From NCBI RefSeq assembly GCF_038003085.1, contig NZ_JBBOOM010000001.1:930001-994000 (forward strand): DNA of 64,000 nt. The letters run 5' to 3'. Positions 1 to 64,000 of this stretch are shown here, piece by piece. Both the position numbers and the translations under genes were made by a program. Source of the stretch: Psychrobacillus sp. FSL K6-2836. Lineage in GTDB: Bacteria > Bacillota > Bacilli > Bacillales_A > Planococcaceae. Each line of letters starts with the position of its first letter. The first letter of the stretch is position 1. The notes under the pieces were generated by a model that had not been told where the DNA came from, searched no databases, and saw only the letters and a list, made by a program, of their open reading frames with translations.

Positions 1-216
1 AATATTATTTGCAAATGATGTCATAAGAATTTTATCTTCGAAAAGTTCTTTGAAATATCTAAATCCTATAAATTCTTTAGTTTGAGAAAAAACACTAAAA
101 TCAAAAAAACTGTTAAAAAAGTTTTGAACTATTGGGATATATACAAATACGCCCAAAAAAAGTAGGGTAGGAAGTAAAAAAAGCATAGGAACTAGTTTTA
201 TTCTTTTAAGAATCAT
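1..216 (-). CDS. frlN: Sugar ABC transporter permease, FrlN-like (5' part only)
   Basis: Only the first 72 codons are inside the window; the gene continues past base 1. The peptide begins MILKRIKLVPMLFLLPTLLF and reads as a basic N-terminus followed by one strong membrane segment (about residues 9-30) and an extracellular stretch typical of MalF-type permeases. A strong ribosome site (AAGGAAGG) precedes the ATG. It follows a solute-binding lipoprotein gene and an FrlB-type deglycase gene in the same direction, the order of frlB-frlO-frlN in B. subtilis. Expected role: one of two membrane subunits importing fructoselysine or a related glycated amino acid. The family is clear; the exact substrate is inferred from the neighbours. 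Confidence 0.75.
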   Translation of the reverse strand, partial: MILKRIKLVPMLFLLPTLLFLGVFVYIPIVQNFFNSFFDFSVFSQTKEFIGFRYFKELFEDKILMTSFANNI

Positions 217-243
217 ACAAGCAACCTTCCTTCTTTTTAATAA

Positions 244-270
244 GCCCTAATATTCCATGAACATTAGGGC
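244..270 (-). terminator. Intercistronic hairpin between frlO and frlN
   Basis: GCCCTAAT and ATTAGGGC form an 8-bp perfect stem with an 11-nt loop just after the binding-protein stop codon. No long T-run follows on the minus strand, so this is more likely a leaky terminator or RNA-stabilising hairpin that keeps binding protein in excess of permease, as is common in such operons (inference). Confidence 0.45.
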
Positions 271-289
271 CTAAAATTAATAATAAATG

Positions 290-1579
290 TTATTGAAGCT
301 TCTGAACTGCTTGTTGAACCTCTTTTAAAATCTCTGCAGGAGTAATTTGTTTCGTAGCTAAACTTTGACCTCCACGCATAAATATATCTGCCACATTAAT
401 ATCAACAGCATTATCAAACCAAACTGCAGTAGATGAAGAATCTAGTAAGATATCATATGCTTCTAAACTAGTTGGATTTGCGTTTTCTTCAGTTATTCCC
501 CCTTTAATCGCATTTAATTGACCATCTGCTTTTGTGAATTCCATAGCAGTTTCAGGTGAAGTTAGAAATTTCAAGAATTCCACAGCTTCTGGTGGAGCAT
601 TTTTACTGAGCATCCAGCCTTCTGGCGCACCTGTTAATGCAGTTTGATCTCCTTTACCTCCATCAATTGATGGGAAGTTAAAGAAACCAATATTTACATC
701 ACCAATATCCTGTACCATTTTAACTTCAGCAAATTGCATATAAAGAATCGGCACCTCTCCTGCGGCAAACATGTTTCTGGCTGCTTCATGATCGATTGCG
801 GTTGAAACTTCGCCCATGTAAGAAGTAAGTTCTTGGAAAATTTCTAATCCCTTAATGTAACCTTCATCAGTAAATTTAGCAGTCGGAGTAGTATAATCCT
901 GTGCAAGAATTTCTGGATCTACTATACGTTGGAAAATAGTACCAAGATAGTGAGAGATCGCCCAAGTATTCGTAAGCCCCTCCACTAAAGGTGTTTCATA
1001 ACCAGCTTTTTGTAAAGAATCAAGAGCATCAATTAAGTCATCATAAGTTTTAGGAACCTGAATATTATTTTCCTCAAAAATAGACTTATTATAGAAAAAG
1101 GCTTTACCATCAACCGTGAACGGAACTCCATAAGTTGCATCATTAAAAGTGAATCCATCAAATTGTGATTCCATAATATTGGAAGACCATGCCGTATCTT
1201 CACTTATAACATCATTCAAAGACATGATACGATCGGAGCTGACAAGGTTCTCAGCAAAACTATGAGACCAAGAAGAAAAGATATCTGGTAGACCATCATT
1301 TGAAACCAATACGCGTATCTTCTCTTTATATGAATCGTTTAAAACTGAGTCAACATTTATCTTTACATTAGGATGCGCTTCTTGGAATTCAGCAATTTTT
1401 TGATCATAAAATGATTTTCTTGGTTCATTTGGCCAACGATGAAAAAAGTCAATTTCAACTACATCTTTATTATTCACACTAGCATTAGCAGGAGTAGTAG
1501 CCCCTTTATCAGAACTACAAGCAGTTAAAACTAATGTAACAAGTACTAATAAAGTTAAAAGACTAAGAATTTTCTTCAA
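290..1579 (-). CDS. frlO: Solute-binding lipoprotein of a fructoselysine-type ABC transporter
   Basis: A 429-residue extracellular solute-binding protein of the sugar (MalE/UgpB-like) class. The N-terminus is a lipoprotein signal with a hydrophobic stretch ending in LVLTAC, so Cys21 should be lipidated. The body has features of the family, including FFHRWPNEPR near residue 45 and a GVPFTVDGKAFFYNKSIF segment near residue 150. It lies 63 bp after the frlB-like gene and before the permease gene. A good ribosome site (GGGAGAGGAG) precedes the ATG. Role: captures a sugar or glycated amino acid outside the membrane and delivers it to the permease. The specific substrate follows from linkage to FrlB and was not tested. 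Confidence 0.8.
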   Translation of the reverse strand: MKKILSLLTLLVLVTLVLTACSSDKGATTPANASVNNKDVVEIDFFHRWPNEPRKSFYDQKIAEFQEAHPNVKINVDSVLNDSYKEKIRVLVSNDGLPDIFSSWSHSFAENLVSSDRIMSLNDVISEDTAWSSNIMESQFDGFTFNDATYGVPFTVDGKAFFYNKSIFEENNIQVPKTYDDLIDALDSLQKAGYETPLVEGLTNTWAISHYLGTIFQRIVDPEILAQDYTTPTAKFTDEGYIKGLEIFQELTSYMGEVSTAIDHEAARNMFAAGEVPILYMQFAEVKMVQDIGDVNIGFFNFPSIDGGKGDQTALTGAPEGWMLSKNAPPEAVEFLKFLTSPETAMEFTKADGQLNAIKGGITEENANPTSLEAYDILLDSSSTAVWFDNAVDINVADIFMRGGQSLATKQITPAEILKEVQQAVQKLQ

Positions 1580-1642
1580 TATAAAACTCCTCTCCCTTCG
1601 TTAAATAGATCCATAATTTTAAAGCTAAGATTAGTTAATAGA

Positions 1643-2683
1643 TTAGTATTCCATTTTCCACATATATCGACGTACAGACAAAGGATGACCTGTATGTTCA
1701 GCAAGTCCATCAGCGTAAACACGTAATACAGCTCCAGTTAGTGCAGGACCAAAATATTCTTTCAAATCTTCATCGATTCCCTCGTAGTTTAAAGTTTCAA
1801 TATCTACTACTTCTACTTTATCACTAAACTTTCTCACGAAGTCCAAAGCTCTTTGGTCAAGTGGTCGACTAGGTCCATCCCCTAATATCACTAGGAAAGG
1901 AACGTCGTAGTCTGTTATCTCAAATGGTCCATGGAAGAATTCTCCTGAATGAATAGCATTAGAATGTATCCATAGCATTTCCATCAACAAACAACTTGTG
2001 AAAGAATAAGCATGATGAATATAAGCACCACTAGCCATCGTATAAATTATGTTTTCTCTCTTATATTTTTTTCCAAATTCATCCCCAGCTATAGAGAATA
2101 ATTTAATATTTTTAGCCAACAATTCATCTAAATTAGATAACTGATTTAAAACACGAGAATATTTTTCATTAGGAGAGAGCACTTGTAATAATTCAAAAAT
2201 GAATGTATAAAACATTCCAACTTCACAATCAATTGCGTTTGAATCATCTTTATAATTATAATGCATTGTATATTCTGCTTCTTTACATAAAGGTGAATCT
2301 ACAAGCAACGAAATTGCGACTGTTAATGCACCTTTACCTCTTGCAAAACTTGCTGCCTCAACAGTTTCAGGTGTATTACCAGAATGAGATCGAACTACTA
2401 CAAGACTATTTTCATTAAGTCCTTTGGGATTCCGATGAATAAATTCATTTGAAGTAAAAACATAACTAGGCACATTTGTTTCTTTACTAATAAAATACTC
2501 CCCAAATGAAAGCGAAGCCATTGAGCCACCACATGCTACAAAGAAAATATTTTGAATATTCCTTTCTTTAACAGCCGAAATTATTTTTTTTATTTGACTA
2601 GAGTGCTCTCCACTCATTTCTACTTTCTTTCCTTCACCTACCTTATTCAAATTCTCATCCAATGTAAGTTGCTCTTGCGTCAT
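1643..2683 (-). CDS. frlB: Fructoselysine-6-phosphate deglycase-like SIS protein
   Basis: A 346-residue protein with two SIS (sugar isomerase) domains, related to the isomerase half of glucosamine-6-phosphate synthase. Visible motifs are FFVACGGSMAS (about residue 47), VVRSHSGNTPETVEAA (about 96) and HSGEFFHGPFEI (about 245). The C-terminus RRYMWKMEY closely matches what I recall of B. subtilis FrlB (RRYMWKVEY). FrlB splits fructoselysine-6-phosphate into glucose-6-phosphate and lysine; glucoselysine-6-phosphate (GfrF) is the main alternative substrate. It is the first gene of the operon, preceded by AACGGAGGTG, a consensus promoter and a palindromic operator. No kinase (FrlD) is visible; it would lie beyond base 1. 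Confidence 0.8.
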   Translation of the reverse strand: MTQEQLTLDENLNKVGEGKKVEMSGEHSSQIKKIISAVKERNIQNIFFVACGGSMASLSFGEYFISKETNVPSYVFTSNEFIHRNPKGLNENSLVVVRSHSGNTPETVEAASFARGKGALTVAISLLVDSPLCKEAEYTMHYNYKDDSNAIDCEVGMFYTFIFELLQVLSPNEKYSRVLNQLSNLDELLAKNIKLFSIAGDEFGKKYKRENIIYTMASGAYIHHAYSFTSCLLMEMLWIHSNAIHSGEFFHGPFEITDYDVPFLVILGDGPSRPLDQRALDFVRKFSDKVEVVDIETLNYEGIDEDLKEYFGPALTGAVLRVYADGLAEHTGHPLSVRRYMWKMEY

Positions 2684-2702
2684 ACAAACACCTCCGTTTT
2701 TT

Positions 2703-2724
2703 TATAACGTCATATGACGTTATA
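2703..2724. promoter_or_regulatory. 22-bp perfect palindrome, probable GntR-type operator of the frl operon
   Basis: The half-site TATAACGTCAT is followed by its exact complement, a 22-bp perfect palindrome with no spacer. It lies between the -10 box and the frlB start codon, where a bound repressor would block transcription. GntR/HutC-family regulators such as FrlR typically use palindromes of this size; which protein binds here is inferred. Confidence 0.65.
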
Positions 2725-2733
2725 TTAATTATT

Positions 2734-2763
2734 ATAATAATTTAAAATATTTAGAAAAGTCAA
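2734..2763 (-). promoter_or_regulatory. Sigma-A promoter of the frl operon
   Basis: On the minus strand, TTGACT (2758-2763) is followed after 18 bp by TATTAT (2734-2739), with an overlapping TATAAT a few bases on. The surrounding DNA is extremely AT-rich. The palindromic operator follows immediately. Confidence 0.6.
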
Positions 2764-2800
2764 GATATTTTTTAAAAATTAATTTTGCTTAACTTTTTAT

Positions 2801-2850
2801 ACAAAAAGAGCCTTACTACACTCGAAAATGTAGTAAGGCTCTATTATTTT
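2801..2850. terminator. Rho-independent terminator-like hairpin
   Basis: A 14-bp perfect stem (2807-2820 with 2829-2842, core AGAGCCTTACTACA) with an 8-nt loop. On the minus strand it is followed by CTTTTTGT and on the plus strand by ATTATTTT, so it could act in both directions. It isolates the frl promoter from transcription arriving from the repeat-filled gap upstream. Confidence 0.65.
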
Positions 2851-3027
2851 AATAAAAACGACTAACAATAGAATGCTAAACAGCATGAATACTTGGTTTG
2901 TATCACTCTAAATATATATTCTCTCTTCAATTATTTGAATATCAACATTTCTAGTATTCTTATCTAATAAGAAAAACTTTGAAAAAAATGCCCAGTGCAT
3001 TAAGAAAAGGAACCTAGAAACTCCGGC

Positions 3028-3110
3028 GATTTCCGTTACGGCGAACGCTATTCGCGCAGCATGGCTTCAATCTTCTCGTTACTACGTTCCTAAGCGCAAT
3101 CCGCTCATGT
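3028..3110 (-). repeat. E-family dispersed repeat, partial, minus orientation
   Basis: A degraded copy of the E repeat described at 22985-23170. Recognisable parts in reverse orientation are GATTTCCGTT at one end and GGCTTCAATCTTCTCGTTAC inside. The stretch 2851-3290 holds no convincing gene. Confidence 0.6.
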
Positions 3111-3290
3111 GTTATTTTAAGCATAAATCGACGCCGAAGCTAATGTAAACTAGTCTGTTTGGTAACACAGATTACATGTCGATATTATCCTTAGATTTAC
3201 TTTGAATAATCTAATCACCTTGGCGATAAGCTATGCTAAATTTTTTTAATTTGTTACTACTCACATAATTAGTTGTAGTGAAAGGCGGCG

Positions 3291-3398
3291 ACTCCAGCGA
3301 GATGAGTGACGCTGATAAACATCACAACGAACGCGTTAGCGGCGGTGATGGCTTATCGCTCACCTCGCGGAACGCGTCCGCCTGAAACGGAAATTACC
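3291..3398 (+). repeat. E-family dispersed repeat with variable internal hairpin
   Basis: Begins AGGCGGCGACTCCAGCG and ends GCGTCCGCCTGAAACGGAAA, the two conserved ends of the E repeat. The middle is private to this copy: GATAAACATCAC pairs imperfectly with GTGATGGCTTATC. Flanking sequence on the left (CTATGCTAAAT) is shared with the copy at 26141-26262, so the homologous unit is longer than the core given here. Confidence 0.7.
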
Positions 3399-3460
3399 AG
3401 TATTACTCATTCTTGAAAGTCCCATGAACCCAGTAGTGCTCAACCTAAATATTTATATAC

Positions 3461-3502
3461 TTTCTAAAAAAAAAGTCGAACCTATTATGGATTCGACTTT
3501 TT
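3461..3502 (-). terminator. Terminator of yitW
   Basis: An 11-bp stem (3470-3480 with 3492-3502, AAAAAGTCGAA and complement) with an 11-nt loop. On the minus strand it is followed by nine T residues. Confidence 0.8.
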
Positions 3503-3521
3503 ATTCTTACATATATTGCTA

Positions 3522-3842
3522 TTATCTTACACCAAGTGCTATTTTAGCATAGCGGGACATATTATCTTTTGACCATGGTGGATTAAAGACAATATTTACA
3601 TCTGTATCTTTTACTTCCGGTAGTTCACCAAGTGCTGTTTTTACTTGATCGACAATTTGTGGACCCATCGGGCAACCCATTGATGTTAATGTCATCGTAA
3701 CTTTTGCGATATCTTCATCTGCCAATTGTACATCATATACTAAACCTAAATTGACAATATCAATGCCTAGTTCAGGGTCGATAACGTTCTCAAGAGCGGC
3801 CATCATACTGTCCTTCATATCTTGTTCTGCATCTTGACTCAT
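3522..3842 (-). CDS. yitW: MIP18/DUF59-family iron-sulfur assembly protein (YitW-like)
   Basis: A 106-residue protein of the DUF59 (SufT/PaaD/MIP18) family, which helps deliver or assemble iron-sulfur clusters. Visible features are DPELGIDIVNLGLVYDV (residues 22-38) and the conserved TSMGCPMG with Cys57, followed by NPPW near residue 87. The start is set at the ATG preceded by GAGGAGG eight bases upstream; the frame stays open 19 codons further up but without a ribosome site. Next to yitV it reproduces the B. subtilis yitV-yitW pair. The biochemical role rests on the family. Confidence 0.85.
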   Translation of the reverse strand: MSQDAEQDMKDSMMAALENVIDPELGIDIVNLGLVYDVQLADEDIAKVTMTLTSMGCPMGPQIVDQVKTALGELPEVKDTDVNIVFNPPWSKDNMSRYAKIALGVR

Positions 3843-3949
3843 TTTGAAAACCTCCTCTATTTTGTCCCGGTTTAACAGGCTGTAATAACACCCACTCAAC
3901 TTTTAAAGTAAAAATCAAGGGAAATAGGTAGGGATGAACAGCCTGTAAA

Positions 3950-4071
3950 TCCCCGATTAGTTTGGACCAACAAGATGTTGGTCACTCAGGCATTGCCGCA
4001 CAATGCGGCGTATTTGCCTGAGTTCCTTTTTCCATCAGTGAGGATGAAAAAAATCCCCGCTGATGGAAGTT
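3950..4071 (+). repeat. G-family structured repeat, copy 1 (downstream of yitV)
   Basis: Contains GACCAACAAGATGTTGGTC (3965-3983, hairpin), then ACTCAGGCA pairing with TGCCTGAGT, which encloses GCCGCA-caa-TGCGGC, then TCCATCAG (4031-4038) pairing with CTGATGGA (4060-4067). A second copy lies at 4925-5045 on the other side of yitV. The inner stems differ in sequence between copies but still pair. Confidence 0.7.
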
Positions 4072-4106
4072 TCACTTTATATCTCAATCATAACAAACTC
4101 ATCCGT

Positions 4107-4865
4107 TTATGCCAAACTGTTTGCAAGCCACTTCATAGAAGCAAGCAATCCTTTTCGTGATACTGCGTGTCCTGCCGATTTTTCATTCATCAGTACTATA
4201 TTCTGTTTATTATATTGTTTTCTAAGAGAAGCGATAAATTGGGCAGTTGGTTCATATGGTACTACAGGATCCTTTTCTCCATGCCAGAAAAACAATGGTG
4301 TTTCAATAAGGTTGTCCGGGTGGTTTGATGCGTCAAAAGTAGATAGGGTGTCGAACATATTTTTTCTCTCGTCTGCATTTAATGGGACTTTAAATCCTTT
4401 TTGCTCTACGGAAGCAATTTGTGCTTTCGCAAGCTTTACATAACCAGGTGTTCCCATCATAATGGCAGCAGCATCAAACCAAGGATATGCCGTTAAACAA
4501 CCTAAAGTAGTAATCCCACCCATAGACGTTCCACCTATACCAATTTTTTGACCGTTTAAATAGCCGCGTTTTTCTAATTCATGTTGAATAAGACCAACTT
4601 CTTCAATGGAAGTTAAAACAATTTCCCAAAAGCGTAAACTTATTTCCACTTCATCTAATTTTTCATCTCGTTCTCCATGTAAATGTGCATCTGGTAAAAT
4701 GACGCGGCATCCTTGTTGAACAAGCTGATATGCGTAATGTAGGTTATGTTCTTTCGCACTTTCAAATCCGTGTAAAAAGATGACAATTGGAGCATCCTCT
4801 TTTATTTCTTCTTTATAAATATGTAATAACGGAATGCTTCCCCATGCTTCATTAGTGACTATCAT
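4107..4865 (-). CDS. yitV: Alpha/beta-hydrolase, YitV-like
   Basis: A 252-residue cytoplasmic alpha/beta-hydrolase. The catalytic triad is visible: Ser114 in the nucleophile elbow GGTSMGG, Asp199 in WHGEKDPVVP and His233 in SAGHAVS. The oxyanion-hole HGF motif is at residues 32-34. There is no signal peptide or membrane segment. The substrate of this YitV-type family is unknown to me. The gene is flanked on both sides by direct copies of the G repeat. The start ATG has AAGGCGGGATATCA upstream. The hydrolase fold is certain; any specific activity is not. Confidence 0.85.
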   Translation of the reverse strand: MIVTNEAWGSIPLLHIYKEEIKEDAPIVIFLHGFESAKEHNLHYAYQLVQQGCRVILPDAHLHGERDEKLDEVEISLRFWEIVLTSIEEVGLIQHELEKRGYLNGQKIGIGGTSMGGITTLGCLTAYPWFDAAAIMMGTPGYVKLAKAQIASVEQKGFKVPLNADERKNMFDTLSTFDASNHPDNLIETPLFFWHGEKDPVVPYEPTAQFIASLRKQYNKQNIVLMNEKSAGHAVSRKGLLASMKWLANSLA

Positions 4866-4924
4866 TGATATCCCGCCTTTCTTCTATTATTATTCTACCA
4901 AAGTAATTTCACGAGCACAAAGAG

Positions 4925-5045
4925 ACTGATTTCCCCCGCATTAACGGACCAACAGGATGTTGGTCACTCAGGCTGCTGCAGGACGGCAGCGTTATTTGGC
5001 TGAGTTCTATTTTCTACCGATGGGGGCAAGATAACCCCACTGTTT
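4925..5045 (+). repeat. G-family structured repeat, copy 2 (upstream of yitV)
   Basis: GACCAACAGGATGTTGGTC (4947-4965) forms hairpin 1. ACTCAG pairs with CTGAGT and encloses GCTGC-tgcaggacg-GCAGC. An outer stem can form between CCCCCGCAT and GATGGGGG. Compared with copy 1 at 3950-4071, the inner stem sequence has changed but pairing is kept. Confidence 0.7.
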
Positions 5046-5052
5046 TTTCATT

Positions 5053-5081
5053 TTGACGTTACTCATTGAAAACGATACACT
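5053..5081 (+). promoter_or_regulatory. Sigma-A promoter of yitU-yitS
   Basis: TTGACG (5053-5058) and TACACT (5076-5081) are separated by exactly 17 bp. The start codon of the HAD gene is 29 bases downstream, behind an AGAAGGGAG ribosome site. Confidence 0.6.
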
Positions 5082-5109
5082 TTAAAGTAAGATAGAAGGG
5101 AGTTTTTTT

Positions 5110-5922
5110 ATGAAACCGCATTTAATCGTGTTAGATTTAGATGGGACTTTATTGACCGATGAAAAAGTAATTTCAGCAAAAACTAAAAACATACTTCAAC
5201 AGGCAAAAAATGAGGGACATGAAGTTATGATTGCCACTGGTAGACCATATAGATCCAGTGAAATGTATTATAAAGAGCTTGGTTTAAGTACACCAATTGT
5301 AAACTTTAATGGAGCATTTGTTCATCATCCTAGAAATTCTTCATGGAAAACTTTACATACTCCGATTGATTTAAAAGTTGTAAAACAAGTAGTAGAGGCT
5401 GTTGAAAGTTACTCCATCAAAAATATGCTAGCTGAGGTACTTGATGATGTGTATTTACATTATCACGATGAAAAAATACTTTCTGCATTTTCATTAGGAA
5501 ATCCACAGGTTACAACTGGAGACTTAAAGTCTCTTTTGAAAACTGACCCTACTAGTTTACTAATCCATGCCGAAGAAGATTCAGTCGATTTAGTTCGTCA
5601 GCATTTAAGAGATGTACACGCAGAAGTAATTGATCATCGTCGTTGGGGTGCCCCATGGGATGTCATTGAGATTGTAAAGCATGGTTTAAATAAAGCCGTT
5701 GGATTATCACATGTATCCGAGTTTTTGAATATTCCACAGGAACGTATTATTGCATTTGGTGATGAAGATAATGATTTAGAAATGATCGATTATGCTGGTG
5801 TTGGGGTAGCGATGGGAAATGCTATAAGTCCTCTTCAAACTATTGCCAACGAAGTTACTTTATCAAATAACGAAGATGGTATTGCAGAATTCTTAATAGA
5901 AAGATTAAACTTAACTAAATAA
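5110..5922 (+). CDS. yitU: Cof-type HAD phosphatase, YitU-like
   Basis: A 270-residue haloacid-dehalogenase hydrolase of the Cof subfamily (type IIB cap). Motif I is DLDGTLLTDE (Asp9 and Asp11), motif II is the MIATGR segment, and motif IV is FGDEDNDLEM near residue 217. These enzymes dephosphorylate sugar phosphates or related small metabolites in the cytoplasm, with Asp9 as nucleophile and Mg2+ as cofactor; B. subtilis YitU acts on the flavin precursor ARPP, but that specificity cannot be read here. It forms a two-gene operon with the DegV gene 22 bp downstream. Confidence 0.85.
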   Translation: MKPHLIVLDLDGTLLTDEKVISAKTKNILQQAKNEGHEVMIATGRPYRSSEMYYKELGLSTPIVNFNGAFVHHPRNSSWKTLHTPIDLKVVKQVVEAVESYSIKNMLAEVLDDVYLHYHDEKILSAFSLGNPQVTTGDLKSLLKTDPTSLLIHAEEDSVDLVRQHLRDVHAEVIDHRRWGAPWDVIEIVKHGLNKAVGLSHVSEFLNIPQERIIAFGDEDNDLEMIDYAGVGVAMGNAISPLQTIANEVTLSNNEDGIAEFLIERLNLTK

Positions 5923-5944
5923 TAGAGATACAGGAGGATGGGAA

Positions 5945-6796
5945 ATGAGAATATTTGCTGACAGTGCAACAGATTTACCTAAAGCTTTTTTTGAAGATAA
6001 CAATGTTCTTTTAGCGCCACTTAGAGTTCATATTGATGAGGATGAATATGAGGACATTATCGGTATTGATTCTTCTGAAGTTTACGCAGCAATCCGTGCA
6101 GGTAAGCATCCAAAAACTTCACAAGTTTCACCAGAGTTATTTTTACGCTTGTTTGAGGATCTTGCAAAATCTGGTGAAGAAGGATTATATATCGCATTTT
6201 CATCAGCTCTTTCTGGAACCTACAGCACGGCTATGATGATGCGTGAGCAATTATTAGAAACGTACCCAGATCTGAAATTAACAATCATCGATTCACAATG
6301 TGCATCACTCGGATATGGTTTAGTATTAAAAGAAGCAGTTAAATTACGTGATGCAGGAATGGACAATGCTCAAATTATTGAAAAAGTACGTTTTCATGCA
6401 GAGCATATGGAGCATTTATTCACCGTAGAAGATTTAGATTACCTAGCACGCGGTGGGAGAGTTTCTAAAGCAAGTGCATTTGTTGGTGGATTACTTAATA
6501 TTAAGCCACTTCTTCATGTGGAGGATGGCAAGCTAGTCCCTCTAGAAAAAATTCGCGGACGCAAAAAAGTTTTGAAGCGAATGATTGATATGATGGACGA
6601 ACGTGGTGATTCGATTAGTGAGCAGTCCATCGCCCTTTGCCATAGTGATGATGAACCAACAGCTCTAGATTTAAAACAAATGATTGAGGAAAGATTTCAT
6701 CCGAAGAGTATTGAAATACACTCCATTGGCTCTACTGTCGGAGCACATGTCGGTCCCGGAACAATGGGTTTATTCTTTTTAAATAAATTGTCATAA
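5945..6796 (+). CDS. yitS: DegV-family fatty-acid-binding protein, YitS-like
   Basis: A 283-residue DegV protein. The N-terminus MRIFADSATDLP is the family signature, followed by TSQVSPELF near residue 59 and SALSGTYSTAM near residue 89. DegV proteins bind one fatty acid in a pocket between two domains and serve as FakB-type partners of fatty acid kinase. The ATG is preceded by ACAGGAGGATGGGAA. The gene follows yitU closely, and a terminator lies about 100 bases after its stop. Confidence 0.85.
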   Translation: MRIFADSATDLPKAFFEDNNVLLAPLRVHIDEDEYEDIIGIDSSEVYAAIRAGKHPKTSQVSPELFLRLFEDLAKSGEEGLYIAFSSALSGTYSTAMMMREQLLETYPDLKLTIIDSQCASLGYGLVLKEAVKLRDAGMDNAQIIEKVRFHAEHMEHLFTVEDLDYLARGGRVSKASAFVGGLLNIKPLLHVEDGKLVPLEKIRGRKKVLKRMIDMMDERGDSISEQSIALCHSDDEPTALDLKQMIEERFHPKSIEIHSIGSTVGAHVGPGTMGLFFLNKLS

Positions 6797-6798
6797 GA

Positions 6799-6848
6799 AA
6801 TGCGAAAGCGCCTATGTAGCCCCGACTACGCTGGAACTAGACAGATAA
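6799..6848 (-). repeat. Fragment of the repeat found in tandem upstream of secA
   Basis: The stretch ATGCGAAAGCGCCTATGTAG through GCTGGAACTAGACAG matches, in reverse complement, the GCGCTGG/GGCTTACAGGCG part of the tandem repeat at 38540-38793. It lies directly after the yitS stop codon. Confidence 0.55.
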
Positions 6849-6893
6849 TTAATAGAAAAGCATATACTTTCTTAACTCTTAATGATGGAATTT

Positions 6894-6927
6894 GGGTCTA
6901 TATTATATGTAGATCCTCTTTTTTATT
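6894..6927 (+). terminator. Terminator of yitU-yitS
   Basis: A 7-bp stem (GGGTCTA 6894-6900 with TAGATCC 6910-6916, one G-T pair) and 9-nt loop, followed by TCTTTTTTATT. Confidence 0.7.
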
Positions 6928-7008
6928 GGGTGAATACTTTCTCATTGGCTCCACATACTACCATTTACATGGATAATCTCTGTGAAAATGAAAATAAGGA
7001 GTGAAATA

Positions 7009-7518
7009 ATGGGAATCTTAAGTGGAAATCCTAAGGAAGATCCTTTGCATTATGGTGAAGTATTTGCTATTTGGACAAATTTAATAATGAATAACGGGCT
7101 CATAGCTGCATATCAAACCTTTTATAATCATGCTGGTGATGACGAGTTAAAGGGGTTAATTGAAGAGTGCGTTAAATCAATGGAAGAAGAAAATAAACAA
7201 ATTGAGAAAATACTTAAGGTAAATGCCGTTGGGTTACCACCTGCCCCTCCTGCTCGACCGGATGCTCGTCTTGAGGATATTCGAGTTGGGGCACGATTTA
7301 ATGACCCTGAAATCGGCGCAGCATTGGCTAAAGATTCAGCAGCTGGTTTAGTAGCTTGTAGTAAAGTCATGGGTGAAAGTATACGTGAAGATATCGCTAT
7401 GCTCTACGGCCAATTCCATACTGCTAAAGTACAAATTGGCGCCAAAATACTTCGCTTAAACAAAAGTAAGGGCTGGTTAGTACCACCTCCTCTTCATCAT
7501 TTCCCAAGTAAAGGGTAG
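7009..7518 (+). CDS. DUF3231 family protein
   Basis: A 169-residue protein resembling the DUF3231 family of Bacillales, which is predicted to be helical and ferritin-like and is often found in spore formers. It begins MGILSGNPKEDPLHYGEVF and has a Pro/Ala-rich stretch (LPPAPPARPD) near residue 76. The start is placed at this ATG because AAGGAG lies seven bases before it; an upstream in-frame GTG at 6982 would run through that ribosome site. It is monocistronic and followed by an F-type repeat. I do not know its function. Confidence 0.75.
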   Translation: MGILSGNPKEDPLHYGEVFAIWTNLIMNNGLIAAYQTFYNHAGDDELKGLIEECVKSMEEENKQIEKILKVNAVGLPPAPPARPDARLEDIRVGARFNDPEIGAALAKDSAAGLVACSKVMGESIREDIAMLYGQFHTAKVQIGAKILRLNKSKGWLVPPPLHHFPSKG

Positions 7519-7564
7519 GAATATATAAGTTGCTAGTTCTTTATATATTACATTGAGTTCCGAG

Positions 7565-7880
7565 TTGGAATTTTGAAAGGTTTCATTGGAAGTATATTCT
7601 AAGGATAAATTTTTTTACTGTTCCCGTAGTGCTTTACTACACCATTGCCGTGGATATCGAAAGGCGGGTTATGATTTGTCAACCCGCTTCTCTATTTTCA
7701 ATAATCTAGGGACCTATGTTTTTCCTTTGCCCTCCAAAAACTTTACGAAAAAGGTTAGTACCTTTTGGGATAATTAAAGAAGATTTTTCCCTCTCAAAGT
7801 GGAAGCTCGAAAATACAATTCCGATCTTCATTCCTGCTTCTTTATTGGGTAAAGACTATTTACTCATTAAATTTACTTGA
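7565..7880 (+). repeat. Diverged F-family repeat with internal terminator-like hairpin
   Basis: From about 7715 on it aligns with the F repeat at 9815-10085: a GCCCTCC block, a GGTTAGTACC block matching AGGTAAGTGC, then TTTTGGGATAATTAAAGAAG and a matching tail. Within it, GCGGGTT and AACCCGC form a 7-bp stem followed by TTCTCTATTTT, which may serve as terminator of the DUF3231 gene. No gene is evident between 7519 and 8020. Confidence 0.5.
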
Positions 7881-8020
7881 AGAATTACATATTATCTATT
7901 TGCTCTCGTTCATCAGCAGTTATGACAGATGGAATTATCTATAATACTATCTTAAACTACATTACCTCTATCCTCATGTTATTTTCCACAAGTAATCCTA
8001 GATAAAAGTATAGAATAGTT

Positions 8021-8755
8021 TTACACTTGTGATTTATGGTGGAATGGACATTTGCCTTGAATTGGCTCAATATCATCACCTATAAAGGATTGCTTCCATT
8101 CATTATGTGTTGGGTCGCCAAAGTGGCCGATATCTGGATGCTTAGGTAGCTGATCCCACGCTTCTACACGTTTACGAACCTTTTCACGTGACATAATACC
8201 ACCTTTTTCAGTTCCTTCTAATCCTTCAAATATTTTGCGAGGTTGGAACCCCAGAACCATCGCATTTCCTAGATGACGTGTCTTTCGTTTCTTATATGCA
8301 GGAGCATTTCCAAACACGAAGATTGGCTCTCCATTGAATCGGAAATCCCATAAATAGTGTTCAGGATCCCGAGGACTATCTTCTGGCCATTCAACTTCAT
8401 CTACTTCATGTAAGTATTGTAGGATTTCCCAAAATTGCTTTCGGTAATCGTCGATCGAACCCTCTTGCTCAAAAGGCTCAACAAACACAAAAAGACCGTG
8501 TCTTTTGTATTTTGGTAATTTAAATAAATCTAGAAAGCCTTTTACTGCGGACGGTAGATTACTCCAGTCATCTTGATTGATATAAGCATAGCGGAGCTCA
8601 CCTTTTAGTTCGCCACTCATTCCAAAAAAACATGGAAACGTTTTATCCGTTACCGTGTTATGAAAAGTTTCGTATTCTTTATAGAGCCAACTAGGCAAGT
8701 CAGTTCTAGTATGAAAATCTTCTTTTGATAATAAAGCTTGTTCCTTCGTAATCAT
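8021..8755 (-). CDS. YqcI/YcgG family protein
   Basis: A 244-residue soluble protein with the look of the YqcI/YcgG family: FPCFFGMSGELKGELRYAYI near residue 41, then VFVEPFEQEG, NAPAYKKRKTRHLGNAMVLGFQPR (about 155-178) and a Cys/His-containing end (GKCPFHHK). No catalytic residues have been assigned in this family as far as I know. It stands alone, divergent from the DDAH-like gene, with CGATTGTATG and GGAGGCG in front of the start. Function unknown; the family call is confident. Confidence 0.75.
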   Translation of the reverse strand: MITKEQALLSKEDFHTRTDLPSWLYKEYETFHNTVTDKTFPCFFGMSGELKGELRYAYINQDDWSNLPSAVKGFLDLFKLPKYKRHGLFVFVEPFEQEGSIDDYRKQFWEILQYLHEVDEVEWPEDSPRDPEHYLWDFRFNGEPIFVFGNAPAYKKRKTRHLGNAMVLGFQPRKIFEGLEGTEKGGIMSREKVRKRVEAWDQLPKHPDIGHFGDPTHNEWKQSFIGDDIEPIQGKCPFHHKSQV

Positions 8756-8924
8756 ACAATCGCCTCCATTAACTTAATTCACATTCTCTTTATATCTATT
8801 CTTTACCCCAACCTGAATTTACTGAAACAGCAATGTTCGAATGTAAATATTTTTCACAAATAGGTTATGAAATTAAAAATCAAGGGAATATAAAAGAATG
8901 AATAAAGAAATTGGAGGATTACTT

Positions 8925-9779
8925 ATGGTGAAAATAATTCAAGATCAATCTCAAATACATTGTCAAAGTGAATATGGAACACTTCAAAAAGTCTTCTTAT
9001 GTGAACCTCAATACATGGAAATTAAAGAAGTGATTAATGATGTTCAAAAAAAGTATGTAAATAATAATATTGACCGTTCACTTGCTATTTCGCAGCATCA
9101 GATATTTGAACAAACTTTACGGAATGCAGGTGTGGAAGTGATTAAACTGCGACCAAGTAAAGAACACCCAGAACAAGTTTTCACTAGAGATATTGGTTTC
9201 ACTTTAGGCAATTGCTTATTTATATCCAAAATGGCGAATCCTATTCGTCAAGGCGAAGAAAAAATATTAGCTCATTGGATGAATGAACACGACATTTCTT
9301 ATAAAAAAGTCTCAACACATTCCATTGAAGGTGGCGATGTAATCATTGATGGCAATCGTGTTTTTGTTGGAGTTAGCGATCGTACATGTAAAAATGCTAT
9401 TCAATCTTTGCAAAGAGATTTACCAGATTTTGAGATTATACCTATTCCTTTTAACCCAAAATATTTGCATTTAGACTGTGTGTTCAATATTCTTTCTTCC
9501 AGTGATGCTTTGATTTTTCCTGATGCGCTAGAACCAAAAATCGTAGATCGTTTGTCGAGCATGTATCATTTAATCGAAGTAAGCGAAAGTGAGCAGTTCT
9601 CAATGGGTACGAATGTATTATCTATTGGGCATAATCGAGTATTTAGTTTGCCAATAAATCAGGACGTTAATCGTCAGCTGAGAGAGCATGGATATCAAGT
9701 GTTGGAAGTCGATTTCTCAGAAATCATAAAATCAGGTGGATCCTTCCGATGCTGCTCATTGCCAATTATGCGGCATTAA
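8925..9779 (+). CDS. DDAH/arginine deiminase-superfamily amidinohydrolase (YkgA-like)
   Basis: A 284-residue enzyme of the guanidino-group-modifying superfamily. The pentein signature is intact: FTRDIGF (substrate Asp), HSIEGGDVI (Glu/Asp), KYLHLDCVFNIL (catalytic His) and the C-terminal SGGSFRCCSLPI with the nucleophilic Cys. Such enzymes hydrolyse dimethylarginine to citrulline plus dimethylamine, or act on related guanidines; the true substrate is not deducible. The start is chosen at the ATG preceded by TTGGAGGATTACTT rather than the upstream in-frame ATG at 8898, which would translate through that site. Confidence 0.8.
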   Translation: MVKIIQDQSQIHCQSEYGTLQKVFLCEPQYMEIKEVINDVQKKYVNNNIDRSLAISQHQIFEQTLRNAGVEVIKLRPSKEHPEQVFTRDIGFTLGNCLFISKMANPIRQGEEKILAHWMNEHDISYKKVSTHSIEGGDVIIDGNRVFVGVSDRTCKNAIQSLQRDLPDFEIIPIPFNPKYLHLDCVFNILSSSDALIFPDALEPKIVDRLSSMYHLIEVSESEQFSMGTNVLSIGHNRVFSLPINQDVNRQLREHGYQVLEVDFSEIIKSGGSFRCCSLPIMRH

Positions 9780-9814
9780 GAAAGACCTGACAAAAGACGC
9801 CCAGTCCTTTAAGA

Positions 9815-10085
9815 TCAAAACCTGTTTCTATCGTTTTCCAAGGGCTTTGAACAGACTTTTTGCTATATTATTACCAGTATCTTTTTTCGGTAATCTTATA
9901 ACGTTTGTCTGTCCGTCGCCCTCCTACAACTCTTAGAAACAGGTAAGTGCGTTTTTGGGTAACTAAAGATAAGATACTTTCCTATCGATAGAACAAGCTT
10001 ACGAAGATGCAATTTCGTTCGCTATATCGCTTCTTTATGAGTCAAACACTTACTATTTCTCTTTATTTCCACTAGAATAAAAGAA
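9815..10085 (+). repeat. F-family dispersed repeat, copy with simple loop
   Basis: A long imperfect hairpin whose outer arms are ACCTGTTTCTA and TAGAAACAGGT, with further paired blocks GAACAGAC/GTCTGTCC and ATTATTACC/GGTAATCTTAT, followed by an unpaired tail of about 130 bp. The same arms and tail recur at 25678-25998. It begins about 35 bp after the DDAH-like stop codon. Confidence 0.7.
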
Positions 10086-10104
10086 AATCTGCTTTCTTCC
10101 CCTG

Positions 10105-10211
10105 GATGGTTCATTGCTCCCCCTGCGGAGGCCAACAGGATGTTGGTCACGAAGGCGTTGCGATCGCGACGTGGCGCACTTAGCCTTTGTACTCCACCTG
10201 AAACGGAAATC
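10105..10211 (+). repeat. E/G composite repeat
   Basis: Contains the G hairpin CCAACAGGATGTTGG followed by GAAGGC...GCCTTTG, enclosing the near-perfect palindrome CGTTGCGATCGCGACG, and ends in the E-type CACCTGAAACGGAAATC. Nearly the same composite lies at 12083-12210. Confidence 0.65.
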
Positions 10212-10280
10212 AGTCGTATTATTCATTTATAAAAGTGCGTTTAACTCAGTATTTACAGGAAATTTTTTATATACTTTCTC

Positions 10281-10327
10281 TAAAAAAATAGATTGGTCAC
10301 CTTATAACAGTGACCAATCTTTTTTTA
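10281..10327 (-). terminator. Terminator of the GH13-like gene
   Basis: An 11-bp perfect stem (AGATTGGTCAC 10290-10300 with 10310-10320) and 9-nt loop, flanked by T-runs on both strands, so probably bidirectional. Confidence 0.8.
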
Positions 10328-11776
10328 GTTCTTTGCTTTTTTCTCTTCATCTAATCTGCGTTGCTTGCCTTTTTTCCAAACAATGATCAGGAATAACATA
10401 AACAATAAATAAGCAACGGCCATTGCCGCGATATAGGCGCTATTAAGCCCATTGTCTTCGTTAACCTGGTACACTTCGACTATTTCTCTATCTAGTACTA
10501 ACGGATATGAACCATCATCTGAAGCACGGACTGTATCTGATTCAAATAAACCACGCAGTTCTTTATCTTTCCCTATTACCTCGCTAGAAATGTCGATTCT
10601 TTTTGTGCCACTTGTATTGTTAACGACAACTATAAAAGTTTCTTCATCAGAATATCGTTTGTAGACGGCATATCCATCTTTATTTTCTAGCAATTCCATT
10701 TTACCAGTTCGCATCGCTTCTGATTTTGTTCGAATGGAGGCCATATCTTTTAAATATTCAATTAGCTCTTCATCTACACGGAAATTCATAATTTGGTGGC
10801 TATCTTGTGGATTTTGACCATTCATCGCTATTTCCGTGCCATATGTCATATAAGGCACACCTGGTAACGTAAGTAGTGTACCGATCGCCATTTTAATACG
10901 AGTAGGTGGGAACATATTCTCTAAGGCACTATGATATGTAATTCTCTCCGTCAATAAATGATCCACCATTAAAAGACTATTTTCGTTTGCTGAAGAAATA
11001 GAATCCGAAGGTAAATCTGTATTTTTGAAAGTGTCTCGGAAATCTAACATTAGCTGTTCTGAATAGTCCAGATCAAAATCAGCCTCTGACTCTTCGAGGG
11101 CTATGACATACATCGGTTCTCGTACTTCTTTTACTGCCAAAATTAACTCATTTATAAATGGAGTTGGTGCTCCCTCCAACTCAGACAATTTAACACCATC
11201 AATTTTGTACGTTTCTGCAAAATTAACAAGTGTATCAATTAGAGCTTGTTGTACATCAGGATTATTCAAATCTAGATGCATTTGACCATCTTCTTTTGAA
11301 AGTATCCAATCACTCTTTTCGTTATCATCAGCCCAGATATGGTTCTCACTATAATTGTTTAGAGGGAATTCAACCATGATCTTTAAATCTTTTTCATGAG
11401 ATTTGTCTAATAACTCGTTAAATTCTTCAGTTGTCCCAAAGTGTCTTTCCAATTGTTCGAAATCTAAAATTCGCTTACCATCATAGGATTCTGTTGCAAA
11501 AACAGGTCCTATCGAGATAGTAGTGAATCCCATATCGCTAATATGTGTCATTTTTTCCATAACACCGAGAAAATCTCCACCTGAGAATGCATTAGGATCT
11601 TTTGGATTGACATCATAATCGTTCGTTCCTATTTTATTAAAGTAGCGATCTACATATAGATCATAAATACTTTCGTTATGTATAGAGTTATTCGTTTCTG
11701 CATTGCTCACTAGAGTTGTCGATAGGCAAAGACTACTCATAAGCAATCCAGTTATAATCCATTTTGTTAACTTCAA
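10325..11776 (-). CDS. Membrane-anchored GH13 (alpha-amylase family) protein, catalytic site apparently lost
   Basis: A 483-residue secreted protein. It has a signal peptide (MKLTKWIITGLLMSSLCLST, cleavage near SNAE), a GH13-like barrel, a C-terminal beta region, and one membrane segment near residues 452-472 with a basic tail. The start is a TTG with AAAGGAGG seven bases upstream; the ATG 11 codons earlier would translate through that site. Conserved region II, normally GFRxD, reads GVKLSE: the nucleophile Asp is Ser198 and the preceding Arg is Lys196. Region IV (NHD) reads MVDHLL and region I (DxxxNH) is changed too. The fold is supported; hydrolase activity is doubtful. It could bind glucan or be a pseudoenzyme at the cell surface. 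Confidence 0.75.
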   Translation of the reverse strand: MKLTKWIITGLLMSSLCLSTTLVSNAETNNSIHNESIYDLYVDRYFNKIGTNDYDVNPKDPNAFSGGDFLGVMEKMTHISDMGFTTISIGPVFATESYDGKRILDFEQLERHFGTTEEFNELLDKSHEKDLKIMVEFPLNNYSENHIWADDNEKSDWILSKEDGQMHLDLNNPDVQQALIDTLVNFAETYKIDGVKLSELEGAPTPFINELILAVKEVREPMYVIALEESEADFDLDYSEQLMLDFRDTFKNTDLPSDSISSANENSLLMVDHLLTERITYHSALENMFPPTRIKMAIGTLLTLPGVPYMTYGTEIAMNGQNPQDSHQIMNFRVDEELIEYLKDMASIRTKSEAMRTGKMELLENKDGYAVYKRYSDEETFIVVVNNTSGTKRIDISSEVIGKDKELRGLFESDTVRASDDGSYPLVLDREIVEVYQVNEDNGLNSAYIAAMAVAYLLFMLFLIIVWKKGKQRRLDEEKKAKN

Positions 11777-11927
11777 GGTAAATCCTCCTTTGACGCATAT
11801 ACATTTCATTTTATCAAAGCTATGTTTTAATCGCTATCGTTTCGCAATTAAAGCAATAAATATCTATAATAATTCGTCCAAACTGTGACAGGTCGCAAAG
11901 TTGTTATAAATGTGTTATTTAAGTGGT

Positions 11928-12038
11928 TACTTGCTCTTCCTTAGTGAGTACTTGCTCTTTGTCGTTGGTTACTCGCTCTCCTAAGGATTTACTTGCCCTC
12001 TGACTTTGTTTACTTGCTCTCATCTTGTATTTACTTGC
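11928..12038 (+). repeat. 21-bp phased array of TACTTGC words (6 sites)
   Basis: TACTTGC, or one-base variants, starts at 11928, 11949, 11970, 11990, 12011 and 12032: steps of 21, 21, 20, 21 and 21 bp. The bases between the words are not conserved. It lies upstream of the GH13-like gene. A second array of the same word is at 22675-22786. Confidence 0.8.
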
Positions 12039-12082
12039 TTTAGGGAAAAATTATCCATTTCATGACAAACTTTAGTTGTATT

Positions 12083-12210
12083 TTAGCGACGGTGATGGTT
12101 CATCGCTCACCCCGCGGAGGCCAACAGGATGTTGGTCACGAAGGTGTTGCGATCGCGAGGTGGCGCACTTAGCCTTCATTCCTTTGTCACCACCTGTAAT
12201 GGAAATCACC
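12083..12210 (+). repeat. E/G composite repeat
   Basis: Carries the CCAACAGGATGTTGG hairpin, GAAGG...CCTTC enclosing TTGCGATCGCGA, and the E-type end CACCTGTAATGGAAATCACC. It is nearly colinear with 10105-10211, with an extra left part (GCGACGGTGATGGTTCATCG) also seen in the E copy at 3291-3398. Confidence 0.65.
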
Positions 12211-12276
12211 AGAAATTTTCATTCTTTAAAATATCATGATCCCACTATTCCCGATACCATTTTAAAAACTTTCTTA

Positions 12277-12309
12277 TTTAAAAACAAAAACCACCAATCA
12301 TTTTGGTGG
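12277..12309 (-). terminator. Terminator of the small membrane protein gene
   Basis: CCACCAA (12291-12297) pairs with TTGGTGG (12303-12309), with TTTTTGTTTTT following on the minus strand. The hairpin overlaps the last codons of the gene at 12298. Confidence 0.7.
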
Positions 12310-12459
12310 CTTCTCAGTTTTATGGAATTCTTGAAGGATATGTGATTGGAGTTCACCTGGAGAATCGGTGTTGTTTTTTTGTAGGTTAGCAATGATAAAT
12401 GATGTGGCTACAAATGCAATCATTAGGACAATTACTAATATTAGCAATGATATTCCCAT
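12298..12459 (-). CDS. Small single-pass membrane protein, unknown function
   Basis: A 53-residue protein beginning MGISLLILVIVLMIAFVATS: one membrane helix (about residues 3-25) then a hydrophilic tail ending HKTEKPPK. The start is chosen at the ATG behind GAGGGGGAGCAGGAA; the frame is open 16 codons further upstream without a better ribosome site. It is the last gene after yisK and yisL in the same direction. I do not recognise a family. Coding is supported by the ribosome site, membrane pattern and a well-placed terminator. Confidence 0.6.
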   Translation of the reverse strand: MGISLLILVIVLMIAFVATSFIIANLQKNNTDSPGELQSHILQEFHKTEKPPK

Positions 12460-12550
12460 TTCCTGCTCCCCCTCTCTTCTTACCTCTTTCAAATAGCATA
12501 ATATCAATAGATTGAAAAGAAGCTTCCACTATGTGAAAGCTTCCCCGTAC

Positions 12551-12913
12551 TTATGCTAAGAAATTTTCGCCCATTGGTAGTTTGAAACCTAGGAATAGGG
12601 CGATGAAGAAGAAAACAAACATTAACACTAAAAAAGTTGTGTATGGTTTTCCTTTTGCCTTTTTCACTAAAGTCATTTCCATCATACCAATTACTAATAT
12701 ACCTGCTAGGAATTTTAATCCGTAAAGCATTCCTTCACCGAAGTCCATACCTTTGATGAACAAAGCAACTCCCGTAATAATGATCAGGATGTAGAACAAA
12801 CGTAAAATCATATGAACTACTTTCGGTTTTGCAATCGCTAATGCTACAAAAAATAGGATTAGTGCGACTACCCAAGTGGTAATGTGTAAATGTGTTGATG
12901 CTAAGAAATCCAT
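12551..12913 (-). CDS. yisL: YisL-family (UPF0344) membrane protein
   Basis: A 120-residue protein with four predicted membrane helices (about 10-28, 35-55, 64-80 and 93-113). The pattern THLHITTWVVALILFFVAL followed by KPKVVHMILRLFYILIIITG matches the UPF0344/YisL family. It sits just downstream of yisK as in B. subtilis. Its biochemical function is not known. The ATG follows GAGGTGGAAAA. Confidence 0.8.
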   Translation of the reverse strand: MDFLASTHLHITTWVVALILFFVALAIAKPKVVHMILRLFYILIIITGVALFIKGMDFGEGMLYGLKFLAGILVIGMMEMTLVKKAKGKPYTTFLVLMFVFFFIALFLGFKLPMGENFLA

Positions 12914-12967
12914 TTTTCCACCTCAATTATACTTGTAGTTTACTACTATCCTATTTAGTGTACCATG

Positions 12968-13864
12968 TTACTCGAATTTGTTCACTAATGTACCTATTCC
13001 TTCAATCGAAATTTTGACTATATCTCCTGATTTAAGGAAGCGTGGCGGATTAAATCCTTTGCCTACACCTGCAGGGGTCCCTGTTAATATAACATCACCT
13101 GGTTCTAGGGTAACCGATTTCGAAATTTCTGCAATAATTTGTTCAACTGAAAATACCATATCGGAAGTTTTTCCGTTTTGACGAATTTCATCATTCACTT
13201 TTGTCACGACTGCGAGTTCCTGTGGATTCGGCAACTCATCTTTAGTCACTAAGTATGGCCCCATTGGACAAGATCCATCTAGACTTTTCCCTAAGAAATA
13301 TTGCTGATGTTTCGTTTGTAAATCACGTGCCGTTAAATCGTTAGCAATTGTATATCCAAAAATATAATCGTATGCTAACTTTGCCGGAATATTTTTCCCT
13401 TGTTTACCAATAACGATCGCTAGCTCGCCTTCGTAATCATAGGAGTTTGTTATATCTGCATGAAGTGAAAGAGTTTGTTCATCTGCTGCAATAGAAGTTG
13501 GAGACTTCGTAAATACAACAAAATCACTTGCTATGCCACCCATTTCTTTCGCATGGTCAGCGTAGTTTTTACCGACTGCCATAATATTTTTTGGGGTACG
13601 TGGAATTGGTGACAACCACTCGATTTCTGTAAAAGAACGTTTAAAATTATTTGGATTTTCAGCCTTTAGAGCAGCTTCTACTAATTTACGAATTTGTTCG
13701 ACAAAATCCATCCCTAAACGCACACCTTCTAAAATGGTAGTTGGAAAGTCGGGTAATACTTGGAGCGTCTCCTGAATGTGTAAAATATCCCATACTGCCT
13801 CTTCTTTTTTGACTTTTGGTCCGAAGTAATTTTTGTCATTTAAACGGTATGATAATAGTTTCAT
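12968..13864 (-). CDS. yisK: Fumarylacetoacetate hydrolase-family protein YisK
   Basis: A 298-residue FAH-superfamily protein. The catalytic domain spans about residues 90-298, with KNIMAVGKNYADHAKEMG, YDYEGELAIVIGK (metal-binding Glu residues), and DVILTGTPAGVG near the end. An N-terminal extra domain of about 85 residues is typical of YisK. FAH proteins bind a divalent metal and act on oxo-acids; B. subtilis YisK has been described as an oxaloacetate decarboxylase that interacts with the cytoskeletal protein Mbl. The metal-ligand pattern appears intact. The ATG has AAGGGAGTGTCC upstream. Confidence 0.85.
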   Translation of the reverse strand: MKLLSYRLNDKNYFGPKVKKEEAVWDILHIQETLQVLPDFPTTILEGVRLGMDFVEQIRKLVEAALKAENPNNFKRSFTEIEWLSPIPRTPKNIMAVGKNYADHAKEMGGIASDFVVFTKSPTSIAADEQTLSLHADITNSYDYEGELAIVIGKQGKNIPAKLAYDYIFGYTIANDLTARDLQTKHQQYFLGKSLDGSCPMGPYLVTKDELPNPQELAVVTKVNDEIRQNGKTSDMVFSVEQIIAEISKSVTLEPGDVILTGTPAGVGKGFNPPRFLKSGDIVKISIEGIGTLVNKFE

Positions 13865-13908
13865 CTAATGGACACTCCCTTAATTGTTTTAATCTATCTC
13901 TTAGTCTA

Positions 13909-15105
13909 TTACAAATTGAGTTCCTTTTCATCCTTTTTCGATAAACTATTCGAATAAGTCAGTTTTCTCCACACTATTTCTACAGGACCTTGCTTAAATT
14001 TCATAAACCAAATCTCTGCAAATACTATTTGCAAAACGTAAATACCGACAGCCATCCATGTACCTGTGCTTATATCAATCTTTCCGTACAACCCAAATCC
14101 GTAAGCATAAAAAATAGTGGTTGCAATAATTGATTGCATTAAATATATTGTCATGGACATTCTACCGACCTTCCCGATTGGCGAAAGTATTTTAGCACCC
14201 ATCGGAATCAAACAAATCATCGCAATAACACCTGCATAAGCAATCGCTTGGAGTGGGCCACCAAAAGTGTCTTGAACATTCATCGTGAACATATTTGCTT
14301 CATTTTGATATGGAATCAGCTTAATCACTGTACCAATTGCAAAAGCAACAACGATCGTAATAATCCAAAAGACTTTTAACTCTCTCGCTCTTTCGATAAG
14401 CTTCCATTTTGCTGCTGCTGCACCTAATAATAGGAATGGTACAATTGTAATGAACATAACTAAAAGTACTGCCCCACTCCCATTCATATAAAGCCAATCT
14501 TCTAATCGTTGCCAGAAAATATCCAACCATGATCCTTGACCATATGCAAGAACAGATTCTTCAATTGCCTGAATTCCAGTATAAATAATCATGTCATCAG
14601 GGCTAAGTTTGTAGGCCAAGTAAATTAAGCCATTAAGTAAACCATTTGGTACTAAAAATAAGAAAATACTAATAAGAAGTAACCAAATTGGCTTCAATCT
14701 AATCATGAGTATTAAAACAAATCCTGCTAATGCATACGTTATCAAAATGTCTCCTGCCCAAATAAGAAAAGCATGAATACATCCGATTAATAGTAAAACG
14801 GACAATCGTCGAACAGCAAATTTAGAAAAAGCACCGCCATTTGCTTCAGATTTCATAAATTGCATAGCCAAACCGTATCCAAATAACATAGAGAATAGCG
14901 GATACACACTTCCTTGTACAAAAATGTCAATCATTTTAAACGTCTCATAATCACTTGGATTTTGATACCAAGTATATGGATTAATATAAATATATGGAGT
15001 ATGGAAAAACAACATATTCACGACAAATATCCCGAGTAGGGCGAACCCTCTCATAACATCTATTGAAATAATGCGTTCACTTACTCCCGTTGGTTTGATT
15101 TGCAA
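13909..15105 (-). CDS. DUF418 family integral membrane protein (YeiB-like)
   Basis: A 398-residue multi-pass membrane protein. It opens with RIISIDVMRGFALLGIFVVNM, the usual start of this family, and has about ten hydrophobic helices. The C-terminal half (from about residue 230) carries the DUF418 part, with MSMTIYLMQSIIATTIFYAYG near residue 318. The start is a TTG with GGGGGAG five bases upstream. It follows addA by 11 bp in the same direction, so it may be cotranscribed with addBA. Function unknown; such proteins are often listed as putative transporters or acyltransferase-like. Confidence 0.8.
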   Translation of the reverse strand: MQIKPTGVSERIISIDVMRGFALLGIFVVNMLFFHTPYIYINPYTWYQNPSDYETFKMIDIFVQGSVYPLFSMLFGYGLAMQFMKSEANGGAFSKFAVRRLSVLLLIGCIHAFLIWAGDILITYALAGFVLILMIRLKPIWLLLISIFLFLVPNGLLNGLIYLAYKLSPDDMIIYTGIQAIEESVLAYGQGSWLDIFWQRLEDWLYMNGSGAVLLVMFITIVPFLLLGAAAAKWKLIERARELKVFWIITIVVAFAIGTVIKLIPYQNEANMFTMNVQDTFGGPLQAIAYAGVIAMICLIPMGAKILSPIGKVGRMSMTIYLMQSIIATTIFYAYGFGLYGKIDISTGTWMAVGIYVLQIVFAEIWFMKFKQGPVEIVWRKLTYSNSLSKKDEKELNL

Positions 15106-15116
15106 GCTTTCTCCCC

Positions 15117-18100
15117 CTAAAATGACACTGTTCTATTAATGTCAAATAAGTATAGTACTTTTTCTTTTATCTCTACTTGTAAAATCGCCTCGATTGCCTG
15201 TGTATAAAGTGACAATTGAAGTTCGTAGCGTTTTTGCATTTCTTGCTGTAATAACGATTCGTTGTTGACTAGATGTTTTACTTTGTCCGTTTTATAATCC
15301 AATAAAACCCAATGCCCATCATCCTCTAAAAATAAACAATCGACGACCCCTTGGATAATTTGTTTGTCGCCATCATCATCCTCTAGGGCATACGTAAAGG
15401 GAAATTCTCTCATCACTTCTTTTGCATTTCGCAATCGCATAGCAATATCTGAACGGAAAAAAGGAACCATTTTGTTAGGATCTATAGCAGCCTGTTCAGC
15501 TTTCGTTAAAATTTCACGTTCTGCAAGTCTTTCTGCAAAAAGTAGAATCTGCTCTTCATCTTTTTCCTCCTGGAGATCGACGTTTTGCATAAAAGCATGG
15601 ACCGCAGTACCAGCTTCTGCACCTGTCAATATTGTTTCCTGCTGAAGGAAAAAAGGACGCTTCGCAATCTTTTTCAGGCTAGTAGGTCCAGACATTTGAA
15701 AATAGTCATCGTCTGATCGCTCCATAAGCTGCTGAATTTTCTTCATCTCGCTGACTGTTTGTTTTGAACGTTTATGTGTAGCTATTTCATAAGAATAGGG
15801 TGTATCGAAACGCAACTGAACTTCCTTTAAATAAGTACTTTTTGCAGGATCTATTAGCTGGTCCAATACAACAGCTTCTTTTTCTTCCTCTAGTGCAATA
15901 TGTTTTAAGTCATCTACACATTTAGCGACAATCTTCCATTTGGATTCACTATCTACTATATTTGCTTCATTCACATCCGATAACTGACGGAAATTTGTAT
16001 GCCTTGCTAAAGCTGGTCCAATCCAGTCTAAATAACCTTTTGCTTTCGCACGTATATAGCCTGGCAACATTTCATCACTCAAAACGTTCTGGGCATCCTC
16101 CCATTTTTCTAACGATTTTGCTAAATCTTTTATTGATCCAATGAGGAATAGATGCTCTTTGGCACGCGTCATTGCTACATACAAAACACGCATTTCCTCA
16201 GCCTTCAATTCCATTTGTTTTTTTTCCTTCATAGACAAAAATGGCAATGAAGTAAATGAAATTCGTTTTTCAGGATCAATTGCTTTTACTGCAAGCCCAA
16301 ACGATTGGTCAAAAAGGTATGACTCATTAAAATCCATTTGGTTAAATGGTCTACCCATACCAGCTAAGAATACAACTGGAAATTCGAGTCCTTTGGATGA
16401 ATGAATGGTCATTAAACGAACGACATTTTCCTTTTCCCCTATAGCGCGTGCTGCTCCTAAATCATCGCCTCTTTTACGCATCCGATCGATAAATCGTAAG
16501 AAGCGGAACAGTCCTCGGAATGAAGTCTTTTCATAATCGATAGCGCGGTCATGAAGAATACGAAGATTTGCTTGTCTTTGTTTACCATTTGGCATTGCTC
16601 CTACTATTTCGTAGTAATGGGTATCTAAGTAAATTTGCCATATTAAATCTGCGAGCGAGCCTCTTCTACTTAAATCGCGCCAATCTTCATATTGAAGTAG
16701 GAACCTTTGTAGTTTCTCAGCAGTGTCTGGCGATAGCCCAGCTCCTCCACTAGATACAAATGTCTTCAATGCATCATAGAAAGAATCTTTTGGAGCAGAT
16801 AAACGGATAAGCGCGAGCTCTGATTCGGTTAACCCTACAAAAGGTGATCGGAGAACAGAAGCAAGTGATATATCCTGATAAGGATTATCTATTGTACGAA
16901 GTGTATGTAGCATGATTAGCACTTCAATTGCTTCAAAATATCCCTTTGAAAGCTCCGCATACAAAGGAATACCAGCTACTTTAAATTGCTCTGTAACCTC
17001 TCCGGACCAAGTCATCGAGCGCATTAATATAACCATATCACTATATCGAACAGGACGATGAGCTTTTTTCCATGGATCATAGACAGTCGTTTCTGATTGA
17101 ATCATCTCGTTTATTTTCGAAATAATATAACGTGCTTCTGCCTGCGATTTCTTTAACTCTTCTTCCGCCATAGCTTCTACAGTTTCTTCCTCTTCCTCTG
17201 CCGGTTCTGCACTGCCATCTTCTACTTCATATAATAACGCAATCTCGACAGGTGTTTCGGTTTCTTCATAAGGTGCACCGGGCTTTAACGAAGCTGCTTC
17301 ATCGTATTCAATTTCTCCTACCTGCTCGCCCATAATTTGACTGAAAATATAGTTCGTTGCATGTAATACTTCTTTTCTGCTACGGAAGTTTGCATTCAAA
17401 TCTATTTTGATGCCTGAATCAATTGGGAGATCATTGAATGCTAGATATTTTCCTAAGAAAAGCATTGGCTCCGCTAAACGGAATCGATAGATAGATTGTT
17501 TTACATCTCCTACCATGAACATATTACCTTTGTTTTCATCGCCGCTTTTCACAAACTGTAAAATAGTCTCTTGTAGTAAATTGGTATCCTGATATTCATC
17601 AACAAGCACTTCTTTAAAACGAGCCTTGTATTCCTTCGCTATATCTGAGGGGATAAGTGATCCATTTTCATCCTGTTCAGATAGAATGTCCAATGCATGA
17701 TGCTCCAAATCTGAAAAGTCGACGAGCCCCTTTTCATTTTTAGCTGCTGTATACCGTTCTCCGTACGCTAGAGTCAGCTCCACTAGCTTTTGCAGCTGAG
17801 GTGCCATTAATCGCATTTCCTCTAGTAATCGTTCTGGTGTTCGAGTAAAATAATTATCCTTTAAGTCATTAACGATTTTCTTCACTTTCGTCCGTTTATT
17901 TGTTGCTTGATTTTTCAATCCTTCATCACAGGAATCTTTTTTTATCGCTGCTGCTCTTCCCCATTTAATGCCCTGGAAGTAATGAAAAACGCTTTGCCAC
18001 GAGCTATTCTTCATCAAATCCACTGCTTCTTGAATCATTTGCTGATCGATCATAGCAGTTTCTGCAAGAGGTGCTGGCCCATTTGGTTCATTTGCGAGTC

Positions 18101-18830
18101 TACGAATCTCCTCTGTTACGGCGATCGCCTCTTCTAAATGATGAATAATGGCAAGTTTCAATGGACCAATAAATGACAATTCATCTATGGTCACTTCTTC
18201 GGACAGGTTATAGGCTTCCGGAATTGCCAGCAACCACTTCCTCGGCTCTGGATGTACACGCGAATAAGAATATAGTTTTTCAATCATCACTTCAATAGAT
18301 TGGTCGTCACGATCGGATGTGAAACTATCCGATAGTCGGTACATCGCCTCTGGATTGTCGACATGATAAGCCTCTTCTAGTACTTCTGCTAACATATCAT
18401 CACGCATGATTGCAGCTTCTGTTTCATTTGCAATACGGAAACCTGGATCTATCGTTAACATATACGCATATTGCCGAACAATATTTAAGCAAAAAGAATG
18501 TAGTGTAGAAATTTGAGCTTTGTTTAACAGACTTAGTTGTTTTCGTAAATGATTCGATGTTGGATCTTTCGCTATAGCCTTCTCTAGCGCCTCTCCCATA
18601 CGATGACGCATTTCTGCAGCAGATGCATTCGTAAAGGTAACGACTAATAGCTCATCGACATTGATAGGTTGTTCTTTGGCTATGACTTTTTGAATGAGTC
18701 GGTCGATGAGGACAGCTGTTTTCCCAGAGCCTGCAGCAGCGGAAACAAGTACATCTGAACCCGCAGCCCAGATTGCCTTCCATTGTGCAGGTGTCCATGT
18801 TAGCTCTGCTGGCATATTAGGAATGTTCAT
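15117..18830 (-). CDS. addA: ATP-dependent helicase/nuclease subunit A
   Basis: A 1237-residue UvrD-like helicase with a C-terminal nuclease domain, the usual AddA size. Walker A is SAAAGSGKTAVLIDR (about residue 31), motif II is LVDEYQDTN, and later motifs include MTIHSSKGLEFPVVF and RVLYVAMTRAKEHL. The nuclease centre is GVVDCLFLEDDGHWVLLDYKTDK near residue 1165, with catalytic Asp and Lys intact. AddAB processes double-strand DNA ends to a Chi sequence and starts recombinational repair. The start ATG lies inside the end of addB (14-bp overlap), which implies translational coupling. Confidence 0.97.
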   Translation of the reverse strand: MNIPNMPAELTWTPAQWKAIWAAGSDVLVSAAAGSGKTAVLIDRLIQKVIAKEQPINVDELLVVTFTNASAAEMRHRMGEALEKAIAKDPTSNHLRKQLSLLNKAQISTLHSFCLNIVRQYAYMLTIDPGFRIANETEAAIMRDDMLAEVLEEAYHVDNPEAMYRLSDSFTSDRDDQSIEVMIEKLYSYSRVHPEPRKWLLAIPEAYNLSEEVTIDELSFIGPLKLAIIHHLEEAIAVTEEIRRLANEPNGPAPLAETAMIDQQMIQEAVDLMKNSSWQSVFHYFQGIKWGRAAAIKKDSCDEGLKNQATNKRTKVKKIVNDLKDNYFTRTPERLLEEMRLMAPQLQKLVELTLAYGERYTAAKNEKGLVDFSDLEHHALDILSEQDENGSLIPSDIAKEYKARFKEVLVDEYQDTNLLQETILQFVKSGDENKGNMFMVGDVKQSIYRFRLAEPMLFLGKYLAFNDLPIDSGIKIDLNANFRSRKEVLHATNYIFSQIMGEQVGEIEYDEAASLKPGAPYEETETPVEIALLYEVEDGSAEPAEEEEETVEAMAEEELKKSQAEARYIISKINEMIQSETTVYDPWKKAHRPVRYSDMVILMRSMTWSGEVTEQFKVAGIPLYAELSKGYFEAIEVLIMLHTLRTIDNPYQDISLASVLRSPFVGLTESELALIRLSAPKDSFYDALKTFVSSGGAGLSPDTAEKLQRFLLQYEDWRDLSRRGSLADLIWQIYLDTHYYEIVGAMPNGKQRQANLRILHDRAIDYEKTSFRGLFRFLRFIDRMRKRGDDLGAARAIGEKENVVRLMTIHSSKGLEFPVVFLAGMGRPFNQMDFNESYLFDQSFGLAVKAIDPEKRISFTSLPFLSMKEKKQMELKAEEMRVLYVAMTRAKEHLFLIGSIKDLAKSLEKWEDAQNVLSDEMLPGYIRAKAKGYLDWIGPALARHTNFRQLSDVNEANIVDSESKWKIVAKCVDDLKHIALEEEKEAVVLDQLIDPAKSTYLKEVQLRFDTPYSYEIATHKRSKQTVSEMKKIQQLMERSDDDYFQMSGPTSLKKIAKRPFFLQQETILTGAEAGTAVHAFMQNVDLQEEKDEEQILLFAERLAEREILTKAEQAAIDPNKMVPFFRSDIAMRLRNAKEVMREFPFTYALEDDDGDKQIIQGVVDCLFLEDDGHWVLLDYKTDKVKHLVNNESLLQQEMQKRYELQLSLYTQAIEAILQVEIKEKVLYLFDINRTVSF

Positions 18831-21800
18831 TTGGACTCATCTCCTCTCTAATTTTTTCTGCTACTATTTCCGGCTGCTCCACTTTCAATACACGTACTTG
18901 TTGAGCAGGATCCTGAGGATCGAATTGGCAAACACTGCGATACGAGCAGTAATTACATGGCATTTTATCTTTAATTCGATAAGGTAAAACGCGAGTATCT
19001 CCAGCATTCATCCCGTTTCCGGCTTGTTCATGCTTTTTCCGAACAAAGGACTGCAGCAATCTCATTTGCTCTGGCTCTACTACCTTAGAGGATGATTTAG
19101 ACAAGTTTCCGTCTTTGTTCATACGTACCGGAATAACTTTAGAAAATCCCGAAATCTGATCGTCCATCTCCATAATAACTTCTGAATCATCAACGAGTAG
19201 ACCATTCATTTTATATGATTTATAAACGGCATCCTCAAGTTCCGCATCTTCCATTTCTTTTTGAGATTGGATAAACGGATTATGCATATGCACATATAAA
19301 ACTCCTGCTGGATCAGCGTCCTCGTGTAGCCATATATCGGCATTTTCTACAGCAACGTCTAAATAAGTTAACATTTGAAGAGAAATACCATGGTAAACCT
19401 CGTTCAAATCAATCCCTTTTTTAGATGATTTATAATCGACAATCCGAACAAACATATTGCCGTTAATATTAGCTGCATCCACTCTATCGATTCGACCACG
19501 TAATTGCATTTTCCGATTACGCTTTAGGGGAATTTCTAGTGCTGGCAACGCTTCTCCAGGACCAAATCCTGCTTCTATAGCAATTGGAACAAAGCCTGAG
19601 CCTTTAGAATGCCTACTTAAGGCGATCAATGTATTAGCAACGATTTGCTCCAATTTTCGTTGGATATACCGATAGCGATTTGTACTTAATAATAATTGGT
19701 GTACAAAGACTGGCACGATATAATCGACTGCTTGTCTAGCAAGCTGGTAGCATTGTTGTCTAGTTAACTGAGACCAAAGTAAATCTAACCGCTTCGTTTC
19801 ATCCGCAATCCATTTTAACGCCGCATGAAATAAGTCTCCCATTTGCGGTGCTTCTAATTTATACTCTGCACGTTCTTCTAGCTTTAGGCCGTATGATGCG
19901 TAATGTGCAAACGGGCAGCTATAATATTTCTCTACACGGGACACACTGGATAGCATCGTTTCCCCGTATAGGGCAGCAGTCATCTGTTCATTTAATCTTT
20001 CGGTTTGATTGCCATGAATTAAAGGCTTTGTGATTCTCTTCAATAATTTGGACCAATATGGATCCTCTAAATAATATTGATAGACAGACTGCCAAACTTG
20101 CGATAGTTCTCCTGTTTCTAGCGCACCTCGAAGCTGCATAATCACATATGGCAATGTAGGACGCGGGTGACTTATGGAAGTCAAATCAAATTCTTCCGTT
20201 AACATATCTCTTGGATCCACTACAGCTACTTCAACAGGTATATCGCTTACCATTTGATGAAGCTTTTTAATATACATAGAAGGCAACAATGCTTTCCCCT
20301 CATTATCTGCCATTGGATAAGATACGTATAAGAAATGAGATGCTGTTACGAGTGCTTTATATATTAAATAATTTTCATCCATCAAACGCATTTTCGACGT
20401 TGGCGCAAGTTCAAATCCAATTTGAGTAAACCATTCACGCTCTGTATCCGTTAGCAGTCCCTCATGATCCATCCGTTTTGGATAAGCTCCATCATTTACG
20501 CCAAGCACAAATGCTGCTTTTATATTCGTTAAACGAATGATATCAACGTTCCCAACAATCACTTGATCAATCGTAGGCGGAATGCTTGAAAAAGCAAGTT
20601 GATCGTATCCTTCTTCTAAAATTTTTGCTACTTCTTCTAAGGACATTTCCTTCTCACCAAACATCAAGACAAATTGGTCGATTACATTTACCCACTCGTT
20701 CCAAACTTGCTCATGCTCGGAAGCTAGAAGTAATTGACCGTTTTCCTCTTCGGCTTGTTTCAAGCTTTGCAGTTTTTCATATATATTTAGCCCTTCAATA
20801 AATGTATAAATAGCTATCGCATAATCCTTTCCTGTTTTACTTTGTTTCAGCTGATCGGAAAGGACTTTAATAGGTTCGACAATCAAATCTCTTACTGTAT
20901 GAATATCTGCTTGAATACTCAACTCTTCATCAGTTTGCACTTTTGAATAAAACTCTAAGCCACGATATTTTTTATAAACCCAGCGTCTTTCATCTAGCCA
21001 TCTATCCCCATAAATTCCGAATGCCAGCACAAAATTCTCCAGACGGTCGGCACGCTCTCTCCATGTTTTTTTAGGGGCATCTAGCGGAAAAAATAGATCT
21101 GTCTTCACCGCACGAAAAACTGGTTCGTATTTCCAGTCTGTTCGAATTATTTCTAAAATGGTTCGACTAAGTTCGATTAATGGATGGTGTAACATCGGTT
21201 TCTTTTTACTAATGAAAACGGGAATATCATATTGCGGAAAAATAGTTTCGATTAGCCCTTCATATGCGTCCGCATCTCTATGCAAAATAGCCATTTCGTT
21301 ATAACGAACATTTTTCTGTTGCGCAAGTTCTCGTATTTGCCTTGCTACTGCATGCATTTCCGCACGACGATTGGCAGCTTCTGTTATGCGAATATTCCCC
21401 TCTGACTTTGTTTGCAGGGGAGGAAGCTGATCCATATTAGCCTCAATATGAGCGATTTCTTGTGACGTAAACCGCTTCTGTTCATGTTGATGTACCGTTT
21501 CTTCTATCTCAACTTTTTCGGTTTGGGCTATTTCTAATAATCTTACACATGTATTTGCAGGCTGATAAAACAGTGATTGTTCATCTATAGCATCCTGCAA
21601 TGTTTCCATTGGAAGGGCAATTGTAATACGCTTCACCTGTTTCATTAGTTCCTCGATAATCTCTAATTCTCTCGTCGTAAATGATGTGAAACCATCAATG
21701 TATAAATTTGTTTTTGCAAGTAGTGTGGAGTCTTTTATTTTAGTTGCTAATAACGTTAAATACCCTTCTCCATCAATGTAACTAACCCCTAGTTTTTGCT

Positions 21801-22311
21801 CCATCTTTTCAAGCATCAGCATTATATCAGAGGATTTATCAATAAGCGTTTTTGGAGCATTCACATTTTCTAAATTGCTAAGAGCATTTGCCATTGTAGA
21901 GTAATCCATACAGTATCTACTAAACTCTTTCAGTAATACTTCGATTTGATCGGTAAATCCTCTTTTAGTTGCTGCTCGTTTAAAAAGCGTAAATTCATCT
22001 TTGTGGTTTTCTAGTAGACTACGAATGAGCATACGGTAGCCGAACCCACTTATTTCTTCTTTGGCAATTCCACCAGTTTCTTGAAGAACACGCCATGCTA
22101 ATCGTTTAAACGTCGTTACCTGTGCTCGAATTAGTCCAGGAAGTCCCGATTCTGCTGCAAGGTCATACTCACTGGAAAATGACATTTGGTCAGGTACTAT
22201 GTAGAATATTGGATCTCCTATAGGAGCTTTTTGTAGTTCTGTAATAATTTCTTTGTGGATAAAAGTTGTTTTTCCATAGCCTGATCGGCCACTAATTATT
22301 CGTAACGACAA
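18817..22311 (-). CDS. addB: ATP-dependent helicase/nuclease subunit B
   Basis: A 1164-residue AddB. It starts with SLRIISGRSGYGKTTFIHKE (Walker A), lacks other good helicase motifs as is normal, and has the nuclease core RGRIDRVD...RIVDYKSSKKG near residue 950. The iron-sulfur cluster ligands are one Cys in YYSCPFAHYASYG (about 800) and the C-terminal CNYCSYRSVC group. The start codon is TTG, with AAAGGAG about ten bases upstream. It forms the AddAB complex, in which this subunit recognises Chi and cuts the 5' strand. It is the first gene of the addB-addA unit. Confidence 0.97.
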   Translation of the reverse strand: MSLRIISGRSGYGKTTFIHKEIITELQKAPIGDPIFYIVPDQMSFSSEYDLAAESGLPGLIRAQVTTFKRLAWRVLQETGGIAKEEISGFGYRMLIRSLLENHKDEFTLFKRAATKRGFTDQIEVLLKEFSRYCMDYSTMANALSNLENVNAPKTLIDKSSDIMLMLEKMEQKLGVSYIDGEGYLTLLATKIKDSTLLAKTNLYIDGFTSFTTRELEIIEELMKQVKRITIALPMETLQDAIDEQSLFYQPANTCVRLLEIAQTEKVEIEETVHQHEQKRFTSQEIAHIEANMDQLPPLQTKSEGNIRITEAANRRAEMHAVARQIRELAQQKNVRYNEMAILHRDADAYEGLIETIFPQYDIPVFISKKKPMLHHPLIELSRTILEIIRTDWKYEPVFRAVKTDLFFPLDAPKKTWRERADRLENFVLAFGIYGDRWLDERRWVYKKYRGLEFYSKVQTDEELSIQADIHTVRDLIVEPIKVLSDQLKQSKTGKDYAIAIYTFIEGLNIYEKLQSLKQAEEENGQLLLASEHEQVWNEWVNVIDQFVLMFGEKEMSLEEVAKILEEGYDQLAFSSIPPTIDQVIVGNVDIIRLTNIKAAFVLGVNDGAYPKRMDHEGLLTDTEREWFTQIGFELAPTSKMRLMDENYLIYKALVTASHFLYVSYPMADNEGKALLPSMYIKKLHQMVSDIPVEVAVVDPRDMLTEEFDLTSISHPRPTLPYVIMQLRGALETGELSQVWQSVYQYYLEDPYWSKLLKRITKPLIHGNQTERLNEQMTAALYGETMLSSVSRVEKYYSCPFAHYASYGLKLEERAEYKLEAPQMGDLFHAALKWIADETKRLDLLWSQLTRQQCYQLARQAVDYIVPVFVHQLLLSTNRYRYIQRKLEQIVANTLIALSRHSKGSGFVPIAIEAGFGPGEALPALEIPLKRNRKMQLRGRIDRVDAANINGNMFVRIVDYKSSKKGIDLNEVYHGISLQMLTYLDVAVENADIWLHEDADPAGVLYVHMHNPFIQSQKEMEDAELEDAVYKSYKMNGLLVDDSEVIMEMDDQISGFSKVIPVRMNKDGNLSKSSSKVVEPEQMRLLQSFVRKKHEQAGNGMNAGDTRVLPYRIKDKMPCNYCSYRSVCQFDPQDPAQQVRVLKVEQPEIVAEKIREEMSPNEHS

Positions 22312-22385
22312 TGGTTTTAGTCTCCTTTCTGGTGATGAAATTGTTATATATAAGTTCTAAAAATAACAGTAGAGAATTAACACTG

Positions 22386-22510
22386 TGATTTCCGTTTCGC
22401 GCAGACGCTTTCCGCGGGCGAGGCCGAGCCTCCTCGGTCGCTAAGCTCCCTGTGGGGTCTCGACTTTCTCGCTTTTCCCGCTGGAGTCGCTGCGCTACAC
22501 TCCAATCAAT
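22386..22510 (-). repeat. E-family dispersed repeat, minus orientation
   Basis: Reads GATTTCCGTTTCGCGCAGAC at one end and GGAGTCGCTGCGCTACACTC at the other, the reverse of the canonical E repeat, with the middle variant (GGCCGAGCCTCCTCG) also seen at 30579-30692. It is just upstream of addB. Confidence 0.75.
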
Positions 22511-22674
22511 AAGTGGGTAGGTTTAAACTATAAGATTGAGCAGAATTAGTATTATAAAAACGATGATTGAAAAAAATTAAATAAATTGACAAACATCAAA
22601 ACCTAACCTTTAGAGCGGCAGTAAATAACTTTTAGAAGTACCTGAATGAAGAAATTCTCTACATTTTCATCAGT

Positions 22675-22786
22675 TACTTGCGGAGGCACGTTAATTACTT
22701 GTGTACGTAAGATATTTACTTGCACTGCTTTATAAGATATTTGCGCTTACTGTTCGTTTACTTGCTCTCGATGCTAATTTACTTGC
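22675..22786 (+). repeat. 21-bp phased array of TACTTGC words (6 sites)
   Basis: TACTTGC or close variants start at 22675, 22696, 22717, 22738 (TATTTGC), 22759 and 22780, five exact 21-bp steps. Intervening bases differ. It is about 365 bp upstream of addB. Apart from this array and two E repeats, the gap 22312-23240 shows nothing gene-like. Confidence 0.85.
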
Positions 22787-22984
22787 GAAACGGAAAATTT
22801 ATCTAATAATTATCAACTCATGCATGCTTTCGGTAATGCGTACAAAGCCTTTAGATATCTATTATGGATGATTGCTCAATTAAACTCCAACTAAGTCAAT
22901 TTCATAATTAACTGTTTCAATTAAAATTACAAATATTTGCGTGATACCACAATTTTTTATTCGTTTTTTAAAAGTCGATCTAGT

Positions 22985-23170
22985 TGATTGAAGTGGAAGG
23001 CGGCGACTCCAGCGGGAACAGCGCGAGCTGAAAGCCCCGCAGGAAAGACATTGGTCAACTTTTTTTGACCAATGTCTTTGCGACGAGTAACCGCAGGAGC
23101 ATTGTTTTCGTAGTGACGAGGAGATTGAAGCCGTGCCCGCGGAAAGCGTCCGCCTGGAACGGAAATCAAC
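22985..23170 (+). repeat. E-family dispersed repeat with 15-bp perfect hairpin inserted
   Basis: A canonical E repeat: GATTGAAGTGGAAGGCGGCG at the left, GACTCCAGCGGGAACAGCG, then GACGAGGAGATTGAAGCCGT and GCGTCCGCCTGGAACGGAAA at the right. At 23044-23079 its loop carries a private inverted repeat, AAAGACATTGGTCAA and its complement around a 6-nt loop. That hairpin has no following T-run, so it is not an ordinary terminator. Confidence 0.75.
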
Positions 23171-23240
23171 ATTGTTCGGATTTCACAATTTAATATGCTT
23201 TATGAAATTGATTCAACTAGTAATAAGAATTTAATAGTAT

Positions 23241-23307
23241 AAAAAAAACCGAATAATCTCCTATCTCTATTGTACAAAACAAACTACGAAAGAGGGAAAT
23301 TATTCGG
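23241..23307 (-). terminator. Terminator of the signal peptidase gene
   Basis: CCGAATAAT (23249-23257) pairs with ATTATTCGG (23299-23307) around a long loop. Eight T residues follow on the minus strand. The distal arm overlaps the stop codon. Confidence 0.55.
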
Positions 23308-23851
23308 AATAGAATTGGATTGTTGCCTTCGAGATGGGCCAGTAGCGCACCTGCACCTCACCAACAATTTCTTTCATATCTACAAAGTGAAAATATCGAC
23401 TATCCATACTGGAAATACGATTATCTCCTAAAACAAACAACTTATCTGGTGGAACCCGTTTACTTCCGGTCAGTTCTTCCAATTCAAAATCTCCAGTGAA
23501 GTTATCATTTGGATTTCCGTATGCACTAAAAGATTTTAGATAAGGCTCTTCTACTTTTTTATTATTAATAAATAACTCATCGTTCTCATAGCTAATCATA
23601 TCACCTGGTAGACCAATTACACGCTTCACATAATCTTCACGTTGATCACCATGGAAAATCACTATATCCATCCGATCAATTTTAGAAAGCTTATTAACAA
23701 TTACTCTATCTTCGTTATGCAATGTAGGCGTCATTGACTGTCCAACTACTTCATAATTTGTCACAAGAAACATTCTTACAAACATCACGATTAAAATACC
23801 AATTACTAATGCTGTCAACCATTCCAACATTTCTTTTTTTAGATTATTCAA
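23300..23851 (-). CDS. Type I signal peptidase
   Basis: A 183-residue SipS/SipT/SipV-type signal peptidase. It has one N-terminal membrane anchor (about residues 10-30), the catalytic Ser in VVGQSMTPTL (Ser38) and the catalytic Lys in YVKRVIGLPGD (about residue 75). Box E is FVLGDNRISSMDSRYF. It removes signal peptides from exported proteins at the outer membrane face. The start is a TTG behind GAGGAG with a 6-base gap, overlapping the end of the VTT-domain gene by 8 bp. B. subtilis yhjE-sipV has the same pairing. Confidence 0.93.
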   Translation of the reverse strand: MNNLKKEMLEWLTALVIGILIVMFVRMFLVTNYEVVGQSMTPTLHNEDRVIVNKLSKIDRMDIVIFHGDQREDYVKRVIGLPGDMISYENDELFINNKKVEEPYLKSFSAYGNPNDNFTGDFELEELTGSKRVPPDKLFVLGDNRISSMDSRYFHFVDMKEIVGEVQVRYWPISKATIQFYSE

Positions 23852-24485
23852 TACTTTCTCCTCTTTTGTTTTTTCTTTCGCCGCTGATTAATCTAAAATC
23901 TGCTTCTACTCTTTTATTTATCCTTTTTTCAATTGCTTTACCAACAAACCATAGAATAGCAATAAGTAAAACGACAATAGCGGTTCTAATTGGTTGAGTG
24001 ATCAATGCCTTAATGTCAGATCCGATAAAACTAACAACGAAAATCATAATGAGCTTTCCTAATGCTAGAGTCCAGAAATATGTATTTTTTTTCATATCTG
24101 AAAGACCTGCAACAATATTGACTAAAGCAGAAGGTGTAAAAGGGAAACAAACGAGTAAAAAGAGTGGTCCAAATCCATTTCGCTCTACCCATGTAATTAG
24201 TTTTTGGATTTTGGCATGCCTCGTAATAAATCCTAATGCTCGTGCTCGTCCATATTTTCGGATGACTAAAAACACTGCGTAGGAACCGGCAACCGAACCT
24301 ATCCAGGATATAAGAAAACCAATCAGTAGACCATATGCATTGACGTTGGCTACGATAAAAACGACTAATGGCAAAAATGGGAGAAAGGCCTCCATAAAGG
24401 GCAATAGGATTCCAATTAGTGGTCCAAGTGCTCGATAATCATGTGTTAAATTTGTTAATGTTTCTATTGAAAACCATTCAGGCAT
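23844..24485 (-). CDS. VTT-domain (DedA/TVP38-like) membrane protein, YhjE-like
   Basis: A 213-residue integral membrane protein of the SNARE-associated/VTT family. The domain is marked by the GSVAGSYAVFLVIRKYGR segment near residue 65 and the FLLVCFPFTPSALVNIVAGLSDM segment near residue 110. About five hydrophobic stretches are visible. Relatives act as lipid scramblases or flippases in the membrane; the exact substrate is unknown here. The start is set at the ATG behind TTGGAGGAGAGCCAA; an in-frame TTG five codons earlier lies inside this ribosome site. Translation is likely coupled to the signal peptidase gene. Confidence 0.8.
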   Translation of the reverse strand: MPEWFSIETLTNLTHDYRALGPLIGILLPFMEAFLPFLPLVVFIVANVNAYGLLIGFLISWIGSVAGSYAVFLVIRKYGRARALGFITRHAKIQKLITWVERNGFGPLFLLVCFPFTPSALVNIVAGLSDMKKNTYFWTLALGKLIMIFVVSFIGSDIKALITQPIRTAIVVLLIAILWFVGKAIEKRINKRVEADFRLISGERKNKRGESIE

Positions 24486-24533
24486 TTGGCTCTCCTCCAA
24501 ATATGTATATTTATACTATTCCCAATATTACTG

Positions 24534-24562
24534 TACATAAAACGCTCTACTTATAGTATAAT
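24534..24562 (+). promoter_or_regulatory. Possible promoter of azlCD
   Basis: A perfect TATAAT (24557-24562) has only a weak -35 candidate, TACATA, 17 bp upstream. It is about 34 bases before the proposed GTG start. Confidence 0.4.
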
Positions 24563-24595
24563 TTGTTGATTATGTATTTAGGTGGTGAACGTTTT

Positions 24596-25306
24596 GTGAA
24601 TAATAATTCATTTTTTTTAGGATTGAAAGCTGGGATCAGTATTGCTATCGGTTACTTTCCAGTTGCATTGACTTTTGGCTTGCTTGCTAAAACGACTGGA
24701 CTCTCGATTTGGGAAGCAACAGCTATGAGTATTTTCGTTTATGCGGGAGCAGCACAATATATGTCCCTTACACTTATTTCAAAGGGTGTTGACCCTATTT
24801 TAATCGTTTTAAATACGTTTGTCGTTAATATTCGTCACTTCTTAATGACGGCTGCACTGAATGAAAAGATGCAAAGTGAAAAAAGATGGATCAAAGGAAT
24901 CTATGCTTTTGGGATCACAGATGAGAGTTTTTCGGTACTAGCTACCCAAAAAGAAAAAAAAATAGCTACACCTTTTGCTTTTGGTGTAGCCTTAATAGCG
25001 TATAGTAGCTGGGTTGTTTTTACTGCGGTTGGACATGTCATTGGCGCAAATCTTCCAGCATTTTTACAAGCAGCGATGTCTATTGCTTTATATGCGATGT
25101 TTGTTGGCCTGCTAGTACCATCTATGCGTGGTAATAGAAAGGTAGTAATGCTCGCTCTTATAGCAGCTATGATTAACGGATTCTTTTATTGGACCGAGCT
25201 ATTATCAACTGGATGGTCTATTTTAGTCGCTACATTGGCTTCTTCTATTTTTATCGAAATAATTTACGCAAAACGCGGCAAAAATTTACCGAAAGGGGCT
25301 AACTAA
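24596..25306 (+). CDS. azlC: Branched-chain amino acid exporter, large subunit AzlC
   Basis: A 236-residue AzlC-family protein with about seven to eight membrane helices. The family core is IAIGYFPVALTFGLLAK near residue 15 followed by FVYAGAAQYMSLTL, and the NIRHFLMTAAL segment near residue 83. AzlCD exports leucine and other branched-chain amino acids or analogues. A GTG start is chosen because AGGTGGTG lies eight bases upstream; an upstream ATG-containing extension has no ribosome site. azlD begins on the base after this stop codon. Its presence in the same segment as the ilv-leu genes is suggestive but not a functional link. Confidence 0.88.
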   Translation: MNNNSFFLGLKAGISIAIGYFPVALTFGLLAKTTGLSIWEATAMSIFVYAGAAQYMSLTLISKGVDPILIVLNTFVVNIRHFLMTAALNEKMQSEKRWIKGIYAFGITDESFSVLATQKEKKIATPFAFGVALIAYSSWVVFTAVGHVIGANLPAFLQAAMSIALYAMFVGLLVPSMRGNRKVVMLALIAAMINGFFYWTELLSTGWSILVATLASSIFIEIIYAKRGKNLPKGAN

Positions 25307-25615
25307 ATGGGTTCGTGGTATTGGTGGACATTACTTGGAATGGCTCTTGTTACATATATTCCAAGAGCATTTCCTCTCACCTTTTTAGAGGGAAAAGAAC
25401 TGCCTCCAGTTGTCTCGGGTGTATTACGCAATATTCCTTACGCAGTCTTGGGCGCTTTAATCTTCCCGGCAATTTTATATGTACAACAAGATAATCTTCT
25501 ATTCGGTTTAATAGGAACGGTTGTTGCGTTTAGTTTGGCTTTTCTATTTTCAAATGTGATGGTTGTTGTACTTGGTACAATTGGAGTTTTAGCTGTTTAT
25601 AGTTTGATATTTTAA
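25307..25615 (+). CDS. azlD: Branched-chain amino acid exporter, small subunit AzlD
   Basis: A 102-residue AzlD protein with three to four helices. The motif ALVTYIPRAFPLTFL (residues 13-27) followed by LRNIPYAVLGALIFPAIL is diagnostic. It is required with AzlC for export. The ATG directly follows the azlC stop and has AAAGGGGC upstream. An 18-bp hairpin within an F repeat 134 bp downstream may terminate the operon. Confidence 0.88.
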   Translation: MGSWYWWTLLGMALVTYIPRAFPLTFLEGKELPPVVSGVLRNIPYAVLGALIFPAILYVQQDNLLFGLIGTVVAFSLAFLFSNVMVVVLGTIGVLAVYSLIF

Positions 25616-25677
25616 TCGTAGTTTATTTATACATAATAAGAAAAGTTGGGCAATAAAGGGATCCTGGCATTTATGTT

Positions 25678-25998
25678 CAAAACCTGTTTCTATCATTTTC
25701 GAATTGCTTAGGACAGACTTTTGCTATATTATTACCGACTAAATTTTTAGTGATATTGGTTGTGACCTCCGTCACAACCAATATCACTTTTTCTTCGGTA
25801 ATCTTATGGCTTTTGCCTGTCCGCTGCCCTCCTACAACTCTCAGAAACAGGTAAGTGCGGTTTTGGATAACTAGAGAAAAGATACTACCCTATTGATAGA
25901 GGAAGCTCACGAAGATACAATTTCGTTCGCTATTTCGCTTCTTAATTTAGTAAACATTTACTATTTCTCTTTATTTCCACTGGTATAAAGAAATCTGA
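25678..25998 (+). repeat. F-family dispersed repeat with an 18-bp perfect hairpin in its loop
   Basis: The outer arms AACCTGTTTCTAT and AGAAACAGGTAAGTGCG and the tail (AGATACTACCCTATTGATAG onward) match 9815-10085. In the apical position this copy carries AGTGATATTGGTTGTGAC and its exact complement around CTCC (25749-25788), followed by TTTTTCTT. That insert has no counterpart in the other F copies. Confidence 0.75.
25749..25796 (+). terminator. Probable terminator of azlCD inside the F repeat
   Basis: An 18-bp perfect stem with a 4-nt loop, followed by TTTTTCTT on the plus strand, in the apical loop of an F repeat. Confidence 0.6.
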
Positions 25999-26140
25999 TT
26001 TCATCCACTATCAATGGATAGTAGCATTTTTAACTAAAAAGCGATTTCAAATAATTCGATTACTTACTAAAACTTACCAATCTTAATTTCTAAGTGATAG
26101 GCTATGCTAAATCTTAGTGTGTAGTACTACACGTTATATT

Positions 26141-26262
26141 GATTGGAGCGCAAGGCGGCGACTCCAGCGGGATCAGCGAGAGCTGAAAGCCCCGTATTAA
26201 CGCAGTGACGAGGAGATTGAAGCCGTGCCCGCGGAAAGCGTCCGCCTGGAGCGGAAATCAAC
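26141..26262 (+). repeat. E-family dispersed repeat, compact copy
   Basis: Runs from GATTGGAGCGCAAGGCGGCG to GCGGAAATCAAC, with GACTCCAGCGGGATCAGCG and GAGGAGATTGAAGCCGTGCC inside. Unlike 22985-23170 it lacks the inserted hairpin, so the two define the insertion site near CCCCG. Confidence 0.75.
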
Positions 26263-26341
26263 TTTGTTTGGGTTTTTCTATTAATTACCATTTGGAAATT
26301 GACTAATTTTAATATTTTAATCGCACATAATTTTTAGAACA

Positions 26342-26382
26342 AAAAATCCGCTCTCTTCAGTTCACAGAGGCGGATTTTTTTT
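26342..26382 (-). terminator. Terminator of csbA
   Basis: AAAAAATCCGC and GCGGATTTTTT flank a short loop just after and over the end of csbA, with a T-run on the minus strand. Confidence 0.7.
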
Positions 26383-26619
26383 ATTATTACTAGTTTTCAT
26401 ATGGGTACTATACCAGAAGCCAAATGTAAGTGATGCAGCGTCGATCATATAAATCCACCATCGATGTGTGTAGCCTGCGTAGACCGATGCGGCAAATAAG
26501 GCGACGGTCAATATTAACGCAACATAATGATTGAATGTGATACGTGTAAATAATATGACTAGTAATGCAGGAGCAAAGATAGCCAATATTATTTGAGTTG
26601 TGAGTGATAGTGATTCCAT
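26362..26619 (-). CDS. csbA: CsbA-family (DUF2198) small membrane protein
   Basis: An 85-residue protein with three hydrophobic helices and the RWWIYMIDAASLTFGFWYS segment typical of CsbA. In B. subtilis csbA belongs to the sigma-B general stress regulon and lies beside minJ; the same neighbour is present here. The ATG follows AGATAGGAGAAACT. Its molecular role is unknown. I see no obvious sigma-B promoter in the 8-bp gap to the upstream gene. Confidence 0.75.
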   Translation of the reverse strand: MESLSLTTQIILAIFAPALLVILFTRITFNHYVALILTVALFAASVYAGYTHRWWIYMIDAASLTFGFWYSTHMKTSNNKKNPPL

Positions 26620-26627
26620 AGTTTCTC

Positions 26628-27797
26628 CTATCTAACTAAGATTAAACCTAGTCGATAATGATCATGTCTAAATAATATATGCTGACGAAGACGTAATTCT
26701 CCATTTGAATCCAGCACTTCTAGCCGACAATGAGCGGCATTTATTTGTACTGCTTCATATAATTCCTGTTCGTTTTCAACTTTCTGTCCGTTCACTTTTA
26801 CAATACGCTCTCCTATTAATAGACCCATTTTCTCGGCTGGAGAACCGGACAGAACACCAGCAATCATCACACCATTCGATTGTGGGGAGACAGCATAATT
26901 CCCTGTTTTCTCTTGTTGATATTTTATGATCGTAATAAGCAACCTTGCTATTACAACAACTAGTAGAGCAATTGCACTTACAAGTGGCTCAAAATAACCG
27001 ATAGCAGCAATTATCGTAATTACAATCCCAAGTTGCCAAACAATTTTTCCGTATCCTGAGAAAAAATGAATAGGTAGAGAATGTTGAGATTTTTGTTGGA
27101 AGCCAATTACAAATGGAAATAAAACCAAAGAAAAGGCAGTTTCTCCAAGCGAAAACTGTGGCCAATAAGGTAAATAGGTCGGAATAACATCCCCGGGAAT
27201 TATAAGTAATAAAGGCAATAGCCATAATCTTTTCACATCATAAACGATCGCTTCCATACCTCTAGATGTGGTCACAAGTTTTGGAGTCGCTTGCGTAGCA
27301 CCATGTTTTTGAATAAGAACACCTTCTACGATAAGTAAAAGTCCTGCTATTATAGCTATAGGAACAATTCCATTTTGCAGAATATCCAGTCCAGACAAAG
27401 TCCATGAAAATAAATCAAATGACCAACTAAATTTATACATGGCATATACTGTTGCAGTACCTAATGCAATTGCATAAACCGCAGAACCAAATTGGTACGT
27501 AAATACTAATATAAATAATATCATCCACACGCTATATATCCATAGCCAAGAATTAGGAATAACTAATCCGATAGCTACACTTATAACAGATAAAATAAGT
27601 GCCCAAATTAAACCATCCAACAAGAATCGCTTAGTTTCGGTCCATCCCCATTGTAGTCTTGTGCGAAACTGTCTTCTTTCTCTTTTCACTCGAAAATATC
27701 CGATCAATATCGAGAAGAGAAGCGTAATATATACTGCTGGATGAAGGAAGAAACGTCCAATTCCTTTAACCAATTCGATTAATACTTCTTGCACCAT
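26628..27797 (-). CDS. minJ: MinJ-like PDZ-domain membrane protein
   Basis: A 389-residue protein with about eight membrane helices (residues 10-300) and a C-terminal PDZ domain (about residue 305 to the end; GVMIAGVLSGSPAEKMGLLIGERIVKVNGQ region). This layout and the position between csbA and ctpB match B. subtilis MinJ, which bridges DivIVA and MinD at the septum and poles. The start is placed at the ATG six bases after GAGGGGG; the reading frame extends five codons upstream through that site. The assignment rests mainly on topology and gene order, so the name is probable. Confidence 0.75.
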   Translation of the reverse strand: MVQEVLIELVKGIGRFFLHPAVYITLLFSILIGYFRVKRERRQFRTRLQWGWTETKRFLLDGLIWALILSVISVAIGLVIPNSWLWIYSVWMILFILVFTYQFGSAVYAIALGTATVYAMYKFSWSFDLFSWTLSGLDILQNGIVPIAIIAGLLLIVEGVLIQKHGATQATPKLVTTSRGMEAIVYDVKRLWLLPLLLIIPGDVIPTYLPYWPQFSLGETAFSLVLFPFVIGFQQKSQHSLPIHFFSGYGKIVWQLGIVITIIAAIGYFEPLVSAIALLVVVIARLLITIIKYQQEKTGNYAVSPQSNGVMIAGVLSGSPAEKMGLLIGERIVKVNGQKVENEQELYEAVQINAAHCRLEVLDSNGELRLRQHILFRHDHYRLGLILVR

Positions 27798-27883
27798 ACG
27801 CATCCCCCTCACTTACAACTATACTTCCTATTATTGTAACAAACGGAGAGGCCTTTGCGTATAGGATTTTCGTATTTACTTTG

Positions 27884-29299
27884 CTATTTCATATCATGAA
27901 GTAGAAAACTAATTCCCATTTGGAACTGTTTATCGTTTTCTCTACTAGCTTTATAATCGAGAATAGTTTTTGTTAATGACTGAAAGAGTACATCATCGAT
28001 CTCGTTAAATTCATCTAAGCTTCTCTCTTGTCGATATTTTTCAATAGCATCTTCCGTGTCTTCATCAAAGTACCCATCTTGACGACTTATACTGTAACCA
28101 AGTGCACCTAATACTTGCTGAACATGCTTTACCTCTTCCGCAAAGTCGCCAACACGAAAATTACCTTGATAATATTTTATATCCATCGTATATAATTCAT
28201 CAGGTTCAACCTGTAAATCTGCTTGGATTCCTTTATGATGGATCCACTCTTGTTTAGGAGTAAGCCATTTATGAGTAGAGATTTTAAGCTTGCCTCCATT
28301 TTTCAGTGGATGTGTTTCTTGAACTGTCCCCTTACCAAAACTAGTTTCACCGACGATCATCGCACGCTTATTGTCCTTTAGTGCCCCAGCTAGCACTTCA
28401 CTTGCAGAAGCACTACCGCCATTTTGTAACAGCACAACAGGAAGCTTGTTTAAATACTGATTGTCCTTTGTTTCGGTATTTAACATTTCCAATACACCTT
28501 TTGCGTCTTGCATATAAGCGAAAGTAGAGCCATTCGGCAATAAAGTACCGATAATAGTAGAAACACTATATAAATACCCGCCTGGATTTCCTCTTACATC
28601 AATTAAAAGTCCATCTATCCCTCGTTCCACCAGAGCTTTCGTTTGTTTCTCCCACTCTTCTCCAGTCTTCTCACCAAATAATGTGATATTCACAATTCCG
28701 ATTGAATAGTCATCTACTTCATAAATATCACTGGAAACCGTATGCATCGCAATCGTGTCACGTTTCATATGTAATTCGACATGGCGATTATCACTAGACC
28801 GATATACAGTCATTTTTAAACTAGTACCTTTTTTACCACTTAACAACTGCATTAACTCAGTCATCGACTTGCCTTCTACTCTCTCTTCGTTCACTCGAAC
28901 AATTTCATCCTGAGACTTTAAACCCGCTTTAAACGCAGGAGAATCCTTTAAAGGTGCTACCACGACAAATTTCCCTGCCGAGAGCATAATCTCCGCCCCA
29001 ATTCCAACTCGTTCTTCGGCAAGAGATGCCTCCTGGTTAGCAGCTTCTTCCTTTGTCAAATACGTACTATGAGGATCCTCTAATGCTTCTGCCATACCAC
29101 GAATTGCACCTTCAACAAGTAAACTCTCATTTTTAGTAAATACCGCCTCTTTTTTGATCAATTGAAACGCTTCATCAATTACTTGACTATTGCTTACGTT
29201 TTTTTGTTCTGTAGCTGAAGGCTTCATCAACCACATATACCCGATGCCTAAAACAATAACAACTAACAACCCATAAAGAAAAAACCGACTTTTGCGCAA
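27884..29299 (-). CDS. ctpB: S41-family carboxy-terminal processing protease CtpB
   Basis: A 471-residue membrane-anchored protease. It has an N-terminal helix (about 5-24), a PDZ domain (about 90-180), the S41 catalytic core with the Ser in GGSASASEVLAGAL and the Lys in ETSFGKGTVQ, and a C-terminal peptidoglycan-binding-like region (VQQVLGALGYSISRQDGYFD). In B. subtilis CtpB cleaves SpoIVFA to trigger sigma-K during sporulation, which would suit a spore former. The start is a TTG six bases after AGGAGG; the TTG two codons earlier abuts the ribosome site. Catalytic residues are intact. Confidence 0.9.
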   Translation of the reverse strand: MRKSRFFLYGLLVVIVLGIGYMWLMKPSATEQKNVSNSQVIDEAFQLIKKEAVFTKNESLLVEGAIRGMAEALEDPHSTYLTKEEAANQEASLAEERVGIGAEIMLSAGKFVVVAPLKDSPAFKAGLKSQDEIVRVNEERVEGKSMTELMQLLSGKKGTSLKMTVYRSSDNRHVELHMKRDTIAMHTVSSDIYEVDDYSIGIVNITLFGEKTGEEWEKQTKALVERGIDGLLIDVRGNPGGYLYSVSTIIGTLLPNGSTFAYMQDAKGVLEMLNTETKDNQYLNKLPVVLLQNGGSASASEVLAGALKDNKRAMIVGETSFGKGTVQETHPLKNGGKLKISTHKWLTPKQEWIHHKGIQADLQVEPDELYTMDIKYYQGNFRVGDFAEEVKHVQQVLGALGYSISRQDGYFDEDTEDAIEKYRQERSLDEFNEIDDVLFQSLTKTILDYKASRENDKQFQMGISFLLHDMK

Positions 29300-29370
29300 G
29301 TTCAACCTCCTACTTTTCCACTAATATATGTGTGAAAAGAGGAGTTTAATACTTGCCCAAAAATCGATTC

Positions 29371-29949
29371 TTATTTTAAATTGCTTATATAGTCTGTTAA
29401 CATTTGCTCGTCCATCGGTCCAACAATCTTATTTTGAATGGTTCCTGTCGTATCTATCATATAAGTTGTAGGTATCGTAATTGCTTGATAGGTATCCCCA
29501 ACAACACCATCTTCATCTAAAGGAATCGGAAAACTAAGTGCATAATCTTCTTGAAACGCCTTCACTTTGTCCAGACCAACATCAGAACTAGTTAAATTGA
29601 CAGCTAAAATTTCTACATTTTCTTTTTCTGCCATATCTTCGTAATAATTTTGCAAATGTGGCATCTCTGCTTTACAAGGGCCACACCAGGTTGCCCACAA
29701 ATTTAACACTACTTTCTTTCCTTTATAATCTGCGAGCGTGACTTCCTCGCCCTCTAATGTAGTTAATGTAAAATTAGGTGCAGTATTCCCTTGACCTAAG
29801 CCCTCATTTGCGGCATTCTGTGCCAAATCTGTTCCCATCTGCTCACCCGCAAATGCTTCCTGCTCATCAATATTATCTCTTACAAAGGATATTGTTGCAA
29901 TTGCTACCAATGCTGCTATAACTAATAGCCCAATAATTTTTTTCTTCAT
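29371..29949 (-). CDS. Membrane-anchored thiol-disulfide oxidoreductase (ResA/TlpA-like)
   Basis: A 192-residue thioredoxin-fold protein tethered by an N-terminal helix (residues 5-22). The redox motif is WATWCGPCKAEMP near residue 87, with the cis-Pro region ITIPTTYMID near 158. Such proteins reduce apocytochrome c or other disulfides outside the membrane. The WCGPC centre differs from the WCEPC I recall for ResA. It lies between ctpB and an M23 hydrolase gene, and a c-type cytochrome gene is nearby. The start ATG follows AGTAGGAGGTATAAT; an upstream open stretch of 11 codons has no ribosome site. Confidence 0.85.
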   Translation of the reverse strand: MKKKIIGLLVIAALVAIATISFVRDNIDEQEAFAGEQMGTDLAQNAANEGLGQGNTAPNFTLTTLEGEEVTLADYKGKKVVLNLWATWCGPCKAEMPHLQNYYEDMAEKENVEILAVNLTSSDVGLDKVKAFQEDYALSFPIPLDEDGVVGDTYQAITIPTTYMIDTTGTIQNKIVGPMDEQMLTDYISNLK

Positions 29950-30139
29950 ATTATACCTCCTACTGATACGATAATATTTCACTGCCCTTATTATATGTTA
30001 TCTACGGTATTAAATACGAATTAAATGAGCTGAAATGTGACTATGTAGTGACTTGAAACAACTTCGAAGTTGATATCACTTTACCGATTCTTTCGTGCAA
30101 GTTAATCTGCATCCTCCATATAGAAACCCTCTAAACGAA

Positions 30140-30244
30140 TGTGCACTGCCGCACGCCACGCATGAGTCTTCAAGGATGGTCACTGGTGCTCCTTCATCCT
30201 TTATGAAGTCTCATACTTCGCGCTCCTGCGGCTTGGAAGGCGCA
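30140..30244. repeat. Large two-tier stem-loop element
   Basis: GTGC-act-GCCGCA near 30140 pairs with TGCGGC-n8-GCGCAC ending near 30243. Inside, ATGAGTCTTCAAGGATG (from 30162) pairs with CATCCTTTATGAAGTCTCAT (to 30214). No T-run follows. It is not clearly a member of the E, F or G families. Confidence 0.55.
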
Positions 30245-30319
30245 CATCCTATTTACCACCGATGACACAGAATTGAATTTTTAAAATTATGTGTCATTAC
30301 ATAGGTAGTAGATAGGATG
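30244..30319. repeat. Imperfect inverted repeat
   Basis: CATCCTAT-n-ACCACCGATGACACA on the left matches TGTGTCATTACATAGGT and ATAGGATG on the right, a mostly paired arm of about 25 bp around an AT-rich loop. It immediately adjoins the stem-loop at 30140-30244. Confidence 0.5.
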
Positions 30320-30499
30320 CCAAAAATTAATGGACAATTTTTTTGGCTCCGAAAGTAAACGACCAGCAAGCGCAAGTATCGTCCGTATCAAAGCAAGAAA
30401 CTAGTAATGAAGGTAAAGATTTCTCCACCGAAGGTACTATCATACGAATATGTCCTTGCTGCACCCTACAGATTAGTTAATAGAGTGTGTTGCTTCAAT

Positions 30500-30940
30500 C
30501 TTTATTAACTCTATTTTAATTATCGTTTTTAAAATACTAAACCAGTCCAATTACAAAGTTAAGATCTACTTACTCATTGATTAGAGTGTAACGCGGCGAC
30601 TCCAGCGGGAGCAGCGAGAAAGTCGAGACCCCGCAGCAAAGCGAGGAGGCTCGGCCTCGCCCGCGGAAAGCGTCGGCGTGAAACGGAAATCATAGTATTA
30701 CTGTCACTCTTTAATTACCTTTCACTTTGATTAACTCTTTTTAATCATCGTTTTTTTAAATACTAAACCAGTTCAATTATAAACTTAAGATCTGCTCACT
30801 CATTGATTGGAGTGTAACGCGGCGACTCCTACGGGAAGAGGAAAGTTGAGACCCGAAGAAAAGAGAGGAGGCTCACGGACCGCCCGCAAAAAAGCGTCCG
30901 CATGAAACGGAAATCATAGTATTACCCATTTACTGTTATT
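30500..30940 (+). repeat. Tandem duplication (226-bp period) carrying two E repeats
   Basis: Two E-family cores, 30579-30692 and 30805-30916, lie 226 bp apart together with their left flanks (AAATACTAAACCAGT and TTAAGATCT, each present twice). The second copy is more decayed: CCCGCAAAAAAGCGTCCG replaces the usual CCCGCGGAAAGCGTCCG. Between 29950 and 31000 I see these repeats and stem-loops but no gene. Confidence 0.75.
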
Positions 30941-30996
30941 TAGGTTTTAATATGTATCAAAATCTAGCTGCTTTTCGAAAATTTTTATTTATACCC

Positions 30997-31034
30997 AAAA
31001 AAACAACGCTTCTCCACGAATGGAAAAGCGTTGT
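30997..31034 (-). terminator. Terminator of the M23 hydrolase gene
   Basis: ACAACGCTT-c-TCCA (31003-31016) pairs with TGGA-a-AAGCGTTGT (31021-31034) around CGAA. Seven T residues follow on the minus strand. Confidence 0.8.
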
Positions 31035-31041
31035 ATAAAAG

Positions 31042-32352
31042 TTATAAGGAAATATATCTCAATGGGTTAACAGAGTTTTTGGCCATACCTTCCCAGTTTC
31101 CAACATGTATCTCAAAATGTAAATGAGGTCCAGTCGAATTACCGGTAGTACCAATTGCACCGATTATCTGCCCTTTCGATACAACTTGTCCAACACTTAC
31201 TTTAATACTGCTTAAATGCGCATATAAAGAAGTGAAGATTTTACCATCAATAGAATGTGTCACCATAATTACATTTCCATATGTGCTAAGTGGAGCCGCA
31301 TAAGAAATTACTCCATCAGCAGCTGATAAAACTGGTGTACCAGTACTATTAGCTATATCAATACCATAATGTGTTTTTACTACCCCATGAATCGGGTGAG
31401 TTCTACTACCGTATCCAGAAGTGAATCGTCCAGATGCAGGCTTTGTCCAAGAACCAGCAGAGACGTTTGGAATGGCTGAAGAAGAACCACCACTCGCTGC
31501 TTGCTGACGTTTTCTTTCTTCCTCTTCTTTACGTTTCTTCTCTTCTGCTGCTTTTCTTGCAACCTCTGCTAATCTTTTTTGTTCAGCGACAATTTTATTT
31601 TGCGTTTCTTGACTTAAGTTTAGAATCTCATCATATTCCGTTTCTAACACTTCTTTTTGATTGATCAATTTTGCTTGTTCTACCTCTAACTGATCTACTA
31701 AATTACCTTTTGAAGCCTTTTGAGTATCTAAAGATGTTTTTAAACTGACAAGCTCATCTTTACTATCTTCTTGCTGTTGTAGTTTTTTCTCTAGGCTCGC
31801 CTGTTGCTCTTCTAATTTTTCTTTATCATCAGCTTGTTCTTTTAAGATGGTACGGTCTGCCTCCATCAATGTATTGACAGCAGAAAAGCGGTCGATGAAA
31901 TCGATAAAGCTATTTGCCCCTAATATTACATCTAAGTAATTAACAGAACCTCCACTTACTTGAACCGCACGGATACGTTCTTTTAATAGTTCATCACGTT
32001 CTTCAATTTTTCTTTCAAGCTCTTTAATAGAAGCACGTAACTTTTCAATTTCAGTTGTAGTTAATTTTATTTGATTTAACACTTCAGAAATCTGTGCTTC
32101 GGTATTAATAATTTTAGTATCTAACTCTTTAATTTGTGCCATAATTTGATCAATTTTTGATACGTTTTGATCAATCTTACCTTCTGTATCTTTAATGGTT
32201 GAGTCTATAGTGTTTTTCTTTTGCTCTAATTGTTTTTGCTCTTTTTTTAAATCATCTAAGGTATTCGCAAAAGCACTTGGAGTAGTTATTAAAAGTGCCC
32301 CTGTAGTTGCTATTGCCATAATTCGTAGCATCCATTTAGACTGTTTTCTCAA
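31042..32352 (-). CDS. Secreted murein hydrolase activator/peptidase with coiled coil and M23 domain (EnvC/PcsB-like)
   Basis: A 436-residue exported protein: signal peptide (cleavage near AFA, residue 29), a very long charged coiled coil (about 30-280, rich in Lys, Glu and Gln), a low-complexity linker, and a C-terminal LytM/M23 domain. Metal ligands are intact: HYGIDIA near residue 328 and GPHLHFEIH near residue 410. It is 27 bp after ftsX in the same direction. FtsEX controls coiled-coil peptidoglycan hydrolases in many bacteria, so this is the likely extracellular partner (inference from context). The start is a TTG preceded by GAAGGGAG. Confidence 0.88.
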   Translation of the reverse strand: MRKQSKWMLRIMAIATTGALLITTPSAFANTLDDLKKEQKQLEQKKNTIDSTIKDTEGKIDQNVSKIDQIMAQIKELDTKIINTEAQISEVLNQIKLTTTEIEKLRASIKELERKIEERDELLKERIRAVQVSGGSVNYLDVILGANSFIDFIDRFSAVNTLMEADRTILKEQADDKEKLEEQQASLEKKLQQQEDSKDELVSLKTSLDTQKASKGNLVDQLEVEQAKLINQKEVLETEYDEILNLSQETQNKIVAEQKRLAEVARKAAEEKKRKEEEERKRQQAASGGSSSAIPNVSAGSWTKPASGRFTSGYGSRTHPIHGVVKTHYGIDIANSTGTPVLSAADGVISYAAPLSTYGNVIMVTHSIDGKIFTSLYAHLSSIKVSVGQVVSKGQIIGAIGTTGNSTGPHLHFEIHVGNWEGMAKNSVNPLRYISL

Positions 32353-32379
32353 AATTTCTTTCTCCCTTCAATTTACCAA

Positions 32380-33267
32380 CTACACACGTAGAAATTTACG
32401 AACTGACATGAAACTTCCCCAAACGCCTATAAGTATGCCCATTAATAAGATCAAGCCGTTTACTTGATATATAAATGGTGAGAACTCAAGTAGCTCAAAT
32501 AATTTTCCTTGTTCTAGCTTTGGAGCTAGCATATTATAAATATTATAGTAGAGTACTGTTACTAACGTTATAGGAACGATGGCGCCTAAAATTCCAAGCC
32601 ACATACCTTCTAAGATGAATGGAATACGAATAAACCAATTCGTTGCTCCGACTAGCTTCATAATTTCAATATCTCTTCTTCTTGCAACAATTGTAATACG
32701 AATCGTGTTAGAGATAAGGAACATTGCCGTAAATAATAACGCCAAAATCAATACTACTCCAACGTTTCTACCAGTATTCAAGACCGAGAATAGCTTTTCT
32801 ATTTTACCTTCTCCATACTTTACCTCAAACGTATTATCGAGACGATCTAATTTCTCAGCCACTGCTTCAGTTTCTTGAGGATTGGTAGCTTTAGCATAAA
32901 ATACATTATGTAATGGATTTTGTTGTTCAAATAATCGTAAATCCTCTCCAAAATCAACTACCAATTTATTTAATTCTTCTCCTTTTGGAGAATATTTAAC
33001 TTCTGCTACACCTTTTGTCTCTTTAATCTCTTGTTCTAGTTTTGTAATAGCCGCTTCATCTGATGTTAACTCGACATAGACTTTAATCTCTACGTCTTTC
33101 TCCAAGTCATCTGCTACCTTGTTTAAGTTCATCATGATCATAACGAACACTCCGACCAGTAACAATGTAACTGTTACTGCACTTACCGAAGCAAATGTCA
33201 TCCACCCGTTACGACTGATGCTCTTAATGCTTTCTCTGAAGTGTCTTCCTAATGTTCTACCCTTCAT
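32380..33267 (-). CDS. ftsX: Cell-division ABC transporter permease FtsX
   Basis: A 295-residue FtsX with four membrane helices (about 22-45, 170-195, 225-245 and 265-285) and a large extracellular loop between the first two, which in this family contacts peptidoglycan hydrolases. The N-terminus RHFRESIKSISRNGWMTFAS is characteristic. It overlaps ftsE by 11 bp and precedes the M23 hydrolase gene. Confidence 0.95.
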   Translation of the reverse strand: MKGRTLGRHFRESIKSISRNGWMTFASVSAVTVTLLLVGVFVMIMMNLNKVADDLEKDVEIKVYVELTSDEAAITKLEQEIKETKGVAEVKYSPKGEELNKLVVDFGEDLRLFEQQNPLHNVFYAKATNPQETEAVAEKLDRLDNTFEVKYGEGKIEKLFSVLNTGRNVGVVLILALLFTAMFLISNTIRITIVARRRDIEIMKLVGATNWFIRIPFILEGMWLGILGAIVPITLVTVLYYNIYNMLAPKLEQGKLFELLEFSPFIYQVNGLILLMGILIGVWGSFMSVRKFLRV

Positions 33268-33943
33268 AACCGTATTCTCCTCCGTACTCGTCTCGAGTGA
33301 TTAATCCACCCTCAACTGCTATAACACGGTGTCTAATAGTATTAACAATTTCTCTATTATGAGTTGCCATAATAATCGTTGTTCCTCGAGCATTGATTTC
33401 TTCGAATATATTCATAATTTCCCATGAAGTTTCTGGATCCAAGTTTCCCGTCGGCTCATCCGCTATAACAAGCTTTGGTGTATTAACGATAGACCTAGCA
33501 ATAGACACACGTTGCTGTTCCCCCCCTGAAAGCTCTGTTGGGAACATTCTTGCTTTGTGTTTCAGTCCAACTAGCTCTAATACATCCATAACTTTCTTGC
33601 GTATTACTTTAGGTGTTTCTTCTATAACTTCTAATGCAAACGCCACATTTTCATATACATTTAAGCGTGGTAATAATTTAAAGTCTTGGAATACTACACC
33701 TATTTGGCGTCTTAAATATGGTACTTTATTGTTTTTGAGAGTCGCTAAATTGACACCATTTATCAAAATATCTCCAGTGGTTGGACGTTCTTCTCGATAC
33801 ATCATTTTGATGAACGTAGATTTCCCTGCTCCACTTGGTCCTACTACATAGACAAAATCACCTTGTTCAATCTTTACATCAATACCGTTTGCGGCAACAA
33901 TGCCGTTTGGATACTTTTTGTAGACATTTATCATTTCTATCAT
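33257..33943 (-). CDS. ftsE: Cell-division ABC transporter ATPase FtsE
   Basis: A 228-residue ABC ATPase. Walker A is GPSGAGKS (about 35), the signature is LSGGEQQR (about 140), Walker B is LVIADEPTGNLD and the switch His is in MATHNRE. FtsE powers FtsX, which signals through the membrane to wall hydrolases. It is the first gene of the ftsE-ftsX-M23 unit. Confidence 0.95.
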   Translation of the reverse strand: MIEMINVYKKYPNGIVAANGIDVKIEQGDFVYVVGPSGAGKSTFIKMMYREERPTTGDILINGVNLATLKNNKVPYLRRQIGVVFQDFKLLPRLNVYENVAFALEVIEETPKVIRKKVMDVLELVGLKHKARMFPTELSGGEQQRVSIARSIVNTPKLVIADEPTGNLDPETSWEIMNIFEEINARGTTIIMATHNREIVNTIRHRVIAVEGGLITRDEYGGEYGYEG

Positions 33944-34165
33944 TTATAAACCACCTAATTAGATTCGTCATAAAATGCAACACGCCTATTATAACATTAG
34001 AAGCGCTTTTATTTGTTACAATTAGATTTCAATTTATAGGTAAATAAGGGTAGATTTTTTAAAAGCAAATCTACGTTTTATCCTAACTAGTCAATTTCAC
34101 TTAACTACCTTATACCTATTCACCAAACATTCTACATTTTACGAGGAGATTCCTTCTTTTTTCCA

Positions 34166-34201
34166 ACAAAAAAATCAGCTACTCAAATAGAGCAGCTGAT
34201 T
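34166..34201 (-). terminator. Terminator of cccB
   Basis: AATCAGCT-a-CTC (34173-34184) pairs with GAG-c-AGCTGATT (34190-34201). Seven T residues follow on the minus strand. Confidence 0.8.
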
Positions 34202-34229
34202 TAATATGAAGGTTTTTACTTTTCTAAAA

Positions 34230-34580
34230 TTATTTCTTAGCAGCTAACCACTCTGCTACAGCTTGAGCGTCATCACCAGAAATAATTCCTGGAGGCATTG
34301 CCCCTCTACCGTTTTCAATAACATTTAGAATTTCATCTTCTGATAAGCGTGAGCCTACATCGTTTAGAGCTGGGAAGTTCCCTTGCCCTTCTAAATTTTG
34401 TCCATGACAGCTAATACATTTTGCACTAACGATCTTTTCTGCATCCACTGAGGCTGTTTCAGTGGTAGTACCAGAGTCAGTTGATGTATCCGTATCTTTA
34501 TCGGCATTATCATCACCGCCACCACATGCAGCTAGCATTAACCCTGCTCCAAATATTAAAGCTAATAGTTTTTTGTTCAC
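34230..34580 (-). CDS. cccB: Cytochrome c551, lipoprotein type
   Basis: A 116-residue lipoprotein cytochrome c. The signal ends in LMLAAC (lipidated Cys19), followed by an Asp/Thr/Ser-rich linker and a cytochrome c domain. The haem site is CISCH near residue 56 and the distal Met lies in GAMPPG near residue 95. It shuttles electrons on the outer membrane face, probably to cytochrome oxidase. It stands between yvjA and ftsE as in B. subtilis. The start follows a strong GGGAGGTAGTAACG. Confidence 0.92.
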   Translation of the reverse strand: MNKKLLALIFGAGLMLAACGGGDDNADKDTDTSTDSGTTTETASVDAEKIVSAKCISCHGQNLEGQGNFPALNDVGSRLSEDEILNVIENGRGAMPPGIISGDDAQAVAEWLAAKK

Positions 34581-34630
34581 GTTACTACCTCCCTAAATAG
34601 AATTTAGTTTGCATAATTATTATACCTAAC

Positions 34631-35506
34631 TTAAGATCTTTTGAAACCTTCTCCCAGTACCTCATAGGCATCCGAAACTATGACAAAAGCAGCAGGGTCA
34701 ATAGTTTTGATGATATGTTTCAACTTTGTGAACTCTGTCTGATATGCCACAACCATCAAAATTGGTCGTTCTACATTCGTATACCCACCATATGCTGGAA
34801 GTTTAGTTACACCGCGATCTATCTCGGTATATATAGCATCTCTAATTTCATCTTGTTTATTCGTAATAATGTAAATCATTTTAGATTGGCTAAATCCTAA
34901 CTGAACAAGATCAATTGTTTTGGTCGTAACAAATAAACCGATTAGCGCATATAGAGCCTTCTCAATATCGAAAACGACCGCGGCGCTAAGTACTATCAAT
35001 CCATCTATTAAGAGCACGCTTGTACCAAGGGAAAATCCCGTATACTTCGTAATAATTTGTGCAGCTAAATCTGTTCCACCTGTGGACGCCCCACCTCTAA
35101 AAACGAGACCTAAGCCTAAACCAACAGAAATTCCGCCAAATAAAGCCCCAAGCAATGGGTTCATCGTCCACGGTTCCCAGTTAGCAGACACTAGCACTAC
35201 CGCTGGAAGCACTAATGTTCCTACTAAGGATTTAATACCAAATTTCGCTCCTAAAAAGATAAGTCCCGATATAAACAATGGAATATTAAAAGCATACTGC
35301 ACGAGTCCCGGCTCCCAACCAAAGACTCCTTTTAAAATTGTACTAATTCCGCTAACTCCACCAGAAGCTATTTGGTTTGGCAATAAAAAGACGTTAAATG
35401 CAATAGCAATAATGGCTGCGCCAATAATTACATAAATATAATCCTTCGAGTTTTTTACAATGGGATGTGGTTCTTTATATTGTCTACGATTAATATTAGT
35501 TTCCAT
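34631..35506 (-). CDS. yvjA: YitT-family (DUF161/DUF2179) membrane protein, YvjA position
   Basis: A 291-residue protein with five to six N-terminal membrane helices (about 25-200, including FLLPNQIASGGVSGISTIL and FRGGASTGGTDLAAQI) and a C-terminal cytoplasmic DUF2179 domain (about 215-285). The YitT family has several paralogs in Bacillus; this one is assigned to yvjA by its place beside cccB. Function unknown. Confidence 0.8.
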   Translation of the reverse strand: METNINRRQYKEPHPIVKNSKDYIYVIIGAAIIAIAFNVFLLPNQIASGGVSGISTILKGVFGWEPGLVQYAFNIPLFISGLIFLGAKFGIKSLVGTLVLPAVVLVSANWEPWTMNPLLGALFGGISVGLGLGLVFRGGASTGGTDLAAQIITKYTGFSLGTSVLLIDGLIVLSAAVVFDIEKALYALIGLFVTTKTIDLVQLGFSQSKMIYIITNKQDEIRDAIYTEIDRGVTKLPAYGGYTNVERPILMVVAYQTEFTKLKHIIKTIDPAAFVIVSDAYEVLGEGFKRS

Positions 35507-35693
35507 TTCATTCCTCTTTCATTCAAATACTTGTGTTTGCCTGCACTAGTATAACAAGTGAAAAGTAATTTGTGAACTTCATCAAGATAGCGTGTTGACG
35601 AGGTAAAGTGAAGGGAATTGGAGAGTTGTGGATAGTTATATAAATGTTATCTCTCAACATTCGAAAGCTATACATAAAAGCGAAGAAAAAAAG

Positions 35694-35800
35694 CAAGTAC
35701 GATTAAGGTCAAAACCAGTTCCTATCGTTTCCGAAGTACTTTGAACAGACTTGTTACCGATTATTTTATAGCAGTATTATTGGTTTCTTATCTTTTGAAA
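35694..35800 (+). repeat. Truncated F-family repeat
   Basis: TCAAAACCAGTTCCTATCGT followed by TTTGAACAGACTTGTTACCG matches the left arm of the F repeat; the right arm and tail are missing. No gene is visible between 35507 and 35838. Confidence 0.55.
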
Positions 35801-35828
35801 AAGAGCATGTCTCCAGGACACGCTCTTT
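35796..35828 (-). terminator. Terminator of the chemoreceptor gene at 35839
   Basis: AAAGAGC (35800-35806) pairs with GCTCTTT (35822-35828), extended inward by TGTC/GACA. GCTCTTTTTC follows on the minus strand. Confidence 0.65.
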
Positions 35829-35838
35829 CAAGTAACAA

Positions 35839-37305
35839 TTATTTATTATTAATGTTTTGAGCCTCTTTGTATGTTTCATCGATATATTTGGCAATTGCCT
35901 GCTGATCTTCTGTTATTTGCACAAGTGTTGCATTGAATTCTTCTACAGTCGCGGTGCTTTCTTCAATAATAGCCGCAAATTCACTCGTACTAATATTAAT
36001 AGATTCTGTATTATTGGAGATAATATCTACATCCTTTAAGAACTTAGCTAACTCGTTTTGCAGTTTCTTCATTGTTTCATGAAGGTTATTAAATGATTTA
36101 TTTGATTTATCGGCTGTTGAAACTTGCGCATAAATTTGATTTACTCCATTTTCTAACTTTTTTAGAGCTTCTTGATTGTATTTGTTTAATTGGTTTAAAT
36201 TATCATCTATTTTTTCTAGAGACTGATCAGTGACACCAGCAAGTTTTCGGATTTCTTCTGCCACAACGGCAAACCCTTTTCCGAGTTCTCCAGCTCTTGC
36301 TGCTTCAATAGATGCATTCAAGGCTAAAAGATTAGTTTGTGCTGTTATTTGGCGAATATCACTCGCAAAATTATTTGTTTCATTAATTTTTTCGGAAAGA
36401 CCGTTAAATGTTTTATTGAGTTCCACAAAAAAAACGGTGAATTCATCAATCTCATTTTTCATCTTTTCCATCACTATAGAACCGTCCGAAGCATTCTGTT
36501 CTGCAAATTCCGCTTGTTTGACAATTTCGTGTAAATGTCCAGCCATTTCTTTTACTGAATCAGAAGTTGCCTCAGTAGATTTTACAATATCCACTACATG
36601 ATCTGCTTGTTTTTGAGAACCAATACTTACTTCCCCTACCGCAACAAGCATTTCTGCCTGTGCATTGTTTGTATTAAATGTATTCGTACGTATTTGCTCC
36701 AAATTGGATGTAATGACAGACACTGCAGTTTCCAGTTTTTGATGTAGAAATGTTTCTTCATCAGATTTAACTTTTGCATCTTCTAAAAGTTTTTCCACTT
36801 TCGTGAATAGATTCTTACTTTGCCTTACTTGTAAGAAGATACCTAGTGCCATTATGAACTGGATGAAGAAAATATTCACAGTTCGTCCTTCAAATATACC
36901 TGAATCATCCCACATTACAGTTAATATCATTGCGAACAGGCATAAAATGTAACCGTATACAAAAATACTCTGCTTTGAATGTAAACTGCTTAGAATTAGA
37001 ATGAAAAGTGCTAAAACGATTGTAGCGATGCTTACTTCATTGAAATAACTCATGCTGACGGCTGTTATCGCTCCTGCTAGTATTACAAAATAAGGATAAA
37101 TACGTGCGATTTGTATTGATTTTCTTGCAACAAAATACATAAAAATCGATATAACAAAAGGAATTCCAATAGAAATAATGACAACTGCTGCCTGTTGAAT
37201 AATAATTTGTACTAGTAATCCAAGACCTGCGGCTAAACCATAAGCTAAAAATAAAATGAAGTTTTTCCTTTTTAAATCTTCGTTTTTCAACTCATTGATA
37301 TTCAT
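35839..37305 (-). CDS. Methyl-accepting chemotaxis-type protein with membrane-embedded N-terminus
   Basis: A 488-residue protein with about six closely packed membrane helices (residues 15-165), no large outside domain and no HAMP domain, then a coiled-coil MCP signalling domain. The signalling tip is intact: [34 protein letters not shown] near residue 345. It could sense membrane state, an intramembrane ligand or a cytoplasmic cue; no ligand can be assigned. In B. subtilis nothing comparable lies between yvjA and prfB as far as I recall, so it appears to be an insertion into a conserved block. Confidence 0.85.
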
Positions 37306-37340
37306 TGCTCTTTCCCCTATTCCTTATATTCTGAAAAATA

Positions 37341-37373
37341 AAAAAACCGATGTTATATAATTATAACATCGGT
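37341..37373 (-). terminator. Terminator of prfB
   Basis: ACCGATGTTATA (from 37346) pairs with TATAACATCGGT (to 37373), followed by a run of Ts on the minus strand. Confidence 0.8.
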
Positions 37374-37387
37374 GTGTAAAACGTCTA

Positions 37388-38492
37388 TTAATTTATTTTT
37401 GAACGTAGGTAAGCGTGAATAAACGGATCGATTTCACCATCTACAACTGCATGAACATTACCACTTTCTTCATTTGTACGATGGTCTTTTACCATGGAAT
37501 ATGGATGGAATACATAAGAACGTATTTGACTTCCCCATCCGATTTCTTTTTGTTCTCCACGGATTTCCAATAATTGTGCTTCTTGTTCTTCAATTTTCAG
37601 CTGATAAAGTTTTGATTTTAATAATTTCATCGCATGTTCCCGGTTTTTAATCTGTGAACGCTCTGATTGACAAGTAACAACTGTATTTGTAGGTAAATGT
37701 GTAATACGAACTGCTGAGTCAGTCGTATTAATATGCTGACCACCAGCACCTGTTGCACGGTAAGTATCAATTTTCAAATCTTCTGTGCGAATATCGATTT
37801 CAATTTCATCCGTAAACTCAGGCATTACTTCACATGAAACAAATGAAGTATGACGGCGTCCTGATGAGTCGAAAGGTGAAATACGAACAAGACGATGAAC
37901 GCCTTTTTCCGCCTTTAAATAGCCATATGCATTATGACCTTTGATCAGTAGAGTTACTGACTTGATACCAGCTTCATCTCCAGGTAAATAATCAATCGTT
38001 TCTACTTTAAAGCCACGCTTATCTGCCCATCGCTGGTACATACGTAACAAAATGGAACCCCAGTCTTGGGACTCGGTACCACCAGCACCAGGGTGTAATT
38101 CTAAAATTGCATTATGCTTATCGTATTCCTCGCTAAGTAGCATTTGCAATTCAAAATCACTAAGCTTGTTTGTAAACTCTTTTAATTCATTACCAAGATC
38201 TTCCTGTAGCTCTTCATCTGGCATTTCTTTGATCAATTCCAAAGTCATCTCTAGGTCTTCTTGTGTAGACTCAAGATTACGATATTCTTCTACTATCGCT
38301 TTTAATGCATTGGTTTCATTAATCACTTTTTGAGCTCCCTGTGCATCATCCCAAAAATCAGGAAATGTCATCAGCTCTTCTAATTCTTGAATACGAACCT
38401 CTTTGTTTTCTAAGTCAAAGAGACCCCCTAAAGTCTTTTAACTTTCCAGAAGTTCTATCTAATTCATTTCGTACAGTTGCAATTTCTATCAT
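37388..38492 (-). CDS. prfB: Peptide chain release factor 2, with programmed +1 frameshift
   Basis: RF2 of 367 residues, read from two frames. The first 25 codons (ATG at 38492, [20 protein letters not shown]...) end at CTT-TGA-C; the stop is at 38415-38417. A +1 shift continues in the frame ending at 37388. The slippery CTTTGAC is preceded by AGGGGG, the internal Shine-Dalgarno-like stimulator known for this gene. Function motifs are intact: SPF stop-codon reader ([10 protein letters not shown]) and catalytic GAGGQHIN. The frameshift is autoregulatory: low RF2 favours shifting. It is not a mutation. The initiator ATG follows GGAGGAATACAA. Confidence 0.97.
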
Positions 38493-38539
38493 TTGTATTC
38501 CTCCGACTTTCTTTTGACTAGATTCCGGGTGGTGCCTTG

Positions 38540-38793
38540 TGCTTTTCTTTATGTCCAGCTCCAGACTCCAGCCTCTCGAGTCGCTTCAAGATTAAGGTAA
38601 AGGCAAAGTACGCCTTTCCTCTTTATCTTTCCAGCGCTGGTCGAGGCTTACAGGCGTCCTGCGCTTTTTTTTATGGCCAGCTCCAGACGCCAGCCTCTCG
38701 AGTCGCTTCAAGATTAAGGTAAAGGCAAAATACGTCTTTCCTCTTAATCTTTCCAGCGCTGGTCGAGGCTTACAGGCGTCTTGCGCTTTTCTT
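38540..38793 (-). repeat. Tandem pair of a 122-bp repeat between prfB and secA
   Basis: Two nearly identical units 122 bp apart, each containing CCAGCTCCAGAC, CCAGCCTCTCGAGTCGCTTC, AAGATTAAGGTAAAGGC, CCAGCGCTGGTCGAGGCTTA and CAGGCGTC. A fragment of the same family is at 6799-6848. It fills the whole gap upstream of prfB. Confidence 0.75.
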
Positions 38794-38795
38794 TA

Positions 38796-41306
38796 TTAAT
38801 TCACAGCACCGTGGCAGTTTTTGAATTTTTCGCCGCTTCCGCATGGACATGGATCGTTACGGCCGACGGAAACTTCTTTGCGCACAGGTTTTTTCTTCAC
38901 AGGACCGCTTTCTTCTTTTGGATTTACAGCTTGCCCTTTTGCTACTTCTTCACGTTCAAGGTTATTACGAATTTCTGCTTTCATCGCATATTTCGCAACG
39001 TCTTCCTGGATGGAATCGACCATTGCTTCGAACATGGCAAATCCTTCACTTTGGTATTCACGAAGTGGATCTGTTTGTCCGTATGCGCGCAAATGGATTC
39101 CTTGGCGAAGTTGATCCATTGCATCGATATGGTCGATCCATTTGGAGTCAATAGAACGAAGTAATACTACTTTTTCAAACTCACGCATACGTTCTGCAGT
39201 CATTTCTTCTTCTTTCGCATCGTAGAATCGAATTACTTCTTCTTTGATTTTTTCTATCATTTCTTCAGAAGATAAATTTTCTAGTACCGATTGTGTTATT
39301 ACCCCTTCAGGCAATAAATTCGCTTGAATGTAATCTTCAATCCCTTTCAAACTCCAATCAGCCTTATTCTCAGAGCTTGTATGAGAAGAAACTAAACGTT
39401 CAATTGCGCCGAATAGCATAGACTCTACAAGTGCACGCATATTCTCTGTTTCTAATACTTCGTTACGTTCTTTGTAAATGATTTCACGTTGCTGACGTAG
39501 TACATCATCATATTGTAATAGACGCTTACGTGAATCGAAGTTATTTCCTTCTACACGTTTTTGCGCCGATTCCACTGCTCGAGATACCATCTTCGATTGA
39601 ATTGGTTGGGAGTCATCCATTCCGAGCTTGGACATCATGGCACGCATATTGTCAGAGCCAAAACGACGCATCAATTCATCTTCCATCGATAAATAGAACT
39701 GTGTGACCCCTGGATCTCCTTGACGACCAGAACGTCCACGTAATTGGTTATCGATACGACGAGATTCATGTCTCTCCGTCCCAATTACTGCTAAACCGCC
39801 GACTTCAATGACACCATCGCCTAATTTAATATCTGTTCCACGACCAGCCATATTTGTTGCAATCGTAACAGAACCTAAATGTCCAGCTGTTGCAATAATT
39901 TCTGCCTCATGTTCATGGTTTTTGGCATTTAATACATTATGCTTAATGCCATGTTTGGTTAACAGTTTAGAAATAATTTCAGAGGTTTCAATGGCAACAG
40001 TACCAATTAGAACTGGTTGCCCATTTTTATTGCGTTCAGCAATATCAGCTGCCGCCGCTTCATATTTACCATTCATGGAAGCATAGATTAAATCTGCACG
40101 GTCATCCCTTGCAATTGGACGGTTAGTTGGAATGGCAATAACATTCATATTGTAGATATTACGGAATTCTTCTTCTTCCGTTTTTGCTGTACCGGTCATT
40201 CCAGACAGCTTATCGTACATACGGAAAAAGTTTTGGAACGTAATCGTAGCCATCGTCATCGATTCATTTTGGACTTCTAAGCCTTCTTTTGCTTCAATCG
40301 CTTGATGAAGACCATCACTGTAACGACGACCTTTCATCAGACGACCCGTAAACGAATCGACGATTACAACATCACCTTCTTGAACGACATAGTCGATATC
40401 AAGATGCATAGAAGCATGGGCTTTTAATGATTGATTGACTGCATGATTTAAACGAACATGAGTCAAATCAAATAAATTATCGATATTGAAAGCTTTTTCT
40501 ACTTTTTCTACACCAGTATCCGTTAGAGTTACACCTTTTGTAGATTCTTCATAAGAATAATCTACCTCTTTTGTTAATGTACGCACAAATGCATTTGCTT
40601 GTTTATAAAGAAGAGCCGCTTTGTTTGCTTGTCCAGAAATGATTAAAGGCGTTCTTGCTTCATCGATTAAGATGGAGTCAACTTCATCGATTACTGCATA
40701 GTGAAGCGGACGTTGAACTTTATCTTCCTTGTATAGCACCATATTATCTCGTAAATAATCGAACCCAAGCTCATTGTTCGTCGAATACGTAACATCCGCC
40801 GCATAAGCTTCACGTTTTTCTTCTTTAGATAATGAATTTAAATTCAATCCAACACTTAAACCTAGGAAATTATATAATTGTCCCATCTCAGCAGCATCAC
40901 GGCTAGACAGGTATTCGTTAACCGTCACGACATGCGCACCAAGACCTGTAATTGCATTTAAATAAATAGACATGGTAGAGGTTAGCGTTTTACCTTCCCC
41001 TGTTTTCATCTCCGCAATATTACCTTCGTGAAGAGCTGCTGCCCCCATGATTTGAACACGGAAAGGGAACATTCCCAGTACACGTTTAGATCCTTCACGT
41101 GCTACGGCAAATGCCTCTGGCAATAGGCTATCTAAGTTTTCTCCTTTAGTATAACGACCACGGAACTCATCTGTTTTCGCGCGGAGCTCACCATCAGACA
41201 ATGCATCCATAGTACTTTCTAATGCTTCTACTTTATCCGCAATTTTTTCTAAGCGTTTTAGATCACGTTTATTTAAATCGAACACTTTATTTAATACACC
41301 TAGCAT
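38796..41306 (-). CDS. secA: Preprotein translocase ATPase SecA
   Basis: An 836-residue SecA. Walker A is MKTGEGKTL (about 101-109), the DEAD-type motif is [21 protein letters not shown], and [13 protein letters not shown] plus [14 protein letters not shown] are the later helicase motifs. The C-terminal SEC-C zinc site [20 protein letters not shown] is complete. It drives Sec-dependent protein export at the membrane. Its place between prfB and hpf is conserved in Bacillales. Confidence 0.98.
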
Positions 41307-41488
41307 CTATTTTCACTTCCCATTTAGTCTTACTCTCCATTTTACCATTCGTTCTAAAGGCACGCAAATAAGGTACACTAATATTTTGAATGCTTTTGGA
41401 AACCTTCAATCAGATTGTTAAGTAGGAGAATGGTTCCAATTACTTTAGACCAACCATTGAACTTACTATTACTCTTCTCAAATAATTG

Positions 41489-41526
41489 AGAAAAACTCTC
41501 CTCATAATTCCGAGGAGAGTTGGTTA
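41489..41526 (-). terminator. Terminator of hpf
   Basis: AACTCTCCTC (41495-41504) pairs with GAGGAGAGTT (41513-41522). TTTTTCTC follows on the minus strand. Confidence 0.8.
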
Positions 41527-41553
41527 TTTGAGTTATTTTATTTTTTTGCGGAC

Positions 41554-42111
41554 TTAGTTTGTTTCGATTAAGCCGTATCTTCCGTCTCTACGTTTGTAGA
41601 CAATATTTGTACCATTAGATTCTGCATCTGTGAAGATGAAGAAATTATGACCAAGCATGTTCATTTGTAGTACTGCCTCTTCTTGGTCCATCGGTTTTAG
41701 GTCGAACTGTTTTGTACGAACGATATTATATTCATCTTCTTCCGTATGATCAGACCCAGCATCTGGTGAATCGATTGTTGCAAAAAATGTTGCTACACCT
41801 TCACGCTCACGGAACTTACGATTTACTTTAGTTTTATACTTTCTAATTTGACGCTCTAGTTTATCAACGATTAAGTCGACTGCAGCATACATATCTGCAT
41901 TGCGTTCTTCTGCTCTCAGTGTTAAATTTTTCATAGGAATTGTTACTTCTACTTTTGTTTGCTTGTCGTTATACACCTTTAAGTTAACGTTTGCAGTTGC
42001 TTGAATTTCTTCGTTGAAGTAACGGTCTACTTTCTCAATCTTCCCTTCAACGTATTCACGTATTGCAGGAGTCACCTCAATATTTTCTCCACGAATGTTA
42101 AAGTTTAGCAT
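41554..42111 (-). CDS. hpf: Long-form ribosome hibernation promoting factor
   Basis: A 185-residue long HPF. The N-terminal S30AE/HPF domain (1-100; MLNFNIRGENIEVTPAIREYVEGKIEK) binds in the 30S subunit. The C-terminal domain (about 125-185; VRTKQFDLKPMDQEEAVLQM) dimerises two ribosomes into inactive 100S particles. A GGAGGAG ribosome site precedes the ATG. A sigma-H-like promoter lies upstream, in line with stationary-phase control of the B. subtilis homolog yvyD. Confidence 0.96.
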   Translation of the reverse strand: MLNFNIRGENIEVTPAIREYVEGKIEKVDRYFNEEIQATANVNLKVYNDKQTKVEVTIPMKNLTLRAEERNADMYAAVDLIVDKLERQIRKYKTKVNRKFREREGVATFFATIDSPDAGSDHTEEDEYNIVRTKQFDLKPMDQEEAVLQMNMLGHNFFIFTDAESNGTNIVYKRRDGRYGLIETN

Positions 42112-42145
42112 GTAAACTCCTCCTTTAATTTAACTCTATATATAT

Positions 42146-42174
42146 ATTTCAACACCACCTTTAAAATATCCTTC
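42146..42174 (-). promoter_or_regulatory. Possible sigma-H promoter of hpf
   Basis: On the minus strand GAAGGATAT and GTTGAAAT are separated by 12 bp, close to the sigma-H consensus (RnAGGAwww and RnnGAAT). B. subtilis yvyD is known to be transcribed by sigma-H and sigma-B. Confidence 0.45.
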
Positions 42175-42221
42175 TTATTTTAAAGTTTTTATTTATTTTT
42201 TGTCGAATATTGTAATAATCT

Positions 42222-42602
42222 TTACCTTTTGAGCTCCAACTCTTTACGCCTACGGTTTTTCAGCTCTCCAATAATCATTCTTTCACTTTCACTGTCCCCA
42301 ACTAGCTTTACGCCATATTCATGACCGAATGCTTTTCGGTGAGACCATACAAATTCGCCAACCATCGAAATAGGATTTGTATCTAATGTGAAATTCAATT
42401 CCACATGATGTAATTGATCTATGGATATAAATAATTCGCTAAACATCTTCAAGCCATGTGGGCTAATATCGATAATTTTACATACACCTTTTTTAGACAA
42501 TTCCACTTCAGCATTGCCAACACTTTGTTTGATAAGCCGAAATGTTGCATCACAAGGCTCTTCAAATGTATAACGAAAATATTCATTACGATTGTATTTC
42601 AA
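42222..42602 (-). CDS. PilZ-domain protein (probable c-di-GMP or flagellar/surface regulator)
   Basis: A 126-residue protein with a PilZ-like layout: an Arg-rich entry (YNRNEYFRYTF, Arg5 and Arg10), the DISPHGLKM motif matching DxSxxG near residue 46, and a later FGHEYGVKLV strand. The Arg spacing differs from the usual RxxxR, so c-di-GMP binding is uncertain. The start is a TTG directly behind AAAGGAGGAGGAAT; no better start exists. It stands alone between hpf and an NlpC/P60 gene. Confidence 0.65.
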   Translation of the reverse strand: MKYNRNEYFRYTFEEPCDATFRLIKQSVGNAEVELSKKGVCKIIDISPHGLKMFSELFISIDQLHHVELNFTLDTNPISMVGEFVWSHRKAFGHEYGVKLVGDSESERMIIGELKNRRRKELELKR

Positions 42603-42704
42603 ATTCCTCCTCCTTTCGATGATTACTTATTTTATCTTTTTTCATTATGCAGAATTAACTAGCAATTATCAAACGATATGAGAACTATTAAAGATATTTT
42701 GAGT

Positions 42705-42739
42705 ACAAAAAAGTTCTACCGTAAATTATACGATAGAAC
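42705..42739 (-). terminator. Terminator of the NlpC/P60 gene
   Basis: GTTCTA-c-CGTA (42713-42723) pairs with TACG-a-TAGAAC (42729-42739), with six Ts following on the minus strand. Confidence 0.7.
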
Positions 42740-42754
42740 CGAGATGTATATGTT

Positions 42755-43246
42755 TTATTTGTTTAATGCTACTGTAACATCAGCAATTCGTTTTGCTCCT
42801 ACATAGCGCTCTCCCCAATAATACGGGTCACTTAATTTATCGATTTTCACACCTTTTGAAGTGGATGAATGGATAAACTTTCCGTCACCTATGTATATAC
42901 CAACATGTGATACACCTTTACCAGATGTATTGAAGAATACTAAGTCTCCAGAAGCTAAATCACTTTTATCTACTTTTGATCCTGAAGCATACAATCCTGA
43001 AGAAGTTCTTGGAAGACTAACTCCAGCATCATTGTACACATAATTTACAAATCCCGAACAATCAAATCCTGCTTTTGTTGTCCCGCCACCACGATATTTT
43101 GTTCCAATCAAATCTTTAGCAGTTGCTACTAATTCAGATGAGTTTACAGAGCTTGCTGCTTCCGTATTTCCTGCGAATGTTGTTACTAAGAGAACTGATA
43201 ATACTAATATAGCCATGACTTTTTGCGACATAGATTTTAAATTCAT
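42755..43246 (-). CDS. Secreted NlpC/P60 (C40) cell-wall endopeptidase
   Basis: A 163-residue exported enzyme with a signal peptide (about 1-30, TFAGNTEAAS) and one NlpC/P60 domain. The catalytic Cys is in GFDCSGFVNYVY, the His in GVSHVGIYIGDGKFIH, and the third polar residue is the following His in FIHSS. It cuts peptide stems in peptidoglycan. There is no separate wall-binding domain. The start is placed at MNLKSMSQK, behind TGGGGGAACACG; an open extension of 16 codons lacks a ribosome site. Confidence 0.88.
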   Translation of the reverse strand: MNLKSMSQKVMAILVLSVLLVTTFAGNTEAASSVNSSELVATAKDLIGTKYRGGGTTKAGFDCSGFVNYVYNDAGVSLPRTSSGLYASGSKVDKSDLASGDLVFFNTSGKGVSHVGIYIGDGKFIHSSTSKGVKIDKLSDPYYWGERYVGAKRIADVTVALNK

Positions 43247-43381
43247 CGTGTTCCCCCAAGGTCTAAAGTTTTCTGAATATTTCTCTAAACCCATATTACC
43301 ACTCTTTAAACCTTTTTAATTTTACAGTTATGTAACAATTGTGTTACAAAGGAAACTTAATGTTATCAACGGTTTACACAT

Positions 43382-43421
43382 AAAAAAACCTAACAAGTAT
43401 AGAAAAAATTACTTGTTAGGT
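43382..43421 (-). terminator. Terminator of the chemoreceptor gene at 43427
   Basis: A 12-bp perfect stem (ACCTAACAAGTA 43388-43399 with 43410-43421), followed by seven Ts on the minus strand. Confidence 0.85.
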
Positions 43422-43426
43422 ATAGT

Positions 43427-45115
43427 TTATATGACAAATTTAGTGCTTGATTTTTCCAAAATAATTGCTTCTTCACTTACATCATTTATCAATTTAGAAA
43501 GCATTTCGATTGTTTGAACATTCGATAAAAGCATGTCTTCTGTATATTCCATTTGCGCTGTGTTAGATTCAATTGATTCTATCAATGCAAATATGAGTCT
43601 CTCAGAAGTATTCTTTTCTTCTTCAATAGTTAAAATGGAATCTTTCATATGATCATTTTGATTTTTGGAATCTCGTATATAAGTTACTATTTTATCCATT
43701 TTATGATGCAGCATCTCAAACGTTGCTGCATTATTTTTGGATGTAGACAGACCGTCAGCAAATACATTCGCCATCTGAGTACCTTGTTGCGTAATGGAAT
43801 TTGATATTTGGTGAATTGTATTAGCTGTTCGAGACACTTCATCTGCTAGTTTTTTTACTTCTTCTGCCACAACTGCAAATCCTTTTCCATGTTCACCTGA
43901 TCTAGCCGCCTCAATACCAGCATTCAATGCCAATAGGTTTGTTTGCTTTGAGATCGTTTGAACGATTGTTGTCATTCGTGCAATTTCCTCCGTCCGGTCT
44001 TGGAGTAATTTTCTTTCTTGATCCGCTTCTTTAAATAATGACCGTAATTTTGCTGATTCTCCAGCGGCATTTTTCAATGCCAATGTACTTTCATCAGCCA
44101 TTTGTACAGCAATAGTGGAATACTCGTTCAGTTCAATTACCTTTTCTGTCACTTCACCGAAAGTACGGGAGAATTCATCTAAAAAGGAGCGGATACCGAT
44201 AGATGCTTCTTTTTGCTTTAGCATGCTTCCACTCGTTTCATGAATAGCTAGTTTGACAGTATTTGTGCTATCTACTGTATTAGTGGAATACTCTTTTAGC
44301 TCCGCACTATTTCCACTTAGGTTCTCGGCAGCATGTTTAATCGTTTTTACGATGGCTATTAGATTTCCTCGCATCTCATTCATCGCACGTGATACTTCCC
44401 CAATTTCATCATTCGACGAAATTTGTAAAGGTTGACTATTCAAATTCCCTTCAGATATATCTCTTGCAGATAAAACTACTTGTGCTAACTGAGTCTTAAT
44501 TTGTCGATTTGTCATTAACACTAAAGCAAGTGATAGTAAGCCAGCTATTAGAAAAGCAGCAACTACAATAACAATGGTATTTTTCTGGCTCTCGGACATT
44601 TCTTCTATTAAAAGCTGTCTTTCCTCAGATTCATGTTGTCTAGTTTCTTCTAGCATTATTGTCAAGCTAGTATATTTATCATTGATCGACTTTAGTTGTC
44701 TTCGTTTTGCGACATTTTCTTTGTTAATAACCGATTCCTTTAGATTATTCTCGTATGTAATTTGAATTGATTGTAAGGTTTCTGAGAAAGTTTTCCAATC
44801 TGCATAGGGCATTTGCGCACTTGCCGAATTTAGTAGATTTGCTAGACTATCTTTTTTTGCTTCATAATCTTTGTCGAATTCTTCTAACGGGTCTCCTGCG
44901 AAATGAGAAATGGCAATGTATAAACTCGCTACTTCCGATCGCATAATATCTGCACTTTCGACATTTTGTGATGAAATTTCCATATCATCAGCTATTTCTT
45001 GGTTGTGAACTACTTGGATGATCAATAAAACAGTCATCATACCAAATAAGATAAAGGAACTAAAAATTGCTATTAAATACTTCATTCGCAGTGGAATTGC
45101 AGACCATTTTTTCAT
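43427..45115 (-). CDS. Methyl-accepting chemotaxis protein with 4-helix-bundle-like sensor
   Basis: A 562-residue chemoreceptor. TM1 (about 10-32), an extracellular helical sensor of about 150 residues, TM2 (about 180-202), a HAMP domain (about 203-255, [24 protein letters not shown]) and a cytoplasmic MCP domain with the tip [34 protein letters not shown] near residue 393. The ligand is unknown. The gene is monocistronic and divergent from the SDR gene. The ribosome site GGGAGG is 12 bases from the ATG, rather far. Confidence 0.88.
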
Positions 45116-45260
45116 AGGTATTCCGACCTCCCACTTTGAAATATAGCATAATCCTCAAAGGAAATGAGTGTGTTTTCTGAAACTTAACATGAAATTTACA
45201 AAGACAAATCTGAAAATTCGATGTACGATAAGGGCAGTACATATAGAAAGGAAGCGGACC

Positions 45261-46052
45261 ATGGACTTAGGATTAAAAAATAAACGAGTAATTGTAACTG
45301 CATCTAGTAAAGGATTAGGGAAAGCAACAGCCCTTCAATTTGCAAAAGAAGGCGCAAAAGTAATGATATCTAGTAGAAATGAAAAAGAACTTCAGGCAAC
45401 TCTTGAGGAAATAAAAACAAATAGTGGAAACCAAGAAGTGTATTACACAATTTGTGATATGACAAAAAATAGCGATATTGAACAACTATTTAGCGAGGCA
45501 ATAGAAAAACTTGGTGGCGTTGATATTTTAGTAAATAATGTTGGTGGCCCAGTAGCTGGTGGATTTGCACAGGTGACTGATGAAGACTGGGGAGTGGCAT
45601 TTGAAAAAAATCTGCTTAGCTATATTCGCACAATTCGACTGGCACTTCCACATATGAAACAACAAAATTTCGGAAGAATCGTCAATATCTCTTCATCATC
45701 TACTAAAGAGGTGCTTGACGGTCTAATACTGTCGAATACATTCAGATTAGGGATGGTCGGATTGTCGAAAAGTATTGCTAGAGAATACGCAGAAAACAAC
45801 ATATTAATCAATACAGTAGGTCCAGGTCGAATCCAAACAGATCGTATCACAGAGTTAGACCAAATAGCTGCTAATAGAAAAGAAGTATCCATAGAGGAAG
45901 TTAGAGAAGGATTCAAGCAATTAATTCCTATTGGAAGATACGGGGAACCAGCCGAATTTGCAAATATTATCGCATTTCTATGTTCCGAAGCAAATACGTA
46001 TATGACTGGCCAAAGTTTAGTAGTCGATGGCGGTATGCTGAAGGCATTATAA
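45261..46052 (+). CDS. SDR-family oxidoreductase-like protein with substituted catalytic Tyr/Lys
   Basis: A 263-residue Rossmann-fold SDR. The nucleotide motif TASSKGLG (13-20) and NNVGG (92-96) are kept, and the serine segment NISSS is at 143-147. The expected YxxxK is replaced: aligning SNTFRLGMVGLSKSIA to the family puts Ser158 at Tyr and Arg162 at Lys. The protein thus probably binds NAD(P) but may use other chemistry or be non-catalytic; some SDR subfamilies naturally show this. The start ATG follows AAAGGAAGCGGACC. The in-frame upstream extension (31 codons) has no ribosome site. Confidence 0.85.
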   Translation: MDLGLKNKRVIVTASSKGLGKATALQFAKEGAKVMISSRNEKELQATLEEIKTNSGNQEVYYTICDMTKNSDIEQLFSEAIEKLGGVDILVNNVGGPVAGGFAQVTDEDWGVAFEKNLLSYIRTIRLALPHMKQQNFGRIVNISSSSTKEVLDGLILSNTFRLGMVGLSKSIAREYAENNILINTVGPGRIQTDRITELDQIAANRKEVSIEEVREGFKQLIPIGRYGEPAEFANIIAFLCSEANTYMTGQSLVVDGGMLKAL

Positions 46053-46066
46053 TAGAGGGAGAAGAC

Positions 46067-46320
46067 AAAAAAGAGGCTAGGACAGAACCCCAAAACAGCA
46101 TTTTTCTCTGTGAGAAAAATGCTGTTTTTTTGCTGTGCACAAAATTGATCTCCATTCCAGGGACGCTTTCCACGGGCGTGGCCTGAGCCTGTAGTCTCAG
46201 GCGTCACGCTATTCCCGTAGGAGTCGCCCTTCCATTTCAATCAATTTTATTAAATATCCATTATTTAGTAAAGGTTTCTCCTTATCCAATAAAATTTCTA
46301 CTTCTGTCCCAGCTTCTTTT
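46067..46320. repeat. GGACAGAA-bounded inverted-repeat element enclosing an E repeat
   Basis: AAAAAAGAGGCTAGGACAGA at 46067 and its inverted counterpart TTCTGTCCCAGCTTCTTTTT near 46302-46321 bound the gap between the SDR and VOC genes. Inside are a terminator (46094-46131) and a minus-oriented E repeat (46146-46244, GGACGCTTTCCACGGGCGTG and GTAGGAGTCGCCCTTCC). The right end abuts the stop codon of the VOC gene. Confidence 0.6.
46094..46132 (+). terminator. Terminator of the SDR gene
   Basis: A 15-bp perfect stem AACAGCATTTTTCTC with its complement around TGT, followed by more than six Ts. Confidence 0.85.
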
Positions 46321-47168
46321 TATTTTATAGTTAATTTTATTTTATTTTGTGAAGGATCTTGTACTATAAATACTCCATTATCTTCTGATACATCAGATCC
46401 GATTTCTTGGACATTAGTAATTGCAGTTTGTAGCTCTTCGTTTGTTGGATAAATTACTGTGAATGCCTTTAGTCCAACTACATTTTCTGGTGTAGGAGGA
46501 GCGCCGACTCCAGCCCATGTATTTAAACCAATATGGTGATGGTATTTACCTGCCCCCATAAATAATGCGCCAGGATAATTAGGAGTCATAACATCAAAAC
46601 CTAATGCTTGGTAAAATTTCTTCGTTGCATCCAGTTCTCCGACATGTAAATGTATATGTCCCATTACAGTCCCTGATGGTAGTCCATTCCACGGAGTACT
46701 TGCACCTTCCGCTAAAATACTTTGCGCATCGATTTGTAGCGTGGCCATTTCAACGTATTCATTTTCCCATTTCCACTCAGAATCTGGACGGTCACTATAT
46801 ATTTCGATTCCATTTCCGTCTGGATCATTTAAGTATAGTGCTTCACTAACTAAGTGATCTCCTGCTCCAATACGAATATTAATCTCTGCGAAGTGTCTTA
46901 AAATAGCACCTAAATCAGCACGTGTCGGTAATAATAATGCGTAATGGTATAAGCCAGCTGTCTTTTGCTGAGTTGGCAAAATGTTCGCCGGTTGCTCAAT
47001 AGAAAGAAGTGCTGTCTCACCATCGGCAGTAAGATAAATTTTTTCCGCTTGCTGCTCTAGTATTTTGAAGCCTATGATATTTTCGTAAAATTCTAGTGAG
47101 CGCTTAAGATCTACTACTTTTAACTCTACTAATTCTACAAATGTGTTTGGTTTATTATGATATTTCAT
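46320..47168 (-). CDS. CatE-like VOC (glyoxalase/extradiol dioxygenase) protein
   Basis: A 282-residue protein with two tandem VOC modules (about 8-130 and 165-280). The N-terminal half has VELVELKVVDLKRSLEFYEN and NDPDGNGIEIYSDRP; the C-terminal half has GHIHLHVGELDATKKFYQALGF and KYHHHIGLNTWAG. Metal ligands expected in the C-terminal module, His in HIHLHV and in HHHIGLNTW, are present, like B. subtilis CatE (catechol 2,3-dioxygenase). The substrate is not certain. A phased AATCGCA/GCAAC array starts about 105 bp upstream. Confidence 0.8.
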   Translation of the reverse strand: MKYHNKPNTFVELVELKVVDLKRSLEFYENIIGFKILEQQAEKIYLTADGETALLSIEQPANILPTQQKTAGLYHYALLLPTRADLGAILRHFAEINIRIGAGDHLVSEALYLNDPDGNGIEIYSDRPDSEWKWENEYVEMATLQIDAQSILAEGASTPWNGLPSGTVMGHIHLHVGELDATKKFYQALGFDVMTPNYPGALFMGAGKYHHHIGLNTWAGVGAPPTPENVVGLKAFTVIYPTNEELQTAITNVQEIGSDVSEDNGVFIVQDPSQNKIKLTIK

Positions 47169-47272
47169 GTGAATTCCTCCATTTGATTTATAGGTTACTT
47201 TTCGTAAGTAATTATATTTTAGTTACCTAACAAAGTCAAGTGATGAGTTTAAGGTATGTCGAGGGAATGGTG

Positions 47273-47323
47273 AATCACAAGGTCTTCGTGTGGAATCGCA
47301 AATAGATGGGATAGAATCGCTAC
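47273..47323 (+). repeat. Short 21-bp phased AATCGCA array (3 sites)
   Basis: AATCACAA, AATCGCAA and AATCGCTA start at 47273, 47294 and 47315, two exact 21-bp steps. The same word forms the array at 59948-60132. It directly precedes the large GCAAC array. Confidence 0.65.
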
Positions 47324-47355
47324 ATTTTTGGACGTTGAGGAAGCAATATAATTTT

Positions 47356-48325
47356 GCGCAACTTACTGGGGCTTATACGCAACATTATCCCCTGTTCTCG
47401 CAACATCCGGGTGCCTTTACGCAACATTTCCGCACTTTTAAGCAACGTTTTCGGTTTGCGCAACTTACTATTCCGTATGCGCAACATTATCCTCTGTTCT
47501 CGCAACATCCGGGTGCCTTTACGCAACCTTTCCGGGTGTTGGCGCAACGTTTTTGATTTGCGCAACTTGCTATTCCGTATACGCAACATTATCCCCTGTT
47601 CTCGCAACATCCGAGTGCGTTTACTCAACATTTCTGCACGTTTAAGCAACATTTTCGATTTGCGCAACTTGCTATTCCGTATGCACAACATTATCCTCTG
47701 TTCTCGCAACATCCGAGTGCGTTTACGCAACGGTTCAGCACGTTTAAGCAACGTTTTCGGTTTGCACAACTTACTATTCCGTATGCGCAACATTATCCTC
47801 TGTTCTCGCAACATCCGAGTTCGTTTACGCAACATTTTCGCACTTTTAAGCAACGTTTTCGGTTTGCGCAACTTGCTATTCCGTATGCGCAACATTATCC
47901 TCTGTTCTCGCAACATCAGGATGCGTTTACGCAACATTTCCGCACTTTTAAGCAACGTTTTTGGTTTGCGCGACTTACTATTCCGTATGCGCAACATTAT
48001 CCCCTGATCTCGCAACATCCGAGTTCGTTTACGCAACGGTTCCGCACGTTTAAGCAATGTTTTCGGTTTGCGCAACTTACTATTCCGTATGCGCAACATT
48101 ATCCCCTGATCTCACAACATCCGAGTGCGTTTACGCAACATTTCCGCACGTTTAAGCAACATTTTCGGTTTGCGCAACTTACTATTCCGTATGCGCAACA
48201 TTATCCCCTGTTCTCGCAACATCCGAGTGCGTTTACGCAACATTTCCGCACGTTTAAGCAACGTTTTCGGTTTGCGCAACTTACTATTCCGTATGCGCAA
48301 CATTATCCTCTGTTCTCGCAACATT
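47356..48325 (+). repeat. GCAAC array: nine exact 102-bp units of 21-21-21-21-18 bp
   Basis: The unit start GCGCAACTT recurs at 47356, 47458, 47560, 47662, 47764 (GCACAACTT), 47866, 47968, 48070, 48172 and 48274, always 102 bp apart, giving nine full units and a partial tenth. Each unit has five GCAAC words followed by different filler (for example GCAACATTATCCTCTG and GCAACATCCGAGTGCG) spaced 21, 21, 21, 21 and 18 bp. There are base substitutions but no indels. Because every spacing is a multiple of 3, long open frames appear on both strands. Confidence 0.9.
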
Positions 48326-48355
48326 GTAGCTCTTTCTCCACCATTATCTTGACAC

Positions 48356-48391
48356 ATTAAAACACCACTAGCTCATTATGGCTAGTGGTGT
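48356..48391 (-). terminator. Terminator at the end of the ilv-leu-ilvA cluster
   Basis: An 11-bp perfect stem (ACACCACTAGC 48362-48372 with 48381-48391) and 8-nt loop. TTTTAATG follows on the minus strand. Confidence 0.75.
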
Positions 48392-48399
48392 CCTTCGTG

Positions 48400-49329
48400 T
48401 TATTTAGCTAGCGGCATATTCATACATAATTGTTGGCATTCGACTAGTTTACTAACATCGAAGTTGCCTCCGCTTACGATAATGCCGACATTTTGGGAGG
48501 AACCTGGAATGCGGTGATTCAATACTGCCGCTACAGCTGCGGCTGCTGCACCTTCGATAAGCGTTTTTTCTCGTTCGAGCGTGAAGAGAATGGCAGATGC
48601 AATTTCTTGCTCGCTCACAGTAATTACATCGTCCACAAATACTTGAATAATTTTCATGGTCAAATTTCCTGGTGTTTTCACGTTGATGCCTTCTGCGATT
48701 GTTTTGCCTTGGAAAGGTAGCAGTCCGTCTCCTTTTCCTTTATATGCTATGGCAATTGCCGAGGCATTGCTGGATTGTACGCCGATAACGCGGATATCAG
48801 GACGGATTGATTTGACTGCAAGGAGTGTTCCAGCTAGTAAGCCTCCCCCTCCTGCTGGCACAACAATCGTATCTAGCTCCGGTCGCTGCTGAAGCATTTC
48901 CATCGCGACGGTTGCTTGCCCTTCGATAACCGCTATATCGTCAAAAGGATGGATGAATGTTGCTCCTGTTCGGAGTTGTTCCTCACGGGCAGCAATATAA
49001 GCTTCATCGAAATTTTGACCGACTAGTTTGACGGTTGCGCCGTACCCTTTAGTAGCATTTACTTTTGAAACGGGTGTTCCAAGCGGCATGAAAATCGTGA
49101 CTGGTACATTTCGTGCTTTTCCAGCAAAAGCAACACCTTGCGCATGATTACCGGCAGAGGCTGCGATTAATCCTTTGGCACACTCTGCTTCGCTAAGTTG
49201 AGATACTTTATTCATAGCGCCTCTAATTTTAAATGACCCAGTTTTTTGCAGGTTTTCTAATTTCAAAAACACATTTTTCTCGGTCATTTTATTGAATGTG
49301 GCCGATCTTTTACACGGTGTGCGATGCAC
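48400..49329 (-). CDS. ilvA: Threonine dehydratase (short, TdcB-like); 5' end apparently frameshifted
   Basis: A PLP-dependent threonine ammonia-lyase making 2-oxobutanoate for isoleucine synthesis. The PLP lysine is in GSFKIRGAMNKV, the phosphate loop is VPAGGGGLLAG and SAGNHAQGVA is intact. The C-terminal regulatory ACT-like domain of long IlvA is absent. The frame continues upstream of the first possible start (GTG at 49329) as NSYDTVGLYRASEKVAEF, which looks like the family's first helix but has no in-frame start. A good ribosome site plus ATG (AGGAG, ATG at 49397) lies in another frame; one extra base in the nearby T or G run would join them. Either a real frameshift or a sequence error. 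Confidence 0.8.
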   Translation of the reverse strand: MHRTPCKRSATFNKMTEKNVFLKLENLQKTGSFKIRGAMNKVSQLSEAECAKGLIAASAGNHAQGVAFAGKARNVPVTIFMPLGTPVSKVNATKGYGATVKLVGQNFDEAYIAAREEQLRTGATFIHPFDDIAVIEGQATVAMEMLQQRPELDTIVVPAGGGGLLAGTLLAVKSIRPDIRVIGVQSSNASAIAIAYKGKGDGLLPFQGKTIAEGINVKTPGNLTMKIIQVFVDDVITVSEQEIASAILFTLEREKTLIEGAAAAAVAAVLNHRIPGSSQNVGIIVSGGNFDVSKLVECQQLCMNMPLAK

Positions 49330-49432
49330 GAACTCCGCTACTTTTTCAGATGCACGATATAAACCTACAGTGTCGTATGAATTCCCAACAAAACCATCTC
49401 CTAATTAGCTATTTTTTTTAAAACTCAATTGT

Positions 49433-50014
49433 TTATGCTTGAGCTACTTTGTCTTCATAAGCTTTTATTTTATCCTCATATTGGAAGGTTAACGAAATTT
49501 CGTCCCATCCATTTAAAAGCATTTTCTTTTGGTACGGATCGATGTCAAATGAATATACAACACCGTCAGCACCTGTTACCGTTTGAGCTTCTAGATTAAC
49601 TGCCACATTATATACTTCTTTGCTTAGCAATGCTTCCACTTCATCCACCGATAGCTTAATCGGCAAAATACCGTTTTTCATGCAGTTATTATAGAAGATA
49701 TCCGCAAAGCTTGGTGCAATGACTACTCGGAAGCCATAATCCAAAATGGACCAAGGTGCATGCTCACGAGAGGAACCACAGCCAAAATTGTCATGTGCTA
49801 CTAAAATAGTAGAATCTTTATAGCGTTCATCGTTTAATACGAAGTCTTTAATAGGCTCATCATTTGCATCGAAGCGCCAGTGGTAAAATAGGTATTTACC
49901 GAATCCAGTGCGTTCAATACGTTTTAAAAATTCTTTTGAGATAATTTGATCTGTGTCGACATTTTTTTGATTTAAAGGGGTTATGATACTTTTGATTTCA
50001 TTGATAGGCTCCAC
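49433..50014 (-). CDS. leuD: 3-isopropylmalate dehydratase small subunit
   Basis: A 193-residue LeuD. NVDTDQIISKEFLKR near residue 19 and DNFGCGSSREHAPWSI near residue 76 are the family hallmarks of the swivel domain. With LeuC it converts 2-isopropylmalate to 3-isopropylmalate in leucine synthesis. The start is a GTG behind AAGGAGGAAATCCA, 12 bp after the leuC stop. Confidence 0.96.
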   Translation of the reverse strand: MEPINEIKSIITPLNQKNVDTDQIISKEFLKRIERTGFGKYLFYHWRFDANDEPIKDFVLNDERYKDSTILVAHDNFGCGSSREHAPWSILDYGFRVVIAPSFADIFYNNCMKNGILPIKLSVDEVEALLSKEVYNVAVNLEAQTVTGADGVVYSFDIDPYQKKMLLNGWDEISLTFQYEDKIKAYEDKVAQA

Positions 50015-50026
50015 TGGATTTCCTCC

Positions 50027-51436
50027 TTATGCATTTACTAGTCCAAATTTTCGAATATCTACAATGTGACCTTCAATTGCGGCAGCTGCTGCCATTGCTG
50101 GGCTCATCAGATGCGTTCTGGAACCAGCTCCTTGACGACCTTCAAAGTTTCTGTTGGAAGTAGATGCGCAGTGCTCTCCTGCTGGAACGATATCATCATT
50201 CATCGCTAGGCACATACTGCAGCCTGATTCGCGCCATTCAAATCCAGCTTCAAGGAATACTTGGTCGATACCTTCTTGCTCTGCTTGTTTTTTAACCGTT
50301 TGTGATCCAGGAACGACAATTGCGGTTACGTTTGGATGTACTTTGCGACCTGCAATTACGTTTGCTGCTGTGCGAAGATCACTTAGACGTGCATTTGTAC
50401 AGGAACCGATAAATACATTTGATATCGCAATGTCCTCTAACGGCATCCCTTGGTCTAGCCCCATGTAAGCAAGTGCTTTTTCATGTGCTTGCTGATCGCT
50501 TGTTTCCACAAAATCGGATGTGAACGGGATATTTTGCGATACACCAGAGCCCATGGAAGGATTTGTACCCCATGTTACAAATGGTTCGATTTCATCTGTA
50601 GATATTTCTACAGTTTTATCGTAGGTAGCACCTTCGTCAGTTGCTAAAGCTAACCAACGTGCTGCTTCTTTTTCAAAAGCTACCCCTGAAGGTACATGCT
50701 CACGACCTCGAAGGAATTCAACAGTCGTCTCATCCGGACTGATCAAACCTGCACGAGCCCCTGCTTCAATCGACATATTACAAATGGTCATACGCTCTTC
50801 CATTGATAGTTTACGAATCGCTTCGCCTGTATATTCCACGATGTAACCTGTACCCATATCGATACCAAACTTCGAAATAATCGCTAAAATAATATCTTTT
50901 GCAGCTACACCATATCCAAGCTCACCTGTCACTTTAATCTGCATTGTTTTCGGTTTAGCCTGCCAAAGTGTTTGTGTAGAAAGAACATGCTCTACCTCAC
51001 TAGTACCGATACCAAAAGCAATTGCACCAAATGCACCATGTGTAGAAGTATGACTGTCTCCACAAACAATCGTTTTACCAGGCTGAGTTAAGCCAAGCTC
51101 TGGTCCGATAATGTGTACAATTCCTTGGTCAGGATGGTCCATATTGGCAAGTGGAACACCAAATTCTTCACAGTTTTGTTGAAGTGTTGAGATTTGCTTA
51201 CGGGCGATAACGTCTTTAATCTGTTCTCTATTACGAGTTGGTACGTTATGATCCATCGTTGCATAACATAGATCCGGCCGGCGAACCTTGCGATTATTTA
51301 GTCGTAACCCTTCAAAAGCTTGCGGAGATGTCACCTCATGGAGTAAGTGTAAATCGATATAGAGAAGGTCTGGTTTACCTTCTTCCTCGTACACAATATG
51401 TTCATCCCAAATTTTCTCAATAATCGTTTTTGCCAT
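50027..51436 (-). CDS. leuC: 3-isopropylmalate dehydratase large subunit
   Basis: A 469-residue aconitase-superfamily protein. The three [4Fe-4S] cysteines are visible in FIGSCTNAR and in [23 protein letters not shown] near residue 130 is also typical. It partners with LeuD immediately downstream. The start ATG follows GGAGAGGGACTAA. Confidence 0.97.
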
Positions 51437-51455
51437 TTAGTCCCTCTCCTTTTGG

Positions 51456-52556
51456 TTAGACATAAGAAAACATAATACTATCTGATACAAATTCTGAGTC
51501 TAATTCTTCGATCACTTTTGCAGTCCATTCCGTAGTAGAAAGAACTCGTTTCCCTTTTATTTGAAGGTCACTTGTAAAATTACCGTCATTTAATACATTA
51601 AATACTGCTTCTTCAATAGCTGCCGCTTCCGTTTCCATTTGGAACGCTTCACGCAGCATCATAGCTGTTGAAAGAATAGTTGCAGCTGGGTTTGCTTTGT
51701 TTTGACCAGCAATATCCGGAGCAGAGCCATGGACTGGTTCGTATAAACCAAAGCCATCCTCACGTGTACTTGCCGAAGGAAGCATTCCTAAGGAACCAGT
51801 TATTACGGATGCCTCATCACTTAAAATGTCCCCAAACATATTTTCCGTTACAATTACGTCAAATGAATCTGGTTTCGTGATTAACTTCATCGCAGTTGAA
51901 TCCACAAGCATATGCTCTACTTCTACATCCGGATAGCCTTGTTTTTTCTCTTCGACGATTTGACGCCATAATTTACTAGAATCTAGTACGTTCGCTTTAT
52001 CCACAGAAGCAAGCTTGCCACGACGACTTCTTGCTAATTGGAAAGCAGTATCCACGATTCGTTCAATTTCACCCCGTGTATAAACTAAAGTATCCACTGC
52101 ATAATCATTTGTTTTCTTACGAGGCTCAGCAAAATATAAGCCACCAGTCAATTCACGAACAATAACTAAATCTACGGATTCTGCTATTTCCTTTTTAAGA
52201 GGAGAAGCTTCTAGTAAAGCAGGAATCGCTTTTACTGGACGAATATTTGCATACAATCCAAAGTGCTTACGAATAGCTAGCAACCCTTTTTCCGGACGTA
52301 AATGAGATGGATTTTGATCCCATTTTGGCCCACCTACTGCACCTAAAAGGATGGCATCACTTTTACTACATGCATTAATAGTTTCTTCAGGAAGTGGGTT
52401 CTCACGAGCATCAATTGCCGCTCCACCGATCAATCCGTATTGCAAGTTAAACGTATGGTTATAACGTTTTGCAATAGCTTGAAGCACCTTTACCGCTGCT
52501 TCTGTTACTTCCGGCCCGATTCCATCTCCCGGTAATACCGTTATCGTTTTTTCCAT
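51456..52556 (-). CDS. leuB: 3-isopropylmalate dehydrogenase
   Basis: A 366-residue NAD-dependent dehydrogenase: ITVLPGDGIGPEV at the N-terminus, RELTGGLYFAEPR near residue 135 and PVHGSAPDIAGQNKANP near residue 279. It oxidises and decarboxylates 3-isopropylmalate to 2-oxoisocaproate. The start is set at MEKTITV, behind TGGGAG; an in-frame ATG five codons upstream overlaps that site. It lies between leuA and leuC. Confidence 0.97.
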   Translation of the reverse strand: MEKTITVLPGDGIGPEVTEAAVKVLQAIAKRYNHTFNLQYGLIGGAAIDARENPLPEETINACSKSDAILLGAVGGPKWDQNPSHLRPEKGLLAIRKHFGLYANIRPVKAIPALLEASPLKKEIAESVDLVIVRELTGGLYFAEPRKKTNDYAVDTLVYTRGEIERIVDTAFQLARSRRGKLASVDKANVLDSSKLWRQIVEEKKQGYPDVEVEHMLVDSTAMKLITKPDSFDVIVTENMFGDILSDEASVITGSLGMLPSASTREDGFGLYEPVHGSAPDIAGQNKANPAATILSTAMMLREAFQMETEAAAIEEAVFNVLNDGNFTSDLQIKGKRVLSTTEWTAKVIEELDSEFVSDSIMFSYV

Positions 52557-52585
52557 CTCATTCACTCCCATTTTTTTGTTTACAC

Positions 52586-55178
<2,593 letters not shown>

Positions 55179-55694
55179 TTATTTTAAAATGGATAACTGT
55201 GGTGTATTTACTTTTTGTGTCTCACGAACAAAGGCTGTTACGCCTGTTCTAGTAAGCTCTTTAATGCCATAAGGCTTAATCAAATCAATAAATGCATCGA
55301 TTTTTTCTGGACTACCTGTTACTTGGAATGTGACAACATTTTTCCCGGTATCAATAATAGAAGCTCGGAAAGGTTCGATGATGCTATTAATTTCTGCTCT
55401 TACAGCTGGTGGCGACACGACTTTCACGAGCGCCAGCTCTCTTACGACAATTTGTTTTTCCGTAATATCATTAACTTTTAGTACATCTACTTGTTTTTGT
55501 AGCTGCTTTAATAGCTGCTCAAGCTTCTGTTCATCCTCCACATTTACGACAAATGTCATTTTGGATATGTCCGGTTGAACTGTATGCCCTACTGTGATGC
55601 TTTCTATGTTGAACTGACGCTTCATGAGAAGGCCAGTAACACGATTGAGAACTCCGCTTTGATTTAACACGGTTACTGTGATGATTCGTTTCAT
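55179..55694 (-). CDS. ilvH: Acetolactate synthase small (regulatory) subunit
   Basis: A 171-residue ACT-domain protein starting [22 protein letters not shown], with a second conserved C-terminal domain (ELALVKV...[10 protein letters not shown]). It binds valine and controls IlvB. The start codon overlaps the ilvB stop by four bases (ATGA). It is called ilvH or ilvN depending on species. Confidence 0.95.
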
Positions 55695-57445
55695 TCTGGC
55701 TTCACTCCAATCATTTCATGTAGCCCTTTACCTGGAGCAACCATTGGATAGACACTTTCTTTTTGCACAACTCGGCAATCGATTAGTACTGGCTCATCGG
55801 ATTCTAGTGCTTCTTTTAATTGGGCCTTCGCATCTTCGAACGTTTCAATCTTATAGCCCTTAATATCGTAAGCTGCTGCTAGTTTCACGAAATCTGGTTG
55901 AACCGGAATAAGTGATTGCGAGAATCTTTCCCCGTGGAATGTCTCCTGCCACTGGCGAACCATTCCAAGCGCTTGGTTGTTTAAGATAATCACTTTTACG
56001 GGAATTCTTAGCTCTTGTAATAGAGATAACTCCTGTAAAGTCATTTGGAAGCCTGCATCTCCTACAATTGAAACTACCTTCGCGGTCGGTTTTGCTAACT
56101 GTGCTCCGATTGCTGCTGGGAAACCAAATCCCATCGTTCCAAGTCCACCAGATGTAACCCAGTTATGCGGCTGGTTAAATTTATAATATTGTGCTGTCCA
56201 CATTTGATGCTGTCCAACGTCTGTCGTTACAACGGCATCTCCGTTCGTATACTCATGTACTAGCTCAAGTACTTGCTGTGGTAGCAATCCGCGTTCCTCG
56301 CTAGCTTGATAATGGAACGGATATTGCTCCTTTGAAATATTCAAGCTTTCCAGCCATGCTGCCGTGTTCCCATTTGGTGAACCTTGTGCTAGTAGTGCTT
56401 CTAAAGCTTCTTTTGCATCCGCAACGATGGGAATTTCTGTAGGAACATTTTTTCCAATCTCAGCTGGATCAATGTCTATATGAACTACTTTAGCGTTTGG
56501 TGCAAAGTAGTTTAAATTTCCTGTTAGTCTATCATCAAATCTAGCTCCGACATTTATGAGTAAATCACATGTTTGGATTGCCATATTGGCCGTATACGTT
56601 CCATGCATGCCTGCCATTCCAAGGAAAAGTGGATGATTTCCTTCGATAGTCCCTAATCCCAGAAGCGTGTTTGTTATAGGAATTTGATATTTTTCAGCAA
56701 ATGCAGCTAGTTCGTCTGATGCTTTTGCGAATAATACTCCTGCTCCAGCAAGGATTAACGGCTGCTTTGCAGTAGAAATAGCTTGCGCTGCTTTTTGAAT
56801 TTGTAAAAAGTTTGGCGTTGTCGTTGGCTGATATCCTGGAAGATTTACTTCCTGTGTGTCTTCAATCGACTTTGAGAACAAACTAGTAGCCATATTTTTA
56901 GGAATATCTACGACAACTGGTCCTGGACGACCTGTAGAAGCAATATGAAAAGCTTCGTTAATGATTCTTGGGAAATCTGCAACATCTTTAACTTGGTAAT
57001 TATGTTTTGTAATAGGCTGGGTAATGCCGATAATATCTGCCTCTTGGAATGCATCTGTACCAATCACAGTTGTAGCAACCTGCCCGGTAAACACGACAAG
57101 TGGAATTGAATCCATCATCGCGTCAGCAATGCCAGTAACTAAATTTGTTGCACCTGGTCCTGAAGTGGCAATTACTACCCCAACCTTCCCAGAAACACGT
57201 GCATACCCTTCAGCTGCGTGAATAGCACCCTGCTCATGTCTTGCAAGAATATGTTTAATCGGATTTTTGTACAATGCGTCATAAATAGGTAAAACCGCTC
57301 CACCTGGATAACCAAATATTACTTCTACCTGATGCTGCTTTAACGTTTCGATAAAAACATCTGCACCATTCAACTGCATAGGAGCCTCCGTGGTGATTGG
57401 CTCTTCATAAACTTGATCAGTTTCCTCAACGGTCAACTTCATCAT
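55691..57445 (-). CDS. ilvB: Acetolactate synthase large subunit
   Basis: A 584-residue ThDP enzyme. The N-terminal [15 protein letters not shown] holds the activating Glu region ([14 protein letters not shown]), and the ThDP motif [12 protein letters not shown]...NNQALGMV is near residue 450. It makes acetolactate or acetohydroxybutyrate. The ATG follows AAAGGAGGAATTT. A T-box leader with its terminator precedes the gene. Confidence 0.98.
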
Positions 57446-57530
57446 AAATTCCTCCTTTTAATCAAATCGTCCAGTTTTCTTGAAAAGCTTCGTTTGACTT
57501 GGTGCTTTAAATTACTGAAGTATAATTTAT

Positions 57531-57599
57531 AAAAAAGAAAAGAATTTCACCCCACACAAAGAAACCTTCGTTCTTTTGTATAGGGATGAAATTCTTTTC
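57531..57599 (-). terminator. T-box-controlled terminator upstream of ilvB
   Basis: AAAAGAATTTCATCCC pairs with GGGGTGAAATTCTTTT around a variable loop, followed by CTTTTTT on the minus strand. The proximal arm follows the T-box sequence immediately, the usual arrangement for the alternative antiterminator. Confidence 0.88.
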
Positions 57600-57830
57600 A
57601 TGGTACCACCCTAGTTCGTAGCGCAACCGCTACCTCGCAGACAACAGGCAAACGCCCACCATCCATTTATAACGAGAGTAGCTAAACTACACCCGGAAGT
57701 ATCTAAAAGGTTTCCCGTTCAACACTTCACTCCGAGGGGATGTCGCTAAAGGTTGTATTGCCGGTTCCCACCACACCGACTCTCTGTAAATACAAGTTTC
57801 CTTTAACTTTTGCCTCATCAATGATTTATA
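57531..57830 (-). promoter_or_regulatory. T-box leader (probable leucine specifier CUC) of the ilvB operon
   Basis: On the minus strand the conserved T-box AGGGTGGTACCA (about 57600-57611) follows stem I elements: CAGAGAGTCGGTGTGGTGGG and then ACATCCCCTCGGAGTGAAG, in which CTC is the likely specifier codon. Uncharged tRNA-Leu pairing would stabilise the antiterminator and switch on ilvB-leuD. This is the same amino acid used by the B. subtilis ilv-leu leader. No strong promoter is visible between the ilvD stop (57870) and the leader, so transcription may come partly from ilvD. Confidence 0.88.
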
Positions 57831-57869
57831 TATTTGGTTTTTAATCAAATTGATATATAGAGATTTCTT

Positions 57870-59537
57870 TTAGATTTTCATAACTCCACCAGTACTTGCT
57901 GATGTTACAAGTTTTGAATATCTTGCTAAATAGCCTTTTTTAATCTTTGGTTCAAATGGTTTTAAGTTTGCTTGTCTGGAAGCTAATTCCTCATCGCTAA
58001 CTTGTAAATCTATCGTTCTATTTGTTAAATCAATAGCGATCACATCATCATTTTGTACTAAAGCGATCGGGCCACCATCTGCCGCTTCTGGAGAAATATG
58101 TCCAATAGAAATTCCTCGAGATGCTCCGGAGAAACGACCGTCTGTAATTAGTGCTACCTGAGTTCCTAATCCGCGTCCTTGAATTGCGGATGTTGGAGCA
58201 AGCATTTCTGGCATCCCTGGTCCACCTTTTGGACCTTCATAGCGGATAACCACTACATGACCTGCTTGAACAGTGCCTTCATCAATTGCTTCTTGTGCAG
58301 CCTCTTGTGAATCGAACACAATTGCTTTACCAGTGAACTCTTTAATAGAAGGATCCACCGCACCTACTTTAATAACCCCGCCTTCAGGTGCAATATTTCC
58401 GAATAACACGGATAAGCCTCCTACAGGACTATATGGATTTTCTTTTCGGCGTATGACTTGATCATTCGTAATTTCTGCTTCTTTGACATTCTCATAGAGT
58501 GATTTACCTGTAATCGTTAGACGATCTGGATGAACAGCTCCCGGAATCTCACAAAGTTCTTTTATAATGGCACTAACTCCTCCTGCTAGATGTACATCAT
58601 GCATGGAGTAATCAGATGCTGGCATAATTTTGGATAAGTAAGGAATACGCTTAGCGACTTCATTGATCTCTCTCACGTCGTATTCAATTTCAGCTTCGTG
58701 TGCAATTGCTAATGTGTGGAGAACAGTGTTTGTTGAGCCACCCATTGCCATATCAAGTGCAAATGCATCATCGATTGTTTCTTTTGTTATTAAATCTCTT
58801 GGCTTCACATCTTCTTTAACCATACGTACTAAATGATGTGCTGCTTCTTTAATAAGGCGATGACGTTCGTCAGATGTTGCAATAATCGTTCCATTACCCG
58901 GAGGCGTCATTCCCAGCATTTCCATTAATGAGTTCATGGAGTTAGCTGTGAACATTCCTGAACATGAACCACATGTTGGACATGCATTTTGTTCAATATC
59001 AAGTAGCTGCTCCGCTGTCATGCCGCCAGATTTATAAGATCCAACTCCTTCAAACACAGATGTGAGTGAAAGTTGTTTACCATCAGCTGAAGTACCAGCT
59101 TCCATTGGACCACCTGAAACAAACACAGATGGGACATTTGTTCTTACTGCTGCCATTAGCATTCCAGGTGTGATTTTGTCACAGTTTGGAATGTAGAACA
59201 CTCCGTCGAACCAGTGCGCATTAATCACTGTTTCAGCTGAATCCGCAATAAGCTCACGGCTCGGAAGTGAATATCTCATCCCGATGTGACCCATTGCAAT
59301 TCCATCGTCTACACCAATAGTGTTGAACTCAAATGGAATTCCTCCTGCTTCACGAATTGCATCTTTCACGACCTCAGCAAATTTGTTTAAATGCATATGG
59401 CCAGGAATAATATCAATATAGGAGTTACAAACACCGATAAACGGTTTGTCTAAATCTTTCGTTTTGACCCCAGTTGCGTAAAGCAAGCTTCTATGTGGGG
59501 CACGATCGACGCCTTTTTTAATCATGTCACTTCTCAA
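57870..59537 (-). CDS. ilvD: Dihydroxy-acid dehydratase
   Basis: A 555-residue IlvD. Iron-sulfur cysteines lie in [23 protein letters not shown] and [17 protein letters not shown]. It makes the 2-oxo acids for isoleucine, valine and leucine. The start is a TTG with AGGAG eight bases upstream. It has its own consensus promoter with a palindromic operator and is followed after 425 bp by the T-box-controlled ilvB operon. Confidence 0.97.
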
Positions 59538-59600
59538 TTCAATCGCTCCTATACTTACCGCTTATGTAGCGTTTAGCTTTGCAGCTCTGAATATTAAGTC

Positions 59601-59621
59601 ATTGTGAATTTTCTCACAATA
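59601..59621. promoter_or_regulatory. Palindromic operator upstream of ilvD (CodY-like and TGTGA-N6-TCACA)
   Basis: ATTGTGA-N6-TCACAAT (59601-59620) is a perfect inverted repeat containing TGTGA-N6-TCACA, the CRP/FNR-type consensus. It overlaps AATTTTCTCACAATA (59607-59621), which matches the CodY box AATTTTCWGAAAATT at 12 of 15 positions. It is centred about 20 bases after the expected transcription start, fitting repression. Confidence 0.55.
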
Positions 59622-59638
59622 TTTAATATATTGTTGAT

Positions 59639-59667
59639 ATCATAACGCCTTTAAAATGCTGCGTCAA
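59639..59667 (-). promoter_or_regulatory. Sigma-A promoter of ilvD
   Basis: On the minus strand TTGACG (59662-59667) and TATGAT (59639-59644) are exactly 17 bp apart. Confidence 0.75.
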
Positions 59668-59947
59668 CACCCTTTTTTATAATTGTCAGTTATTTTTGAA
59701 TATTCTTTTTGTTTGTAATCGCTTACATCTGCGATATATCGCATTTTGCAGGAAATAAAAATAATTGTGAACTTTTTGTTAAAATGACGTGAGTATGTAA
59801 GATGATTGAGTCGTTGAGGAGGGGAAAAGGAATTCTTGTTTGATGTTGCTATTATGAAAAGAAATTGTTGGATTAAGTGCAGGGAGTTAATAGTGAGATG
59901 AAGTGTGGATAGAGATTATATAGTTAATAAAAGTTGATCGCACTTTA

Positions 59948-60132
59948 AATCGCAAGTTCTCTTGTGAGAATCACAATATCATATAGTTAAATCGCAAGTT
60001 ATTAGTCGGGAATCGCAAGGTCTCAGCTTACTTTTTGCGAATCGCAAGTTATGTGCTCTGAATCGCAAGGTCAGTCGCGTGAATCGCAATAATACATACT
60101 CGAATCGCAAGTTAATTGTCGGGAATCGCAAG
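59948..60132 (+). repeat. 21-bp phased AATCGCAAG array (9 sites)
   Basis: AATCGCAAG or a close variant starts at 59948, 59969 (AATCACAAT), 59990, 60011, 60040, 60061, 60082 (AATCGCAAT), 60103 and 60124. Seven of eight steps are exactly 21 bp and one is 29 bp. The filler between words differs each time. The rest of 59670-60220 shows nothing gene-like. Confidence 0.88.
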
Positions 60133-60220
60133 TCTGCTTACTTTTATACGAAACGAAGTTACAGCGTAGATCAAAATCTTTTGGTGATATAGTTTAATTT
60201 GAGAAATTTAAAAGAAAGAA

Positions 60221-60259
60221 AACAAGTATACCCCTTTCTCAACAAAGAGAAAGGGGTAT
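60221..60259 (-). terminator. Terminator of the gene at 60263
   Basis: ATACCCCTTTCTC (60228-60240) pairs with GAGAAAGGGGTAT (60247-60259) around a 6-nt loop. ACTTGTTTTC follows on the minus strand. Confidence 0.75.
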
Positions 60260-60262
60260 CTA

Positions 60263-60694
60263 TTACCACAAATTAGGTTTTGCAACCATGAACCATAGCA
60301 TGATTAGTAATAATAAAATATATTTCCATACAGCAGACTTTAATTTTTTTATGAGTGTATCTAGATCAATCGTTCCTGCTTGGAATTCCCGTATATTTGG
60401 TTTAAATGCTCTTGCTAGAAACACAATAGAACTCGCCATCACTACAATCGTCATAATCACCCACGAGGTTGTCCATGGCCAATTTCCCTGCCATACAAGA
60501 AGAATCCCCGAACCAACAAGTACATGACCGGCGTGTTTAACAAGTCGAATTGCCGCTTGAAACACTTCTAGCGATGTATCTAACATCTCTTTATTTTTGC
60601 CTTTCATCCTATTTAATAAAGGAAATAGAACAAAAAATGGTCCAATCGATAATACTGCACTAATTACATGTATGAAAATAATGAATGTATACAT
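60263..60694 (-). CDS. Four-helix integral membrane protein, unknown function (DUF2269-like)
   Basis: A 143-residue membrane protein with four predicted helices (about 3-25, 50-68, 74-94 and 118-138). His9 in FIIFIHVISAVLSIGPFF and His54 in VKHAGHVLVGSGILL sit inside helices, as in small haem- or copper-related families, so a DUF2269/CopD-like relation is plausible but not certain. It is monocistronic with its own terminator. A 101-bp-period GCAAC array lies about 160 bp upstream. Confidence 0.6.
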   Translation of the reverse strand: MYTFIIFIHVISAVLSIGPFFVLFPLLNRMKGKNKEMLDTSLEVFQAAIRLVKHAGHVLVGSGILLVWQGNWPWTTSWVIMTIVVMASSIVFLARAFKPNIREFQAGTIDLDTLIKKLKSAVWKYILLLLIMLWFMVAKPNLW

Positions 60695-60856
60695 TTCGAA
60701 ACAACTCCCTACTGCTAGTATACTTGATTTTCATCGAAAACTTTGTGACGAGTTCTAGAATAATAAAAGATAATTTTAGGCAAAAATAAGGGCACTCCCT
60801 AGTTTCATTTTATAATCAGTAAGGTGTTCCCCCTAAAGGATTTGAGGAAAAACTTT

Positions 60857-61558
60857 CTCGCAACGTTTAATACGGTTTGCGCAATGTTTTTCTCATATGC
60901 GCAACATTACGACCTCTTCTCGCAACATCCGGAACTGTTTACGCAACATTCTAGTTTCTCGCAACGTTTATTGCGGTTTACGCAATGTTTTTCGTGTTTA
61001 CGCAACATTATTGCCTCTTCTCGCAACATCGTGAACCGTTTGCGCAACTTTCTTGTTTCTCGCAACGTTTAATGCGGTTTACGCGATGTTTTTCGTTTAT
61101 GCGCAACATTATTACCTCATCTCACAACATCGGGAACTGTTTGCGCAACTTACTCACTTCTCGCAACGTTTAATGCGATTTGCGCAATGTTTTTCTCATA
61201 TGCGCAACATTACGACCTCTTCTCGCAACATCCGGAACTGTTTACGCAACATTCTAGTTTCTCGCAACGTTTAATGCGGTTTACGCAATGTTTTTCGTGT
61301 TTACGCAACATTATTGACTCTACTCGCAACATCGTGACCCGTTTGCGCAACTTTCTTGTTTCTCGCAACGTTTAATGCGGTTTACGCGATGTTTTTCGTT
61401 TATGCGCAACATTATTACCTCATCTCACAACATCGGGAACTGTTTGCGCAAATTACTCACTTCTCGCAACGTTTAATGCGATTTGCGCAATGTTTTTCGC
61501 TTATGCGCAACATTACGATCAGTTCTCGCAACATCATAGCCTGTTTACGCAACATACA
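60857..61558 (+). repeat. GCAAC array: 101-bp units in a 303-bp higher-order repeat
   Basis: CTCGCAACGTTTA recurs at 60857, 60958, 61059, 61160, 61261, 61362 and 61463, always 101 bp apart. Units fall into three sequence types in the order A-B-C-A-B-C plus a partial seventh. Thus 60857-61159 and 61160-61462 are near-identical 303-bp copies. Inside each unit the GCAAC/GCAAT words are spaced 21, 20, 21, 21 and 18 bp. The 101-bp period shifts the reading frame at every unit, so the short ORFs here are not genes. Confidence 0.9.
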
Positions 61559-61589
61559 ACTAGATTCACCCAACTCCGCTTCCCATTCA

Positions 61590-61629
61590 CAAAAAACGAC
61601 TCCTATTTGCTAGTACAAATAGGAGTCGT
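61590..61629 (-). terminator. Terminator of the interrupted chemoreceptor gene
   Basis: A 14-bp perfect stem (ACGACTCCTATTTG 61596-61609 with 61616-61629) and 6-nt loop, with six Ts on the minus strand. Confidence 0.85.
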
Positions 61630-61634
61630 CTCTC

Positions 61635-63317
61635 TTATAGTTTAAAATGACTTACTTCGTTCTGTAGTTTCTCGGCTAAATCAGCTAGAGATTGGGCACT
61701 GGATGAGATTTCTTCGTTGGCTGCTAGTTGCTGTTCGGTTGCGGCGCTTGTGTCGCTTGCGCCGTCTGCAGCGTGTGTTGCCAGTGTTTGGACTTGTTGG
61801 ACACTTTCTGTTACGGAACTAGCCATTTCTTGGATTTGGCTAATTGCGGTTGTGACAGATCCTACTTTTTGTACGACATCATCTACGCTTGTTTCGATTT
61901 GTTGGAAGACATTTAAGGATTCTGTCGTTTTTGATAGGCCTTCTTCTACTTTATCTCCACCTGTTGTAATAGCTTTAACAGCGGAATTGGATGCTGCTTG
62001 GATTAGCTGTACCATTGATGCGATTTCGGAAGCTGAGTTTTTGGATTGCTCTGCTAGTTTTCGCACTTCTTCTGCTACTACTGCAAAGCCTTTTCCGTAT
62101 TCCCCAGCACGAGCTGCTTCAATTGCTGCATTTAATGCTAGCAGATTCGTTTGATCGGAAATGTCTGTAATCAGCGATGTGATATTTTGAATTTCATTGG
62201 AATGCTTCGCCATGTTTTTCATGATTTCTGTTGTTTCATTGAAAGTTGCATGAATGGTATCCATTTGACTAGCTACATTCGTTACGACGGAGGATCCTTG
62301 TGTAACGAGGGATCGTACACCATCCGTAGCTTTTAACATTTCACCATTACTAGAAGCAATTTGTGAGACGCCTTTTTGTAAACTTGTCATAGAGTGCATA
62401 GAAGCATTCATCTGCCCAACTTGTTCTTCACTCGCTACCATTTGAGCTTCCGCAGATTTTGCGACCATCTGGGAGGAAGCAAGGCTTTCTTCCGAGCTTG
62501 CAGAAAGTTCCTCCGCATTTGCTGCTAGCTGCATCGATGAATCGCGGACACCAGACACGATGCGTTGTAAATCATTCGACATTTTGTTGAACGTTAATGC
62601 CATATCCCCAACTTCATCCTTATTCTTAATAACAATCGGCTCTATCGTTAAATTACCACCTGCAATTTCTGCAAGACCATTTGTCACTTTCTTAATAGGT
62701 CTAGCTATACTTCTACTTATGAAGTGGGATACAAGGATTCCTACAATAACACTAAGAATCGTTAATATTAATGTGACGATATTAGCAGTTTTTACATATG
62801 TAATTAATTCGTCTCTTGTTTGATCAACTTCATTTTGTTCAGCAGTTTTTAATTCTACTAATATATCACTAATTCCCAGATTAAGCTGAGTGGACTGAGC
62901 TGCGAACTTTGAGTACATACCGTCTACCTTTTTTAATTCAATCATTTGATTGTTTGCTTCAAAAAGTTGTTTGGATTGCTCCTGTAATTTTTCTATTAAC
63001 TCTTCTGAAGGAGAATCGTTAAGACTACTAGCCAGAGTTGTTGTAATCTCCATTACTTGATTGTAATTAGCTTCTAGTTTCTCTACTGACGATAGTTAAT
63101 TGAACATTAAAAACTCTAGCACGGAAGTCGACATTTGTTTTTGAATTACTTCCAACTTCTCGACAAGAGTCACGCGTTCTATTTCCTCGTCGATTAATGA
63201 ATCATATCTATCCGACACATCATATGTTGTCCACATAGACATGACACTCGCAATTATTAATAAAATAAGTACTGCTGAAAAGCCACCCCATAATTTCTTA
63301 GAAATTGATAGTTTCAT
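61635..63317 (-). pseudogene. Methyl-accepting chemotaxis protein gene interrupted by one in-frame TAA
   Basis: A chemoreceptor of about 560 codons in a single frame, with one stop (TAA at 63096-63098, codon 74). The 73-residue first part carries TM1 (about 12-32) and the start of a 4-helix-bundle sensor. After the stop the same frame continues [20 protein letters not shown] and includes TM2, HAMP and an intact MCP tip ([26 protein letters not shown]). Translation could restart at the ATG 14 codons after the stop, giving 472 residues without TM1. A nonsense mutation, sequencing error or stop readthrough are all possible. Promoter-side ribosome site and terminator are intact, so decay is recent. 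Confidence 0.8.
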
Positions 63318-63375
63318 TATTATCCCCTTTTCCTCTAGTTGCTACGTAAATATAATTATTCAAGCTGAAAGTTTA

Positions 63376-63414
63376 CCAATAAAAGACCCTAAATCCAGCT
63401 TGCGATTTAGAGTC
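63376..63414 (-). terminator. Terminator of the chemoreceptor gene at 63423
   Basis: GACCCTAAATC (63385-63395) pairs with GATTTAGAGTC (63404-63414), with one wobble or mismatch pair. TTTTATT follows on the minus strand. Confidence 0.7.
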
Positions 63415-63422
63415 ACTGAAAA

Positions 63423-64000
63423 TTATAAGTTAAAATGACTTACTTTATTTTGTAGTTTCTCTGCTAAATCTGCTAGAGATTGTGCATTGGCTGAAATTTC
63501 TTCGTTTGCTGCTAATTGTTGTTCAGTCGCAGCACTTGTATCACTTGCACTATCCGCTGCATGCGCGGCAATTGTTTGTACTTTCTCGGCACTCTCTGTA
63601 ACAGATTGAGCCATTTCTTGAATTTGTCCAATTTCAGATGATACTAATTCTACTTTTTGAACCACATCTTCTACACTAGTTTCAATTTCATGGAATACAT
63701 TAAGAGATTCTGTTGTTTTCGCAAGACCCTGCTCTACCTTATCCCCACCAGTTGATATAGCTTTAACTGCGGAACCCGAGGCAGATTGGATTAGCTGAAC
63801 CATTGACTCGATTTCGGATGCAGAATTCTTCGATTGCTCTGCCAGTTTACGTACTTCCTCCGCCACTACTGCAAATCCTTTACCATATTCCCCTGCACGA
63901 GCAGCTTCAATTGCTGCATTTAATGCAAGTAAATTCGTTTGCTCAGAAATATCCGTAATAAGAGAAGTAATGTTTTGAATTTCGTCCGAGTGTTTAGCCA
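63423..64000 (-). CDS. Methyl-accepting chemotaxis protein, C-terminal part
   Basis: The last 192 codons of a chemoreceptor whose 5' end lies beyond the window. Reading starts [20 protein letters not shown] and contains the signalling tip [20 protein letters not shown]; the C-terminus is [13 protein letters not shown]. It is nearly the same as the end of the interrupted neighbour ([13 protein letters not shown]), so the two are tandem paralogs, separated by about 105 bp with a terminator. The ligand-binding part is not visible. Confidence 0.9.

Follow-up and report, generated by a model that had tools for sequence, protein, structure and literature searches.

Intergenic arrays of short words repeated about every 21 bp in Psychrobacillus and related bacteria

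Results

The window, a stretch of 64,000 nucleotides from the chromosome of Psychrobacillus sp. FSL K6-2836, contains all five of the repeat arrays that had been reported in it (Table 1), and GCAAC pairs separated by N15-17 number 39, compared with a mean of 0.26 and a maximum of 2 in 100 dinucleotide shuffles. The observation on which the original prediction was built is thus partly confirmed, and the phenomenon is larger than was reported: Psychrobacillus and related bacteria carry many intergenic stretches in which a short word recurs about every 21 bp, or two turns of the DNA helix. The array at 22670..22800 has orthologous arrays in two loci of relatives (L077 and L170), and the degenerate remnant at 47272..47326 marks a site at which some relatives hold an intact class B array.

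Table 1. Arrays and accompanying signals in the window
Feature	Position	Strand	Units and steps	Setting
Class A array, core TTTACTTGC	11922..12045	+	five intact units and one TACTCGC variant; steps 21/21/20/21/21; closed by a terminal unit with TTATCCATTT	alpha-amylase-domain gene (10325-11809, -) on one side, DUF1516 gene (12551-12913, -) on the other
Class A array	22670..22800	+	about six units, including TACTTGT and ATTTGC variants	addB (18817-22311, -) on one side, signal peptidase gene (23300-23851, -) on the other
Promoter-like site	47239-47211	-	TTGACT-17-TATAAT	glyoxalase-domain gene; after the 47341..48324 array
Degenerate class B remnant	47272..47326	-	GAATC at 47272, 47293 and 47314, exactly 21 bp steps	
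Class C array	47341..48324	-	GTTGCG on minus, GCAAC on plus; about 9.5 modules of 102 bp, each of four 21-bp steps and one 18-bp step	between the PALP gene's hairpin and the glyoxalase-domain gene's promoter-like site
Terminator-like hairpin	48362-48391	+ in scan		PALP gene
Promoter-like site	59667-59639	-	TTGACG-17-TATGAT	after the 59939..60135 array
Class B array	59939..60135	-	CTTGCGATT on minus; seven units by the AATCGCAAG word and further variants; steps 21/42/21/29/21/42	
Terminator-like hairpin	60259-60228			59939..60135 array
Class C array	60854..61555	-	101-bp modules in a 303-bp higher-order repeat, one 18-bp step per module	adjoins the next hairpin
Terminator-like hairpin	61596-61629	+ in scan		chemoreceptor gene (61635-63053, -)

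Each array had been placed between the terminator of one gene and the promoter of the next. In four of the five gaps a terminator-type hairpin does lie between the array and the upstream gene, and promoter-like sites follow two arrays, but no such hairpin was detected at 22.3-23.3 kb, in the gap of the 22670..22800 array. The hairpins detected on the plus strand are, when read on the minus strand, which is the direction of the genes, followed by TTTTAA and TTTTTTGTG (T-run assessed by eye). Since the number of hairpin and promoter matches is about that expected from shuffled sequence, these signals are taken as positional support only.

The same chromosome contains at least five core classes at the 21-bp step, with the cores TTTACTTGC, CTTGCGATT, GTTGCG, TTATGTGG and CTCTCGTATAG. 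Three core patterns searched genome-wide returned 123, 41 and 50 matches and their reversed-pattern controls none, while the TTATGTGG class (class D) accounts for 96 pairs and a CTCTCGT class for 99; stretches from relatives add further cores at 20-21 bp. A class-agnostic scan likewise gave cores without GCAA, which excludes GCAA as a universal core. As classes lacking this word share the 21-bp step, it is the step that is invariant, and the GCAA core proposed to unify the arrays has to be abandoned. A core-free scan of 400 contiguous kb, a region picked for class D, yielded 34 clusters of period 21, of which 24 contain at least three class A-E cores, and no more than five clusters at any other lag from 14 to 32; the 21-bp periodicity is genome-wide, as the original prediction required. 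The class A core is TTTACTTGC in the window's genome (G000), G001 and G006, the matches listed for G008 being TTTGGTTGC-like (A'), and the class B core of G008 is CTTGCGATT, unchanged. Class A chains have defined ends: past the last unit, a GRAR-N-RG tail word is present in 34/48, and in 22/48 it takes a more complete form that continues into TTTATYC or a like sequence. A three-unit STTGC pattern had no match in G018.

Steps of exactly 21 bp make up 81-94% of short steps (A 296/315, A' 68/72, B 59/72, C 99/122), which bears out the reported step for the most part; the exceptions are an 18-bp step in the GCAAC class, about once per five units (20 among 122), and a recurrent 29-bp step in the AATCGCAAG class (11 among 72). 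Both break the helical phase, and the supposed single helix face along whole arrays is therefore not supported. The fillers between cores, 8-10 bp long, were said to be unconstrained. Indeed, adjacent fillers are no more alike (identity 0.27-0.34) than random filler pairs (0.30-0.35), and class A fillers of different units and loci are as dissimilar as random, but a GC content of 0.43-0.63, against 0.354 in intergenic DNA, indicates that the filler is not entirely free. In comparisons between species, cores are 0.884/0.875/0.830 identical for classes A/B/C and fillers 0.738/0.662/0.623, with nominal Fisher p values of 2e-8 to 3e-13 that take positions as independent and rest on tandem-repeat alignments, in which cores tend to be paired with cores. 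Cores are kept at orthologous positions across three species, and the fillers of orthologous units in the 22-kb array drift by point change. The commonest core change is C>T at TTGC (class A 9/29, class C 6/14); it might be read as a footprint of CpG methylation, although a bias from G:C to A:T alone could explain it.

In four genomes, 104 intergenic arrays occupy 61 tandem, 36 convergent and 7 divergent gaps, as counted with a detector that demands at least seven identical columns in four consecutive units and recovers three of the five window arrays, clusters lacking a called gene on one or both sides being skipped and uncounted. Divergent gaps are under-represented (7/104 versus 60/308, p 0.002), the avoidance being weak in the contiguous 400 kb (3/25). 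The reported absence from convergent gaps holds within the window but not for this larger set, and the restriction to minus-minus gaps follows from the strand of the local genes: apart from a few exceptions, the sign of both GC skew and gene strand switches in the interval from about 2.02 to 2.30 Mb, and the setting of the window arrays results from the strand bias of their chromosome arm. Class A has no fixed orientation relative to genes, nor, by eye, a clear orientation rule with respect to replichore polarity, and among the class B and C chains of G000, 14/16 point the same way as the preceding gene, which is automatic in convergent gaps. By dicodon scoring, 104 of the 119 scored clusters lie outside called genes. 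The 15 clusters inside called genes include some that resemble true protein repeats.

The 141 first and second neighbours of the G000 arrays form small clusters only, with no array-linked gene family; the largest cluster comprises six proteins, and the four scanned comprise three with SLH domains and one subtilase. In the parts scanned, array neighbours are ordinary and varied and no binding protein was found; neither cas nor mobile-element genes occurred among the 27 array-neighbouring proteins scanned, a minority of all neighbours.

Conservation of position in relatives is partial, which does not refute the original prediction. At least three cores are retained in 24/28 flank-matched comparisons, a figure biased upward, as is one class-agnostic scan, since loci L001-L089, L118-L137 and L156-L175 were chosen for holding arrays. 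Among eight readable orthologues of the PALP gap, fetched by gene, five have runs of intact units and three have few, mainly degenerate units, in one case in the opposite orientation. The same gap can hold a different core class; this, together with A' loci of which most have no match among the compared class A loci, disfavours a fixed role for each locus. A concerted switch of core was rejected, as only 4/20 A' stretches of G008 align over at least 1 kb with the compared G000/G001 loci, one of the four having arrays in the same gap in both genomes. One set of relatives' stretches was placed independently of arrays, most of its genomes being picked for high counts; in another, pattern matches determined the placement of four stretches (G417, G429) and of one among the remaining 14 (L143), and several of its genomes were picked for having matches.

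Class D is seen in 5/19 genomes of the genus, counting that of the window (96 pairs in G000, 30 in G013, 6 in G008, 4 in G003, 1 in G017 and 0 in the remaining 14), and is clustered: in G000 15/19 loci fall in 1.0-1.4 Mb and, in G013, 9/11 within 400 kb. The positions of these class D loci, and of those of class E, were entered manually, with loci less than about 1 kb apart merged; merging at 2 kb gives 13/17 (G000) and 8/10 (G013).

Folding of 14 arrays on both strands, with 40 shuffles each, gave z values of -2.3 to +4.0 without a consistent sign, and intrinsic curvature (wedge model) was alike in arrays and intergenic controls (mean z 0.21 and 0.20); the lack of RNA-fold excess and of curvature was counted in favour of an element acting as DNA rather than as RNA or through shape. 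With the 47-kb array as query, blastn returned no phage or plasmid match. Pattern scans of viral sequences matched 22, 11, at least 120 and 7 stretches; among the matches listed, 153/160 fall within open frames of 80 aa or more, which fits in-frame protein repeats or chance, and the seven that do not fit frames (L184, L195, L246, L315, L321, L333 and L334) do not extend, where examined, beyond the two or three units searched.

Discussion

Plasmid iterons and transposon-end sites are direct sites of 19-22 bp, phased at two turns and bound by a multimerising protein, each replicon or element having a single array beside its gene; the arrays described here, in contrast, occupy tens of chromosomal loci in every class, and no gene common to these loci was found. 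BIME and REP sequences favour 3' and convergent gaps. Like the arrays, they have many intergenic copies, which are binding sites for cell proteins, but REPs (PMC2817692, PMC8266576) are palindromes that alternate in orientation within BIMEs, whereas the arrays run head-to-tail and, in class C, the class tested, neither window array has inverted pairs of at least 12 bp.

A search of open-licence articles returned no description of these arrays. The closest kind described is the staphylococcal STAR element (PMC3532100): interspersed intergenic direct repeats with a short conserved core, locus-specific spacers, a 'start signature', expansion and contraction, and unknown function. The arrays are likewise intergenic, interspersed and variable in copy number. 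However, STAR elements have one GC-rich 14-bp core, T(G/A/T)TGTTG(G/T)GGCCC(C/A), with spacers of 40-44 bp and no strict two-turn step, while the arrays have many cores, a 21-bp step and 8-10 bp filler; moreover, according to the same paper, STAR locations are not conserved between species, whereas several arrays are kept. In 354 loci the STAR core has a single match (L348 7803, where no period-21 cluster is listed), the array cores being different, and the start signature GTGGGACAGAAATGAT has none.

LytTR operators share the geometry, being regulator-bound 9-bp direct repeats mostly 12 bp apart, that is, at a 21-bp step (PMC6193735). They are, however, repeat pairs just upstream of the -35 box, whereas the arrays comprise 3 to over 40 repeats, follow terminator-like hairpins in the window and are depleted from divergent gaps; by eye, the cores across classes do not match the LytTR consensus. 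The TAACTGA direct repeats are also abundant genome-wide and of unknown function, but differ in being heptamers, mostly in two to six copies that, in the genome chiefly studied, tend to precede start codons by a few bases (PMC4679880).

We propose, with roughly even confidence, that the arrays are tandem head-to-tail sites for class-specific DNA-binding proteins, spread by duplication and copying. Each core class would have its own sequence-specific protein, or a diverged paralogue, of which one unit would read the 9-13 bp core and contact its neighbours across two helical turns; with such contacts, distance would matter and the filler hardly. About four to six in-phase sites probably form one working block, because the 18-bp (C) and 29-bp (B) steps recur about once per five units. 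The arrays would lie mostly in gaps where no divergent promoter is disturbed, and would arise and spread as multi-unit modules are duplicated and as copies reach further gaps, often close by. A step near a multiple of 10.5 bp and free filler are what a two-turn protein-binding array should display, the phase-breaking steps being the exception. These steps count against the proposed sites, as do high turnover, the limited spread of class D, the weak avoidance of divergent gaps in the contiguous 400 kb, the GC-rich filler and the many proteins that many core classes require. The oligomerising-protein scaffold of the original prediction thus gains from cores and spacing that are conserved while fillers are not, and loses from the binding protein not having been found.

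Self-amplification, the prediction's other suggestion, is also supported in part, and the data fit features of both. In its stronger form, the arrays are selfish or neutral satellite-like elements without gain for the cell, the core and the 21-bp step being needed by a transposase-like or recombination protein that docks every two turns, like transposon-end proteins. We consider this possible, although rather unlikely. Modules of 102, 101 and 303 bp are duplicated in the window, neighbouring class D loci 4-25 kb apart have fillers in common, class D is closely packed, homologous segments of 300-560 bp bear the A' array at four G008 loci, and arrays are gained and lost in gaps that tolerate them. 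Against it stand the 27 scanned neighbours, which include no mobile-element gene, the class A fillers, as unlike as random across units and loci, and the cores conserved at orthologous positions in three species.

Plain minisatellites, growing by slippage and unequal exchange without any protein while old units diverge, are an improbable source. Copy number does vary between species, some loci have near-identical modules and some relatives, such as G045, carry perfect or near-perfect 21-bp repeats; yet slippage copies whole units, whereas here adjacent fillers are random and cores are kept, tens of loci share the same cores, and drift should have scattered a step whose alternatives remain near background. 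Transcription into guide-like, sponge-like or regulatory RNAs, with the filler as spacer, is very unlikely: core and variable filler at constant total length look CRISPR-like, and the class B and C chains mostly follow the preceding gene, but the window arrays come after terminator-like hairpins and match no Rfam family, class A ignores gene orientation, RNA-fold excess is lacking and the 22-kb fillers are not replaced wholesale. Coding repeats of 7-codon units can be dismissed, for although 21 and 18 are divisible by 3 and long open frames run through some arrays on both strands, steps of 20, 29, 41 and 101 shift the frame, no fixed coding frame was found and most scored clusters fall outside called genes.

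Returning to class-specific binding proteins, a bolder version, which we regard as doubtful, would have a chromosome-wide family of such oligomerising proteins coat blocks of about 100 bp in gene gaps, with some classes (D, mostly in about 0.4 Mb in two species) marking territories and core words being swapped as species diverge, so that protein and array would co-evolve quickly.

If varied words at one spacing recur across a bacterial family, cells would be measuring two helical turns while tolerating almost any filler. As word, filler and step can each be changed separately, the system is unusually easy to test, and its study would reveal either selfish DNA of a novel type, with the geometry built in, or a novel type of DNA-coating protein in Gram-positive bacteria. 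Since copy number varies between species, the arrays might also serve as typing markers.

Array classes and the 21 bp step

The window, bases 930,001-994,000 of a 4.23 Mb contig in a genome of 4.54 Mb from Psychrobacillus, to judge by the closest named relatives (among them P. antarcticus and P. psychrodurans), a genus placed in the Bacillaceae by the NCBI taxonomy and in the Planococcaceae by GTDB, holds all five arrays named in the original prediction, beyond chance and with no Rfam match at any of them. Elsewhere in the window, four copies of Bacillaceae-1 RNA (RF01690) were found at 3967-4032, 4949-5014, 10132-10199 and 12121-12188, with the class A array at 11922-12045 some 75 bp away from one of them, and a 122 bp unit is repeated 2.1 times with 94% matches at 38541-38796, just past the 3' end of an 836-residue open frame.

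The expected genome-wide 21 bp periodicity was borne out: five classes of array, A-E, recur over the genome, where pattern counts were paired with reversed-pattern controls (see table), and period 21 stands out without an assumed core. The proposal of GCAA as the unifying core fell, since classes D and E surfaced in a scan assuming no core. TGCTCTC, the reversed class E word used as a control, is part of the class A core.

Array classes in the genome containing the window (G000); the middle letters of the class A-C consensus units are fixed by the search words themselves
Class	Window positions	Search word and matches	Control	Unit
A	11922-12045; 22670-22800	TACTTGC, 123 pairs (100 places among the matches listed)	0	TTTACTTGC[TG]NT[CT], then ~9 free bases
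B	59939-60135; degenerate remnant at 47272-47326	ATCGCAA, 41 pairs	0	AACTTGCGATT[CT], then ~10 free bases
C	47341-48324; 60854-61555	GCAAC, 50 triples	0	AATGTTGCGNRWA, then ~8 free bases
D		TTATGTGK, 96 pairs	0	
E		CTCTCGT, 99 pairs	7	

Within a contiguous 400 kb of the same genome (1.0-1.4 Mb), selected for its richness in class D, period 21 yielded 34 clusters and the other periods from 14 to 32 yielded 0-5 each; the rise at longer lags results from the larger number of columns compared, and lag 42 is a harmonic. At least three cores of classes A-E are present in 24 of the 34 clusters, a density of one classed array per 17 kb, and ten were given no class. A further possible 21 bp class, with core CGCTCG, was noted in fetched locus L344 (7496-7991; G000:C1:1167496 and 1167810), and one class E pair lies off the chromosome, at 55523 of contig C4.

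Unit anatomy and constraint

Steps between cores measure exactly 21 bp in 296 of 315 cases in class A, in 68 of 72 in its counterpart in the related genome G008 (A'), in 59 of 72 in class B (with 11 of 29 bp) and in 99 of 122 in class C (with 20 of 18 bp). The 18 bp step occurs about once per five units in the window class C arrays and at loci L051, L067, L090 and L095; 39 bp (21 + 18) steps are found at L067, L068 and L070, and L069 has neither. The 29 bp step recurs in the window and at L051, L062, L065 and L175 and is absent from the class B arrays L075, L076 and L169. Among 48 class A chains of G000 and a second genome, G001, a loose tail word, GRAR-N-RG, is present in 34 and a fuller tail resembling GRAACGGRAATTTATYCA in 22. 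TTGCCCTTARCCATTTAYTGGATT or a variant of it often closes the A' arrays, and by eye 15 of 32 A' chains share a CGTCTCACTCCAAGTAAACTTGTTATTTTAAGA-like head; the G008 loci L118, L120, L122 and L125 contain homologous segments of 300-560 bp with an A' array, possibly a dispersed element.

Neighbouring fillers are 0.27-0.34 identical, compared with 0.30-0.35 for random filler pairs of the same class, and thus behave as independent sequence, yet their length is kept. Their GC content is 0.43-0.63, against 0.354 in intergenic and 0.378 in genic DNA. Between species, identity was 0.83-0.88 for cores, 0.62-0.74 for fillers and 0.77-0.81 for flanks, in 28 partly non-independent flank-matched comparisons of three species, one of which aligned no core position; global alignment of tandem repeats also favours placing core on core. 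By eye, the class A array near 22 kb has six units in both G000 and the relative G006; the fillers of the first three have drifted and the last three are clearly similar, as with CTCTCGATGCTAA, shared by both, and CTCGATGTTGA in a G001 copy.

Position, conservation and spread

No array had been noted in the convergent gaps of the window; across four genomes, 104 intergenic arrays occupy 61 tandem, 36 convergent and seven divergent gaps. Measured against all 308 gaps of at least 150 bp in the same loci (178, 70 and 60, respectively), divergent gaps are avoided (p = 0.002) and convergent gaps somewhat favoured (p = 0.02). In the contiguous 400 kb, where 25 arrays were scored as 14 tandem, four convergent, three divergent, three in called genes and one without a gene on one side, and all gaps number 68, 24 and 21, the bias is weak or absent. 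The restriction to gaps between minus-strand genes is explained by gene strand: regions below about 2.02 Mb are mostly minus-rich, plus-rich ones prevail above about 2.30 Mb, and the sign of GC skew matches gene strand at all but a few loci. Four of the five window arrays have a terminator-like hairpin towards the upstream gene, as anticipated, and none was found at the fifth. The array neighbours compared have no gene in common.

Conservation of position held in part. In 24 of the 28 flank-matched comparisons, whose partner loci were fetched because they bear arrays, the partner gap retains three or more cores of the same class. The PALP gap, which holds one of the class C arrays and the class B remnant, was instead fetched by gene, in one Jeotgalibacillus, which has no array there, and in nine close orthologues, of which eight are titled Psychrobacillus and one Bacillus sp. 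One orthologue (L094) is cut by a contig end; of the eight readable, five have intact class C and/or B runs (L090, L091, L095, L096 and L098), L092 and L093 have mainly degenerate class B units, and L097 (about 5000-5060) has a pair of class B units spaced by 21 bp, one of them degenerate, that run in the opposite orientation to arrays in the remaining orthologues. Class C is followed by class B in one orientation in four orthologues, and in the window it precedes a three-unit B remnant. Another orthologous gap contains class E in G000 (L047, 3607-3932) and class A in G006 (L159, 3130-4391), as if classes replaced each other.

A three-unit pattern of classes A-C matches 18 of 19 genomes of the genus (0 to 241 matches, control at most 2) and 164 of 261 genomes of the GTDB family, many of these with only one or two matches, not above their own controls; the reversed word forms part of the cores in some genera, which explains their high control scores. 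In 18 family stretches of 20 kb, not placed on arrays and drawn from ten genomes mostly chosen for high counts, period 21 gave 13 clusters and the remaining lags between 14 and 40 gave 0-4 each. These clusters come from six genomes; long open frames overlap eight by a crude mask, and two resemble protein repeats. The cores in these stretches, spaced 20-21 bp, include AACTCTCCTCACTC, GAGTGTAANCGGA, TTTGGGGAACTC, CACCAAAGGG and AAAAACGCTCAGG; in L117 (1927-2574; G066), AAAAACGCTCAGG and CCAAAACAGCTCGGG alternate, mostly with a 21 bp step from one to the next. Fourteen stretches from other Bacilli (264.5 kb) gave three period-21 clusters, all inside open frames and one in a stretch placed on a pattern match. 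Across the Bacilli, 11 of 200 genomes match a four-unit pattern, three of them within the family; outside it, G417 and G429 carry noncoding 21 bp arrays with varying filler, so the trait occurs outside the family as well, and the other six genomes have what look by eye like coding or near-perfect repeats.

Interpretation

A conserved core beside filler that varies in sequence but keeps its length is what one would expect if the distance between sites matters, as for proteins placed side by side. Proteins would bind next to each other on the cores, the spacing being important and the filler free; since 21 bp corresponds to two turns, neighbours would lie on one face within a block, and the 18 and 29 bp steps probably mark the ends of blocks of about five units. 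We regard class-specific, oligomerizing putative DNA-binding proteins, combined with dispersal of the arrays by copying, as an evenly balanced proposition. That the same geometry serves only the spread of the element itself appears unlikely; the two readings share the same anatomy and differ in who benefits. Class D is present in five of 19 genomes including that of the window (one of the five with a single pair); 15 of 19 loci in G000 lie within 1.0-1.4 Mb and nine of 11 in G013 within 400 kb (contig C1, 2.94-3.27 Mb), with the core TTATGTGG in both territories, and some loci 4-25 kb apart share fillers, which indicates local copying, so that the territory may reflect spread and not function. 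Loci of class E are likewise clustered (11 of 22 within 400 kb; p = 0.0002), unlike those of classes A, B and C (p = 0.11 to 0.68).

Other readings fared worse: 14 arrays gave no consistent RNA-fold signal and 104 no intrinsic curvature, frame-breaking steps argue against coding repeats, the class C array near 47 kb has no plasmid or phage match, and among the viral pattern matches listed, 153 of 160 fall in open frames.

REP/BIME units are palindromic, unlike the class C arrays that were examined for this feature. LytTR operators have the same step, but the arrays differ in repeat number, location and, compared by eye with the consensus, in word. Among described kinds, STAR elements come nearest, yet three of their defining features are not found in the arrays. 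Searches of the open-licence PMC literature returned no description of these arrays. On our rating, the arrays belong with the intergenic direct-repeat elements, and what is new is the invariant step maintained over many different cores.
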